This document shows positions 1 to 64,000 of a stretch of 64,000 nt of DNA, piece after piece. The translations under genes were made by a program, and so were the position numbers. This DNA comes from Asterella californica. Lineage: Eukaryota; Streptophyta; Marchantiopsida; Marchantiales; Aytoniaceae. Each line of letters starts with the position of its first letter. Positions within the stretch are counted from its first letter, which is position 1. The stretch spans positions 33,774,501-33,838,500 of the forward strand of contig JAYKYS010000002.1 of assembly GCA_036924285.1 (NCBI GenBank), in the 5' to 3' direction. The notes beneath the pieces were generated by a model. That model was not told the DNA's origin and searched no databases. It saw only the letters and a program-made list of their open reading frames with translations.

Positions 1-1711
1 CGCAAACCTGTCTCCATCCTCATCATCCTGTCCGACTGCCCATCCAATTGCAACTGGACTTGTATCCACAGTAAGAACCACCGGCCTAGCACCCTTGTAA
101 TCAATCCTTCCCAGAACTAGAGGAGATGATAGTAAAGACTTCAGCTTCCTTACCGCATCAGTATGCTCTTCCTCCCATCTGAACTTATGACCCTTACGCA
201 ACAATCCATACAACGGATCCGCCACATGCGCATAATGAGGAATCCAAATGTGATAGAATACACAAGCACCCAAAAATCTTCTTACTTCTGTCAGCGAGTT
301 GCAAACCTTCTTCATCCTTCCAATCGCATCCACCTTGTTTGGATCTGGCTTCCGACCAAACGATCCACACAAATGACCAACGATCAAAACCTCTCTAACT
401 CCAAATGTAGACTTCGCACCTGACAGCGTAAGATGAACTTCCTCAAGTCGAGATAAGATCTTCTCACAGTCTGCAATGTGATCAGTGACGTATCGCCGAC
501 ACCCCCTCTGATCTAATGCTTCATCCTTCTCATCTTCCACACATCCTTTAATGGGGATGTCATCCAAGAACGGCATCGTCTTTTCAGGAATGAAGTCTCT
601 TAGAACTCGATTCATCCCGTTCATCATGTGTGCTACCGAGTTGGTAGCTCCTTGCGGTAAAGTACACATCCTAACCAACCCCAAAGGTGTCCTCATTGTC
701 GTGAAGCTTCTGCTCTCCTCCGCTAGTTGAAACTGATCATACCCTGAGTAAAGATCTCCCAACGAGTAAATCGCTCTTCCTGCAAACGCTTCTGCAAACT
801 CATCCACAATCGGTCCCACCCCAGCATTTCTGATTGTTACTGCGTTCACCGGCTGCATGTCTTGGATGAATCGCAGCGACCCATTCTTCTTTGGTACAGT
901 AAACCATCTGCTTGAATATGGTGCAAACGACGGCTCCAAGATCTTCATCCGCATCTTCTCCTTCAGCAACTCCACTAGTTTGGGCAAGTGAGCCCGCGGT
1001 ACTGGAATTGGTCTCAGGTTCCATGGCACATGCGGTACCGTGAAGATAACCATCGGGGTAACAACGTACGGATCTACACACCCAATCTCATGTGGCTCAA
1101 AAGCAAATGCTTTCCCATGTCTTGAAAGCATCTCCTTGAAGCACATCCTCTCTTCTGGTAGAAGAGACTCATCAGATCCAATCTTCAGCTCTTCAAGGGT
1201 CTTCTCCGTGAACTTGTGTCCTATCATTACAGGATCTCTCAAACTCTTCTCCTTTGAAGCTCGATCCATCTGTTGGTTGGTGTCTTCCGGCAAAGGACCA
1301 GCAATTGGCTTTACCTTTCTATCCACTGTCTTGTACCTTGTCTCAACTCGAACCTCCGGTGCACGAAATGATTCGATCACCGAATAGACCTCCCTTGAAT
1401 GAATCTGCACGACCTTATCCATATCCTCCCATCCAATAGACATGATCTCTCGCAAAGGATCCTCCAACCCATCCTCTTCATAAACACCAGAAATCCATTC
1501 ATCCCCTTCTAGCTCACCCAACTCTTTCAACATCAACTCAACACCACGCAAATGTTTTTGTTCTTTTCTTCTCAACTCTTCTACCTTCCTGTAAATAGCA
1601 ATCCCACAATCTGAAAAACCAACAAACCCTGTACAAAAGACACTATCTCCATCAAGCGAGAGTACCTTCTCTTGCGCACCACCACAATCCCGCTCTATAG
1701 TGGTACTCAAC
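1..1711 (-). CDS. Element A pol: reverse transcriptase and RNase H (partial)
   Basis: A continuous minus-strand frame runs from about 1711 to the window edge without a stop. It encodes a linker, then reverse transcriptase with WFTVPKK, FIQDMQPVN, LGDLYSGYDQFQ and the catalytic motif MPFLDDIPIKGC near 570, followed by the RNase H start with the motif TVDTSP near 70. It has no obvious own start codon and lies in the -1 frame relative to protease, so it is probably made by ribosomal frameshifting at 1713-1719. The active-site motif is FLDD instead of the usual YxDD of plant Ty3/gypsy elements. Integrase is outside the window. The aligned protein in element D (7883-11011) confirms the frame. Confidence 0.85.
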
Positions 1712-2780
1712 GAAAATCCTTGAACTCTTCACTCACCCTTGGAAGTGGCTTCTCCCTCAAACGATCTCGGTTGCGCTCGTGATTGGACGGTACAGTCAGG
1801 AATTGTACCGCTCTCTTCCCATCTTGACTTCGGATCCTAGCATAAGCAGATCCGTCGTCCAGTACCTTTGTCTCCATCCGAGTTGCTATGATGAAAGGTT
1901 GTCCAAGAATGAGTGGATATGATGTTGCTTCCTGAACAAAAAAATTCTGCTCGATAGCAACATCACCTATGCGCACTCTGATGTCCGGACAAGCTCCATA
2001 CAAGTCTCCTCTTGTGTTGTTGGCTGCTCTTATGACCCATCCATGTTCTGTGTCGATCGGCCACTTCTTCTTCTTGTATAGCTCCTTGGACATGATGTTG
2101 ATTTCTGATCCATGATCGATCAGAGCAACCACTGGTTCATCCAAGTCCTCGATTCTCACCAACGTCTCCGTCGTAGCTCGAGCCCAGTGACTATGGCTGT
2201 AATGACTTGAGCTCCGCTTCCCATCCTCCTCTTCATCCTCAAAATGCACCCTGCGCCTTCGATCTCTTTCTTCCTCCGGAGAATAGACACTGCACCTTGC
2301 AAGCTCCCTCTCCTCATCCACAAACATCCTAGTATCCAAGGCATGTGATAAACCAGTCTCACCCGTAATTTGTCGTTTCCGTTTGATGACATCGATGATG
2401 ACATCATGAAACTCACGCTTGGCGATGCCTAACACTTCTCTCAAAGTAAACTCCACCTTCGCATTCAGAATGCGATCTTCCAAGACTCCCTTCAAGTCTG
2501 TTGAAGCCTCGATATCCGACTGTAGCTTGTACGCAGCCGGCTTACCCTTCTCCTTCTGAGATTTCTCCTTCGATGGAGAAGGAGCATCGTCCATCGGTAG
2601 GTCTTGAGCTCCTGCATCCCGAAGCTCTTGGCGAACCTTCTCCCCTCGAGTCTGTCTCTTTGAAGAAGTCCCTTCTCCTGAATCCTCTGAATCTCGCCTT
2701 CTCTTCTCTTCCAACAACGCTTCGTGTTGGTTCTTGGCGATGTACGCATGCACCGATAGAGCTTCTATCGGATCCTCCAT
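1707..2780 (-). CDS. Element A protease region
   Basis: This 357-residue frame covers the Gag C-terminal linker and the retropepsin. The first about 190 residues are charged and low in complexity (Lys/Glu-rich), with a conserved block VEFTLREVLGIAKREFHD. The protease core follows: VALIDHGSEINIMS, with DHG at the catalytic triad place where DTG or DSG is usual, then the strand PLILGQPFI typical of the flap-to-C-terminal part of retropepsins. The ATG overlaps the end of the gag frame by 16 bases and is one base out of frame with it. In element D and in the A-like fragment at 15949-16913 the same two regions are fused in one frame, so the break in A is probably a one-base loss and the ATG may not be a natural start. 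Confidence 0.8.
   Translation of the reverse strand: MEDPIEALSVHAYIAKNQHEALLEEKRRRDSEDSGEGTSSKRQTRGEKVRQELRDAGAQDLPMDDAPSPSKEKSQKEKGKPAAYKLQSDIEASTDLKGVLEDRILNAKVEFTLREVLGIAKREFHDVIIDVIKRKRQITGETGLSHALDTRMFVDEERELARCSVYSPEEERDRRRRVHFEDEEEDGKRSSSHYSHSHWARATTETLVRIEDLDEPVVALIDHGSEINIMSKELYKKKKWPIDTEHGWVIRAANNTRGDLYGACPDIRVRIGDVAIEQNFFVQEATSYPLILGQPFIIATRMETKVLDDGSAYARIRSQDGKRAVQFLTVPSNHERNRDRLREKPLPRVSEEFKDFR
1713..1719 (-). promoter_or_regulatory. Candidate -1 ribosomal frameshift heptamer (element A)
   Basis: The minus-strand heptamer G GAT TTT sits in the protease frame, one codon before the protease stop TGA (1709-1707). Slipping back one base enters the pol frame (TCG TTG AGT ACC), which is then open to the window edge. 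GGATTTT is a heptamer I know from plant RNA virus frameshifting. Element D has GGGTTTT at the equivalent place, which supports function. No downstream RNA structure was modelled. Confidence 0.6.
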
Positions 2781-4162
2781 CCAGTATCCCTTCTGATCGT
2801 TGCAGCTGTCCTCTGCAACGTCTCACGTGCCATCTTCCCTTTCTGTTTCATGGAGATGGCAGATGACCACAACTCACTTGGCTCAACTTGCTTGTTGAAA
2901 CTCCTCTCAGCCTGATCCTCAACCCTTGTGCCATAAGTTCCAGCTTCCACCATTGCAACTGCTTGCGCTGATAGGTGGTCCTCAACCAACTTCTTCATCC
3001 CTCCCCTACCAAAGTTGGTCTGAAGAAGTGCACCAGTATCCCTCAACGCTACCTTCCCATCCTTCCAGAAGATCACTCCTTGCTGCAGAATATCTGTGAA
3101 CTCCTTGCAATCTCTGCGCGGATGATCAGTACCATCGCACCAGATACACCGCTGGATCCAGCCTTGCTTCTCAACCGGTCTTACTCCACTTGTAGATCCC
3201 TTCTCTTCCAATCTGGTGAGCTTGATCTGCAGATCTCTCATTCCACGCAATATCTCCTCAAGGTTTGAGTCATCCTTCTTCGGAGATACCATGGGTGCCT
3301 GAACAACTGGAACAACTGGAACAACCGGAACAACAGGAACAGCTGGAGCAACAGGTACTACTTGTCTAGCAACAGGAACTGATCGGACTACAGGAACAGG
3401 TGTTACAGCTGTAGGTGTTGGCGCCAGTCTCCTAACAGGAACTTTCTCTCGTCTCCGCTCCCTCTTGGTAAGCAGACCAACAGCTTCCTCAACCTTCTTC
3501 CAGCTGCTGGTCAATCCATCGTCCTCCTCCCGGTCTTCCAGAAGTACCTCTAGCTTCTCCTGCAACTTCTCATCTGCAGCCCGAAGAAATAGCTCTGTCT
3601 TGTTGGACTGCAACGTCAACTTCTCCATCCTGGTCAGCCGTGAAAACTGCTTCTCAAACTCTCTGAGCAACTCAGTAGCTTGTAAACCCTTCCTTGGTTG
3701 CTCAACCCACTCCAAGAATGACTTCTTGGTGACTCGATCAGAGTCTTCCAAGAAGTACTCATCCATCAAGGCACGAGCAAAAGTCTCCCAATCCTTGTTA
3801 AAATGCTTCGTTAGCATTTTAACATGATCCCTAATCTCTGGAGCTGCTGCCAACTCAAACGTCTCAATCATCTCATCTTCTGAGACCCGGTTCAGCTCCA
3901 TCTCCTTCACATAATGTCTCAGATACCTTGAGACATCTCTTCCATCAAACTGGTCAATCCTGCTGACCACCGCTTGTAGCGCCTTTGTTGCCAAAGCTTC
4001 CTTCCGCTCATCAGATTGTTGCTGCCGTAAGAACATAGTGAAAGCTTGGAACATCGATGCAGTCGCTGGATCCAACTGCACCTTCGGCAACCCACTTGAA
4101 CCACTAGCTCCATCTCCATCACCTTTCCCATCCCCACTCATGACTGCCAATCCCTTCTTCAA
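2765..4162 (-). CDS. Element A Gag
   Basis: This 465-residue Gag protein would form the virus-like particle and bind the element RNA. The N-terminus is Gly/Asp/Ser-rich; a second Met (MSGDGKGDG) at 4141 is a likely alternative start. Residues about 50-230 form a helical capsid-like region (for example WETFARALMDEYFLEDS). A Pro/Val-rich repeat follows at about 245-295. A single zinc knuckle CIWCDGTDHPRRDC (C-x2-C-x4-H-x4-C) lies near residue 340. The frame ends at TAG in 2765-2767, directly after RRDTGW, where related copies continue into protease. Element D's remaining gag aligns from about residue 300. Confidence 0.85.
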   Translation of the reverse strand: MKKGLAVMSGDGKGDGDGASGSSGLPKVQLDPATASMFQAFTMFLRQQQSDERKEALATKALQAVVSRIDQFDGRDVSRYLRHYVKEMELNRVSEDEMIETFELAAAPEIRDHVKMLTKHFNKDWETFARALMDEYFLEDSDRVTKKSFLEWVEQPRKGLQATELLREFEKQFSRLTRMEKLTLQSNKTELFLRAADEKLQEKLEVLLEDREEDDGLTSSWKKVEEAVGLLTKRERRREKVPVRRLAPTPTAVTPVPVVRSVPVARQVVPVAPAVPVVPVVPVVPVVQAPMVSPKKDDSNLEEILRGMRDLQIKLTRLEEKGSTSGVRPVEKQGWIQRCIWCDGTDHPRRDCKEFTDILQQGVIFWKDGKVALRDTGALLQTNFGRGGMKKLVEDHLSAQAVAMVEAGTYGTRVEDQAERSFNKQVEPSELWSSAISMKQKGKMARETLQRTAATIRRDTGWRIR

Positions 4163-4196
4163 AGTTCACACACAGAAGAAATCTCCACCCCAGACC

Positions 4197-4214
4197 TTCA
4201 CGTCGAGTTCACCA
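4197..4214 (-). other. Candidate primer binding site (element A)
   Basis: Reading on the minus strand, TGGTGAACTCGACGTGAA begins 8 bases after the proposed LTR end. It starts with TGG, as expected for pairing with a tRNA CCA end. I could not match it to a specific plant tRNA, and the 8-base gap is longer than usual, so this is tentative. Confidence 0.35.
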
Positions 4215-4222
4215 CCGTATCG

Positions 4223-5888
4223 TGTCGGATATTTTGTGCGTGAAGGATGTCCAGGAAAACGCGAGGTTCCTGGCTGTGGAGATGCTGTGTGCCAAACAGA
4301 GACAAGACAGAGAAGAACAACCACGAAAAAGGAATGCTGCGATATATACCACTCTGAAAGTATGTACACTGTCGATTCTTTCTCCAAACAGCACAAAACT
4401 GAGGAAAAGACCAGAGCGGTCTGTAACCTACTTCAGAAGCCCTAAAACAAACCCCTGAAACGTAACCCTAGTCTGAAATCGCCAAAACGTAGCTCAAAGC
4501 AAGAGGAACTTCTCTTTGCTAACAACCAGAGCCACAACAGTATCATGCGATCCAAACCCAAGTCCAAACCACATCCACACACTAGCTCTTGGCTAAAGCT
4601 AGCTACCACAAGCTATACACAACCAACTAAGTCCTTAACGAACTCAAAAGGACGAAACCTGTAGCGAAGGAACCGAAAAAGACCTATCTGGGAACTTTCT
4701 CCTTTCACCAAACGATCTTCAAATGTTGATAGGGTCTCCTTCCCTGACTCCGTTGGCCCAAGAAACCTTCAGATCCGGCTCCCGATAGTTGAGATATCGC
4801 TAATTTTCGGTCGCAGGTGACTGAACCTTCAAAAACTCCTCCCTGCGGCTTAAAACCGCTCACACCGCACAAACGGATCGTCTAAACTGATATCCGTCTT
4901 CGCTGGTAGGTAGATCTGGCTACTCTGAACCCAACAAGACTCCAAACAAGCCGTTTGGAGTTCCCCTTGCAAAACTACTCGAGAAATTTGGTCGCAGGCT
5001 ACAAAAAACTGACGTAAATCGGCTCCCTGCGGCTCAAATTTGCTCACCACACCCAAACCAACAATCCAATTCACTTACAGTCTTCTCCTATGCGTACATG
5101 AGGACTCCCTGATCGCGTAGGCACCAAGAACGAAGAGCTTGGCTCACCGATCGCGAAGAACAATCCAATCTCAGGTCGCAGGCGATGAAAACCTGACGCA
5201 AGCGCTTCCCTGCGAGCCAATTTCTCTCACAACTCTCAAACCGCCCGATAAAACTTTGTATCGTCTTCAATTTCCTGAAGAACTCGTTGTTCTGATCCCG
5301 ATGGATCCAAGGACAGCAAGTTTGGACTCCGGAACGACCCGAACGGTCCAACTCTCCTTCACAGGTAACTGAAAACCTCAATTCTGCTCCCTGCGTCTCA
5401 ATTTCTCCCAGAACACAACCCCCTGATCCGTCTCTTCAAGAACCGTCTTAACCTGTGCGTAGCCTGCACAGATCTGAACCCGATGACACCTTGCGCGCGT
5501 GTATTGGACTTCCCAATTCTCCAAAACATCCACCGACAGGTCGCAGGAACAAGCAAGCCCCTTAAGCAGCCCCCTTGCAACAGTCTGTACGTACGAAGTT
5601 CAACTCTCAATAATCTGAATAATAAGAAGCAGGCCCCTTGCGTCTTTGATATAACCCTGAAGCCCTGAATACCCAATCAGCAAGTAACTAGGGGTCTAGC
5701 TTGTTTTCTCCATCTTTCGAGTCCTGTAACTTCTTCACTATGCGTCCAAACGAAGTAGACAAAGTGCCTATGGAAAGCTGACAAGGAGCTCTACCCATCT
5801 ATGCGATGAAAACAAAGATCCGAAATGGTGCCAAAAACCCATAAGCTGGGGCCTAGCTTGTCTTCTCATGAGTGTCTTTGGAGCGACA
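4223..5888 (-). repeat. Element A 5' LTR
   Basis: On the minus strand the segment starts TGTCGCTCC and ends ATCCGACA, giving the terminal inverted repeat TGTCG...CGACA. The same termini bound the 3' LTR of element D. Its left end lies just before a TGG-initiated candidate primer binding site, and its right end is where element D's gag sequence resumes. Inside, a degenerate unit of about 180-190 bases recurs at about 4810, 4990, 5175, 5360 and 5540, each with the core GTCGCAGG followed by CTCCCTGCG-like sequence. The partner LTR is outside the window, so the length (1666 bases) rests on terminal motifs only. Confidence 0.65.
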
Positions 5889-7547
5889 AGCATCGAAGTT
5901 TGAATTTCAAGTAGGAGCCGGTCCACGACACGACACCGCTTTGGTAATTGCTAGAGAGGAAGACTCACCGCTTGATGAGTTGATTAAGGGTATGAAGGAG
6001 CTTAAGCTTAAGCTCATTAGGTTAGAAGAGAAGGAGCAGAATGTACAGCCTGCTATGCAGAGACCTCAGATGAGAGAAGGCTTTGTTCATCGTTGTATAT
6101 GGTGTGATAGCCTAGACCATGTAAGAAGAGATTGTGGGGAGTTTTCAGATGCATTGAGGAAGGATCTTATCTTCTTCAAAGATGGTAAGATCCATTTGAG
6201 AGAGACTGGGATGATGCTGGGAACCAACTTTGGCAAGGGTGGTATGAAGAGACTTGTGAATGATATATCAGCATCACATGCTGTTTCTCTTGTGAATGCT
6301 GCTACGTGTGGAGTGAAAGTGGAAATGGAGAGAGAGAAAGGGACTACTGGGTTGTGGTCAGATGTAGTGCGGTCCGTAGCTAGAACAGAGCTAGATAAGG
6401 ATGTGCTACGAAGGGTTGGCAACTCAATTCGAGAGACTACAGGATGGAATGACCCTGTGGATACTATGTCAGTACATGCTTATGTTGCACGAAGTCATCA
6501 TGAAGCTGTACTAGAAGAAAAACGCAGGAGGGAGGATGCAGGTGAGGCTTCTACAGCCAAACGACCTGCTACAAGGAGTGAAAGGGCTAGACCAGATGCA
6601 AGACAGGAGACAACACCTACTCGGGAGGAGACTATGGAGGATCTACCATCTACAACACCAAAGGAGAAGGAGAGAAGCAAAGAGAAGGGTAAGATGCCTG
6701 CATACAAACTTCAGTCTGACATTGAGATTGCTACAGACTTGAAGCAGGTGTTAGAGAACCGTATCTTGAATGGGAAAGTTGAGTTTACTTTGGGTGAGAT
6801 TCTTGGGATTGCAAAGCGTGAGTTCCATGAGGTTATTATAGATATCATCGAGAGGAAACGTCAGATTTTGGGTGAAGCAGCTACGCTTAACGCTCTAGGG
6901 ACCAAACTGTCGGAAGATGAGGAAGATGAGATTGCTGGTTATTGCTCTCAAGTATCAGAGGGAAGATCAGATCAGCACGTGAGGTTTGAAGATGAGGTGG
7001 AAGCATCGCAGAAGAGCCATTATTCTCACAACCATTGGGCGAGAGCAACCACAAAGACCTTAGTGAAGCTGGGAGATCTAGAGGAACCTGTGGTGGCATT
7101 GATTGATCATGGCTCAGAGATTAATCTGATGTCTAAGGAGCTGTACAAGCGTGGGAGGTGGTCTATAGACACCGACCATGGATGGCTTATCCGTGCTGCC
7201 AACAACCAGAGGGGAGAACTCTATGGTGCTTGTCCCAACATCAAGGTAACTGTGGGTGACATCAGTGATGTTCAGAATTTCTTTGTGCAAGACATGTCAA
7301 CCTATCCTATCATTCTAGGACAGCCTTACATTACTGCTGTTAGAATGGAGACACGAGTTATGGATGATGGTTCAGCCTATGTAGAGACGGCAAAAGAGCT
7401 GTTCAGTTTTTTACTGTTGCTGCAGAACATGAGAGGAATCGTGATAGCTTGAGAGACCGTCCACTGCCTAAGATTACTCAGGAGTTTAGAGAGTCTAGGG
7501 GTTTTGGCAGAGTACCATTGAAGAGCGAGACTTCAACGGTACAGTAG
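5889..7547 (+). pseudogene. Element D gag-protease fusion, broken
   Basis: The frame starts inside Gag, cut by A, and covers the zinc knuckle CIWCDSLDHVRRDC, then continues without a stop into the linker and protease. That contrasts with element A, where the two are in different frames. The protease motif is VALIDHGSEINLMS, again with DHG, followed by IILGQPYI. Near 7380 a one-base shift ends the long frame early at 7452; the adjacent frame continues the family sequence (AEHERNRD, PLPKITQEF) to a TAG at 7545-7547. The first codons at 5868-5888 belong to A's LTR, so any apparent start there is an artefact. Confidence 0.8.
7499..7505 (+). promoter_or_regulatory. Candidate -1 ribosomal frameshift heptamer (element D)
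   Basis: G GGT TTT lies in the protease frame (codons AGG GGT TTT GGC). A -1 slip enters the frame TGG CAG AGT ACC, which is the pol frame of 7883-11011. GGGTTTT is a known -1 shift heptamer. Its place matches the GGATTTT of element A. Confidence 0.6.
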
Positions 7548-7882
7548 AGATAGGATTCTCGCCTGATCCAGTAGAGCAAGAAGCTTTATCCACTAGCTTC
7601 TTAGGACTGACATCATGTGGATCAGTGTGTTATAGGAAGGTTGAGAATCTGAAGAGGTTTGAGAGACAACATGTGAAGTATGTACAGCAGTCTTTGAGAG
7701 ATAGTGGAGAGTTAGCAGGAGATGAATACATATCTGGAGTGTTTGAAGAGTAGTATTTGGTAGATACTATAGGGGAGTTGAAATCTATATTAGAAAGCTC
7801 TACAGATGATGTAGATAGAGTGGTGAGAGTGAGCTCCAAGGAGCTTTATGATGTAATTGATAAGTTTATAGATTGACAAGAA

Positions 7883-10800
7883 GTGTATGTGGAGACCAAG
7901 TACAAGTCAGTGGCAAAGAAAGTCAAACCAGTGGCTTTGCCTTTGTCACTCGATTACAATCAGAAGATGGAGCAAGCTGCACGAGAACCCACGCTCAGAG
8001 GACCGAGAAGAATTGGACACCAGTTCACAGAAACAACACTGAAGGAGCTGAAGATTGGAGGTGATGGATTTCTTACCGAGCAAGAGAAGAAGAGCTTCAG
8101 GGGGATGCTATCTAGGCATGGTAAGGCGTTTGCGTTTGAGTCACATGAAGTAGGATGTGTAGATCCAAGTGTAGTTGCACCTATGGTAATCTTTACTATA
8201 CCGCATGTGCCTTGGAATCTACGTCCTATCCCTGTACCTAGAGCTCATCTACCAAAGCTGATAGACTTGCTCAATGAGAGGATTAGGATGGGTATCTTGG
8301 AACCATCTATAGCTCCCTACTCTAGCAGATGGTTTACTGTTCCGAAGAAGAGTGGAGCTTTGAGATTTATTCAAGATATGCAGCCAGTTAACAAGGTGAC
8401 TATCAGGAATATGAGTATAGGACCTATTGTAGACGAGTTTGCAGAGGCTTTTGCTGGTCGTGCTATCTATTCAATGGGAGACTTATATTCAGGTTATGAT
8501 CAGTTTCAGTTATCCTCTGAGAGTAGAGACTTGACTACAATGAGGACACCTTTGGAGTTACTAAGGATGTGCACCTTGCCACAAGGTGCTACCAATTCTG
8601 TAGCACATATGATGAATGGCATGAATAAAGTTTTGAGGGATTTCATTACTGAAAAAACTATGCCATTCCTTGATGATGTGCCGATCAAAGGGTGTGCTGA
8701 GGAGGAGAAGAATGAGGTAATGGATCAGAGGGGGTGCCGTAAGTTTGTTGCAGATCACATAGCCGACTGTGATAAGATATTGAGTCGACTGGAGGAGGTT
8801 CATTTGACTTTATCAGGAGCAAAGTCTGTATTTGGAGAACATGAGGTGTTGATTGTGGGGCATCTATGTGGATCTTATGGTCGGAAACCTTGTCCAAACA
8901 AGGTTGATGCCATCCGAAGGATGAAGGAGACATGTGGATCAGTTACTGAGGTGAGAAGGTTTCTAGGTGCATGTGTGTTTTATCATATATGGATTCCACA
9001 CTTTGCACATGTAGCAGATCCGTTGTACAAGTTGCTGAGGAAGGGGCAGAGATTTCAGTGGCAAGAGGAGCAAAGCGAGTCTATGAAGAAGTTGAAGGAT
9101 CTGTTGTCTTCACCACCAACCCTACGGAAGGTAACATATGAGTTGGGCAGATCTGTTATCATTACTGTTGATACTAGTCCTATTGGCATTGGATGGGCTA
9201 TAGGACAGGATGATGAGGATGGAAATAGATATGTGGTGCGTTTTGGAGCTAAGGTGTTAAGTTCACGGCAGAGAGACTACCCTCAAGTCAAGAGAGAGCT
9301 ATGGGGAGTAGTTACTGCGATGAAGAGTGATAAGGAATACTTGATAGGAGCACCTGTGGTTGTGGAGACAGATTGCTTACCTCTCTTGGGAATGATCACT
9401 AGCTGTACAACTCCAGATATTGCTATGTTGAGGTGGATAGCATATATCAAGTCATTGAACCCAGAGTTTAGACATATTGCAGGAAAAGACAATCCTGTGG
9501 CAGATATGTTATCAAGGGTTAGGTATTACGATGAGAAAAAAATGATAGATGATCAGGAGGATGTGGGAACAGAGTTCTATTCTAGTGCTCTTGCTAGAAG
9601 GGATAGAAGCTGTTTTGCAGCTCCATTGGAGTTATTTGAGGAAACTATGTACGATGGCGAGTGGTTGGATCTTGGGCGCTATTTGAGTTCATTGGAAAGG
9701 CAAGAAAACTGGTCTGATGCAGATTTCAAGAGGATCCGTAGAACAGCTTATGGGTACTTTTTATATGGAGGACATCTATGGAAGCGCCCTAAGCTACAAG
9801 GAGGTGTACCACAGCGGGTGGTATGTGACCTAGAATTGCAACAAAAGCTGATCAAGGAGTTCCATGAGAGTCTATGGGCCGGTCATAGAGGAGTTTGGGC
9901 TACATTTGCCAAGATAAAGGAGAAGTATTGGTGGAAGGGTATGTATAAGGATGTAGTGCAGTTTGTTTCATCCTGTATACCTTGCCAGATGTATTCCAAC
10001 ATACGTCATCGTGATGGATTGCATCCTACTTATCCTTTAGCCATTCATTACAAATGGGTAGTTGATCTGGTAACTATGCCATTTGGACTTGGACAAATGA
10101 GGTATCTAGTCTTGGCTAGAGAAGATCTATCTAACCAAGTCGAAGGCCGTGCCCTGAGGACAAAGACCACTGCTAGTGTCTGCCGCTTTCTACTTGAAGA
10201 TGTTGTTTGTAGGTATGGGTGTGTGGGAAAGATTACTGCAGATAGGGGTGAGCTGGATTCACAAGAAGCAGTTGAGTTCTTCAAGCGATTGGGAATCAAG
10301 CTGGCATTAACCACTGCTTACAATCCTGAAGGGAATGGCAAGAGCGAACGAGGTCATCCGCCAATCATCAAAGCTTTGGTAAAAGCTTGCAAGGGTAAGA
10401 TCCGTGAATGGCCTAGACTGCTACCATTTGCTTTATGGGCAGATCGTACAACTCATAGTACCGTTACAGGTTACATGCCAGCAGAGTTGATACTAGGACA
10501 AAAACCTGTGATGCCGATTGAGGAGGTTGTGCCTACTTGGAATGTTTTGCCATGGGAAGATGGTAGAAGTACGGAGGATCTTCTTGCATTAAGGATCCAG
10601 CAGTTAGAACGGAGACCTGAGGATGTTGCCAAAGCTGTGGAAAGGTTGAAGACTGCTAGAGAGAGAAACAAAGGCAGATTTGATAGAACGCATAGATTAC
10701 GACCCAAACCAGTTAAAGAAGGTGATTGGGTGTTAGTCTATGATAGTAGTCTTGATAATCAGCATAGCACCATCAGAAAGTTTTCCAAGAGATGGTTCGG

Positions 10801-11011
10801 ACCTTATGTGGTGTTAGAAGTTCATGACAATGCCACATACTCTTTGAGAGAGTTAGATGGTGCAGTGCTCAAGATACCAGTCGTAGGGAAGAGAATCAAG
10901 CTCTTTAGAAGGAGAGGGGAGGACCATAACATTGCAGAGCTTACTGAGGATGAAGCTGAAGACTCAATGCAGGTTGAAGATGAATTTGAAGCTGAAGTTG
11001 AAGAGTCTTGA
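7883..11011 (+). CDS. Element D Pol: RT, RNase H and integrase
   Basis: This frame of about 1042 residues belongs to the same reading frame that leaves the heptamer at 7499-7505, but in-frame stops at 7751-7753 (TAG) and 7874-7876 (TGA) separate it from that site. Reverse transcriptase (about residues 115-320) has FIQDMQPVN, MGDLYSGYDQFQ, LPQGATNS and MPFLDDVPIKGC. RNase H follows with ITVDTSPIGIGW and ends near DNPVADMLSR. Integrase has an H-H-C-C zinc domain (EFHES, GHRG, CIPCQ near 690-725), the acidic core residues in WVVDLV, ITADRGE and GKSERGH, and a C-terminal GPYVV module. No chromodomain is seen. The protein could be a functional Pol but for the upstream stops. Confidence 0.85.
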   Translation: MYVETKYKSVAKKVKPVALPLSLDYNQKMEQAAREPTLRGPRRIGHQFTETTLKELKIGGDGFLTEQEKKSFRGMLSRHGKAFAFESHEVGCVDPSVVAPMVIFTIPHVPWNLRPIPVPRAHLPKLIDLLNERIRMGILEPSIAPYSSRWFTVPKKSGALRFIQDMQPVNKVTIRNMSIGPIVDEFAEAFAGRAIYSMGDLYSGYDQFQLSSESRDLTTMRTPLELLRMCTLPQGATNSVAHMMNGMNKVLRDFITEKTMPFLDDVPIKGCAEEEKNEVMDQRGCRKFVADHIADCDKILSRLEEVHLTLSGAKSVFGEHEVLIVGHLCGSYGRKPCPNKVDAIRRMKETCGSVTEVRRFLGACVFYHIWIPHFAHVADPLYKLLRKGQRFQWQEEQSESMKKLKDLLSSPPTLRKVTYELGRSVIITVDTSPIGIGWAIGQDDEDGNRYVVRFGAKVLSSRQRDYPQVKRELWGVVTAMKSDKEYLIGAPVVVETDCLPLLGMITSCTTPDIAMLRWIAYIKSLNPEFRHIAGKDNPVADMLSRVRYYDEKKMIDDQEDVGTEFYSSALARRDRSCFAAPLELFEETMYDGEWLDLGRYLSSLERQENWSDADFKRIRRTAYGYFLYGGHLWKRPKLQGGVPQRVVCDLELQQKLIKEFHESLWAGHRGVWATFAKIKEKYWWKGMYKDVVQFVSSCIPCQMYSNIRHRDGLHPTYPLAIHYKWVVDLVTMPFGLGQMRYLVLAREDLSNQVEGRALRTKTTASVCRFLLEDVVCRYGCVGKITADRGELDSQEAVEFFKRLGIKLALTTAYNPEGNGKSERGHPPIIKALVKACKGKIREWPRLLPFALWADRTTHSTVTGYMPAELILGQKPVMPIEEVVPTWNVLPWEDGRSTEDLLALRIQQLERRPEDVAKAVERLKTARERNKGRFDRTHRLRPKPVKEGDWVLVYDSSLDNQHSTIRKFSKRWFGPYVVLEVHDNATYSLRELDGAVLKIPVVGKRIKLFRRRGEDHNIAELTEDEAEDSMQVEDEFEAEVEES

Positions 11012-11047
11012 TCTGGGTCTGGCACATACCGGAGGATGTGCAGGTTT

Positions 11048-11059
11048 AGAGGGGGTGGA
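11048..11059 (+). other. Polypurine tract of element D
   Basis: AGAGGGGGTGGA immediately precedes the LTR start TGTCGCGC and lies 37 bases after the pol stop. This is the standard place for plus-strand priming. Confidence 0.7.
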
Positions 11060-12461
11060 TGTCGCGCTACTTGGCAGCTACATGCTTGACTTCTACTCCG
11101 ACGCTTGAGTTTAATAGTTCCAGAAGTTAGCGCATATTACTTCTAGTCCTTTATGTATATGTTTCACACCTTTGCATACGGTGTTAACACTATTTTGAGT
11201 CTTAGTAGGTTGATTACCATGTTGATAGGGCTTAAGCTCATGGGTTGTATTTGCGTGTCGCCCATGCACGCTTTCTAGCTGATTTAAGTTATTTTTCGGG
11301 GCTGCGTGTCGTTTTAAGTAATTTAAGTTTTACGCTGGCACTCTAGGGGGCTTGACGTGGTAGCCTATGAGTAAAACTAAGTTGCCACGTGGTTTAGGGT
11401 ACTAAAAGACAACCAAGTGGAGCTATGAACTCCCATTGGTCTGTTTTTGTCTTTAGTTTAACTCTAAATTTAGAAACAAAGCTCTAGAGTGGAGTTCGAG
11501 CATTTGGTGGGGGATCTTCGAAATCTGAGAGCACAGGGGGAGAGGTCTCGTCATGCCAAGCACTTCCAGTGAAAATTTCGATCGATTTGAGTCAATAAAG
11601 ACGGAGTTATGAGCAATTGAAGTTCGGATTGTGCTAGAATTAATCATTTTGGTTGGATTTAGGGTTTTCAGTGTCACTCGCAGCAGATTTGAGGAAATTG
11701 CTTCAAAACTTCGAGGTTGTGTTCTCCACCAGCAGGGCTACGATTTCACAAAAAGTTTCATATCGATTGAGCAACTGAGTAATTCAGGGAGGCCGCTGAA
11801 GCTGAGGGGGTCTGAAAAGCTCTTAATCTAGAGCAGCGACTTCAGAGGAGGAGATCTACAGTTCTGTGTACATTCAGGAGTCCCAACTTCACAGGGATGT
11901 TCAGCACCCTGTAGACTGCAAATCCTGTAAGAAACTTCGAAATTGATCGAGCCAAACTCCTGTTATAGGTTGAAATAGCCAGCTAGGTACCAGAAATTGC
12001 CGTAGTTTTCTTGCTCAAAACTTTTCTGTTCATATCTCCGTGTCAGAATTTGACCTCAGGCTGAAATTTCGTCTGTGAGTTCAGTAGTACCTCATTTGCA
12101 TGTAGGGGAAGTTTAGAGGTCTAAACCTTCATAGTTTTCCTCTCCGTGAGTGTCAAAGTTCACCGCCGAATCCTATTACTGCCAGCTAGACCTGAATTTC
12201 GCCTTCTGGGTATATTACTAGATCTTACACATCTGTGTGAGTGTTTATAGCCCTATTGTGACCTGAAAGCCAACCTCTTGAGTGAACAACCACAGCCAGA
12301 AGCCCGGCGCTTTCCTAGGTAGACGGATTACACTCCGACAGCGTATGGAGGCAGTTGGTGACAGTTGTCTTGGGTGAGCTAGTAGAGCTATCACATGGAT
12401 ATTTTTGGAGCTACTAGAGGTGTGGACATATAGTTAGTGATCTCAAGCATTAGTTACGACA
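11060..12461 (+). repeat. Element D 3' LTR
   Basis: The segment starts TGTCGCGC right after the polypurine tract and is taken to end at TTACGACA, which restores the TGTCG...CGACA inverted termini seen in element A. Beyond 12461 the sequence is element B leader. The left LTR is outside, so the right limit is inferred from the termini only. It holds only short ORFs that match nothing I know. Confidence 0.55.
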
Positions 12462-12975
12462 AACCATATATTGTGCATGTGGTCACCGACGAAGAGTTGT
12501 CAGTCCGGGTGGGGCTGGATTTTCCTTTATGTGAATGTTTGAGTGTGGAAGGTTATCGTTTGGACTTCTTGTGGTTGGAACCCCTCCATATTCTGCTTCC
12601 TGTTTGTGCGCCGTGTTTGCTTGTGTTGGCGCTTGACTTCCGGAGTGAGTTCACTCCAGTGTGCTGTCGGTAGTGAGGATGGAGTTGTGGACCAGTCAGA
12701 CTACCTTTGTCTCTCTCACGGTGCGATTGGAGTGACGATCAACAGACCATGAGAGGCTGCCTGTGGTGATGGCAGGTACAGGTTGCCCTTATCTTGACTG
12801 TCCTAGTAGGGGATAGATAAACTCAGTAGGAGCGAGGTTAGGTAAGTGGCGGTTACGGTGGTGACGGAGATTGCGACATTCTGGTTGAGGAGTGTGTTAG
12901 CGGGATTCTCTCATCACGGAGTTCTCGGGAGGTTCTGGTGGGGACTTATCGGACAGTGGGTATACACGGAGTGGG
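12462..12975 (+). other. Element B leader, no gene seen
   Basis: The stretch between the end of element D and B's Gag has only short ORFs of no recognisable family. It shows no similarity by eye to B's 3' terminal repeat (29981-30490), so it is more likely untranslated leader than LTR. Confidence 0.4.
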
Positions 12976-14807
12976 GTGAGGTATCGACTACCTACACCAT
13001 TACCGTCGGTTGTTCCAGAAGACGAGTCAGACGCAGACAGCGTGTTTTCTAGTGGTGAGTCTAGTGTCGCCACACCGTTGTTGTGGGACATGGACGAGAT
13101 CTATGGGATCACAAAGGGGCCTCGACGTTACTCGGATACAATTGATATCATTGAGCTGGATGACTTCATCCATGAGTTCGACAGTTGGTGCGATCTGCAG
13201 CAGATGCGGAACCCACAGCTGTTTACACTCTTCATGGCGTGGGAAGGGTTTGTTCCAACACTTGGAGGGACCACCGATGGACGATTATCATGAGTTCAAG
13301 CGAGATTATAGTGTTGAGATCGAGTTGTGGAGACAACATTGGTCTCCCAACTATGTTTCTATCACTACTGATGTAGTTTCGGGAGGCGTAGCAGTGATAC
13401 ATCCACAGGTGACGGAGTATCTACTATCAGCGGCGCGTCCACAAGTAGTGGAGCAAGTGGAAGTGTGAGCGGGATACCACCCGGGTTTAACCCTGTGGTT
13501 CAATTCTTTCAATGTTTGAGGAAGAACTATCATGGTGTGCGGACTGACAAGTTGAGGAGTCTGCAGGAGTTCCAGCGGAAGACTGGAGAGAGCCTACGCG
13601 AGGCGTTTATTCGCATGAGGCGGTTGATTAACGTTACCCAATGAGTGACGGAAGCACAGGCAGTCCAGTTCTTGTATGGGATACTAGATCGAGAGCTGCG
13701 TAGGAGAGTTAGAGATGCTACTCTCCTTAGAGATACCGCTCCGACGTTGACGGTTGTCTTTGGTCTGGCTGAGCGGATTGAGCTCAACATGGTGGAGGAG
13801 AGGGTGGTGGTTGCTGGTTCAGCAAGGAGAAACCACATGGAGCGACCACCTCTTCTCGAGGATCACATACTACGCAATAGCGTGGTGGTGGTGGTGATAA
13901 GGATCGTGCGGAGCAGTCACGATCTCAGGGAGGTGTTGGAGGATCTTGTGGGCAGAAGCCCATGCCGTCCTTCTCTAGCCAGCAGCAAGCGGGTCCTTGT
14001 TGGACGTGTGATGGTCCTCATCAGCAGAAGGCCTGTCCACAGAGGAGAGGTAGTTATGAGACGTCAAGGACGTCTCAAGCAGTACCTAGGCAATGTGAGC
14101 ATTACGGACGACCTGGTCACAGTAGTGACCGTTGTTTTGATCTCCATCCCGAGTTGCGGCAAGGGAAGGCTGATCGTGGACGAGGCGGAGGAGCTCAAGG
14201 AGGCCTTGGTGGTCGAGCTAGAGGTAGAGATCTAGCACCTGAGAGAGGACCGGTCGGTCCACCGCCTGCTACGACGTCAGAAGCAGGTATGGCTGCTCGG
14301 ATTGAGCAGTTGGAGCAAAGGATAGCTAGTATGGCTATAGCTCAACGGAGATCAGGTGGAACAGAAGCTTCTACGTCTTACGGAGGAGAAGGAGGTGATT
14401 TCGACTTCATGGCTGGCGTGGCGCAGATTGAGGCATCTGCGGCAGTGACTAGAGGTGCAGTACGTGCCTCTGAGCCACGAGGTGCGTCAGTGGAGTTGGA
14501 TCCACAACGCGAGAAGACTAGTAGACAGGTCAGGCTTCCTCAGTCGTTCACGTTATCAGAGACGTTGAGGATCACATCTATGGTTCCTAAACGACATATC
14601 GATGGTGCAGTAGAGTTGGAGGTATCGACATCCCGGAGTGGGTGTGATGTGAGTCCACCCTCGACGTCTGTGGATGCGACGTCGAGATGCGACGTCTGTG
14701 GATGCGACTACATCAATTTTGCGAGCCCCACTATTCTCAACCACGGATATGAGGGCATTGAGTGTCGACTTGGCTCCAGGTCACGCTCAATGAGAGCGAG
14801 GATGTAG
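12976..14807 (+). pseudogene. Element B Gag, broken
   Basis: The Gag sequence passes through several frames. The N-terminal acidic part (EDESDADSVFSS) starts at 12976 and shifts near 13262. The capsid-like segment has NYHGVRTDKLRSL, GESLREAFIRMRR and FLYGILDRELRRRVRDA at 13515-13720, with an in-frame TGA near 13642. From 13962 a 281-residue frame holds two zinc knuckles, CWTCDGPHQQKAC and a damaged CEHYGRPGHSSDRC in which the second Cys is Tyr, then a Gly/Arg-rich stretch and a coiled-coil-like segment (ARIEQLEQRIASMA). These mark a nucleocapsid. The extra frames in this area are shadows. Confidence 0.7.
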
Positions 14808-14855
14808 TTACCTCTAGTGCTGAAGTAGTTCAGCGAGAGACGGTAGACGTGTCTT

Positions 14856-15948
14856 ATGGAATCGAGGATCAGGACAGCTACCAGTGGTACTTGGCAAGCG
14901 ACGGCTGCTAGGTTAGATGAGTTACCAGCTAGGCCGGCGATTGACCGTGTTGGTTTGGCACCAGGTGTGGTGTTGTTGGACAAGAGAAGCGGTATCTTCT
15001 GTTTGGTGGCACCTTCAGGGAAGGTGTATCGACCACATAAGGTCTTGTTAGACTCTGGAGCCCAACCGTTGATGTTGGGAAAGACGGCGTGTATTGATTT
15101 TGGTCTTAAGAAGTCCGAGGTGGAGAGATGTCCATTCCAGTTGCAGACATCTCTAGGAGGATCAGGAGGTACGGCTCTACACATGACACGTGAGATGTTG
15201 ACGGTGAGAGTTCGGTCAGATCATCCCACGGATGGCTCTATGATGAGGGCCAAGGCCATCGTTACAGCCGCAGAGTCTTATGATGTATTGGTTGGAGGTG
15301 CTATGTTATACCCTATGGGGTTCGTGATCGACTATTGGACGGAGACAGCATCTTATAGACCAGGTTGGCAGTCCGGTGAGAGACGAGTGAACCGCTTACC
15401 AGTGCGATTCAGTGCTAGAGTTGAGACGACGGAACCTACACCAGGGATGATGGCATCCGTTGTAAGGTTCAGTTCGGTCATCACTTGGCCGAGCGAGTTG
15501 TTGGAGGGCAATGTCCATGCGGAGGATACTCCGGTCTTTGAGGAGGTGGAGGACATGCCTAGCATGTCTATGTTAGTACCATCTGTCTTGGATGTTCCAC
15601 TCTGGAGTTCGAGTGGAGAGTTACAGCAGTGTGCTGATCAGTTGGTGCAGCAGGCTTGGAGTGAAGTCTTTGTACCACCAGTAGAGGAACAAAGGGTTGT
15701 TCCTGCTACTGGCCTTGTGACCTTATCCCCGTTGGATACGACTCTCATTGTGTGGCAGTATCCAGAGGAGGGTGTATGTGTGCTGGAGCTGTTTGGTGAG
15801 ATCAGCACAGATTTGGCTACGGTATTGCAAGCAGGCATACAAGTACGTCGATACTTGTATGTGGAGAGAGATGAGATTACGAGACGCGTCTCATTGCGAC
15901 ATGTGGCATGTCTGGTGCAGAGATATCTTGAGTTGTTGTCCATATCAG
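14856..15948 (+). pseudogene. Element B protease fused to start of cytosine methyltransferase
   Basis: One frame carries two domains. Residues about 50-150 are a retropepsin: KVLLDSGAQPLML has the DSG catalytic triad, and SYDVLVGGAMLYPMGF is the later strand. After a linker, residues about 300-365 look like the first part of a C5-cytosine methyltransferase: VCVLELFGEISTDLATVL is motif I, the S-adenosylmethionine loop, followed by RRYLYVERDEITRR for motif II. Motif I normally reads FxGGIxTGL-like in this group; here two glycines are Glu and Asp, as expected from G-to-A changes, so cofactor binding is probably lost. Homology to B stops at about 15948, where an A-like fragment is joined. Confidence 0.75.
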
Positions 15949-16913
15949 CATCCATCGGTAGATCTTGAGCTCCTGCATCCCGAAGCTCTTGATAACCTTC
16001 GCTCCTCGAGTCTGTCTCTTGGAAGAAGAACTTCTTTCCCCTGCATTCTCTGAATCTAACCTTCTTTTCTCTTCTAACAACGTTTCGTGTTGATTTTTGA
16101 CAACGTAAGCATGCACCGATAGAGCTTCTATCAGATCCCCCCATCCAGTATCCCTTCTGATCGTAGCAGCTGTCCTCAATAATGTCTCTCGTGTCATCTT
16201 TTCTTTCTGTTTCATGGAGATGAGAGATGATCATAATCCACTCGGCTCAACATGTTCGTTGAAACTCCTCTCAGCTTGATCTTCAACTCTTGTGCCATAA
16301 GTTTCAGCATCCACAATCGCAACCGCTTGCGCTGATAAGTGGTCCTCAATCAACTTCTTCATCCCTTCTCTACCAAAGTTGGTCTGAAGAAGTACGTCGG
16401 TGTCCCTCAATGCTATCTTCCCATCCTTCTAGAAGATCACCCCTTGTTGCAAAATGTCAGTGACTTCCTTGCAATCTCTGCGTGGATGATCAGTACCATC
16501 GCACCAGATACACCGTTGGATCCAGCCTTGCTTCTCAACCGGTTTTGCTCCACTTGTAGACCTCTTCTCTTCCAATCTTGTGAGCTTGATCTGTAGATCT
16601 CGCATTTCACGCAAGACCTCCTCAAGGTTTGAATCATCCTTCTTCGGAGATACTACAAGTGCTTAGACAACTGGAATAGCTGGAGCAACTGGTACTACTT
16701 GTCTAGCAATAGGAACCACTGGTGGGACTACAGGAGCAGATGTTACAGCAGTCGGTGTTGATGTCAGTCTCCTAACATGAACCTTCTCTCGTCTTCGCCC
16801 TCTCTTGGTAAGCAGACCAACAGCTTCCTCAACCTTCTTCCAACTACTGGTCAAGCCATCGTCTTCCTCCGAACCTCCAGAAGAACCTCCAGCTTCTCTT
16901 GCAGCTTCTCTTC
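15949..16913 (-). mobile_element. Fragment of an A-like retroelement (gag/protease)
   Basis: On the minus strand this piece matches element A from about 3580 down to 2590: the capsid end, the Pro/Val repeat (shortened), the zinc knuckle CIWCDGTDHPRRDC, and the start of the protease linker. It has no LTR at either end, so it did not arrive by ordinary integration. In this copy gag and the protease linker are in one frame (RRDTGWGDLIEALSVHAY), unlike element A. Several stops interrupt it. Its left junction with B has a short microhomology (CATCC); its right junction is the inverted repeat at 16914-17032. Confidence 0.8.
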
Positions 16914-17032
16914 TATCACCAAGTGAATGATGCCAACAAACGTAAGATCCTGTGCCCCCAGCAGCATGGTCAGATATTTCGCTGCTGGGGGCACAGGATC
17001 TTACGTTTGTTGGCATCATTCACTTGGTGATA
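16914..17032. repeat. Perfect 52-bp inverted repeat
   Basis: Positions 16914-16965 are the exact reverse complement of 16981-17032, with a 15-base spacer (16966-16980). The right arm is methyltransferase coding sequence just before the motif IAGWPCQ; the left arm is an inverted copy of it joined to the A-like fragment. This looks like the product of a fold-back or template-switch repair event. Confidence 0.95.
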
Positions 17033-17348
17033 GCCGGATGGCCATGTCAAGGTCACACGCGTGCTGAGAGAGGTCAGGGTTTACATGACCCGCGATCTAG
17101 GATGTTCAGGGAGATGTTACGGATCTTACGACATCTCCAGATGCATCAGGTGGATTCTCCAGCGTACATCTTAGAGAACGTTCTTTTGTTGGGTGATGCT
17201 CGTACACAGATGATGACGAGTGTGCACCAAGTGCGGTCTTGGGTTGGACCAGCAGTGTTGTTGGATGCAGCAAGAGTAGAATCTCGTGCACATCGTCCAC
17301 TGTTGTGGTGGACGAACTTGGTACCGTGAGAGGTGCTTAAGCGCGCAC
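16981..17348 (+). pseudogene. Element B cytosine-5 methyltransferase, catalytic part
   Basis: The frame gives the centre of a C5 DNA methyltransferase. VIAGWPCQGHTRA is motif IV with the catalytic Cys of PCQ; LHDPRSRMF follows; YILENVLLLGDAR is motif VI (ENV); GPAVLLDAARVESRAHRP and LLWWTNL match the motif VIII region. Element C is inserted 20 bases after the TGA that ends the frame at 17326-17328. The enzyme would methylate cytosine at C5 using S-adenosylmethionine. The motif II-III part between 15948 and 16981 is missing. The GIxTGL-type motif I and the late motif at 26440-26490 set it apart from host DNMT1/CMT-type enzymes, by inspection only. Confidence 0.8.
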
Positions 17349-18263
17349 TGTAAACCCTCCGCGGTCCTAACGATCAACTACCCCCCGATCTCTTAACCTC
17401 CACGATCGTCATCCACGAATCTGCAACTGTCGGGCCTGTCTCTCACTCAAGGGTCACCTCTGATGGCTTTGATGGAAGCACACCATGAATCTTGAAGGGA
17501 AAAATGCTAAGTTCACTCTCATTCATACACCCACAAACTTATCAACTAAAATCTCCATAATCTCATCCACTAAAATCCTCCATTCTAACGACGTCTCTCA
17601 AGTTCTCACATGCTAAAAATGTCCCACACTCTCTATATTACTCAAGTTGTCATTACGACAATGTGAAAACAAGGATGAGGAGCTCTTCTCTACTCCTCTA
17701 TTTATACATTCTAGGTTTTTACTTTGGTACCCTCGGTAACTCAGCCGTAACTACTTTTACCGGGTTTTACTAAGATATTACTTAAGGTAAAAGCATTGAT
17801 CACATGGGCTTTTTACCTTTTCACATGGGCTTATTCCTTCAAAGTCAACAACTTCTAGAAGGATTCTGGAATATTCTCAAGGAATCTCGAATTTCCACCC
17901 CCCCTCTACACTAGGACCCACTAAAAAGGAAACATGTGGAATCTCTTCTTGTTTTTAATGCCCACAAAGTCCACAACTTTAATCCAACCACTAATATCAA
18001 GTCAAAAAGGAGATAAGAGATACTTTCCACCTCCTTTCTACCTTTTAGACAAGATGACAAGATAGTAGTGCTCACTCTTTAGCAAATATCTGAATTCTGC
18101 CAAAAGTACAGCTAAGTTTAACCATAACTAACTTTTAGCTAGTCATGACTAACTTGATACCTCCTAAAAGTACTTTGGCAGCAAATAAACATTCTCAACC
18201 CTTAGTTATAACTAAACACCTTACTAATTGACAAACTTCCTATGTGTAACATAGGTCGTTACA
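17349..18263 (-). repeat. Element C 3' LTR
   Basis: On the minus strand it begins TGTAACGACC after the polypurine tract and ends GGTTTACA. It carries a TATA box (TATAAATAGAG, minus strand, 17696-17706) and matches the other LTR over its whole length. Confidence 0.95.
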
Positions 18264-18276
18264 TTTTACCCCCGGA
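18264..18276 (-). other. Polypurine tract of element C
   Basis: On the minus strand TCCGGGGGTAAAA sits directly before the LTR start TGTAACG and directly after the pol stop TAG (18279-18277), so it is the expected site of plus-strand priming. Confidence 0.85.
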
Positions 18277-21200
18277 CTAAATTTTCGCTCCGTCCTCGGA
18301 GTGAAGAGAGAACTTTCGTTGATGAAACAACTTCAACTTGTCATGATTTACCCGATCGAATCTCCTTCCTCCCAGCTCCTGAAGGTCATATGTGAAGTTG
18401 CTCCACACCTTATCTACAACAAAAGGACCAAAATATCTCGGAAGAAACTTCTTCCTAGCCCTCTTGAATCTGATAGCATCATACAACATAACCCAATCTC
18501 CGACTTGAAAAGGTTTTACCTCCCTCTTGCCCAACCTTTTGTCGTAACTCTTCTTTTGATACGCTTGAGCTCGTTCCATCCGGATCATCGCTATCGCTCG
18601 GGTCTCTTCCAACTCCATGAGTTGCTCCCTTCTTGATCTGACCACGTCTTCTCCTCTCGACCTCTTCAACTTTCGTTGAATAGTTTGAAAAGTATCCAAT
18701 TCGAATTGGATGGGCAACTTGGACTCCACTCCATAAACCAGTCGAAATGGAGAGTACCCAGTAGAAGTCTTTGTTGTCGTTCGGTACTCCCATAAGATGG
18801 CATGTAGCCTCTTATCCCAAGTATGTTTCGCAGTCTCAACACCAGCATCTTTGGTGAGCATCATACAAAGTGTAAGATTGGTCTTCTCCGCAAGACCATT
18901 AGCATTTGGCTTGTATGAGGTCGTTACTCGTGCCTTGATAGAAAAGTGTTGTAGCATAGCAGTAGTCATGCTCCCTACAAACTCTCCTCCTCTATCTGAG
19001 ACCAACTCTAACGGACATCCAAATCTTGTGATGATCCTCTCCCATAAGAATCTACCGACTTCTGTTTCATTGGTCTCTCTCAAAGGTCTAGCCTCTACCC
19101 ACTTGGTACAATAGTCAGTGGCGACTACAATGTATCTATTGCCTCGAGGTGTCTTATTAAGAGGACCTACAAAGTCAATACCCCACTTCTCAAATGGTCC
19201 TAACACGGGAATTGATCTTAACGGAGGTGTTCTAGTAGACTTCAGAGCAAATGCTTGACATACGTCGCAAGTTTTGCAATAGTCTAAACACTCTTTGAAA
19301 ATCCCTCTCCAGTGATAACCCGCATCCAAAATCTTGAAGGCTGTTATCTTACCAGCAAAGTGACCTCCGCAAACAGTTCCGTCGTGAAACTCGTGCATTA
19401 GCTTGAATGTCTCCTTCTGACCAACTGCTCTCCTTAGTAACCCATCTGCTCCTTGATGAAACAAAATTCCCTCTACTATGGTGTAAGGTTTGCATCTCTT
19501 GATCAACGCGTTACGTTCTCGGGTATGCATACCTTCCGGAAAAGAGCCATCTGCAAGGAAACTCCAGATTTCCTTATACTCGTCCGGTATCTCCTCAATG
19601 CTTGTGATGGTCATCAGATGCTCGTCTGGAAACGAATCGTCAAATGGTTCTTCTCCCTCATCATCATAAGCCCTCGACAAAAGATCAGCATTCGCATGCT
19701 TTTTCCCTGGTCTATCTTCGATCACATAATCGTATTCTGTTAGAAGGATCTTCCAACGAGCAATACGACCTTCGGCATTAGGCTTATTAAAGATATACTT
19801 TAAAGCCTTGTGATCTGTGACTATGGAAAATTTCCCTCCTAGCAAGTAATGTCGGAATTTCTTCAATCCAAAGATCACCGCTAATCCTTCTCGTTCAGTC
19901 ACGGAGTAATTCTTCTCCGCTGGAACCATCTGCCTACTAGCATAAGCTATAGGATGATCATGCCCATCTCCATCTAGCTGACTTAATGTACATCCGATTG
20001 CTACATTGGAGGCATCCGTATACAGAATAAATGCTTTACTCCACTCAGGTTTAGCAAGTATAGGAGCTGTCACCAATGCCTTTTTCAGCTCCTCAAATGC
20101 TTCCTTTGCCTTCTGATCATGCACTATCAAGTCAAAATCAACTCCCTTCTTCATGTACATAGTCAAAGCTATTGCTTTGTTTGAGAAGGAAAAGACAAAC
20201 CTACGATAATATCCAACCATGCCAAGAAACTGCCTCAACTTTGTCAAGTTGATCGGAAATGGAAGATCCACAATCTTCTTCACCTTTTCAGGATCTACCG
20301 CAATCCCATTCTTGGAAATGATGTGCCCTAACAGCAGACCTTCTTCGCAGCCAAAGATGCACTTCTCTGGATTCAGAGAAGCGTTAGCTTGCTCCAACCG
20401 CTGCAGAACTTTGATCACATGATCAAAGTGGTCCTCCTTTCTTCCGTACACACAGAAATCATCAATGAAATCACGAACAAACTTTCCTATGAATGGTTCG
20501 AACACCTTGTTCATGAACCTCTGAAACGTGGCCGGAGCATTACACAGTCCGAATGGCATCACTCGAAATGCAAATGTTCCCCAAGGAGTAGTGAAAGTAG
20601 TCAACTGCTGGTACTCCTGTGCTATCTTGATCTGGTTGTATCCACTATAACCATCACCAAAGCTGTACCACTCATGACCGACAACTTCCTCCAAAATCTC
20701 ATCTATAAATGGTAGAGGATAATAGTCCTTCTTGGTAACTGCATTCAGCTTCTTATAGTCTATGCACACTCGCAGCTTACCATTCTTCTTCTTGACAATC
20801 ACAATGGGTGAAACCCATTCTGAGTTCTCCACCTCATAGATGAAACTCGCCTCCTTCAACTTGTCTATCTCCTCCTTGACCATCATTGCCGTTGTGGGAT
20901 TGACCCTTCTCTGCTTCTGTCGAACTGGTCTTGCGTGCTCCTCCAATTCGATTCGATGAGTCTCGAGAGTCACCTCCTTCAAATCCTTGTAGCTGAAAGC
21001 AAACACATGGATATATTTTCGAAATATATCTAGGAATCTACTTTTCTCCTCTTGAGTGACATTGATACCAAACTTCAAGGTAGAGAGTCTTCTCACAATC
21101 TCTGCCTCACTCAACTCTTCTTTGTCAGGATCTTTCTCCACTGCTGGTCGAGGCAACAAGTCAATAGCACTAAGCTGATGTAATGATTCATCTCGACCAC

Positions 21201-23163
21201 ATCCTTCGTCCTCAGACGAGGATTCTTGATCGTAAGAATCTCCGGTATCTACTTCTGAGACACTCTGATCGTCCTCCGTATCAGATTCCCAGTAGTCACT
21301 AGTGGGTCTATCAGAGTCAGAAGTCACAACTCCAACACCCGAGAGAGGAACTATCACTCTATGATCTCTAGGCCCAATCCGTAAGTATCCCTTGTGCCAC
21401 CTATCCGTGGTGCGCACAGCTCTCAACCAAGGCCTACCTAGGAGCAAATCATAACTAGAGTCCTTTAACACTTGAAAGGACATCAATGTTTGAACTCCCA
21501 TCACAGACACGACCACCTTCTCTAACACGCCAAGAGGTCTTACCCGTTGCTTGTTAGCCATCCCCACGACAATGCTAGCCGGGCGAGTTGGTTCCATCCC
21601 CAACTTCTTCATCAATCTCTCCGATATGGCGTTTACAGCCGACCCTCCATCCACCAATACGTCAGAGACGTAGTGACCATTCAACCGGACTTCAATCTTT
21701 GAAGCCCTAGTGCATACCTCTGAAGCATGCACATCCACCACACCAACTCCCACAGACTTTGACGTCTTGCTCTTGGGTTTCTTCTTCTTGCTTCTCTTAG
21801 AACTCAGTCCTCCTCTGAGTTCCCTTCGTAAGCTGGGATTAAGTGCGATCAGTTGTCCAACAGTGATGTTGGCTTTCTGAGCACCCACATCTTCAACCAC
21901 ATCATATCCCGCTTGGGAAGATGAAATGGTGAAATCCGCCATCCCCAGCTTCCTTCTTGGCTCCCTTGGTGTACTCGAAACATTACTCGAACGAGTGCTT
22001 CTACTAGCTGATTCCTCCATGAAAACCGGTTCATCAGAAAATCGAGTTCTTTTCCTTTCTTGAGCTAAAAGCTCCACCGGTGCATGAGAAGAGTTTGAAC
22101 TCTCTCCTTTCTCGTAGATGGGATCTCGCACGACATCGATAGTAGCCACCCCCTTGTCTCGTCCTTGTGATGGATTTCCTCCACCCACATTCATTCTGAC
22201 AGCTTCGGCACTTCTTGCTCCGTTGTTAGGACAATTTCGCTGAAAATGAGAACCTCCACACGTCCAACAAGTGATTCCTCCAAAGTTACCTTGGTTGCCT
22301 CCAAAGTTACCTTGATTTCCTCGGTTGGGATTGTTGTCGTAACCTCTTTGACCTCCTCCTCCACCTTTGTTCCTCCATTCTCGTAACTGTACCACGTTTA
22401 TCTTGAGATCCGCAAGAGTGTCAGTGATGCTCTTCAGCTCGGCATGAAAATCAGAGGTGGCAGTAGACATCGTTGTTGGGACAAACGGTCTTGGCACCAC
22501 CGTTGGAGTAGGAGCTGACGTTGAAGCAATCACCAATTGTGATGGTGCAGGTGCGATCGTTGTGGCTACACCAGGAGTCGGAGTTGACACCAGAGCAGCA
22601 TGATGAGGTTGGATGATATCTCCTTCATCCAAACTCTCTTCCATATTTGTCGCTATCTTGATGGCCTCCGCTTTGGTTGCTGGCTTCTCGTACCTCACTT
22701 GGGTTCGAATTGAAGGTCTCAACCCTCCCACCAAGTTCTTGGTCAGCACTGCTCCAATCCCCGCCATCGTTAGTTCCACATTGTCTCCACTCTTTCGTAG
22801 GACCGTCCGAAACCGTTGCTCCAACTTATCCACCCTTTCGGCATATTGCCGAACTTTCTCGTCGTCACGTTGCTTCAAATGAGTAAGCTCCACCATGAGC
22901 TTCTCATAACTCTCTTCTGGAAGAAATTCTTCGATGAGTGCATTACTCAACGTCTCCCATGTGTCCTCAACTGCACCAGGTGTCTGGCTCTTCACTCGGT
23001 CTTCATACCACGTAAGAGCAAAATCTTCTAAAAACTCTGGCAGTAACAACACCCATTCTTCCTTCCTTCTCACGTTGTTTCCGATGCAACCCCTTTTGAA
23101 GTCTCGAACAAACGGTTCTACATCTTCATTGTCCTTCCCATGAAACACGGGTAGCTTTCCCAT
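18277..23163 (-). CDS. Element C Gag-Pol polyprotein, intact
   Basis: A single 1628-residue frame holds all core domains. Gag: capsid-like region at residues about 10-130 (LTWYEDRVKSQTPG, KLMVELTHLKQRDDEKV). Zinc knuckle CWTCGGSHFQRNC near 310, with one residue fewer than the usual C-x2-C-x4-H-x4-C. Protease near 510: VLVDGGSAVNAIS (DGG at the triad) and LLLGRPWL. RT: WVSPIVIVKKKNG, FGDGYSGYNQIKI, LCNAPATFQRFM and FVRDFIDDFCVYG (FIDD in place of YxDD). RNase H: FILYTDASNVAIGCTL to HANADLLSR. Integrase: H-H-C-C zinc domain, core acids in GIDFVGPL, LVSDRGGEF and NGLAEKT, then GPFVVDKVW. No chromodomain. The integrase style suggests the Tat/Athila side of Ty3/gypsy, at low certainty. An in-frame stop lies shortly upstream of the ATG. 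Confidence 0.92.
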   Translation of the reverse strand: MGKLPVFHGKDNEDVEPFVRDFKRGCIGNNVRRKEEWVLLLPEFLEDFALTWYEDRVKSQTPGAVEDTWETLSNALIEEFLPEESYEKLMVELTHLKQRDDEKVRQYAERVDKLEQRFRTVLRKSGDNVELTMAGIGAVLTKNLVGGLRPSIRTQVRYEKPATKAEAIKIATNMEESLDEGDIIQPHHAALVSTPTPGVATTIAPAPSQLVIASTSAPTPTVVPRPFVPTTMSTATSDFHAELKSITDTLADLKINVVQLREWRNKGGGGGQRGYDNNPNRGNQGNFGGNQGNFGGITCWTCGGSHFQRNCPNNGARSAEAVRMNVGGGNPSQGRDKGVATIDVVRDPIYEKGESSNSSHAPVELLAQERKRTRFSDEPVFMEESASRSTRSSNVSSTPREPRRKLGMADFTISSSQAGYDVVEDVGAQKANITVGQLIALNPSLRRELRGGLSSKRSKKKKPKSKTSKSVGVGVVDVHASEVCTRASKIEVRLNGHYVSDVLVDGGSAVNAISERLMKKLGMEPTRPASIVVGMANKQRVRPLGVLEKVVVSVMGVQTLMSFQVLKDSSYDLLLGRPWLRAVRTTDRWHKGYLRIGPRDHRVIVPLSGVGVVTSDSDRPTSDYWESDTEDDQSVSEVDTGDSYDQESSSEDEGCGRDESLHQLSAIDLLPRPAVEKDPDKEELSEAEIVRRLSTLKFGINVTQEEKSRFLDIFRKYIHVFAFSYKDLKEVTLETHRIELEEHARPVRQKQRRVNPTTAMMVKEEIDKLKEASFIYEVENSEWVSPIVIVKKKNGKLRVCIDYKKLNAVTKKDYYPLPFIDEILEEVVGHEWYSFGDGYSGYNQIKIAQEYQQLTTFTTPWGTFAFRVMPFGLCNAPATFQRFMNKVFEPFIGKFVRDFIDDFCVYGRKEDHFDHVIKVLQRLEQANASLNPEKCIFGCEEGLLLGHIISKNGIAVDPEKVKKIVDLPFPINLTKLRQFLGMVGYYRRFVFSFSNKAIALTMYMKKGVDFDLIVHDQKAKEAFEELKKALVTAPILAKPEWSKAFILYTDASNVAIGCTLSQLDGDGHDHPIAYASRQMVPAEKNYSVTEREGLAVIFGLKKFRHYLLGGKFSIVTDHKALKYIFNKPNAEGRIARWKILLTEYDYVIEDRPGKKHANADLLSRAYDDEGEEPFDDSFPDEHLMTITSIEEIPDEYKEIWSFLADGSFPEGMHTRERNALIKRCKPYTIVEGILFHQGADGLLRRAVGQKETFKLMHEFHDGTVCGGHFAGKITAFKILDAGYHWRGIFKECLDYCKTCDVCQAFALKSTRTPPLRSIPVLGPFEKWGIDFVGPLNKTPRGNRYIVVATDYCTKWVEARPLRETNETEVGRFLWERIITRFGCPLELVSDRGGEFVGSMTTAMLQHFSIKARVTTSYKPNANGLAEKTNLTLCMMLTKDAGVETAKHTWDKRLHAILWEYRTTTKTSTGYSPFRLVYGVESKLPIQFELDTFQTIQRKLKRSRGEDVVRSRREQLMELEETRAIAMIRMERAQAYQKKSYDKRLGKREVKPFQVGDWVMLYDAIRFKRARKKFLPRYFGPFVVDKVWSNFTYDLQELGGRRFDRVNHDKLKLFHQRKFSLHSEDGAKI

Positions 23164-23376
23164 CTTGTAACTACTCTTTCTACTCTTCTAATCGTCGTGC
23201 AATAACTACTCGCTAAAAGAGTACGAACATCACCAATTCCATTCGCGAATAATCTACCATAGGTAAAATGAAAGGAAATGGTTGTAACAACACCTCTTGT
23301 GCCATCTCTTCTCCCAAGGTAATCATGAGTCTGAGTCGCATCACCGCCTTCTCCACCATTCGAATGACGATCTCCA

Positions 23377-23868
23377 TCACAACTCAACCGAGTCCTCTTT
23401 TGAAGTCGACAACTTCTCCGTCTCAGCTCTTTGAGTCTCGTCCAACTTCTCGACTACTGACGTAAGTAGGGCGGCCACATCGATGCACTTGTGTCCTCTT
23501 GATAGATCACCCACTCCACAACTTGGACAAGGATCTTCGCCTAGAAGATGAATTGGCGCTGGTGACGATGGACCCACTCGAAGACTTAAATCAGTAAACT
23601 CCCGCTTCCCTTTAGCTCTCTCGGTTCTGATTCTAGTTGGACAATTCACTACTTTATGTCCCAACCCTCTACAGAAATAACACCACAAGTCGATTTCTAC
23701 TCTTCTCCTCGGAGATTCTACTTGAGGTTTTGTACTAGGGTTCTCAAACTCAACGATAATCTCTTTCGAGCTCTCTCCGACGCTTACTATGACATCTAAA
23801 CCTTGAGGAAGGTTTCTAAGTCTAACTTTCCAATCTTTTGAATTTCCACTCATGTTGCACCTTCTCAA
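23377..23868 (-). CDS. Element C accessory zinc-knuckle protein, function unknown
   Basis: This 163-residue frame lies between the 5' LTR and Gag-Pol, in the same direction. It has a zinc knuckle CYFCRGLGHKVVNC (C-x2-C-x4-H-x4-C) near residue 63, preceded by a basic patch, and a second Cys/His cluster CPSCGVGDLSRGHKC near 113. The C-terminus is acidic. The knuckle suggests nucleic-acid binding. A further 89-residue frame (23387-23118) overlaps its end and reaches Gag-Pol, but I see no family in it. The protein may be a separate accessory product, or part of a longer Gag made by splicing or frameshifting. It is not a domain of the Gag-Pol frame, which has its own knuckle. Confidence 0.6.
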   Translation of the reverse strand: MRRCNMSGNSKDWKVRLRNLPQGLDVIVSVGESSKEIIVEFENPSTKPQVESPRRRVEIDLWCYFCRGLGHKVVNCPTRIRTERAKGKREFTDLSLRVGPSSPAPIHLLGEDPCPSCGVGDLSRGHKCIDVAALLTSVVEKLDETQRAETEKLSTSKEDSVEL

Positions 23869-24535
23869 CCATTAAGTGGACAAAATATCATAGAGGAAAA
23901 TAATTCTACATTACTTTCTTAACTCTTCCGAGCTTTATATTAGAAATCGTGCATTATATATGCTATACACGAAATAAAATCTAATCTAATATTAACTATC
24001 AAAGATATGATCCTCCTCACCCTCGTTTGTACTCATCACAACAGACATCTTGAACTCACTCTTGTAAGGATCCAACTCTATTTCACCAGGAGCATTCGTG
24101 GCCTCCATAGTGAATGATGCTTTAAACTCGACTTTCTTCAAATCTGTGCCAATTGTCGCGGAAGCTTCTTCGTTAGAGTAAAGAGGGCACCCCAAGTGCT
24201 ATAGATGCGTGTTCGTAACTCATCTATACTTAACTTGGGCTTCTCCGTCTCTGTTCGAACTCCTAAACGTCTCTTCTTCCACCTCGTCATTCGAACTGGA
24301 TTCCCCATGACGTATCTTCAAGACCTCCTTGTATGCCGAAACGTATCTCTCTTAGTTGGTAAGAGATCTCTCCAAGATTTTTGTGGTCTCCAGTAGCTCA
24401 ACCTCCAAGCTACTAAATCATGAAGTTTCAACAGAAACTTCCCTAATCAGAAGAGATGGTGATGACTGTACAAATTTTCAGAGAACTGAAATTTGTATAT
24501 TTTCACTTCCCTCATGGTTGTCAACCCCCTCCACT

Positions 24536-24892
24536 TTGAAAAATCCTTTCTCCCTCTTCAGACCTCATCTTCTCATGATTTCTTTTGTCCTGGATAGCTT
24601 ATCAGCCACTCTAAAACACTGGAAAGTTTCTCAGGAAAATAAAATTCACAGAAAATCTAACACTGACTGTAAACTTTTTCCAGAGAACAGAATTCCTCAA
24701 CTCTCACGAATAGACCCCCTCAATTTTGAAAAATCATTGCTCCCTCTCTAGACCACCTTTTCCTATGATTTCTTTTGTCTTAGATAGGTTATCAGCCAAT
24801 CTAAAACACTGGAAAGTTTCACAGGAAAATAAAATTCACAGAAAAGTTGACAGCGACTGTACAAATTTTCCAGAGAGCAGAATTTCTAAACT
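24536..24892. repeat. Tandem repeat in element C leader, about 185 bp unit
   Basis: Two diverged copies follow each other at about 24530-24705 and 24712-24890. Both contain TTTGAAAAATC, ATGATTTCTTTTGTC, CTAAAACACTGGAAAGTTTC and AGGAAAATAAAATTCACAG. Traces of the same end sequence (GACTGTACAAATTTTCAGAGAA) lie at 24465. It is in the 5' untranslated leader. Confidence 0.75.
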
Positions 24893-25174
24893 CACAAATT
24901 TCTCTCCTCTAATAACTTTTCTCTCCTCCTTTCTCTACAACTCTTGTTGCACCTTCTTTCAACTCTCCTCAAACCCTTTCTAAGTGAACAAGATGTAAAG
25001 AATGACTTCGAACGCGTCATATATCACTACGGGATACACGAAAGGTTCTAACGTTGCTAACATCGCGTTAGCTCTCTCTCCTCCCAACGTTCTCTCCATG
25101 TGCTCTCTCATAATCTCCTTTCGTCGAATATAGAACTGAACTCTAAACATCGTTCAACGATCCCTTCAAGTGAG

Positions 25175-25192
25175 GTCCCGGCAACGGAACCA
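25175..25192 (-). other. Primer binding site of element C (tRNA-Glu)
   Basis: The plus strand reads GTCCCGGCAACGGAACCA, which is the 3' end of plant cytosolic tRNA-Glu as I know it, including CCA. The site lies 4 bases inside the LTR boundary, as expected for minus-strand priming of an element read on the minus strand. Confidence 0.85.
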
Positions 25193-25196
25193 AAAA

Positions 25197-26111
25197 TGTA
25201 AACCCTCCGCGGTCCTAACGATCAACTACCCCCCGATCTCTTAACCTCCACGATCGTCATCCACGAATCTGCAACTGTCGGGCCTGTCTCTCACTCAGGG
25301 GTCACCTCTGATGGCTTTGATGGAAGCACACCATGAATCTTGAAGGGAAAAATGCTAAGTTCACTCTCATTCATACACCCACAAACTTATCAACTAAAAT
25401 CTCCATAATCTCATCCACTAAAATCCTCCATTCTAACGACGTCTCTCAAGTTCTCACATGCTAAAAATGTCCCACACTCTCTATATTACTCAAGTTGTCA
25501 TTACGACAATGTGAAAACAAGGATGAGGAGCTCTTCTCTACTCCTCTATTTATACATTCTAGGTTTTTACTTTGGTACCCTCGGTAACTCAGCCGTAACT
25601 ACTTTTACCGGGTTTTACTAAGATATTACTTAAGGTAAAAGCATTGATCACATGGGCTTTTTACCTTTTCACATGGGCTTATTCCTTCAAAGTCAACAAC
25701 TTCTAGAAGGATTCTGGAATATTCTCAAGGAATCTCGAATTTCCACCCCCCCTCTACACTAGGACCCACTAAAAAGGAAACATGTGGAATCTCTTCTTGT
25801 TTTTAATGCCCACAAAGTCCACAACTTTAATCCAACCACTAATATCAAGTCAAAAAGGAGATAAGAGATACTTTCCACCTCCTTTCTACCTTTTAGACAA
25901 GATGACAAGATAGTAGTGCTCACTCTTTAGCAAATATCTGAATTCTGCCAAAAGTACAGCTAAGTTTAACCATAACTAACTTTTAGCTAGTCATGACTAA
26001 CTTGATACCTCCTAAAAGTACTTTGGCAGCAAATAAACATTCTCAACCCTTAGTTATAACTAAACACCTTACTAATTGACAAACTTCCTATGTGTAACAT
26101 AGGTCGTTACA
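25197..26111 (-). repeat. Element C 5' LTR with promoter
   Basis: This is the upstream LTR of C. On the minus strand a TATA box TATAAATAGAG lies at 25554-25544, about 560 bases into the LTR, so transcription probably starts near 25515. It is almost identical to 17349-18263 and ends ...GGTTTACA next to the primer site. Confidence 0.95.
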
Positions 26112-26500
26112 GCACATGATGGAATGAGACGACTAGCGCATCTCATAGTTGATTGCATCTTGGATGCAGGACGACGATCTCAAGTAGTGAGAGTCGTCGA
26201 TAGGTCATCCATGACAGTGGTGAACCTAGTGGGACAGTCCATGGTAGCGTTACCCACTTTGGTAAGCTTTCCAGCGTCACATGCTTACAGAGATGGAGGA
26301 CCTAGACTTGTGTGGGATACTCAATTACGACAGTTGGTGGAGCCCAATGTCGATGAGAGAGAGCGAGCGATGGGTTTCACTACGGGTACAACGACAGTAG
26401 CTTCGGTGTCGGAGGCTTCACGTCGTCAAGTATTGGATCAACCAATGGACTTGAATTGCTTGACATGGATTCTTAGCCTTGGATTGACTGAGCAGCGTCG
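26112..26500 (+). pseudogene. Element B methyltransferase, C-terminal part
   Basis: After the element C insertion the methyltransferase sequence resumes. The frame from 26124 gives ILDAGRRSQVVRVVDRSS, PTLVSFPASHAYRDGGPRLVW, VDERERAMGFTTGTTT, then SEASRRQVLDQPMDLNCLTW. These match the target-recognition and motif IX-X region of C5 methyltransferases: an RAMGF-type block and a final helix that normally reads RxxLGxAMD. Here the Gly is Asp. The frame continues to 26768 through a linker towards reverse transcriptase. It joins the part at 16981-17348 across the GCAC duplication. Confidence 0.75.
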
Positions 26501-26761
26501 GATGCGATCGACGGGTGTTACTGCTCGAGCACTCTTGAGCTCTTTGCCTACCGGGTCGGTGGAGACAAAGACTGGGGGCGAGGCACGTAGAGTTCGTCAT
26601 CCTTGGACATCATGGGATGTCGTAGGAGAGAGTGTGGAGCTTGCAGCTAGAACTGCAGAAGTTTTTCGCACAGTAGCGTGGAGGTTGTTGGTGGTGAGCA
26701 GAAGGAAACTGCTCCAGAGGCTGCAAGATAGCAGTCAACGACTTCGTCTTCTATCTCTAGC

Positions 26762-28243
26762 ATGGTGACAGAGGATACTTGGGAGCCGGAGATTGGACCC
26801 AAGCTTATAAGAGAGGAGAGACGAAGAGTTCAAAGATTCCTGAAGAGCTACATGAATTATTTTGTCTTCAGTATGAAGGATTTGGGTACCTTGAAGGGAC
26901 CTGGTATACGGATCGACTTGACTAATGACACGTCGATCTTTTGACGTCCTTACAAGTACAGTGACATGGAGAGAGCTGATCCAGAGTAGGACTCAAGACT
27001 TGTTGGAGACTAGGTTGGCGGAGATGTCGCATGGAGAGTATGCATCTGCCACAGTTATGCCAGCCAAGAAGGATATGTATGGCAACTACACCGATAGACG
27101 GATGTGTGGGGACTACCGTCTTATCAATCGACAGATGAAGTTCGATAAGTATGCCATGCCGACACCTGAGGAGATCTTTGATGCAGTGGGGCATGTGAAA
27201 GTCTTCAGTACTTTGGATCTTCGAGCAGGGTATCATCAGTTGCTAGTGAGAGAAGAAGATAAGTCCAAGACAGCATTCTGAGGAATTGACTCTCACGACA
27301 AATATTGTTTGTATCAGTGGCGATTCTTACCATTTGGGTTGAAGAACGCCCCAGCTGAGTTCCAAAGGGTGATGGACAGAATCCTAGCACGATTGGATTT
27401 TGTCAGATGTTATATTGACGACATCTTAGTCTATAGTGCTACAGTGGAGGAGCACGAGAGACACTTACGAGATGTGTTCGAGCGGTTGAGAGCTCATGGA
27501 TTGAAGTTACACCCTGGGAGTGTAAGTTCTTCCAGGAGTTGGTAGAGTATCTGGGCCACACCATCTATCCAGGTGGATTGGGTGTTCAACAGACAAAAGT
27601 TGAGGCTATTACACGTATCTCACGCCCCACAGATGTGAGTCGAGTTCGAGCATTTGTTGGTTTGGCGAACTTCTATCGTCGGTACGTGAAGGGGTTTAGT
27701 GCAATTGCGAAGCCGTTGACAAAGCTGATGAAGGTGGACCATGAGTGGCAGTGGGAAGATGAGCAGGAGCGAGCTTTGGTAGAGCTCAAGGATAGGTTGA
27801 CATCTGCTCTCATCTTGAGGAGATCCGTTAGGGGGCGTCCTTTCCAATTGCACACCGATTGGAGTACGTTGGGGCTTGGAGCAGTGCTGACTCAGCATGA
27901 TGATGAGAAAAAAGGAGTTCATGGTGGCGTATGCCAGTCGCTCCAACAATTCGACGGAGGTGAGGTACAGTTCGTATGAGGGGGAGTGTTTAGCTGCAGT
28001 GTGGGTTGTTGCACACTTTCGATGTTATCTGTTTGGGAACCCCTTTACTCTCATCACAGATCACCAGCAGCTCAAGTGGTTGATGGAGTCCGACAAGCTA
28101 ACAGGGAAGCTTGCACAATGGGCTCTGATCTTACAAGAGTATGACTTCCAGGTAGTGCATAGACCTAGAGTTGCAAACTTAGATGCCAATGGGTTGAATC
28201 GCAACCCGTGCACGAGTCAGCAAGATCAGACTGAGGCTCGATG
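26762..28243 (+). pseudogene. Element B reverse transcriptase and RNase H, broken
   Basis: The RT region is readable across several frames: RMCGDYRLINRQMKFDKYAMP, FSTLDLRAGYHQL, then a TGA near 27279 where a Trp is usual (FxGID), then FLPFGLKNAPAEFQRVMDR and the active site CYIDDILVYS near 27412. A frameshift near 27520 leads to VEYLGHTIYPGG and RAFVGLANFYRRYVKGF. RNase H has QLHTDWSTLGLGAVLTQ, shifts near 27905, and continues through YSSYEGECLAAVWVV and LITDHQQLKWL. The YIDD motif and domain order are standard Ty3/gypsy, unlike the FLDD type of A and D. Confidence 0.85.
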
Positions 28244-28559
28244 ACATGATAAGGTTGATGAGGAGATAGTGCCAGGGTGGCATGCATCTGCCTTTCTTTG
28301 TGTGTTGGCCATGAACTCTAGTATGGAGGGCCAAGTCGTAACTTTTTCTGGTCAGAGAGTAGATGATGAGTCTCCAGATCATGAGGGTGGAGATGGTGTT
28401 CCAGACCAGCGAGATATCCATGATGATGTTACCGTGATGGAGTATCTATGTACTAGTGTGGTAGTAGGCACAGTAAGTGCCAAGAAGCGAGATCGTGTCC
28501 TTCAACGAGCGAAGAGATTTCGACGAGAAGAACGACATGTACTTCGAGTGTGAGGCGAT

Positions 28560-29825
28560 GAGAGGGTATGGATAGTGCCACATCCATCTCAAAGGGCACA
28601 GTTAGAACGACATGTCCATGAGGAGTTGAGACATTTTGGAGTGAAGCGTACGCATAGCTTACTCCGTGGACAGTATTGGTGGTGTGATATGCACGTCGAT
28701 GTGCAACAGTTTGTCATATGATGTGTGGTTTGTGATCGAGTACGAGCATCATTTAATGCTCCTACTTCTCAGTTACACCCCTTACCGATTATGGGGTTGG
28801 GTTACCGTTGGAGTTTGGATTTTACGGGACCCTTACCGTTGACCATACGTCACCACCGGTATGTGTTGGTGACGGTGGAGCACTTCTCCAAGTGGATTGA
28901 GTTGGTGGCATTATCAGACAAGGCGAGTGAAGGGACGGCGTACGTGTTCTTAGATCGAGTACTGAGTCGTTTTGGAGCACCAGCTGAAGTGCTGACAGAC
29001 CAAGGTACAGAGTTGCTTGGTGAGTTTCATGCCTTGTGTGACCAGGCGCTGATTGATCATCGGACTACATCTCGAGATCATCCTGAAGCGGATGGTTTGA
29101 CGGAGAGGGTAGTTCAAACGGTAAAGAGAGGATTGCGTAAGTATGGCTTGCAGAAGGATCACTTGGGAGACTAGGATGTGCAGTTACCATGGTTGACTAT
29201 GGGTTACCGTTTCAGTCGACAAGCGTCTTTGACTTCCTTCTCACCGTATTTTCTATTGTATGACCGAGATCCATATATCTTCGGCCATTCGTCGTGATTC
29301 TGCTGAGGTGTTGGACCTTGATGACCCAGATATGTGAGTGAGAGCATGTTCTCAACGAGCAGAGACATTTCGGAGAGTTATGCCTATGGCTTTTGAGAAC
29401 CTAGCGATTGCTCATCCGAGGAGGAGGTTATCGACCGTCGATTCGCATGTTTCATCTTGACGATTATATCTATCTACAGCAGATCGCACCGACAACGTTG
29501 GATGTGACCGCAGGACGCACTATTTTACGAGTGCAGGAGGTGTTACCTTCTGGAGTACTCATGTTAGAGGATCGTGATGGTGTTGTGTGGAAGGACCATG
29601 TGCGTAATTGTGCACCATGTCATCTTCCCAACATTGATGGTACTGTTGATCCAAGCTTAGCAGTTGTACGCGCGGGCTTGAGGTGTATGTTGTGTGTGTC
29701 TGCTGGTGGAGCAGCCCGTATGTTGGTGTGTGATGGTTGTTTCTAGAGGTTGGCACATGTCATGTTTGACTCCACCTCTCAGTGTCGTTCCTACTGGACG
29801 GTGGGTTTGTCCTCGATGTATATAG
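28560..29825 (+). pseudogene. Element B integrase with C-terminal PHD finger, broken
   Basis: The zinc domain starts near 28610 (HVHEELRHFGVKRTH, then CVVCDRV, with a TGA before CVVC). The catalytic core has WSLDFTGPLP, EVLTDQGTE and HPEADGLTERV, giving D, D and E, and ends near a TAG at 29172. The C-terminal module reads APTTLDVTAGRTILRV and GVVWKDHVRNCAPCHLPN. It is followed by a PHD finger at 29684-29819 and a stop at 29823-29825. The integrase would insert the element's cDNA; the finger could steer it to marked chromatin. At least four stops or shifts break the frame. Confidence 0.8.
29684..29819 (+). other. PHD zinc finger at the end of element B Pol
   Basis: The Cys4-His-Cys3 pattern is complete: CMLC, then VCDGC, then WHMSC, then WVCPRC, with the Trp two residues before the last Cys pair as in histone-reading PHD fingers. 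One extra base after the second pair (near 29746) shifts the frame and makes a TAG, so the finger is split over two frames in this copy. PHD fingers usually bind histone H3 tails; the target here is unknown. Confidence 0.8.
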
Positions 29826-29916
29826 CAAGGATAGCCGATTAGATCTTTGCGTGGTATGGATTGCAGACAAGCGACTAACGATGGGGCGATGTAGCACCCG
29901 GCCTCCTGATCCTTGT

Positions 29917-29944
29917 CCAGATAGCTCCATATGGAGCTATCTGG
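29917..29944. repeat. 28-bp perfect palindrome
   Basis: CCAGATAGCTCCAT is followed directly by its reverse complement. It lies between B's pol stop and polypurine tract, in what would be the 3' untranslated RNA. Confidence 0.9.
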
Positions 29945-29965
29945 AGTTAGAGGGACCTAACCGTC

Positions 29966-29980
29966 AATTAAGGGGACGAT
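29966..29980 (+). other. Candidate polypurine tract of element B
   Basis: AATTAAGGGGACGAT precedes TGTGGTACAC, a plausible LTR start. The purine run is short, so this is tentative. Confidence 0.5.
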
Positions 29981-30490
29981 TGTGGTACACTGGTGTATGT
30001 GTATGACATCGTCCATGTGTTATGTGTATGTGTGGTGTATCTGTGACAGCGATGTATGTTGTGTAGCGATGTATATGCGCACGACAGCTGTCACGTCAGT
30101 TTGGCACCTCGGTTAGGTTGACCGAGTGCGAAGTGATGCATCTCGGTAAGATCGTTAGTGCCGTTAGGACGAGTTGGTAGGAGAGCTCACTAGGGGTATA
30201 CTTCGCAGGTAGGGCTTGGAGGTCTTAGTTCTTCGAGTTGAGCCTTCAAGCTTTAGGCTATGGTGGATAGTCTAGTTGAGTGTAACCCGGATTCTCTTCG
30301 TGCTTAGAGTGGGTTTGGCTTGACAGTTTGTGAGTAATCTTTGTTGTAGTGTTGGAGATGATAATTTCTCTGTTCAGATTGATTGTGATACACTGGTGTA
30401 TGTGTATGACATCGTCCATGTGTTATGTGTATGTGTGGGATACCTCTGACAGCGATGTATGTTGTGTAGCGATGTGTATGTGCACGACAC
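29981..30490 (+). repeat. Terminal repeat of element B with internal 106-bp duplication
   Basis: A 106-base unit starting TGTGGTACACTGG and ending GCACGACA occurs at 29981-30086 and again at 30384-30489, with about ten differences. The first copy follows the candidate polypurine tract; after the second the sequence becomes AT-rich and unrelated. Either the LTR spans both copies (about 509 bp, with its start duplicated at its end), or these are two short terminal repeats. The 5' LTR is not in the window to decide. Confidence 0.55.
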
Positions 30491-33134
30491 AACAGTCAAT
30501 ATTCAGAATTTATGAGAATTCTTATTTGACTCATTCTTCTTATAATCTTGTTAAGCATTAGCGATCTTATAATTAACATGTCCTCATTTATAAATCATTT
30601 AAAAAGTTAAAATGTAAGTTAACTAAGAATCAAGTTACTTATGTACTGGTAGCCTCCCATAGGAAACTGGAATTGTATGGATTTCTTTTCACAATATTGT
30701 ATCTATATTAGTAAGTTTCAGATTATTATAAGACCAACATGTATTGAAAATTAACCATGCCGTGCCCAAACTTAACTATAAATTCAAGTTAAGAATATAG
30801 TTCTCCTTTATTCTCTATTCCTATCCCTTAAGCCATATCGTATAATATTTATAAACCCCTTATCTAATTATATTTTGTCTTAGATTACCCTATCCTCACC
30901 CTCCATCATCTCAACACTAAGCTCTATATCAAGTCTACCTAAGTTGTATATTTCTGTTTAAGAACTGTCAAGAATCCAAATTTGTTACTCTTCTTGGCTA
31001 GCAAAATTTAAAACAAAACTATCACCATATACCCTAAACCTCAATGAAACCTTATGGAGTTACCGTCTTGCACGTCATGATGTGCATACTTATAGTTGGT
31101 TGATGCAATACACGTAGATAAGCAACCGCAACTATCTTAGTTAATGAAGTTCGATAGTCAATTTTGTTAGAATCTTTTACTTCATGGTGTTCTTGGTTTA
31201 AGCCTTTCAATACTATACTAGATCTTGAAGCAATCCGATGTTTTGGAATTCGTCCGTTATTCATTAATATCACGAAGAAGAGGAAAGGAAAACTGCAAAA
31301 TACAGAAGAGTAGAAAGAGAAGGAGAAGTAGATAACATCAATAGATGATTTTTTGTAGCTTATAGAGTTCTTTCCATCTTATTGGAAAAGATATTGGGTC
31401 TACCAGGGGAAAAAAAAAGGAGAGATTACCATGGAAACTTCGTCATTTAAACCCAGACCCTAAATATCAGGAGCGGTGGGTTTAAAGCAAAGATGAGTTA
31501 ATCAATTCTAGTAGACAATCAAAAAGTAAATCAAATAAGACAATAAAATAAGAAAAACTTCCATGAATCCTCCATGAACTTCCTGAATTTATACCAAAGG
31601 AGAAAAACTACTCTACAAAAGAATCAAAAGTCAATAGAAGATCATGGAATGGTATGTAGCGAGTATAGTAGAGAAGTAGTATCTCAAAACGTTTTCTTTC
31701 TGCTGCTTGACAGGAGGCATGCAACTCCTCACACCTCCAGCTTTGTCGGTGAGTGAGCACACCGTGGCCTATCACTCCCGTGCATGAAATGGGGAAAATC
31801 GCGTTAACTGTGGTCCACTACAACTGAATACAAGTCCTCACTCACCAGCACCATGTTCATTACGTGGTGGTCTTCATGTTATGGCCAGGGGCTGGGGCAT
31901 TTGTCCGACGTGTCTTTTGCAAGACGAGTTCCAGTGTTGACGTGTACGTGAATGACTCTAGTACCATGTGACTCGGCCTGGAGTCCAGGACTTACCCGTT
32001 GTTGCCGGAAAGACTCAAGAGGTTGCTATCCGACCGTCTCTGCGGAAGGTGCCGTGGAACTGCAATTTGGCCTCAGGAGAACAAGCCTTCTTCCGCTGAT
32101 GGCACCGAGTGACTGAGCCAGTAGGTTTCTTGGCTTTTCCAATACTGCCTTATCCCGGCAGACACTACAGCGGGTTATATATGTTGTGCACGGGCAGACG
32201 CTAGTGTCGTGCTTTTCGAACTAAATTATGCAGCTGACCCGCCATGGAAGCAAATTAATATGAACCCGCCAAGCAAGCATTGTTATGAGAAGAGAACATC
32301 GGGAGTGAGCAGATCCTTTATGAGCAGTAGTTGCCGTCCAGAGCAACTATTGAATTTCTTGACTGTGGTGGACAGATTTGAGTATCCGGATGCTTTATAT
32401 CATCGCAGCTTTTCACAGAAGTAAAGTCAAGGATAGGGGGTTGCTGTAATCTTCTCCAGACGGGAGCAGCCTTCCTACAGATCGTCAGTTTGGCAGACAT
32501 GCTTGGCGTTTCACCGAGTGATGGTACTGAGAAGGAGGGTATGAGTTTCACGTAAAAAAGAGTATGTTGTATCTGTCCCCGGCTGCACGTGAGTTTCAGG
32601 CTTGTCAAAAAGCTCATCTACTTTATGCTGAGTAAAACTGGAGGGGGCAATGAGCTCACTACTTTTTCTAGAAAAAGTAGTACGGAAGTAGCACAAGGCT
32701 TCAAGCTGAGCGTAGCAACACCTTACATTGTCAGTTCAGAAGTGTATCTTCTCGACTTTCGAAGCGTACTGGCCGTTTGGGAGACAAGACACAGCATATA
32801 AACGTCGCCTGCTATCTTAAATTCTTATCGAGGCCCGGAGCAGAACCCGTCAGGGTGTCCCAAGCAAGAAGTCTATTCTGGGTATTTTGGCACTAAGAGC
32901 AGACGCTTTTGTCACGGTAGGAGCTGTACAGAATCATGACATGACAGGTGTTATCAGTTTTTACTTTAAAGGCAAAAAACACAACCCACATCTTCTCTCG
33001 AGCCTGGCGTTGTGTGAAGGAATCAATTCAGGGTCACGAGACATCCAGGCTTGCACGATACAATATCAGCTCTTATGGCTTCGAGCAGTCGTCCTCGAAA
33101 CCAGGTTAGTGCAAAAATTATACCGGGAAGTGGT
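30491..33134. other. Intergenic region, no gene recognised
   Basis: The first about 900 bases are AT-rich. A more GC-balanced part (31,700-33,100) has only short ORFs without known domains. A 22-bp palindrome (CTACTTTTTCTAGAAAAAGTAG) lies at about 32660-32681. It would contain the 3' flank of the gene at 33210-38034. Confidence 0.5.
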
Positions 33135-33174
33135 ACTTCAGTAGCTTAAGCAAACATGCTTAAGCTACTGAAGT
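33135..33174. repeat. Perfect 18-bp hairpin downstream of the 2-PGK-like gene
   Basis: Positions 33135-33152 pair exactly with 33157-33174 around the loop AACA. It lies 35 bases after the stop codon of the minus-strand gene, so it would be in its 3' untranslated region. It could act on mRNA 3' processing or be a tiny foldback; the sequence does not say which. Confidence 0.85.
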
Positions 33175-33209
33175 TACATCAGGCTTGATTGGAGGTCGCT
33201 TCGGTTACT

Positions 33210-36200
33210 TTAAGCACCTGCTTTTGGACTGGTTGGAGAACATCCCCGTTCAATACACTGCACATGAACAAAGTAGACGGAATATTCACTACTTGCACAG
33301 ATAATGGACAAAGAGCTACCACAGGTGAATGAGTATACGACGTGGCTACGGAGTTCCCACATGCATCCCTACTCGATGCCTAAAGGTCGAAGAAAATAGT
33401 ATAGTTAGCAGCAAGTGACAATACCGCAGAAGCGATGTCCACGTTAGGGTACCCAAACTTCACGCAAGAGCAAAATTACGTCAAACCACAGGGCACAGTG
33501 AATAACAACCTACCTGTAAAAGATACCCATGTAACCAATCGAGAGTCTGAGGAAATGTAGTGGCAGAGATATTCACAACTTTCACTCCCTGCATGTTTGG
33601 ATGTTAGCTTTACGTAAAGCAACTAGAGGCCTTTAAAGGCTCGACAACAACACATACCATGGTCTAATAACAACAGGAAATTATCATAACCGTACAGTAA
33701 AATGCGACCTGCATTTTCAAACACCAAGGGAGAATGAACAGACCTGCGCTTCAAAGGAGCAGAGATAATCCTGAACTGTCCGCAACTTGCTCACAAGATT
33801 TTCTTTCTCCTGTAGGAAATGAATAACACATAGAAAACGTTCTGTAGCATGACACTCTCGTCCGGAGAAAGTTGTATCGGAGACATATGACTGAAAAAAT
33901 CTCTATTATCGGCCCTATCAACCAAGGAGACGTACGATAGTATATTCCAGAGACGTTATACACGAATAGCGGCAGAGAGAGGGGACGAAAGAGAAAACAT
34001 ACCTCTCGGGAACCAGTTCCATCCATGGATCTACATGCAATCCACTCCTCTAGCAAGGTCTAGAAATGACAACACAGCAGCAAACATGAATAGTCAGAAG
34101 ACAAGTGTGCTTGTGTACTCGCAGGTGTTCGTAAGGTACACACGAATATGGTTTAAAACTTGGTTACCTGGTGGTCAATTTCAGCCATTCTCAACACTAT
34201 CGGCACCACGATTGCATTTGCTGGTGGTTTTATAAGTGCTTTTTTCCCCGCTTCTTCGCTGCGGCCAGATTGCAGTTTAATTCCAGAAGATCCTCTAGAG
34301 CTGCTGGAACCTTCTACAAGAGGTTTGTTTCCTCCTTCCTCACATTGATCATGTGCTTTAACTCCAGGAGATCCTTCCGTGCTACTACACGGCTCCGTTG
34401 CCACAGATATTGGTGCTTCTCCAGCTTGATTTTTCACAGTGGACCACACTTTCTGCGCTGATTCTCCGGTGCTGCCAGACGCGTCCCCTGCTTATCAACT
34501 CGAAGGAACGCAACGTACAGAAGCCATATTACAAGACAAGAATGAACCGTACATGAATCAAGGAAACGACGCTGGAAGATCCGGTGGAGGATGAAAAGCC
34601 AAAACAACGGAGACATGGAGAGACGGAGACATCCTGAAGTAGTTTAAGACTCACCTTCAGACGTCAGTCCTCCAAAATTCCGTGATTGTGCACGCAAGGA
34701 CATGGCTAAAAGAGAATGCGTAACCTTTTCCGCGTGTTCTGCTTCTTCCTTATACAAGGGAAGCTCATCTTTGATGTCTTCATGCACTCCACCCTCTGTA
34801 CTAGAATCCGTGGCTTCAACCTTGCCATTCATTTCAGCAATGAGAACAGTGGATTGCTCGGGTTCACTTCCAGATGGTTCATGGGGTGCATTGCCTGATT
34901 CTTTAAGAGATGTAATGCCATTGTCTTCATCCATCAGATAGATCGAAGGATCGAGATGGAGTCCCTGATAAGACCATACAGAACATCAGATAGCGTAACT
35001 GCTTGCCCTTCTTTTAGAATCATAAGCGCCAACGAAGATTTATAATGCCAAAAAACCAGCTCAGCAAAGAGTCACACAAAACATAGAGTGGTAGTACCTC
35101 AATAATAACAGGTTTCCCATCTTTCATAGCCTTTCTCAAATCGCCATTCAGTCCTGATTTTAAAGCAAGTATTTTGACGACAAGGGAATTAATCTTTGAC
35201 CAAAAGCAACTGCATGACAGCTAATGCTCTCGAGAAACCCACATACAGAGGAAAATACCACGATTTCTTTCCGTTCATGTACTTTTAAGTATTCAGTCTA
35301 ACTTCACTCTTACGGAGATAATCTGGGTCACCTACCTTTACGGACGATACGACACTCTCTACAGAATTCAGTAACAAGCTCATCAGTTGATGAGAATTCT
35401 CTGGCCCATATTGGCGTGGAAGCAAGAGGAGCGCTGCGAAACAATGTAACGTGTGATGCTCAGGTGAAGTTTATCTTCGTACAAGGGAAAAGTTCCAGAG
35501 AAACAGTAACTTCGCTCACACACATAGGTAACCCCCAAATAGTTTTGCTCAGGAGAAGTATATAATGGTACACGGGTAAAACAATTTTCGGTAAAAAACA
35601 ATAACTTCCCCCGCATACTTAGGTAACCCCCAAACAGTTTTGAACCCATGCAAGTACAAAGTGAGTAACATGTACGCTAACTTGGTTTGAGAAGTTATAT
35701 CCATACGTCGAGTTATATTCATAACCGAGGTCGGACCAAGGGCGAACTGGTAGGGAAAGCACAACTCCAAGATGGTACCCCCGGTAGGGAAGTGCAGGAG
35801 AGGTGGAAACTACAATATGCGATCTACGTGAAAGAGCATCCATAACTGTAATATAGAGCGGTAAGCGAAAAGTAAAGTGTATGAAGAGCGAGTTATCTAG
35901 ATAATGATAAGCATGACTATAAAGAAAACGATATGCATCGTCTGGAGAAGCAATCATGAAGCAACCGGGAATAATCGAGCCAGCATTCGAGACACCAGAT
36001 TGTAAACCATGAAGAAGGTTGGAGGCAATTTCTCTCAACGAAGGTCCCGGACACGGCTGCAACAGAACACTCTCCTGTAGCATGCACCTCAACCTGCTCT
36101 TTGACTTCATCAGCACTCTATAACTCAGGAGAAGTATAATGACACCTGCTGCTTTCAGGACGGAACTGATCATGTGTTCTGAAATCCACTCACTGAACCG

Positions 36201-38034
36201 AGACAACACTGGTGTGAAATCAATGCACAAGGGAAGACCCTCCCAGAATGTCCTAAAGAAAATAGCAAACCAAAAGGCCCCGGAAGTTACTCTGTTGAAG
36301 TTCGGAGCAGCTCATAGACCATGTCCGTCTGCAGAAAAAAGGACCAGGATGCCGTCAGTGAGCACTCTTGGAATTACGAACAGAAGATTTTGGGTTCATC
36401 TTCCAAATGTGACTGCGACCAAATAATTAACAATGATGCACCTGCAGAACGTTTGGAAGATTCAAGCGTTGCGCAAGTTGAGTAGCAATAGTTGATTTTC
36501 CAACACATGCGGTACCGCATACAAGAATAATAAGTGGTACTCTTTGGTGATGAAATCTGCAGCACAGACTAAAACCTGATAAGCACTGAAAGAAAAACCA
36601 AGCTGAATAAGAATCCGTGTGCTGACTTTTTCTACTGAGGGAAAACATATGTTGTCCTAGCACAGATTTGGTACCACAACGAGTTATCCGAACTTCCTAG
36701 AACGTATGACCTTCAAATGACGTATCAACATACTGCAAAGAATTTAGAAACTGTCCGCAGAGATCATCAATACACGTTGAGAGATTTCTCGTCTCCGTCT
36801 TAAACGTTGAAAGACCAAACTGACAGACCATATACTTTATACTGATATACTCTACCTGGTCATCATTTTGTATCGATCGATACACTCAGCTCCGTATCCA
36901 CGTCGTTCCATAAGCTACAATAAACCTCATGATCAGGGGGTCGTTCAACGAACGGAAGAAAAGTTGAGGGACGACGCGTTTACACGCATATAAGTTTACC
37001 AACATGAACCAGTTCTAGAGTATAAGACTTGCGAGTCTACAGCAGCTCATGGTTCGAAGAGACTTTGTTCCCACATCCCAGACAGGAAGTAAACAATACG
37101 TGCACAGTAGTGTTCCTTTAAGCCATCTCTACCGAGCAATCGCTCTAAAATCAGTATCTCTAGTATATGTGGCCGTCAACCAAAGCTTAAACCTTGCTTA
37201 CAGAGTGAAGTACATGCATGCGAAAGAGAGCCACCTAACCCTAACATACCTTGAATAAATTTGCCTCCAGATCTGACTGGGATCTGCAAATTTGCCAGAA
37301 ACCAAGCTAATTATCTGTCACAGGTAAGTTGCAAAATAAGGACATATATGAACATAACTGGAAGTCGATTCCAAGCAATTTACGTCGTGTGCAGTGCTAT
37401 AAGCCTACATTCACTCAGGAACAAGTTCCTCACACATCAAGGAGGCTGTTGTCGATGAGCAACTTCTTCAACTCCAAAGATATCTTTATCGCCACATGGT
37501 TTGGGATCTGATGACATGTGCAGTAACAAATCAATTATCATTATCAGCCTTATTCTCCATAGAAGATTATAGCTACCGAAAAGAAGGAGATTCAGCATCA
37601 TCCGATTTGTTTGGGAGGAGACAACGATGAATTGTGCGTGGTTGCGCTAAACCGATATTAGAAGAGCTTCACGATTTGCCAGGTTACTGACCTTTGTCAC
37701 AGTCAGCATTCGGCTGACAAGGAACCTAGAGAGAACATAATAATGATCAGAATTGTCACCCAGCCATACACGAACCTGCAGGTGTAGGAAACAAACAAAT
37801 CATGTAAGCTATGATACACTTCAAAGAGTCACCAAGTTACTGCAGATTAAGTGCTTTGTTAGTGAAGCGATCAACTGATCGAGCAACTCGAGGTTCACCT
37901 TCACTCACCTTGACAAAATCATATTTCGATGATGTATGACGCGGAGGCCGAGTAACAGTCTGAAGGTCCGGTGAGGCCAAGCCCCCTTCTTCCTCATCAT
38001 CACTTCTTCCAGGGGCAAAGTGCGCCGTAGCCAT
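33210..38034 (-). CDS. 2-phosphoglycerate-kinase-like P-loop protein, 15 exons
   Basis: Exons in order: 38034-37909, 37775-37692, 37507-37434, 37282-37250, 36914-36856, 36556-36442, 36328-36291, 35433-35336, 35153-35098, 34964-34655, 34487-34168, 34059-34003, 33809-33744, 33588-33514, 33257-33210. Nearly all junctions are GT-AG with matching phases. The protein has about 518 residues. Features: YDFVKVRVWLGDNSDHYYVL at the N-terminus, LMERRGYG, the Walker A loop GTACVGKST in exon 6, DMVYELLR, a conserved kinase block REFSSTDELVTEFCRE, IIEGLHLDPSIYLMDE, an acidic low-complexity insert (exons 10-11), and VVPIVLRMAEIDHQ with LRTVQDYLCSFEAQ near the end. This matches the plant family annotated as 2-phosphoglycerate kinase or P-loop hydrolase; the reaction is inferred from that annotation. 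The exons sum to one base short of a multiple of three because exon 4 appears to lack a base (see findings). Start chosen as the first Met of the exon that ends YDFVK. Confidence 0.9.
35508..35642. repeat. Tandem duplication in an intron of the 2-PGK-like gene
   Basis: Two diverged copies of a unit of about 100 bases, each with TAGGTAACCCCCAAA followed by AGTTTTG, lie in the intron between exons 7 and 8. No coding role is seen. Confidence 0.6.
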
Positions 38035-39953
38035 GGACTCCCGTAGGAAACTTCCAAACCGGGAAAATTCGGAGCGTCAGCAATTCCCCAAGTTCACTTA
38101 ATTCCACCTTCACGAATGCTCGCACTCATCCCAGCACCTATTAACGCCGTGTAATTTCCGCCTGGATGGCTCACTGATAAATAATGTGGATAGCGATCAT
38201 CCTTGACAGAGTCATGTAATCTCTAACAGGCGTATCCATTCGCCTGCGCGAACGATGCCCCATGAACGGAACTCCGTCGTTCCATCTCCAGAAGTTTAAG
38301 CTCCAATGTCGAGCTCAGACTGCACACGTGAAATAAAACTGGACTGTAACCAAAAGGACTGATCCACTTCCCTGAACTTCCGCGGACATCATCTTCCTTG
38401 AGTTACAGTCTGTCCTCTACTAGCGTCGCACGCACCCCTGTCAGACGAACCGCAAGCAATAGGAGCAGCAACTCTGTACTCTCGATCCCAGATTATCGTC
38501 TCTTGTAAGAAACTCTGAGTATTGAAGAAGAGCTACGGTACGAGGTCCAACCGTCCAATACAGTATTCGTTCCCCTGCGGGGTGATTGTTCGAGATCCGC
38601 GCCCGGGTGGTACAGGCGCTTCCGTCACCATTCAGTTGACTTTTTTGTCTTGTTATTCTTAACTCTTACTTCCACCTTCATTCCTTTTCATATCAAAATC
38701 AAGAAGTTGGATACAAATTGACACACATTTGAAATCCAGTTCGATGTGGCTTCCACTGCTTTCGTGCAGCACTCTGACGCGTTAAATTACCTTCATTCCT
38801 TCATCGTTATGGTATAACAAACTCGGTCCATCATAACTTTCAGAAGGCTGACTTGGTAGACGTCTAGACTGGAAGGAGCGAAGACTCTGATCTAGGGATC
38901 TACCGTTGGCTATTCATTGCGTCGCGTGTTTCATTTCATCTAGGGATGTACAGCGTATAGTCATTAGGTTGGCGCTACTGCGTTCCACCTTTGCCGACCA
39001 TATGCCGTAGTTTTACCGTGTGTCATTACCTACCGGCAACTTTAGCGGCATGCCCGCCACAATCTAAGAACTCTCAGATATGGCCCAACTTGTAGAAAAC
39101 ATTCGAAGAATGACCCCATCGTTATCTGTGTCCCCTGTCACAAAGCCTCGTTGAGAGACCCACATGAGAAGTCTGAGGGATGAATGGAATTTTCCATTTT
39201 TGGGAACGGTGACGGTACGCCGAGAAGAATTGTCGAAAAGCAGATTACAAGTAGGTGGCCAGATCTTGCGGCACCGAGCGGTCAACTTCCCAGCCGAATA
39301 CGTGACCACCCCTGGAGAGAGAAACCCACCTACAGTACAGTAGTTGCCTAACTTGTGATACCGAAACTTTCTAACGCTTACAGTCCAGAACCGTGGTGAG
39401 TTCGGCTATGACTGCATGAGAAGCTGGTAAATCCGAGATGATAGGGACCGGTGTAAGTTCACTTCTACTTTAGTGAGAGTTTCTTGAACCGGTATCCACC
39501 ATGACTAGCTTCCAGTGGTGCGCTGGGAAATGAAATTGCATCTCCATCGCCAACAAAGCTGTCAAGCTTGAATGAGGACAAGAGGTGCGTTAGCTGCTTG
39601 GGACTGAAGATTGTTACTCAGAAAAGCATCACCATGAGTGAGGTACCCTCGGAATAACGGAAAGACGGCATGTTAGCACTGGTCCGAACTCCTACCATAT
39701 GGAGCATGTAAACATTGAGTGGTTGACGTCTTCAGTTGGAGCAGAGCAGAAAAGAAGGGTATCAGCCAAGAGTCGACTGAATGGTTTCGGGATATTTCCA
39801 GTAAGTTAAGGGTGTGACTCAAAACTGATATTTCTCCTCGTAGGGGGTAGAAGGAAGGCTCGGGAAGATCATAGTTATCAACTAAACATGACGATATGAA
39901 AGCGAGCGTGACCTACCGTAGTTTACCTACACGGATAGCTAGTAGATAGTATA
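38035..39953. other. Upstream region of the 2-PGK-like gene
   Basis: This holds the presumed 5' untranslated region and promoter of the minus-strand gene. ORFs are short and match nothing. I see no clear TATA box or repeat; the GC content is close to that of the gene. Confidence 0.45.
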
Positions 39954-39963
39954 CCCTAGTATT

Positions 39964-40569
39964 GAGGAAATGGCTTGATCACACCCCCAGTACGATCGCT
40001 GCGCTTGATCATACCCCTCTTAACGTTTGGTTGTTTGATCATACCCCCAACCTGCAATCGTCAGTCCTACCGGTAGATCAAGCCATGTCACTCTACACTG
40101 CGAGCCTGGATTTCTCTCTTGCTGATGACTCTCTTGCTGATGACGTGGACCGCGACTGCTTGGGACCTCGTTCATTCCGAATTATTTCTTGCAGATTTCA
40201 GAATAGTCTCCCGAAACAAGGTACTGGCGGAGGCGCAGTACTGGATCGCAATTGCTCTCGAATTTTACCTCCGTCATTGTTTCTAAGAGGTCGCGAACCG
40301 CGAGGCGAAACACGTTTCGCTGCATTGCAGGGCGAAACAGGCCTGCCGGGTGCAGTGCCATGTTTCGCTCACTTGTAGAGCGAAACAGACTGTTTCGCTT
40401 TTACACCTATGCACATGCCGTGTTGGCAGTGACATGGCATGATCTACATCGCACGGATACCGGTAGGACTGGAAATGGCAGGTTGGGGGTATGATCAAGC
40501 AACCAAACGTTAAGAGGGGTATGATCAAGCGCAGCGATCGTACTGGGGGTGTGATCAAGCCATTTTCGC
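39964..40569. mobile_element. Mutator-like foldback element (non-autonomous)
   Basis: The 606-bp element has long terminal inverted repeats of about 110 bases with high identity (outer part starts GAGGAAATGGCTTGATCA at the left and GCGAAAATGGCTTGATCA at the right), extending with an indel to about 140. CCCTAGTATT flanks it on both sides (39954-39963 and 40570-40579), a 9-10 bp target duplication. Long inverted repeats with that duplication length point to a Mutator-like element without its own transposase. Each arm has three copies of TTGATCA followed by ACCCC. The interior has alternating GCGAAAC and GTTTCGC motifs. Confidence 0.85.
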
Positions 40570-42368
40570 CCCTAGTATTAGGTCGTGCCAAATCTAAGAG
40601 AGAAGATTCTCTAACGTCCAGAAAACAGCCGTAGTTTATTGAAGGGTAGCTTTGTGTAAAGTCATGAAACGCTTACCATTACATCTGTGATATGATATTA
40701 TAATTCAAATTTTAAATAACTTTTTAAAAAATAAAATTATTTGAATCTTACATTATTTTATTATAAAAATTTAGAATCGAATCCGAGAAAGACGGATAAG
40801 TTCCATCTACGCATGCTGGGTCACATTCATATCACTCGCTCTGAAAAATAAAATATTGACTGGAGATTCTAACTTTTACAAGCACTATTATTGAGTATGA
40901 TATCAAGTCGAGTAATATAGTAAATGCATAGAAGTAACTGGAAAGAGGTGGAGGTGATCCTTAGAAAGGAAGGGTTATAACCGAGGCATATAGATGCAGA
41001 ACACTTGCTGACCTATATTATTATATTGTGCTCAGCAGAAGGATAAAACGACATTACGCTCAGAATAGTCATGACATGTCTCCATACAGTTGGATAGATA
41101 CATGAAGGGAGTGATTTAGCACTTGAGAAAACTGGTGAAATACACATAACCAGAAGATATGCATCCAAACTGCACTTCCTGGAAAAAGGAGGAAAAAGAT
41201 AAAAGTTCAAAAAAAATCAACATAATCATCGGTAATTGGCTGAAAGTAACTTTCAAAAACAATTGAATGATAATTTAGTGTAAAGTGCACACTCAGAGAA
41301 AGTACTGGTGGACAGGGTTTACAAATAATTATTTGTGTCAGAATTCTAAAAATTGACTTCATTAAATATAAAGTATTAAATTTGGTTCATTAAATTTAAC
41401 TTCACTTGGTAACTTCATGACACATATGCTCACTTCAAACATATAATGTTACTCATGCAAACAGAGCCGTTCTTTGGTATAAAGATCATTCAATCCCAAA
41501 AATAAAATAAAAAATAATTTGTATATTTTAATATATATAGCCTAACCTTTAGAAGAAGAGTTTGTAAATAAATTAAAGCTCTTTTCATATTCCCCTCTCG
41601 GAAGAAGTGAATATACATCCAAAGCGTACATCCGACCGAGGAGAGGAAAAGATAATCGCCTAAAGTGGAAGATAAATCTCCACTTGTAACTGGTTGTGAA
41701 AAAATTCAACTTTAGAATTAGAGAAGAAACCTATCATTTTCTAATTACATAGAAATGCCGTAAGAATCTTAGACCATGGTACAAAAAAAATATCTTGTTC
41801 GTCTTTGTAACGTTAAGTAAGGAGCATCTGTTTATAAAATATGATTATTGCAGTGGCAATAGCTTGGGTCTAGAGACGTGTCCGATCCGGTTCGAATCGT
41901 CTGTCCTATCGTTAATTCTGGAGTACAAAGTAAGTTATCTCAGATTATTTCTTAAAAGGGAAAAAAGAATTTCAGAGTGTTTAGAAGAGTCTGTTTCTTA
42001 TTTATTTTTTACCACAGCCATATACAGCAACACACAATTAGTTGAGAATGAAAAATAAATCACGTATAAATACTATGAGATCCAAATACAATGAAAGAAC
42101 TGGACACATGTGATAATGCAAAGATGTCTCCTTTTAATATGCTCGGGTAATATCCGTCCGACTTATTGCATCAAGTTAATTATAGGCAAGTAACAGGAGA
42201 AAAAGCAAGTCGAGTCGGAAGTAACTCATTTCTACTAGCGCCGTGCAAGTCCTTGAACCCGAGGCATGTCATAACAACCTACAACGTGGGAAATTGCATG
42301 CAGAGTGGGGTGCATTCGGGACTTCGGCTCTGAGCCAAGTATTGAGGCTGAGTATGAGGCTGCTTATT

Positions 42369-42399
42369 CACCCATGTACACTCTGAGTGTACATGGGTG
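42369..42399. repeat. 15-bp perfect inverted repeat
   Basis: CACCCATGTACACTC, one central base, then its reverse complement. It lies two bases before a second, longer hairpin. Confidence 0.9.
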
Positions 42400-42401
42400 T
42401 T

Positions 42402-42450
42402 TAATATATATCTTAATCCTTCCCGACGGGAAGGGTTAGGATATATATTA
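42402..42450. repeat. 24-bp hairpin with AACCCTTCC core
   Basis: Two 24-base arms around a single A differ at two places, where the left arm has T and the right arm G, so an RNA would still pair by G-U. The core is TAATCCTTCCCG. Confidence 0.85.
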
Positions 42451-45424
42451 AATGCCTCTGTAAAACGACGCTATTTGACAATTTCACTCCCGGACTTATA
42501 TTTCCAGCAAGGCCACAGCTAGCTCTTCCACAGGCCACAGCCACTTATGGGTTCTGTCTGGGTCGATTCGCTACTCCCGGAGAGGATAACATTTAACGTT
42601 TATAAATGATTTTGATTTCTTATTATAGCTTACTATAGCTTATTTTTATAACACTTATACGTTTTTTGATAAGAGAAAACGAAATTCACTGTACAAGGTC
42701 GTTTGGGATGCGTATTGACTACGCGTAATATCACTCTAAGTACTGTCGAATAAAATTATTTCCTAATACCAACAAACCTCATTAAATATCCACTCACTTC
42801 TTATTGAGGAATGCAATCACATAAATCCAGTAACCCAAATGCAACAAAATATACATAAGAAATGAAAGAGATTTCTCCGATAAGTCGTTTCTTACAGATT
42901 AAGCAAAATAATCTGTAAAATAAAATAATAACTAGTAATTGTAATATGTATAGTTATATATTCTAAATTATATAAATATAAGTAATAAAATATTTCTCTA
43001 AACAAATCGGTTATAAATTATCCATCTGATATATAACATTCTATTTAATATGAGACTGATGAATAGTAATCATTTCATAAAAGATGATAAAGATATAACG
43101 TCTAATAAGTTAAAACATGCTAACACACCTAAGAGATATGCATATTCATTAGTTATTTGAATAAACTACATTAGGCTCGAACTGGTTAGATGTATATATA
43201 TATGATACAAAGACTCTAGATACAAGCAAATAAAATATTTTCAGTTGATCGGAAATATCGGGGGTTCACTAAAGGATTTTGTTATAAAGGCGTAGAAGTA
43301 AAATCTAGACTAACCTTTATTATTTTAAGTAAAAAAAAAATTAGAACAGGATGAAACTTACATATGCTACTTTTCTTTATTTTCTAAATATATAAAGTAG
43401 ACTTTACGTTCAAAAATTTTTGTGATAATAGTTTAATGTTTCTACAAAAGATGATAGATTATATTTAGAAAAAATACAGATATTGAAAAATCTCACAACT
43501 CACAGGTATTATCAGAAAAATACAAAGAATTGTACTCTGTATAATCATTTACAATAATTGTCCTTTAAATCTACAAGTTCAAATAGTTGTGCTCTCATGT
43601 CTTAGTATATCATTTCAATTCAGCTAAAAATAGTTAAAAAGTAGCAAGTAATATAAAAATATTTCAAACATCAAATTTGATTGAATTTATATAAAGTAGA
43701 ACCAACATATAAATGATACACTTTATATCTTATTAAACATGTGTTACCTTATTCTATATTAGTTGTTGTATTTCTTATAAAACATCATCTCAAACTATAT
43801 TCAGGTTTTTCCAGCTGCTAGTTTAGAACCAAACTTGTGAAATGAGAGAAACAAGTTATTGTGCATGCAATTGGATTGTGAATGAGGTGAATTTGCCGAG
43901 ACAAGTAATTCTTGAATTTCATGACATTTTAGGTTCATATTTTGCAAAAATACTTACCATCATATGTTAAACTATATACATTTGTTTTTACACAGATACA
44001 TGTTTATTATATTTATAAGTATGTGTATACATACATATTTATCTTGTATGCCAATACATGTGTTCTGATATAATATATAGTTTGATAAACGAATATATAT
44101 TATATAATATCATCTTTTATTTTTATATATTTGATTTATTTGTATATATTATATTATATATACATATGATAGACAGATATATATGAGCACCTCGTAGAAT
44201 TAGTTTTACGTGAAGAATAACAAATGTTGATATACAATGATTGATATGATGTCATAGTTGAGAAATATAAACTAATTTTAAAAATTTATCATCTTATCGA
44301 ACATAAAGAGACTTTCTCATGTGAGTCATGTATTTTTTCAATGGACATAATTGCTGAAATACAACAATAGTAGAGCGAAGAACAAGTATGAGAGAAAGCT
44401 ATAAGAACTACGGAAACACAGATTTAGATGTGATGTAGTTCTAACTCAATGTCTAAAGCATCCATTGAGAAGTCAAAGGTCTAGAGCTCAAATCTCTTTG
44501 TTGACATGTTCCTAAGATGAAGCATTAGATCTGCATCACAAAAGTTATTATAGTAGGGTGATCCCTCTTGGAAGATTATGTTGAGTCTTGTGTGTTTTAA
44601 GGACGATGACGATATCCTCATAATAGTAACATGTTGTGCAACGTCTTTGCTTACTACACGCATGTGAAAAGATAAATCTCAATGTATTGGAGCTTAATAT
44701 CTACTATGATTCTAAGGTATATGGGGGTTAGTCTCCCCGTGCAACATGAGTCATAGAGGAATATATGAAGCTTCTTCATAATATAACGTATACCAATCTA
44801 CAAGGTCATGCAATAACGCGATGGTATAATAAATATTGCAATAAAAATTAATAAATTTTGATCCAAAAGTTTTGTAATGCTCATAATTCTCATATAATTT
44901 AGCTCTTAATTCTAATTTTTATCATTATAGCTTATCAATCTAAATTAAATTAGCTTCTAAACATCACATATAAATTCATAACTTCAAGTATAAATAAAGA
45001 AATTATGCCTAAGTTATGCATTTCTTACTTGATTAATTCCCTTCTCATTCTAACTTAACTAAATTCTAAATTATAACTAATCAACCTACACATGAACGTC
45101 TTTGTTGAATTAAAATTGAACTCCTCAATGCTTCTCATAACTAATTCAAAAGCTCATTGCTTATCATAGCTAATTCAATATTTGTTTCTATAACAACATG
45201 TTATATGCTAATACATGATACTTCTCTCTATAATAGTCTAAACAACTATAAACCAATGTCTGAATTAAGCAAAACTGAAATTTCCAATTTTTTCAAAATA
45301 ATATAATACTTTCAATCTGATGTAGTCTAAGCATATATCCGTGAGGAAAACCAACAATACAATCTACAACAAGATCAAAAAGTTGATTTAGAGCAACTTG
45401 ACAAAATAATCAATTTAATGAAAA

Positions 45425-45556
45425 TAGTTTGAGAGAAGATACTATCATTTTGAGTAGTTTGAGAGAAGATATATTCATTTTGAGATAGCTTTAGAGAAAG
45501 TATAACAAGTTTTGATATAGTCTAAGAGAAGATATAACAATTTTGAGAACAAGAAC
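45425..45556. repeat. Short tandem repeat, about 40-bp unit
   Basis: Degenerate units of the type AGTTTGAGAGAAGATA...CATTTTGAG recur three to four times. No coding role is seen. Confidence 0.6.
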
Positions 45557-45642
45557 AATAGCTTATGCATGCATTTTCATCTTCTTATGAGTTCGAAAGA
45601 AAGATATGCATGTGATTTGATTTATTATCTAATCCTTCCGTC

Positions 45643-45690
45643 TAATTTATTACAGAACCCTTCCAAACAGAAGGGTTATGCAATAAATTA
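45643..45690. repeat. 21-bp hairpin related to 42402-42450
   Basis: The arms 45643-45663 and 45670-45690 match at 19 of 21 positions around CAAACA and share the core AACCCTTC with the hairpin at 42402. It is preceded by another TAATCCTTCC. Confidence 0.75.
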
Positions 45691-46359
45691 TACTCTCACT
45701 AATTTCTTGATTATTTGTCTATAACCCACCGCATATATATGGTTAGTAACGCCTTCATGCTTCCTTGCCTTATGGGTTAAGTCGGAGTCCTTCTTGCATC
45801 TCCAAGTTCACCTGACATTTGATATTTACGGATAAGTTGATACTTTTTATAGCTTAGCATAAGATTTTCATTTAACATCTATGTGTTTTTTATAACAACA
45901 AGGAGATAACAGTTCTCCAAAAGTTCATGTTGCATGCATATTATATTTGATAATTAAAATATGATAATGAGTTATTTCATAGTACGAGAATTGAGTCGTT
46001 TCAAAGTACGAGAATTGAGTCGAGTAACTGATTGCATGAAATTTATTGTTCAATACAGTAAGTCTATATGTACATATAAATTATATGTAAATATGTACTA
46101 CATCACTCATCATGCAACGAGCTACTCGACTATTGATTATATAAACAATATCTTTCATATCTAAATCTATGTTATCACCTATTCTACAGCAATGCAAAAC
46201 ATAATCGTATAGAAGCATTTTTCTATCAAAACAATAGACACAAGAGACAACTAACAACATTATCATGTCAAAACAACATACATGAGAAATTCATTTTTGT
46301 GCTAAAAACTTATCCTTGCTTTTGACCACCACCTCGAAATTTAACGTCATCTTTGCTTC

Positions 46360-46650
46360 GAGTCAAAATTATCCAACGCTTTCTTTTTCATCCATCTCCA
46401 TTGCGATCATTATCAAAATTGAGGTGATGACAAAAAGCATGGAGACACGAGTTTAGACGGTCAAAATTATCCAACGCTTTTCATTTCATCCACCTCCGTT
46501 CTGACAATTATCAAGATTGATGCACTAGCAAAAAACGTGAGAGCAAAAGCGTGAGAGCAGAAGCTCAAACAATCAAAACTATCAAGTGTTGTTCCTTTCA
46601 TCTCTATTGCGTTCACTCTCAATATTGAATCTATGACAAGAAGCATGAGA
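46360..46650. repeat. Degenerate tandem repeat, about 100-113 bp unit
   Basis: Three units start at about 46362, 46460 and 46573 with GTCAAAATTATCCAACGCTTT-like sequence, followed by TTTCATCCAYCTCC and later ATGACAAAAAGCATGGAG-like sequence. The third is the most diverged. Confidence 0.65.
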
Positions 46651-47677
46651 GATCACTACGGATCGAAAGCATCGATCATAGCATCATACCTATCTTCACC
46701 ATCATTCGCATCACATCATATTGCACGAGAGAAACGACAATCTGTCCACACCGTACTTCATAAGAAGAAAGACAAAGACTATTTGTTTTCTTTCTTATCT
46801 TATGTTTTTTGTCAAAATTTCTTATTAGCTAATTTCACTTTCATACTCATTTTAGTAACTAATTGTCACTTCACATTATACTTCAAGAAGTGAATTCCTC
46901 CTCTGATTTTCATGAGCTCGGTCTTATTCACTTTCTCAAAACCTCCACTCAACTATGCAAATGCATAGCAAAATTCTGACTGTGGAGAAAGAACATTTGC
47001 AACAATAACGATTGTTGTGATTATAGATATACACTAAAACAGGAAAACCTACTGCATATTAATATCCACACTTGCACTTTAATTCCATCATGTGTTCCTT
47101 TCACATCTGCTTGTTACTCCTTTCAACTCCTATATTTTAAATCATGATCGTGATTTCTCAAAACTAAAGATCTACTCACTTCGGTTCCATCTCGTGAAAT
47201 GATTTGACTGAACCATTCCAAACATACGTGACTTTAGAGAAAGTAAAAGCAAGCCACTTCTAGATAAAGCAAATTATTACGGTTAAGCTATAACGTTCTT
47301 AACGTGATAAGAGAGAATCCTAAGAATATATTGAGGCGTATCAAAGTTAGCATGTTTTCATTATATTCTTCTACCGTGGTCCATAGTTATGATCATGGCT
47401 GGATGTCTTATGGTGGCCTCTAGATGCAGCTAGAGGATTGTCTGCGGTGGTCTCTCTTCCAACCATAGTTTTCTTTTGGTCATTAGTCTGGATTAGAGAA
47501 TTTTCCTTCTAAAACTATCAGTCCTTCACTATTGGACAAGAAATCTTCAATCATCTGATGAGATATCTCTTTGATGCTAGATTGCACTCGACTTGTGTTC
47601 GAGGTGTCACCTCGTATTCTCAAATTTTCAGTTCTCATTTTATCTAAAAACTTTCTATATTCTCATGTATTTTTGAG

Positions 47678-48780
47678 ATGCCTCGTTTATCCGAATGTAG
47701 AGAGGTGTTGCAAGAGGTGGAACTTATTTTAGAAATGGAAGCGCTTGCCAGTCTAGAGGATGGTTCAATACATTCTTTGACATCAACTGAAGATACAGAT
47801 GCAACCAATGATTCGAGTTCTGGTGATGAGATATTCGGTTTATATTTAACAATACAAAATCTAAGATATTTAGATCGTTCTATTACTTTTGTGAAGAGTA
47901 CAAATTTTGTATAAAATTTCTTCTCTGAACTACCAGAAGCTTCATTTTGGTAGCTTATTCGCATGAATAAACATTATTTTCAAGCATCACTTTCTCTTGT
48001 ATAAGACCATCATGTATTCATGAATAAGTCTAGATTTTCTCTTACAACTTGCAGTGGCACTTGATCGGTTAGGTCATAACGGTAACGAAGCTCGTTTGCA
48101 TAGATCTTTTTTCTTATGAGGAATTGGTCGTTGGAGTATGATGAACTACACTAAACGGATAATGACCTCATTAGATTATAGATTAAGAAACCGAGTGAAA
48201 TGACCCAGTCGAGCTGAGTCAGTTCACATTGTAGATCATTTTTTTACAAAAGATTTCTCAGGGTATGTGAGATTGATCGATGGTAATTTACTTCCTTTAA
48301 GTCAAAGATCTCATTACGATGGAGAGATTTGTTTTGATAAGAAATGCAATTACAACATCAATGCTCAAGTGATATGTGGTCATCGGAGGAAAATTTTGTA
48401 TATAATTTCAAGTATGCTGGGCAGTTGTCAAGATCTAAGTTGTTTATGGAAATAAGACATTTGGGGACATCTACTTACTGAGAATATGTTTTTTGAGTCT
48501 CACAAATATTTACTAGATGATTCATGATATTTTCCTCGTCGACATTTAATATCTTGCATTCGAATGACTTCTAGAGACAAAAAGAAGCAAGAATTTAATA
48601 CTTGTGTTGCACATGCAAAAGTAGCAAATGAGCATTGCATCGGTATTTTTAATCGAGATGGCATTCTCTGCAACAATTGAGGACACAGTTTCTAATGAGA
48701 TGGATAAATTATTGTGCAATGTTGCATAACTTTTTGTTGAATAAAAAAGGTGAGTGGACTGAAACATATAGATAGTTAAT
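47678..48780 (+). pseudogene. PIF/Harbinger-type transposase remnant
   Basis: The N-terminal part (frame 47678-47914) is acidic and reads into RNLRYLDR- and ELPEASFW-like blocks. After several stops the nuclease region is readable: GIGRWSMMNYTKR near 48125, then GYVRLIDGNLLPLSQRSHYDGEICFDKKCNYNINAQVICGHRRK at 48258-48390 in pieces, with the first catalytic Asp in DG, SMLGSCQDLSC, and later FNTCVAHAKVANEHCIGI at 48595-48650. That block order is the DDE_Tnp_4 (HARBI1-like) nuclease of PIF/Harbinger DNA transposons. Many stops make it long dead. I did not find its terminal repeats. Confidence 0.75.
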
Positions 48781-51340
48781 TTTAAATAGAGATATAAATA
48801 GAGATCTTATAGAAGATGACATCAACACTAGTGAGATGGTTCAGAAAAATAGAGTAATGAGTTATTGTTTAGAGATGAATAGACAAGTTGGTGGAGTTTT
48901 TGTTAAGATAATCTCCGAGATGAATAGATCATTTTGTGAAGTTCTGTTAAAATAAGATAAGATTGTAATGATATGATTAATGAAATCATTTTTTTATGCA
49001 CTTTTGTACTCTTGATAATAAAATATTGCTTCAAAACTTCACTCTGTATACATAATTGTCTAAGGTATGTGGTATGAAAAACAATATGTCTCAGTCAAAC
49101 TTGAGAAGATGTATGAAATGCATGGAACTCCATGTGGTAGTAATATCCAAACGAGATTGACCTCCTTTATGATAATCTTCCTCCAATACTCTCTTAGGGT
49201 TAGAAAATGATCTTGAGCAAAACCCTGAGAGAATCTACTATGCACAAAATAAACTGTCTCCTCATGACTATAGCCTCAATGAAGAAGTCAAGGTAACAAA
49301 GTGAATTATAAATAACTCTTTCTATCACTATATGTAGTGAAAGGAGAAAAAAACAGAGGATGGATAACATTAAAAAGGATGATGGATGGAATTCTTCATT
49401 GGACTATTGTCCATCATCAAACATCCTTCGTGCTTAAGTTGGTTTAATGAAGAATCATGAAATCTTCAAAGTATAGATGATTCTCGAATGTTGCTTCTCG
49501 AACAATCTTATACTTGAAACACATGTCTTGAGCAAACACTTTGCATACATGATAGAAAATTTAAATACACGTTAGAATACAAAATCATAAAGGTTATTTG
49601 ACAAAGAGAAAAAAATGTGTGTTTCCATGTTGCTTAGTTCCTGAGCAGAACGAGATGTTCATCAAGTTCTATACGAAGTAAACAACTATTCACATAGCAG
49701 TGAATGATGAAAGATAACATATCTTCCTAGTTGCAACTTCATAGGTAGGTAATCCTTCTCTTTCATAGCACGTGGTAAAACTCTTGCGTTTAATAAAGTA
49801 CGAGATGTTCATATGATAACATGAAATTTATCTAGACAAATATCTAGAAAAGTTGTTACTCCAGGTCGAGCCACGTGCCATATAGAGGATTTCTTGATAG
49901 TCTCTACTACATATTTTCTTTCACGAGCTGACATCAACTCATGCTCTCCCTCCCCACTTGTATCAAAAGATCATTCAAATCAAGAATAAGAGTCTTACGC
50001 CTTGTGATAATATGATAAATCAAACGATGCAAGAATTATTTAGACCCTTGTACACTAGCTAGTTCTTCTCTCCCTACTTCAGTCTCATATTCCATAACTT
50101 TTAGCTCTCATCCTTTCAGAAGCTCCTCTTCCTTCAGCTGAATGGTCCGGGTTCTGCTGATTTATCCTCTCCAAGAGAATATGCTCTTCTTCACATGTAA
50201 AAGTTATGATTTAATCAATATCAACCAAGCATGAAGCAAAATTTAGGTTACAAAACGAACTAACATCTTAAAAATAATTTAAAACATGAAGTAAAATCCA
50301 TCCAACAACCAAAAGAAACATCCAGGAGGATCTCGTAGCGACGACTGAGGGTCATGAGGGTCTTGATCTCGCTGAAAAGACTTAGGGTGTTGAATACGAG
50401 AGTCGATATGATATAAACTTCAAATGATACGCAACTCGAGAAGTGTTCTAACATGAACCATGATATGAGTCAAGTCATACCCACCCAAATCTCTAGATGT
50501 CTCACCAATCTCTGCTTACTCATATACTTCTTCATAGAAGATATCTCGGCATCCAAAGAGTCTAAAATAAACTTAACTCACTCATAATCTTCTAGACGCT
50601 CTTCTACTTTTATTTTCACATATAAAGCTAATTGTCCATGCAATTCTTTTGGATGCCGATGGACAAAAAAGATGCAACTGATGAGCTGAAAAAACTGAAT
50701 TCTACTCAAAGTACTCACATATCCATAACAAGTACCGCTTCTCTTTTTCATCTTTTTGAAAGAACCAATCATCTATCAAACTCCTCTTAACACTATGAGA
50801 ACACGAGATAGTTCTTCTCATATCTAGACAAATGTCTCACGGACAATAGACTTATCAAGAAAATTCTCATGTCCTCTTACAGTATCACGATTAGTCTCAT
50901 CATCATAAGAATTGATACATTGTATGCAATATAGATCTGCAAAGATTACAAACTAATAATGAATATCATGCTTAAACTCTCTGCACTAATCTCACACACG
51001 AATACAAGTGTGAAAGAGTTATAATGCATAAAAGTTTGAAAAAGCTACAAAAAGAGATTATGACAATAGATACTTACATGACGAGGAAAGTCAAATGACA
51101 AAACCATCAATAACCCTAATCGGTCTATAGATTCTTCTTTTACTCCATGTAATACATTCTCCACTTCTTCTTTCTGAACCCAACATCATTTCAGATGATA
51201 TCTTTCATTTTTTTCATGACTATATTTAGATATCAACATCTTTCTCTCATTTTCTCCGTGGCCCTTTTTTTTTTAACAAAACAAATCTTAGCTTCTTGTA
51301 CCATGAGAGAGACAAGCTGCATAGCTCTTGTGTGAGCGAT
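48781..51340. other. AT-rich region, no gene recognised
   Basis: Only short ORFs occur on both strands (for example 50260-50454 and 50578-50772, minus) and none matches a known family. It may include further decayed parts of the Harbinger-type element. Confidence 0.5.
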
Positions 51341-51349
51341 ACAATCATT

Positions 51350-51900
51350 GTTTTGCTCTAACGTGGATGAAACAATAATGTTTCACTCTAACGTGAATGA
51401 AACAACCTTGTTTCTCTCGGTCAAAGAGGTACGCAAGTGAAACATTGTTGTCTCGCTCCTTTATCAAGTGAAATGTTTCTTTTTCGCTCATTTTCTAACA
51501 AGACAGTGCGAAACATAACTATTTTTTTCCTTCTTCAAGCGAGACAGTCTGTTTTGCTCGTTTACCGAATGAAACATTTCAGTTTCTCTTGTTTCTTAAC
51601 AAGATTGAACGAGAACTCTTGTTTTGCTCGTGGAGCGAGATAGTCAAACAAAACATCAATGTTTTGCTCGACTACTAGACTAAATAAGATGCTTTGCTCT
51701 TTCATCGAATGATATAGTTATTTCGCTCTTAACAAGAACGAGCGAAACATCTTGTTCTGCTAATTCTTGCTAAGAGCAAAACAATTTTTCTGCGACTATT
51801 TTGCATGCGACAGCAAGCAATTCACGGTCTGAATCACTCACGATAGCAAGCGATTTGAGGTCTAAATCGCTCGCCTTGCAGGGCAAATCACAATGATTCG
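51350..51900. repeat. Cluster of alternating GCGAAACA / TGTTTCGC-like motifs
   Basis: About a dozen diverged copies of a heptamer to decamer of the type AGCGAAACA or its complement TGTTTCGCT recur in both directions (for example 51380-51410, 51450-51510, 51530-51575, 51610-51670, 51725-51790). They are followed by a similar set with AGCGATTT and AAATCGCT near 51850-51880. The interior of the Mutator-like element at 40310-40405 has the same motif. Confidence 0.7.
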
Positions 51901-51959
51901 CTCTGTTACAATGATCATCTTGTAACCTAATCGGGCGATTCAAGCCGGATCACCTTTAA

Positions 51960-54090
51960 ACCAGTGAGTCAGCTTTAATTGATGTAACCTAAACATTCAC
52001 ACATTACCTTAAACATTCACACACTCAAAATTTACACATTCACATATCATTCAACACATTTACACAACATTCAATGTAGTGATGTTCATGAACTTACTAG
52101 GATTTCTCTCACCTCTTCGTCTTGAGCCTCTACCACCACCTCTGTCCTTGCTTCGTCCTCTCTCATCGCCTCATCCTCATAAAGCATCTCTACTACTACT
52201 ACCAGCTCCTCTCATCTTCATCAATGTGATTCTCCAAATCGCTCAGAAATACTACCACAATCAGAACAACAGTTCGATTTGTGCACACAAAACACTCACG
52301 AAATGCTCTTACTCTCGTTCGCTCACTCTTGCAAAATCTCCTCTCTCAAGTCTCATCTCTCGTATAAATTTTCTTCATCTCGAACTGCTAATGCCTTCTT
52401 CTACTCCACGAGGGACCTCCTCTCCTTCTCTCTTTTCCTCTCCTCTCTCCACCCCTCTCTCTTTCCATCTTCTCTCTCTCTCAAAGCTCTCATATGCAAA
52501 GTCGCTATGATTTTTCTCTTCGTGATTTGAGTTCATTCATTGAACATGAACATTCGGAAACACATATTCAATTTTCACAAGCTGAATATAATGCTAAAAT
52601 AAAAAATGTTATGTGTTTTTGTGTGTATGTGTCTGGATTAGCTTCAAACATACAAATTTGAAACAACATATAAATCAAGTTATTCAAACAACATACAAAT
52701 CATAATGAGTAACAAAGTTCGAGATTGTTTGCTTCTATCATGATAGGAAAATATTTTACACTAAATCAATGAAATCAGAAATACTTTTTATTTCTTCTAT
52801 ATCTCTTCTTGCTCTTGTCATTTGAATGTACACAATCATTTATGTTTCTTCACTTCCTCTTTTTCTGAAGATTCTATAGTCTTTCTTTTTATTTTTTCAA
52901 TATTCTTTAGTTTTTTCTCTTATTGTCTAAAGATGTTTGCTTATAATATAGAAAGACCTTTTTGTATTCAGATTTATTTTTCAAGCTCTCTTCGTAAGCT
53001 GAGAGAACTGAAGTTCTTTGGTTACAACTATGAGCTTTACTATTCCTAGCAGATTCTGAAATAGTCAAGACTTTTCTTAGATATGGCACTCTCTCAGATG
53101 TGATATTCTCCTCGTTGTCTTGTTCCTATGACTCGTCTCCCTCTCCAATATCATCTTCCTCTCCTTCACCTAGGCTTCATGAAGTGGTGTATCATAGTAC
53201 AACTCTTCTTCGAATAAAACTACGGACGGTTGCTATGTTTCAGAAGATCGATAGATAAACTCAGAATCATCGATGTGTTCATCATCATATAATAGAGTAT
53301 TATGATCATCAGATCCATCCAAATCATCTAAACTCATAAAATCCTCTAAACCCATAGAAGATATTGCCAAAAGATCTATATTGACTCGACTTCTAAATAT
53401 AGCATTCACACGATTGAAATGAAGACAACAAGATTCAACTTTTCCTCTAAAGTAATACCATGAGTCATTTTCGTCTCAGTCACATCTCATCTAGTGTTAT
53501 CTTACAGTTCTCTTGCTTTTTTATACATATAAATGTATCGAATCATCCATTTTTTCAATTCTTTTCCGATGATCAAAGAAAAATGTATAACTCAGATATT
53601 TGTGCTACCATGGCGTTAAAGACAATAAATTTGGTCAAGCATCTTCTAGCTCCGATCTTAGCTTTCCTCCCAATTCCATATAAATATAAAAAATTATCAA
53701 GATCTTCTAAATAATCGATAATCTTGTCATAGTCAGAAGCATTCAAATGTGTTCTTTTTCTCTTCAATGACTCGACTTGTTTCAGAGCTATGTTTGCTTG
53801 CACGTTTATTTCCGGATGAAGAAATGTAAAACTGATAACACTTTCAGTTCTATCAGATTGTGAATCAACTCGATCACTCTTAACAACTTTCTCTCCTTCA
53901 GATGATGATTATGGACGTCAGTGACTTAGAAGAAATGCAAGCTTCGCTCTCTTCACTTTCAATATCGCTCCACTGTAATACAATTTCATTGAATGCAGAA
54001 AATTGTGAGTTGAACATTTATATCTAAGCTAAATACATTATTTTTAATAATAAACATCATTCAAAAACTAACGGTTAACTTTGACGGTTA
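51960..54090. other. AT-rich region with simple repeats, no gene recognised
   Basis: Around 51990-52075 short CACATT/CATTCA repeats occur. The 143-residue plus-strand frame at 52079-52510 is Pro/Leu/Ser-rich and looks like low-complexity sequence, not a gene. One minus-strand frame at 53573-53803 is listed separately. Confidence 0.45.
53573..53803 (-). CDS. Unrecognised ORF, possible transposon remnant
   Basis: This 76-residue frame is not low-complexity: it reads ALKQVESLKRKRTHLNASDYDKIIDYLED and GIGRKAKIGARRC, a basic then helical-looking protein segment. Upstream in the same frame the sequence is Ser/Asp-rich without a clear start. I do not recognise a family. Its position between decayed transposon pieces suggests a second protein of a DNA transposon, but this is a guess. 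Confidence 0.3.
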   Translation of the reverse strand: MQANIALKQVESLKRKRTHLNASDYDKIIDYLEDLDNFLYLYGIGRKAKIGARRCLTKFIVFNAMVAQISELYIFL

Positions 54091-55581
54091 AAAATGACTG
54101 TTATCGGATCCGGGTACCTATACAAAGTTTGCAGTAGAACTTCCCTCTACCGACGTAACACAATTACAGTTAATAATAATAAAATATTTTTCCCATGCTC
54201 TGACACGTCATATTATTCTCATGAAACACGTCATACTCATTCTCTCGGTTTGGTCTTCTTCGCCTCGACTTCGCCTCGGGGTAACCGAGATCGCACTTAC
54301 CCTATACATAATTGTCTTGTACTGGCTATTCGTGGGGCGAGATGACAAACATGTCCTCTAGAATACACTCTAGAATTATCAGCGCTAAAATCTCTACCCC
54401 GAATAGCCTTTGGACTACGATATTCTCTCCTTTGCTATTATAAGAAGCCGCCCCCGCGACTGCAGAATCAAAGACGTGAAGTTCAGGCGGTGGATGAGAA
54501 TACTTACTTTCGCAACCCGTGAGGTGAAGGTAGGACAGTCCGTCTCGCTTTCGGTTTGTGTGAGTCGCAGGTTCTACTGAGGCCCTGATGGGCGACGAGT
54601 GAGAGAAGCCCATATACCTATATTGGCCAAGCATCAAGGCTGAGGACGCTTTACAGTAGCAGGAACTGAGATACACGATGTAGTCGCAGTCATTCAAAAG
54701 AGGAAGCGACGCGACCCGGGTTGCACTTGCAGTAATAAGCGCAGGCGATGGGTCGATGGCGGGCACTCTGGCAAGCAACCGGTCGCGAGTGACGGGTACA
54801 CAGGATAACGTGGTCTGCTGTCACGAAGATGCCAGACGTAACCGGTCACGCCGAAGTGGTAAGGGTGTATCGTAGGAGCAATGCAATGCCACAACGACAG
54901 GATGGAGGGCAGGTGAGCACAATGGGGGAACGACGAGGGAGGAAAATAGCGCGTGACGAAGGGCGTTCTCTGATTTTGTTCGCGCTGCGTGTGGCGCCTA
55001 TAACTTCAGCAGAAGCAGATGACATAGTGTGAGGCCGGAGGTCGTCTGAGCTGAGCGACAGGAGGAAGCATTCCGCGGAATGGGGTCTGCGACAAACTGT
55101 AAATAACAGAGCTGTCCGGAAACGAAGTGAGGGTGAGGCAGGGCAGGGCCTTTTGCGTTAGTTTGCAGAGAGGGAGAATCGATCTCTGAACGAAAGTGGA
55201 AGGAAAGATTGGTGGAACACGTATCGGGGAAGGAACCGATGAGTTGACGTGATGACTGGCAGTGGGGCTTGATTGATTGACGAGAAAAAGAGGACAAGGG
55301 AATGTGGGAGAGAATCAGGTATTAGAAACGAGGAGGAAGTATGAAGCAGTAGTATATATACTTTGACTAAAGAGTGATAATTGAGCACGTCTGGAACTTC
55401 CCGTTCTGTGTCAGCCGGAGCCCGTACGTGGGGACCTAGGGGCAGATGCTTTGCCTCATTTAGAGAAGAGCCCTAACGCTCCCGGCCGGAATTCGGAATT
55501 TAGATTAGTTTAGTGATCGAAGACAAACGGAATTTATCATATTTTTGCTCGGAGCGTGTTATGTTACAAACGTAGTTCCAT
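54091..55581. other. Upstream region of the TAF4 gene
   Basis: GC content rises sharply from about 54,100, marking the change from repeat-rich to genic DNA. It presumably contains the promoter and 5' untranslated region of TAF4. A 150-residue minus-strand frame (54326-54778) and other short frames show no known domain, so I do not call a gene. Confidence 0.5.
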
Positions 55582-58500
55582 ATGGATCCCGGGCTTCTCA
55601 AGCTGCTGGATGATGACGAGGTTTGTGCTGAACCTCTCTTATGCTTTTCCCAGACTGTTTCCTGAGCCCGGTCTGTGGAGTAGTAATCCTCGTGATCCTC
55701 GAGAATTTTCTTGCGATGCACGGTGGTGCACTATCGTTTCAGCAACTCCAGTTAGGTTTCGGATGAGAGTTCTTTCATCCGTCCAAGTCGATATATCGTT
55801 TGGAGGAGAAAGTCCATGAAAGGAACGTGGATTGTGACAAGGGGATCCGTGAGTTGGGGAGTTTACGACTTCGACAATTTCGAGGCACAGTTGTTGATCT
55901 TCATTAGACGCATGGTATATGACCTAGCATTGCTATCCTCCATACTGTAGTACCGCAAGTTGCACGCTGCCGCACAGTGTTCCAGTTAGACACTGAGTCT
56001 TGAATTAGCAGGTCCATCCGTTCAAACCGTACACTTTGCCCCAGTGAGTAGCATCTTCTTACCGAATTCGTGACATGCTGCAGTACGAGTCGTTTGTCAA
56101 AAAGGAATCAGGGAAGTAAATTGATTCTTTTCGTACTGCACTTCCCGCATTGTCTACTTGTGACACGCTTTTCATACTTGCTCGGCAACCTTCGTTACTG
56201 TATGCGCAGTCTAAAAAGTTGATCTTTCCGTTTGAGGTAAAGTTCATGCGCCCGGGTTCGTAAGTCCGGAGTCCCACTGCACGAACCAAAGATCATAAAT
56301 TAAATTTTTTTAAGGGCTGTCATCTTTACCCTGGAGCACGTCAACTGCTTCCTATCCTTCCTGCCACGGTCTGTCTATGCAGGTTGGAGGTTGAGGATCC
56401 ATTTCGTAATCTATGCTGTGCTCTGCTTAGCTTATTCACGCGTCCTGTTGTCTCACACTCCAGGCAATCGAGCTGCAAGTTGTAGCTCTCACATTTGTCT
56501 TTAGGCTTATGTTGTGCCGTAGATTGGTGAGGGATTTTGTTTGTTTTGTCATTTATCCGGGGGAACTAAAGCGTCCTGTTTCAGAGTCATGAGCGAATAG
56601 TACGTTGGCCCTTGATCTCGTCAACCTTTAGATGTGGATGGTTGGGAAAACTACGAACTGTCTTCCAGGAAATTGCACTTGACACATAATTGAATCGGCC
56701 GACCGATCTGCTGTCATTTGCCTTTGTCAGGATTATAATGCACCACCGGCAGCAGATGTCGATGCGTTTGCCGCGGTTTTGAAAGGCGATTTAGGTGGCG
56801 CCTCGGGATCATCTTCTGCAGCTGCGTATGGCATGTCACGTTCTGGCAACGGAACATTACAACCTTTACCACCTAATTCCCCATCGGCGACTGGCATTAC
56901 AGGTTTGTTTGCTTCTCACTTCTAGGGTCATTCGGGGACTTGTTAGTTGTGTATAGTTGTCAGGATTGAAGTTACGGTACGAAGCTGAAACTCGAGGTAT
57001 GGGCTTTTACTCCATGACGGTTACGGTAGTGAAGCATGATGTTGGATCAATATCAGCACGAGCTATTCTTTCTTTCGTGGATTACAAGTTAGAGACTTCT
57101 AGTATGCCGATGCTCTGATTTCGCTGTTATGATCAACTACAGGCTCCAGTTCTTGGATTGAGTAACAGTTGTTAGTTTGTCGTTGTGGGAAGCCTGCACT
57201 GAACTAGCAGATTTGCTGATCTTGTCTTAGTATTTATAGCCTTCGTACCTTCACTGTGTTGCAATTGTATAAATTCGTCAATTTTGTGTCGATCCGATGG
57301 TCAGGTAATACTGGCAGCAAACCAAACCCGGTGGGCCCCACCCCGGGTACTCCTACACAGCACCAGGCTGCTATTCAATGGTCGCAGCTCACCCCTCAGC
57401 AGCAGGAGCTCATCCAAAGACGGACTCTGCAACAAAGGTTGCAGCAGCAGCAACAGCAGCAGCCAATGGAACCTGGGGCTCCATCCACGGGCTCTGGACC
57501 TAGAAAGCCAAATACAAGAGAAGGGATTTCATTCACAGCACTGATGCCTCTGCTACAACCTCATCTACCCCCAGAGCAGGGGCAACAACTCTCTGCTCTT
57601 TATTTGAGGTTTAAGGTAGCGTCCAAATTACTGACAGGTTTGCAGCCTGCGATCTTCTTTTGCTGCATGTTGCGTTGCACCTTTGACGGTGAATGATTTT
57701 TCTGGCATAAGAGGCTGAGTAGGTTCGACAGCCGAGTACGTTAGGAATCTGTTGGCTCTTACTTTATTCACATTTGTCTGTGTGTACTTGCTCACTCGGT
57801 GTCTACAGAGAAACGAAATTACGAGGGAAGACTTCATTCGGGGCGCCAGAGTTATCGCGGGAGACCAAGTTTTAGTTCAAACAATTCGCCAAATGCACAT
57901 GAAGGCATGTCCAGTTATCTCTTCCCTTTCTCTTTCAGAAACGTGAAGAAAATTTGAGGAAAATCCTGTTGCTTTCAGCTAGCTCAAGATCCAAGGAAGC
58001 AAGTATACAATTAATCGTGTTTAGCGACATCATACACGTTAGTGTGAAGGTTCTGTTACCAAGGGTACATGATATAGTGTGGTCCATAGTAACACTGATA
58101 AAGACGAGATATAAACAGTATGGACCGCACAAGTGTGGATGGCTTTCTGATGAGCGAGGCAGATTACACGTCAGTTTCTGATGTCAAAGAGCTTAAGTGT
58201 AAAGGTATACTGTATACACTGTTAGGTCTACACACAGCACCTAGCAGAGAGGTTCAGGCTATAGATGAGTAGGAAAGGTGGGCAATCGAAATTGAAGACA
58301 TTTCCAACTCAGCTGTGCCTCATCAAGTCCAGGAGTTTCTGTTCTGTTCCGGTTATCTCTGGATGACTTCCCGTCTGAATTTCTACGGCGAGTCTCTTCT
58401 CTTGATGATCCTTTCTCGCTGAAACTTTGGGAGGTGAGAACGAAGGTCCTATACGGTTAGTCGTCTCACTATTTGAGTAAGCTCCCCTTCCTTAGGTAGC

Positions 58501-61500
58501 TGTCTCTTCTGCGTTGTCTTCTTCTCAACTCACCCTGGTTTCTGTCAGCGTCCAGCCAGTGCGCGGGTCCAGTGGTCGAAAGGCTGCGGCATCCAGTTCT
58601 TAATGAGTACATATTTTCTTGGCTCCAAATTGGGGGGTATATGTTTATACCAGAACGTTGCCAGTGGCATTGTTCTTCTGACTGTATTTGTCATCGTAGT
58701 ATGTTTTCTCGGTTTTCAGTGTGGTGTATTTGCAACCGCTGGTGAGCCATTCGTTATGATGTTCTAAGCTTCGATGAGATGTCCAAGGGCTCGTTCCAGT
58801 GCCAGCAAGCGAGTATTTGCTAACTACGCGATCTTGAATGTTACAGCAGCAGCAGCAGCAGCAGCAGCAACTTCAGCAACAGCTGCGCGCACAACAGCAG
58901 CAGCAACAGCAGCTCCAACAGCAACTACCGCTGACACCATCGGCACAACCATCTGTTCATTCACAGCCCCAACCCCAACCCCAACCTCAGGCCCAGCTGC
59001 AGGCTCAGTCCCAAGGTCAAGCCCTCGCGCAACCACAACCGCATGCTCCAACTCAGCCTCAAGGCCCTGGACAGTCGCAAGGACAAGGCCAGTCCTTATC
59101 CCTCTCACTTTCTCAGACGTCCTCTCAAGGACAACCCGTTCAGCCTCCGTCCCAGGCTTCGCAAATCAAGATACAGGCACAGCAGGAACAACTGTCACAA
59201 ACATCCTCCAATTCTCCTGTACCCTCTCCATCTCCGCAGGAGTCGACGAAACAACTACAGGAGCCGACAGGCGCACGACCACAAACGTGTCAGACACAGA
59301 ACAAGCAGCCAGTTACCCTGCCCTCAGAGGCGCCGGAAACCAATGGTGCAGTACCGAGTACGACACTTGGACTTCCTCAAGCAGTATCCTCGCAGGCGAT
59401 TCAGGTGCCAAATGCAGATGTCAAGAGTTTGTCCCAGTCTCAACCTTTCCATCCTCTCTCTCAAATAGTATCTAGTTCAGTTCAAGCACAAGGATCTACA
59501 AACAAGCAGGCGGAACAACAACAGGAGTCAGCAGGACTTGGGCAGCAGACCAATCTTAAGGCTTCTGCTACGCAGACATTACATCAGGTGAAGCTTGAGG
59601 TAGATAAATCCATTGCTTCAATGCAGCTAGCTAGGCAACAGCAAATGGCTCCCAGTTTTTCATCTCCACAGCAGCGGCCTCCTACGGGTTTACATCAGAT
59701 GCCCGTCGTGCCTGGAGCCGTTCCAGTTCCACAACCATATTCTCAGAAATCACTTCCACAACAACCTCCTCCTGTCCAAGCTTCAGGACAACTGCAGATG
59801 CCACAACCTCCAGCCGTAGCACAAGGGTTAGCTCCCGGTATGCTATCGCAGCCGCAGCCGCAGCCGCAGCCTGCACCACAACCTACACCACCACCAGAAA
59901 AACCTTTGACGAAGTATGCTAGGCAGAAACTTAGGAAAGAGCAGAAAAAGCGAGAAGAGGAAGAGAGACAGCGGAAGCTAGCTGAAGAAGAAAGACTGAG
60001 AAAGCAAAATCAGTCGCCAAGTACGCTTCCAAATGTTACTCAAGGGTTGCTACCACAGCATCCCCCACTTGCTACATCACAATTATCTTCACCTTCAGTG
60101 GATCTCAATAAACAAGCTTATAGTCATCATCCAGGATCACTATCACAACAGTCGCAACTCCAAACGACTATTTCCCAGGTCGATAAACAGCAGGGTGTAC
60201 CATTAGCGCAGGTTGGTCCCGGCGTCCCAGGACAAGCGGCTATGGCCGTCAAGCAGGAACCGTCTGACCTGCAGTCAGAAAGCTTGCAGAAGAGACAATC
60301 TATGCAACTTTCCAAGGGGGCAGATTCACGTTTGGGGCTGACAGCTCAAAAGTCTGGGGAGGCTTCTCTTCTGTCTCCAACAAGCGTTAGTCATATGCAG
60401 GTGCAAGGGTCTAGTGCGGAGCTTGGGCAAGTTCTATCTCCGCAGGGAAGTACCCCGGGCCCATTTGCCAATACAGGCTTGAACTTGGTCCAACCTGGTG
60501 GTGTGGGATCAGTACCAGTCACGGGGGTTTTGCCGAACCAGAGTACTGCGGGGGTTGCAAGTCTTCATCAAATGAAGCAGGTAAGAACAGATTAGGATCC
60601 GGAGGGTGCACTTTCTTTCCTTTGCTCGAGAGGTATTGTGAAGTTGTGATACTGTCATAGCTTGAAGTTGGCAGTCTCGCTCTTATCCTCATCATACGAA
60701 TGCATTATAGTCCAGAGGACTGCAAAGCATTGGCAATCACAGGAACAAAATATGTGCTGTGTCGTCTGCTGTCTCCTGAACAGTTCCCTCAGCACTGTTT
60801 CTTAGTTTCTCTTTGTTGGCAAAGTAGTGAGATATCACATCACCTGAGTTCCCCGGCGAAAAATGTTAAAATCTCGGAGGGGTAGTGTCCGTATGTTTCT
60901 TCCCAGGCATGATTTATATGAAGAGATCAAATGTGACCCCCGCAAACCACTCGGACAGTGTCCTTGAAAGCGTCTTGTTACAATGAATCTGTAATCACTG
61001 TTAAAACATCTATGCATGATGTTTGGACAGGTGGGTGGACAACGAGTAATAGGATCTGTGTCTACACCTGTTCCTGCAGCTCCTCCATATAATGCGACTG
61101 CTGTGCCCTCTGCTGCCTCGCCTTTGGGTGTTACAGCATCTCTACCAGTAGGGACCGCATCAGGGCAAATTGCCCAAGCACCTGGCGGTTCCGTTGGGGC
61201 CACACCAACTCCATCGGTATCTGTGAAGACTCCTTCAAAGAAGCCGTCTGTCGGTCAGAAGAAACCGGCTGAAAATTCGCCTGCACAACAGCCTTCCAGG
61301 TGATAATCCACAACTTTCTCAACATTGTTCGTTGCTTTTGGCATAACGTAGAGGCTTAACAGGAGAGATCTTCATTGCAGTATGTTGTCAGCAGAGTCTT
61401 CGTGTTTCTAAAGCGTAGAGATTAAATATAATTCTCAGGCAGGCTGCGAGCGCCTTAAAATGATTCCTCGTAAGTCAGAGCCCTTGACCAGTTGTCTTCA

Positions 61501-62596
61501 GTTTGTCTTTGTTATGAACATTTCATGGCCAAGTTGTGGGGATTCGATGATCTGCCTGGTATTTTTCTTGTCAGTAATTTTTTGCCAGCTTAAATTTGGC
61601 TCTCTTGACTTGCAGCTAGTGTGTGCACACCCGTTGATGTGTTTGTGTGGCACCCAAAAGGAAGTTGTATGTTGCCACTGGTTGACTGCTCAATATATCC
61701 GTGTTAAGTTTGGCGTACATGTACACCACTCTTTGTTACTCACTTTGTACTTGCATGCGTTTTTACCGATTTGTTCAGGGTCGTCCATGGTTTTGCTGGT
61801 GTCAGCTAGTGTGGACAAACAGTTTCTTGCTTTGGTTCCTTTCTACTGCGAGTTGAGTTCAGAGCGTACAGTAGCATGAGAGCTCGATAAATCTTCTATT
61901 AAGTAATGAAGTTCCCTTGTTATTTAGAATGAATGTAACTTTGGGAACTAACTCTGAAAATATTGCTCTTCACACATTTGCAGCTGCCTACGCAGTTTTT
62001 CTGATTGTACATGTGTGTGTATATTCATAGAAGGTCTTCCTGGTTATGTTCCTCTCTGGGCTACTTCATTCAGTGGGTACAACAAGTGTGCGTGGTTAGA
62101 TTTTTGAAAATGTCTGCTAATCAGTATATCACCATTTAAAGCGTAGATCCAACATTTACGACGTACGTGCTTGAATCTCTGCTGAGTATGTTATGCGTTT
62201 TACAGCAAGAAACAGAAGGTAGCTACAGCAGGGGAGCCTGACCAGAGCATTGATCAACTTAATGATGTGACTGCAGTCAGTGGTGTTAATCTCAAGGTTG
62301 GATTTCCGACAAAATTCGCTTCTTGGATTTATTTACTGATTAGTTTCTCTCTTACCTGGTGAGTGTGAAGAGAGGATGGCATAGCACCTTCATGCCTTTG
62401 TTTCATTGGTTCGCTAAGAGTTAATCTTTCTGCCAATCTTTTGTTTGCTTACTTTCTCAGGAGGAAGAAGAACAGCTTCTGGTTGGACCGAAAGAGGAGA
62501 GTCGCAATACTGAAGCCATGCGTAAGATGGTCCAAGAAGAGGAAGAAAGACTGTTTTTGGATAGAAGTGCATTGCGTTCAAAGCTAGCAACAATCG
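55582..62596 (+). CDS. TAF4: Transcription initiation factor TFIID subunit 4, 5' part
   Basis: TAF4 is a core TFIID subunit that pairs with TAF12 through a histone fold and helps promoter recognition by RNA polymerase II. Exons seen: 55582-55620, 56731-56902, 57305-57615, 57809-57904, 58847-60580, 61031-61299, 62206-62296, 62461-62596; phases agree at every junction. The N-terminus MDPGLLKLLDDDE is the plant TAF4 start. An RST domain spans exons 3-4 (ISFTALMPLLQPHLPP to DQVLVQTIRQM, residues about 145-206). Exon 5 is a large Gln/Pro-rich region with poly-Gln tracts and a basic charged segment (KYARQKLRKEQKKREEEE). Exons 6-8 carry KTPSKKPSVGQKKP, DQSIDQLNDVTAVSGVNL and EEERLFLDRSALRSKL, the start of the conserved TAF4 C-terminal domain. 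No stop is seen; the remaining exons lie beyond 64000 or were not found. Intron 4 has a GC donor. Confidence 0.92.
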
Positions 62597-64000
62597 GTGA
62601 GTCGAGTTCTTGTGATACTCAGTTAGTGGTCTCCACGGGTTGTGTTCTTAGTTTAGACTGGGAGAAGGCCCTATGACTTGTCCCCCAGCAGCCCCAGATC
62701 CAAGTCAAATGTTTTGCGGACGACGAACCGGAAACTCCCGTAGTGCTTTTATTCTCTGTGGAGAGGAAGGCCAGAAGATGAGCGAGGCATCCTTTTCCAT
62801 CGTTGCCTCCGGATTCAGCAGTAGTATCGTTGTAACTAGTACTACGTCCTTGACCACAAGTGCTGTCGTTGCTCCCGAAATTTCACATGGGACAATTCTG
62901 CTTCCTGTGGATGCTGGTCCGGGAGTGCAATACTAGCTGCTTTCCGCTAGTGGAAGGCTTGAATTCAGTTCTCTCATCTTTAGCTTTTGTCTGATTTGCC
63001 GAAATATCTGACAGTCGCCCTTGCCTGTCCTCTGGGTGATGAAGGGGTCAAGCAGCCGACCTCAGACGTAGAGTAATTTTTCTTCCGGTTGATGTTTTCT
63101 TCGGGAATTTTGCTTTTTGATATAAGGTTGCTGTTCTAGGTGCCAGCTACAGGATACAGTAGGACTTTCTGAATAGTTTAAAGAAAGTAGAATACATCTT
63201 TTAATATAGAAGTGTTGTAATTACTTACCTCCGACCTGCACTAATGTAAGTCAGATCGATTTGAGGTCCTTGCCATTAGGATTGCACACTGTCTAGCTGT
63301 ACTTGTTTGCTCCAGAAGTCTCGGGTCGTCTGTTGTCCAGTACCTTGCAGCAGATATCAGCTAATTTTGGTGCCTGAACTCAGATGTCCCGGAACTGAAC
63401 AGAAACGCCTGGACCAACAGGGCCCTGATGAGTCGGTTAAGTCTTCATCTGATTGACTACTTTTCCTGCTCATCTACAGCCTAACCCTCTCTGTTCGGTC
63501 CTGATGAAGTCAGAGAGCAGGTTGAGGTGCATGCGATGGGAGTGTGTTCTGCTGCATGCTCCGAGTGTATATTGTGGTAATTAGGTTCTTGAGTGTACAC
63601 CTACTCAGTACCTAAATGCATCAGTGATGAACGGGCAAAAATACATTCTTCAGTGAATACCTCTGTCTGGCTCCTCCCTGTATTCACTCACTAAATCTGT
63701 GCTCCTCAACTCACTTCAACTAACTCTCTCCTGCGGAGGATTCTTTGGCTATCTGTATCTACGTTTTGCCTTGATAGCCTTCGCTTATTTCAAGATTGTA
63801 TTATACAAAGCTAGTTTGTCTTCATTTCTGCATGGGGGTTAAATTTGGTTTCTACATTAGAAGCGATCAGACTGCAGCAGTACATATTGCATTTGTTTTC
63901 TTCTCATTCCTCTGTCACATTCGACTTCATACCAAGGGAAACCTTTTCTGGAAATGTGCTTCGCGCTACACATTCCCATCGGCACACCCTCCGGTTATAA
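62597..64000. other. TAF4 intron or flank, no exon recognised
   Basis: The donor GTGAGT follows exon 8. In the 1.4 kb to the window end I find no sequence resembling the rest of the TAF4 histone-fold domain, so this is either a long intron or the gene is cut. The 87-residue frame at 62673-62936 has no known domain. Confidence 0.5.

Follow-up and report, generated by a model that had tools for sequence, protein, structure and literature searches.

A Ty3/gypsy retrotransposon family in Asterella californica that encodes a DNMT3-type methyltransferase and a PHD finger

In this study, we found that a Ty3/gypsy element of Asterella californica encodes a DNMT3-type DNA methyltransferase (DNMT) and a PHD finger. 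Both are under purifying selection, and their linkage holds in full-length copies as well as in distant relatives; the proposal of the first-pass annotation that one mobile element carries both domains was thus confirmed. Because methylation normally silences transposons, an element with its own de novo-type DNMT and a histone reader on its integrase may turn silencing marks into tools. According to the available part of a 2019 review, land plants such as tracheophytes have no transposon-encoded DNA methylases (PMC6338049). With many young long-ORF copies in a single genome and with relatives in the tractable model liverwort Marchantia, the family provides a land-plant testbed for why transposons carry methyltransferases.

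The copy in the window (the whole stretch of 64,000 nucleotides that was analysed), here called element B, has the following features.

12341..15949, plus strand: first segment, with putative Gag (frames broken) and protease and the N-terminal part of the DNMT including motif I (blastn, 92.1% to full-length copy L013; ORFs)
14847..15949, plus strand: VLLDSGAQ protease motif and DNMT motif I, both in ORF 14847-15965 (assigned by motif, without a Pfam match)
15950..16968, no strand assigned: insert 1 within the DNMT, an antisense gag-like stretch (gap and inverted match against L013; minus-strand ORFs)
16969..17348, plus strand: DNMT motifs IV (PCQ), VI (ENV) and VIII (PF00145, 2.5e-6; 95.3% to L013)
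17349..26111, minus strand: insert 2 within the DNMT, which looks like a complete gypsy element (ORFs, repeats, L013 comparison)
26112..26728, plus strand: DNMT C-terminal part and ORF1 tail (ORFs; L013 comparison)
26729..26731, plus strand: TAG followed by CAGTCA, the ORF1/ORF2 stop (comparison with full-length copies)
26732..27542, plus strand: linker and reverse transcriptase (RT) with YIDD (RVT_1, 0.00049, under the cut-off in the window copy)
27437..28241, plus strand: RNase H (PF17919, 1.8e-12)
28554..29294, plus strand: integrase, H2C2 and DDE core (PF00665, rve, 1.7e-13)
29684..29822, plus strand: PHD finger, in two frames here and whole in full-length copies (ORFs, Pfam)
29979..30086, plus strand: repeat B1, with the purine-rich tract before B1 (repeat and L013 comparison)
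30089..30380, plus strand: repeat A2, first letters TGTCACGTC (L013 comparison)
30381..30489, plus strand: repeat B2, last letters GCACGACA, the right end of the element (repeat and L013 comparison)

The domain order proposed earlier (DSG protease, DNMT, YIDD RT, RNase H, integrase and a PHD that runs to the stop at 29823) was borne out by ORFs, motifs and Pfam. The motifs of Gag and protease were also present, but the Pfam scan gave no match to either in the window copy or in the ORF1 proteins of two full-length copies, and the start of the element, previously placed at 12462, was moved to 12341 by homology to L013. Compared with L013, the window copy lacks 1.33 kb at the start of the element, and with it repeat A1. 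Its DNMT is interrupted twice (15950-16968 and 17349-26111), its frames are broken at further sites, and its motif I is altered at two glycines that are kept in 20/20 long-ORF copies. The PCQ, ENV and VIII motifs sit in ORF 16946-17326, which matched PF00145 with 27.6 bits (cut-off 22); the longer piece of the PHD scored 18.7 bits against a Pfam cut-off of 24, and the PHD of full-length copies scored 42 bits. The end of insert 1 is a 53-nt inverted copy of the element's own DNMT sequence (16913-16965), and insert 2 has an ORF of 1628 aa (18277-23163) and terminal repeats that are identical across the 300 bp compared. The window copy is a dead, decayed member of a recently active Ty3/gypsy family.

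At least 150 integrase matches, all with at least 92% identity and the window's own counted, were scored from 16098 candidates, and a lone artefact was rejected because of these many copies in the genome. The copies resemble one another closely, and the family is young. The location of the DNMT between protease and RT had been set beforehand as a test, and the DNMT was in the expected place in 8/8 copies picked by integrase. The linkage of PHD to integrase also held, with a PHD match downstream in 31/31 best-scoring copies; 6 of these 31 scored copies had TGA stops in the integrase-PHD part. A PHD match followed the integrase in 18/20 copies chosen for long ORF1 and, in a 1.5-kb view, was present in 13/20 copies chosen by DNMT irrespective of ORF length (one of the 13 being a 22-residue part and two being split across two frames).

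In full-length copies, ORF1 encodes a putative Gag and protease and the DNMT3 and ends at a TAG, after which RT, RNase H, integrase and PHD follow in the same frame. The LLDSGA protease motif was found in 20/20 long-ORF copies and CCHC-like motifs were recognised by eye; in the relative P0006, PF13650 was matched at 0.0012, weaker than its cut-off. The ORF2 of L013 matched the Ty3 polyprotein at 3.3e-99, its RT-RNase H being of the Ty3 type, and the Pfam scan of full-length copies placed the integrase after RNase H (rve 9.7e-13, H2C2 1.1e-16). The TAG and CAGTCA after the DNMT were identical in 17/17 copies printed, a context that is predicted to be a readthrough signal of the plant-virus type. 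Because the TAG groups the DNMT with Gag and the PHD with Pol, only the readthrough product would join both. The earlier idea of a writer and a reader on one polyprotein therefore stands in that both are encoded, but the conserved in-frame TAG between them leaves a shared product to readthrough only. The proposed methylation of the element's own copies or of target sites and the proposed insertion guided by histones are predicted functions.

We give an even chance to a model in which the DNMT, made at Gag level, methylates the element's own cDNA while the PHD steers integration to silent chromatin. Translation would mostly stop at the TAG, so that the DNMT would be made at the level of Gag and would enter the particle together with the cDNA, where it would methylate the new DNA of the element, with CG as the likeliest target. 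RT and the integrase with its C-terminal PHD would come from the less frequent readthrough product, and this finger, as one of the H3K4me0 type (for H3 without methylation at lysine 4), would tether integration to chromatin without H3K4 methylation, a silent and usually DNA-methylated target. Methylated arrival in silent chromatin would do little harm to the host and might escape recognition as foreign.

The PHD finger matches the H3K4me0 type in its kinship to the KDM5, CHD4 and BHC80 fingers and in having no cage tryptophan, and binding of this kind is predicted. Readers of H3K4me3 carry a cage tryptophan at that position, where an invariant glycine was found in all 12 aligned fingers. MLL3/4 fingers were at the top of the profile search, so kinship does not fix the binding preference; much of the list consisted of the fingers of KDM5A/B, CHD4, ATXR5, BHC80 (PHF21A), BAZ2A/B, UHRF1 and AIRE, which we take to be mostly H3K4me0 readers. 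The MLL3/4 matches are consistent with another reading, which we consider rather unlikely: the DNMT only protects or marks the cDNA, against recognition as foreign or against degradation, and the PHD is a general nucleosome tether with no mark preference. The glycine in place of the cage tryptophan and the many presumed H3K4me0 readers in the list argue against it, and the place of the DNMT, which varies among lineages yet is always inside the polyprotein in the proteins examined, argues for it. Some relatives have the order RT-RH-DNMT-IN-PHD, and in these and in P0026 the DNMT is in frame with Pol; in Marchantia, P0001 and P0007 each carry DNMT and RT in one annotated protein. For the model of cDNA methylation with PHD-steered integration, these relatives and P0026 mean that Gag-level dosage is not essential across the whole group.

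The DNMT, RT and integrase trees (12-14 sequences) concurred in separating a DNMT-before-RT group from a DNMT-before-integrase group. The DNMT3A branch fell within these element groups with a support of 62, a value that does not choose between one capture with relocation and two captures. P0024 and P0025 are PHD gypsies with no DNMT in the same frame; their DNMT may be absent, or the sequence may be only the portion downstream of a stop. Viral contigs searched with short patterns of P0026 gave no match, and no protein named as Klebsormidium was among the matches returned.

The DNMT belongs to the DNMT3 family by its DNMT3-like sequence and fold and its canonical motif order, motifs I, IV, VI and VIII being ascending in 20/20 long-ORF copies and followed by motif X in L004. 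A DRM (rearranged) type was rejected because the motif order is not permuted and profile and fold favour DNMT3, and a bacterial type was rejected on motif order, profile and fold. The first structure model covered the entire P0006 protein and was set aside for its low quality (pLDDT 35.7). A footprint of self-methylation in CpG content was looked for and not seen: CpG o/e was 0.75-0.76 in the copies vs 0.72 in the flanks, with no sign of self-methylation above background. The C-to-T differences between L013 and element B (CG 7.8%, CHG 9.9%, CHH 6.2%) were not concentrated at CG. The CpG ratio, the C-to-T spread, the TGA stops in 6/31 copies and a selective constraint on the DNMT that is weaker than that on RT were counted against the model of cDNA methylation and PHD steering. 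It is improbable that the DNMT works in trans, on the chromatin of the host or on competing elements, instead of on its own cDNA; the DNMT sits on the ORF1 product, which is expected to be abundant, could be freed by the protease and is encoded by many copies, but CpG content near the copies is not unusual. It is very improbable that DNMT and PHD were captured from a host as passengers and persisted by chance during the burst of a single young lineage, as the close copies, the weaker constraint on the DNMT and the PHD gypsies P0024 and P0025 would allow, because pN/pS was 0.20 and 0.09, the four motifs persist in all 20 long-ORF copies, and the pairing is retained in relatives with DNMT 35-43% identical. 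The ORF1 tail had few synonymous changes (pN/pS 3.5 on 34 changes), and a search for an overlapping second frame there found no open alternative frame.

The element is a gypsy by its enzymes and not a canonical LTR element, since its ends are not a terminal LTR pair: the repeats were arranged as A-coding-B-A-B in 10/12 extended copies. A 4-bp target duplication was exact in 8/10 copies and had one mismatch in 2/10. In L013 and L008, the Pfam matches across both ORFs included rve and no tyrosine recombinase (PF00589), and a DIRS element was rejected on this absence and on the target duplications. Such split repeats with DDE-type target duplications challenge the usual tie of these repeats to tyrosine recombinases. 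We tentatively suggest, at somewhat less than an even chance, a DDE-integrase retrotransposon that integrates from circular cDNA and, with a Gag-side DNMT3 writer and an integrase-borne H3K4me0 reader, reaches silent chromatin already methylated. Reverse transcription that starts at the tract before B1 and runs to the end of A1 would produce a linear DNA whose LTR is B-A, and repair would join its ends into a circle. The integrase would then open the circle at the palindrome GACAGCTGTC, which is the B1/A2 joint, within one B-A unit, and insertion with a 4-bp duplication would restore A-coding-B-A-B. The indel rate at the A2/B2 joint was compared with that at two other joints; 3/6 differences were single bases. 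No primer-binding site was recognised by eye after A1. L009 has the form A-coding-B with an exact 4-bp duplication; it was not taken to prove that a circle with one LTR had integrated and was not counted, because recombination between B1 and B2 would yield the same form. Flanks resembling other window elements were seen in 5/10 copies, a sample too small and a comparison too narrow to show targeting.

Chromodomain gypsies (chromoviruses) carry a histone reader at the integrase C-terminus and have ordinary LTRs, and they are not known to encode a methyltransferase; the present family shares the place of the reader, with a PHD instead of a chromodomain. Vertebrate DNMT3A combines a DNMT3 catalytic domain with an ADD zinc finger reading unmethylated H3K4, but it is a host enzyme, whereas in the present family, which is mobile, a stop codon separates DNMT and finger. 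According to the available part of PMC5890265, KnitGypsy-Dnmt3 of Klebsormidium nitens likewise combines gypsy domains with a DNMT3-type domain that is not rearranged and evolves under purifying selection, and has a DIRS-like repeat arrangement (Fig. 4 legend). Its DNMT is in the Pol ORF, whereas ours is on the Gag side of the TAG in 17/17 copies, and the text available there on KnitGypsy-Dnmt3 does not contain the word PHD or describe target duplications or repeat joints (PMC5890265). The Klebsormidium DNMT had no activity in yeast, a result that its authors call inconclusive in the text available (PMC5890265) and that was also counted against methylation of the element's own cDNA. As far as the available parts of PMC2836005 go, Hydra Ginger1-9_HM, which also has Ulp1, similarly places a PHD after a gypsy-like DDE integrase, and Ginger1 elements end in TGT and duplicate 4 bp of their target; Ginger1-9_HM, however, is a DNA transposon without RT or DNMT, and the duplicated sites are CCGG or CCGT. 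SymbioDIRS-Dnmt3 of Symbiodinium, in the same available text of PMC5890265, shares the DNMT3-type domain in a retrotransposon polyprotein and the A-coding-B-A-B repeats, but it has a tyrosine recombinase where our family has a DDE integrase and 4-bp target duplications; its DNMT methylated CG in yeast.

The domain order that the first-pass annotation had read in element B, a Ty3/gypsy retrotransposon at 12462-30490 of the window with a DNMT3-type DNA methyltransferase (DNMT) and a PHD finger, was confirmed by open frames and Pfam.

Features of the window copy of element B
14847-15965: open frame with the protease DSG motif and DNMT motif I
16946-17326: DNMT motifs IV, VI and VIII (PF00145, 2.5e-6)
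Following, in this order (open frames, Pfam): DNMT C-terminus, RT, RNase H, integrase (rve, 1.7e-13), PHD finger

The window copy is dead. Aligned to L013, a full-length copy from the same genome, it matched at 12341-15949 (92.1%), 16969-17348 (95.3%) and 26112-30489 (92.9%), and the first 1.33 kb, including repeat A1, was missing. Its DNMT is split by an antisense gag-like piece and another gypsy element, its PHD finger is spread over two frames, and two motif I glycines, kept in all 20 fetched long-ORF copies, are altered. At the end of insert 1 (15950-16968), 53 nt of the neighbouring DNMT sequence are repeated in inverted orientation; the resulting hairpin resembles a product of template-switch repair, and approximately 27 nt of element B are absent at the joint. 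Copies L008 and L016 lie beside DNA from the gypsy family to which insert 2 belongs; as insert 2 in turn interrupts element B, each family is found nested within the other. Another gypsy element at 5800-11011 is CpG-depleted (o/e 0.38 versus 0.75-0.77 in the DNMT element).

The element B family is real and apparently recently active, and its domain parts are established at the sequence level. In the 516.7 Mb assembly, the PF00145 search gave 1250 candidates, of which 123 were scored, all above the cut-off; four of these, starting at profile position 1-3, may be host genes. With an integrase query, the best 150 of 16098 candidates were scored, and all of them, window copy included, had at least 92% identity; by our count, 43 of the 150 had an unbroken 1041-aa frame with no stop flagged. 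When the P0026 polyprotein, encoded on a JGI contig, was used as the query, DNMT-RT-RNase H and then integrase-PHD were collinear in all 31 copies scored, which is not a family-wide fraction because these were the best-scoring copies. A TAG was present in the first part of all 31 and was the sole stop there in 26, and TGA stops occurred in the second part of 6. The claimed linkage of the PHD finger held, with a match in 18 of the 20 copies picked for a long ORF1 and, in a 1.5 kb view, in 13 of 20 DNMT-list copies picked regardless of ORF length (1 partial, 2 in two frames). The DNMT was likewise present in all 8 copies picked by integrase (8 fetched of 20 planned).

Among the 20 copies picked for a long ORF1, ORF1 (Gag, protease, DNMT) was 1367-1381 aa in 16, and ORF2, which lies in the same frame and codes for RT, RNase H, integrase and PHD, was uninterrupted over 1038-1041 aa in 12. 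Gag and protease had no Pfam match in ORF1 of two full-length copies and are assigned by motif only. Short patterns of DNMT motifs I, IV, VI and VIII were found in 20/20 long-ORF copies, and longer patterns of IV, VI, VIII and X in 19, 20, 19 and 18. The stop between the ORFs was TAG followed by CAGTCA in all 17 inspected copies (of 20) and in the window copy. This fits UAG_CAR_YYA, described as a consensus for efficient readthrough (PMC3542737). The TAG may be read through; if so, the DNMT would be made with Gag, and PHD-integrase would be a minor product. The related proteins P0004, P0006, P0008 and P0011 stop approximately 60-90 residues past the DNMT domain, and these short C-terminal ends are compatible with a Gag-DNMT-stop plan. 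Marchantia P0001 and P0007 have DNMT and RT in one annotated protein, with no stop evident.

Selection was evaluated by uncorrected Nei-Gojobori counts on disjoint pairs (ORF1, 8 pairs from 16 copies; ORF2, 6 pairs from 12 copies), and both sets were picked for open frames, which tends to lower the ratios.

pN/pS by domain
ORF1: Gag 0.24; protease 0.23; DNMT 0.20
ORF2: RT 0.06; RNase H 0.11; integrase 0.10; PHD 0.09 (9 changes only)

ORF1 residues 1311-1370, just upstream of the TAG, had 3 synonymous versus 31 non-synonymous differences in the 8 pairs, and no second open frame was found there.

The PHD finger of L013 matched PF00628 above the cut-off (6.7e-11), and its best PHD-chain matches were KDM5B and KDM5A. 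A profile of 12 element fingers placed MLL3/4 at the top, followed by CHD4, ATXR5, KDM5, WSTF, DPF3 and BHC80, with BAZ2, UHRF1 and AIRE lower down. H3K4me3 readers use a tryptophan at a set position, where the element fingers have an invariant glycine. Given the KDM5-type kinship and this glycine, the PHD of the element B family is predicted to read H3K4me0, which is described as bound by KDM5B PHD1 (PMC4225485).

The DNMT-piece search gave 20 proteins, 14 from Marchantia polymorpha and 1 from the liverwort Calypogeia fissa. From this, the window probably comes from a bryophyte, and most likely from a liverwort. P0026 has DNMT-RT-RH-IN-PHD in a single frame; the order is RT-RH-DNMT-IN-PHD in P0018, P0019, P0027, P0028 and P0029, and P0020 shows the DNMT-IN-PHD part of it. 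The internally deleted P0022 (Marchantia) keeps DNMT pieces and PHD, and the PHD-bearing frame of the gypsies P0024 and P0025 contains no DNMT. Between the liverwort-type copy L004 and the relatives with other orders plus P0026, identity was 35-43% for DNMT and 38-59% for RT, and the DNMT, RT and integrase trees, with the root not fixed, gave one common main split. P0027, P0028 and P0029 have an extra C-terminal domain past the PHD with a DP-F/W-G motif; one of the three matched the D12 N6-adenine methyltransferase family (E 0.0029), and a PDB search with the domain gave no convincing match. DNA methyltransferases of two kinds may therefore be present in these elements. P0027 also has two 2A-like motifs (DxExNPGP, a ribosome-skipping signal) at residues 297-304 and 372-379, between protease and RT.

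Earlier work describes DNMT3-carrying gypsy elements in Klebsormidium nitens, with DIRS-like repeats and gypsy domains in a figure legend (Fig. 4, PMC5890265), and some DNMT3 located in retrotransposons of streptophytes and dinoflagellates (PMC12344493). In yeast, no methylation by the KnitGypsy DNMT was seen, a result its authors call inconclusive (PMC5890265). The text of that paper does not mention PHD. In titles and abstract openings, mainly open-access, we found no prior report of a DNMT-bearing gypsy with a PHD finger or of such liverwort elements.

Split direct repeats in the order A1 (~294 bp)-coding-B1 (~109 bp)-A2-B2 were found in 10 of the 12 copies with added upstream sequence. The first bases of A are TGTCACG and the last of B are CACGACA; where B1 meets A2 inside the element, the sequence is the palindrome GACAGCTGTC. 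All ten of these copies are flanked by 4-bp target duplications, perfect in 8 and with a single mismatch in 2 (the chance of one exact match is about 1 in 256). The insertions appear young, given 97-100% identity between A1 and A2 and between B1 and B2. Among the 20 copies plus the window copy, 18 had both B repeats; in 18/18 the B1-A2 joint was kept, with at most 3 of 19 positions mismatched, and B1 was preceded by a purine tract. The A2-B2 joint was alike in 12/18 and had an indel in 6 (L001, L006, L007, L014, L016 and the window copy); three of the six differences were single bases.

In a proposed circle model, reverse transcription would yield linear DNA that starts and ends with B-A, ligation of these ends would make the A2-B2 joint, where repair would leave small indels, and the circle would be cut open at one B-A palindrome to give the observed A-coding-B-A-B form. 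Two observations count against this model: none of the 12 extended copies has the alternative opening, A-B-A-coding-B, and no primer site could be recognised downstream of A1. With moderate support, we infer self-methylation of the cDNA, H3K4me0-guided integration and integration from circles. L009 (upstream stretch L024) had A-coding-B with no second repeats and an exact 4-bp duplication, CCTC, and the right end of L003 was rearranged. In L018 (upstream stretch L031), A1 is joined straight into gag, with approximately 2 kb missing; its ends are preserved, as is the 4-bp duplication CATG.
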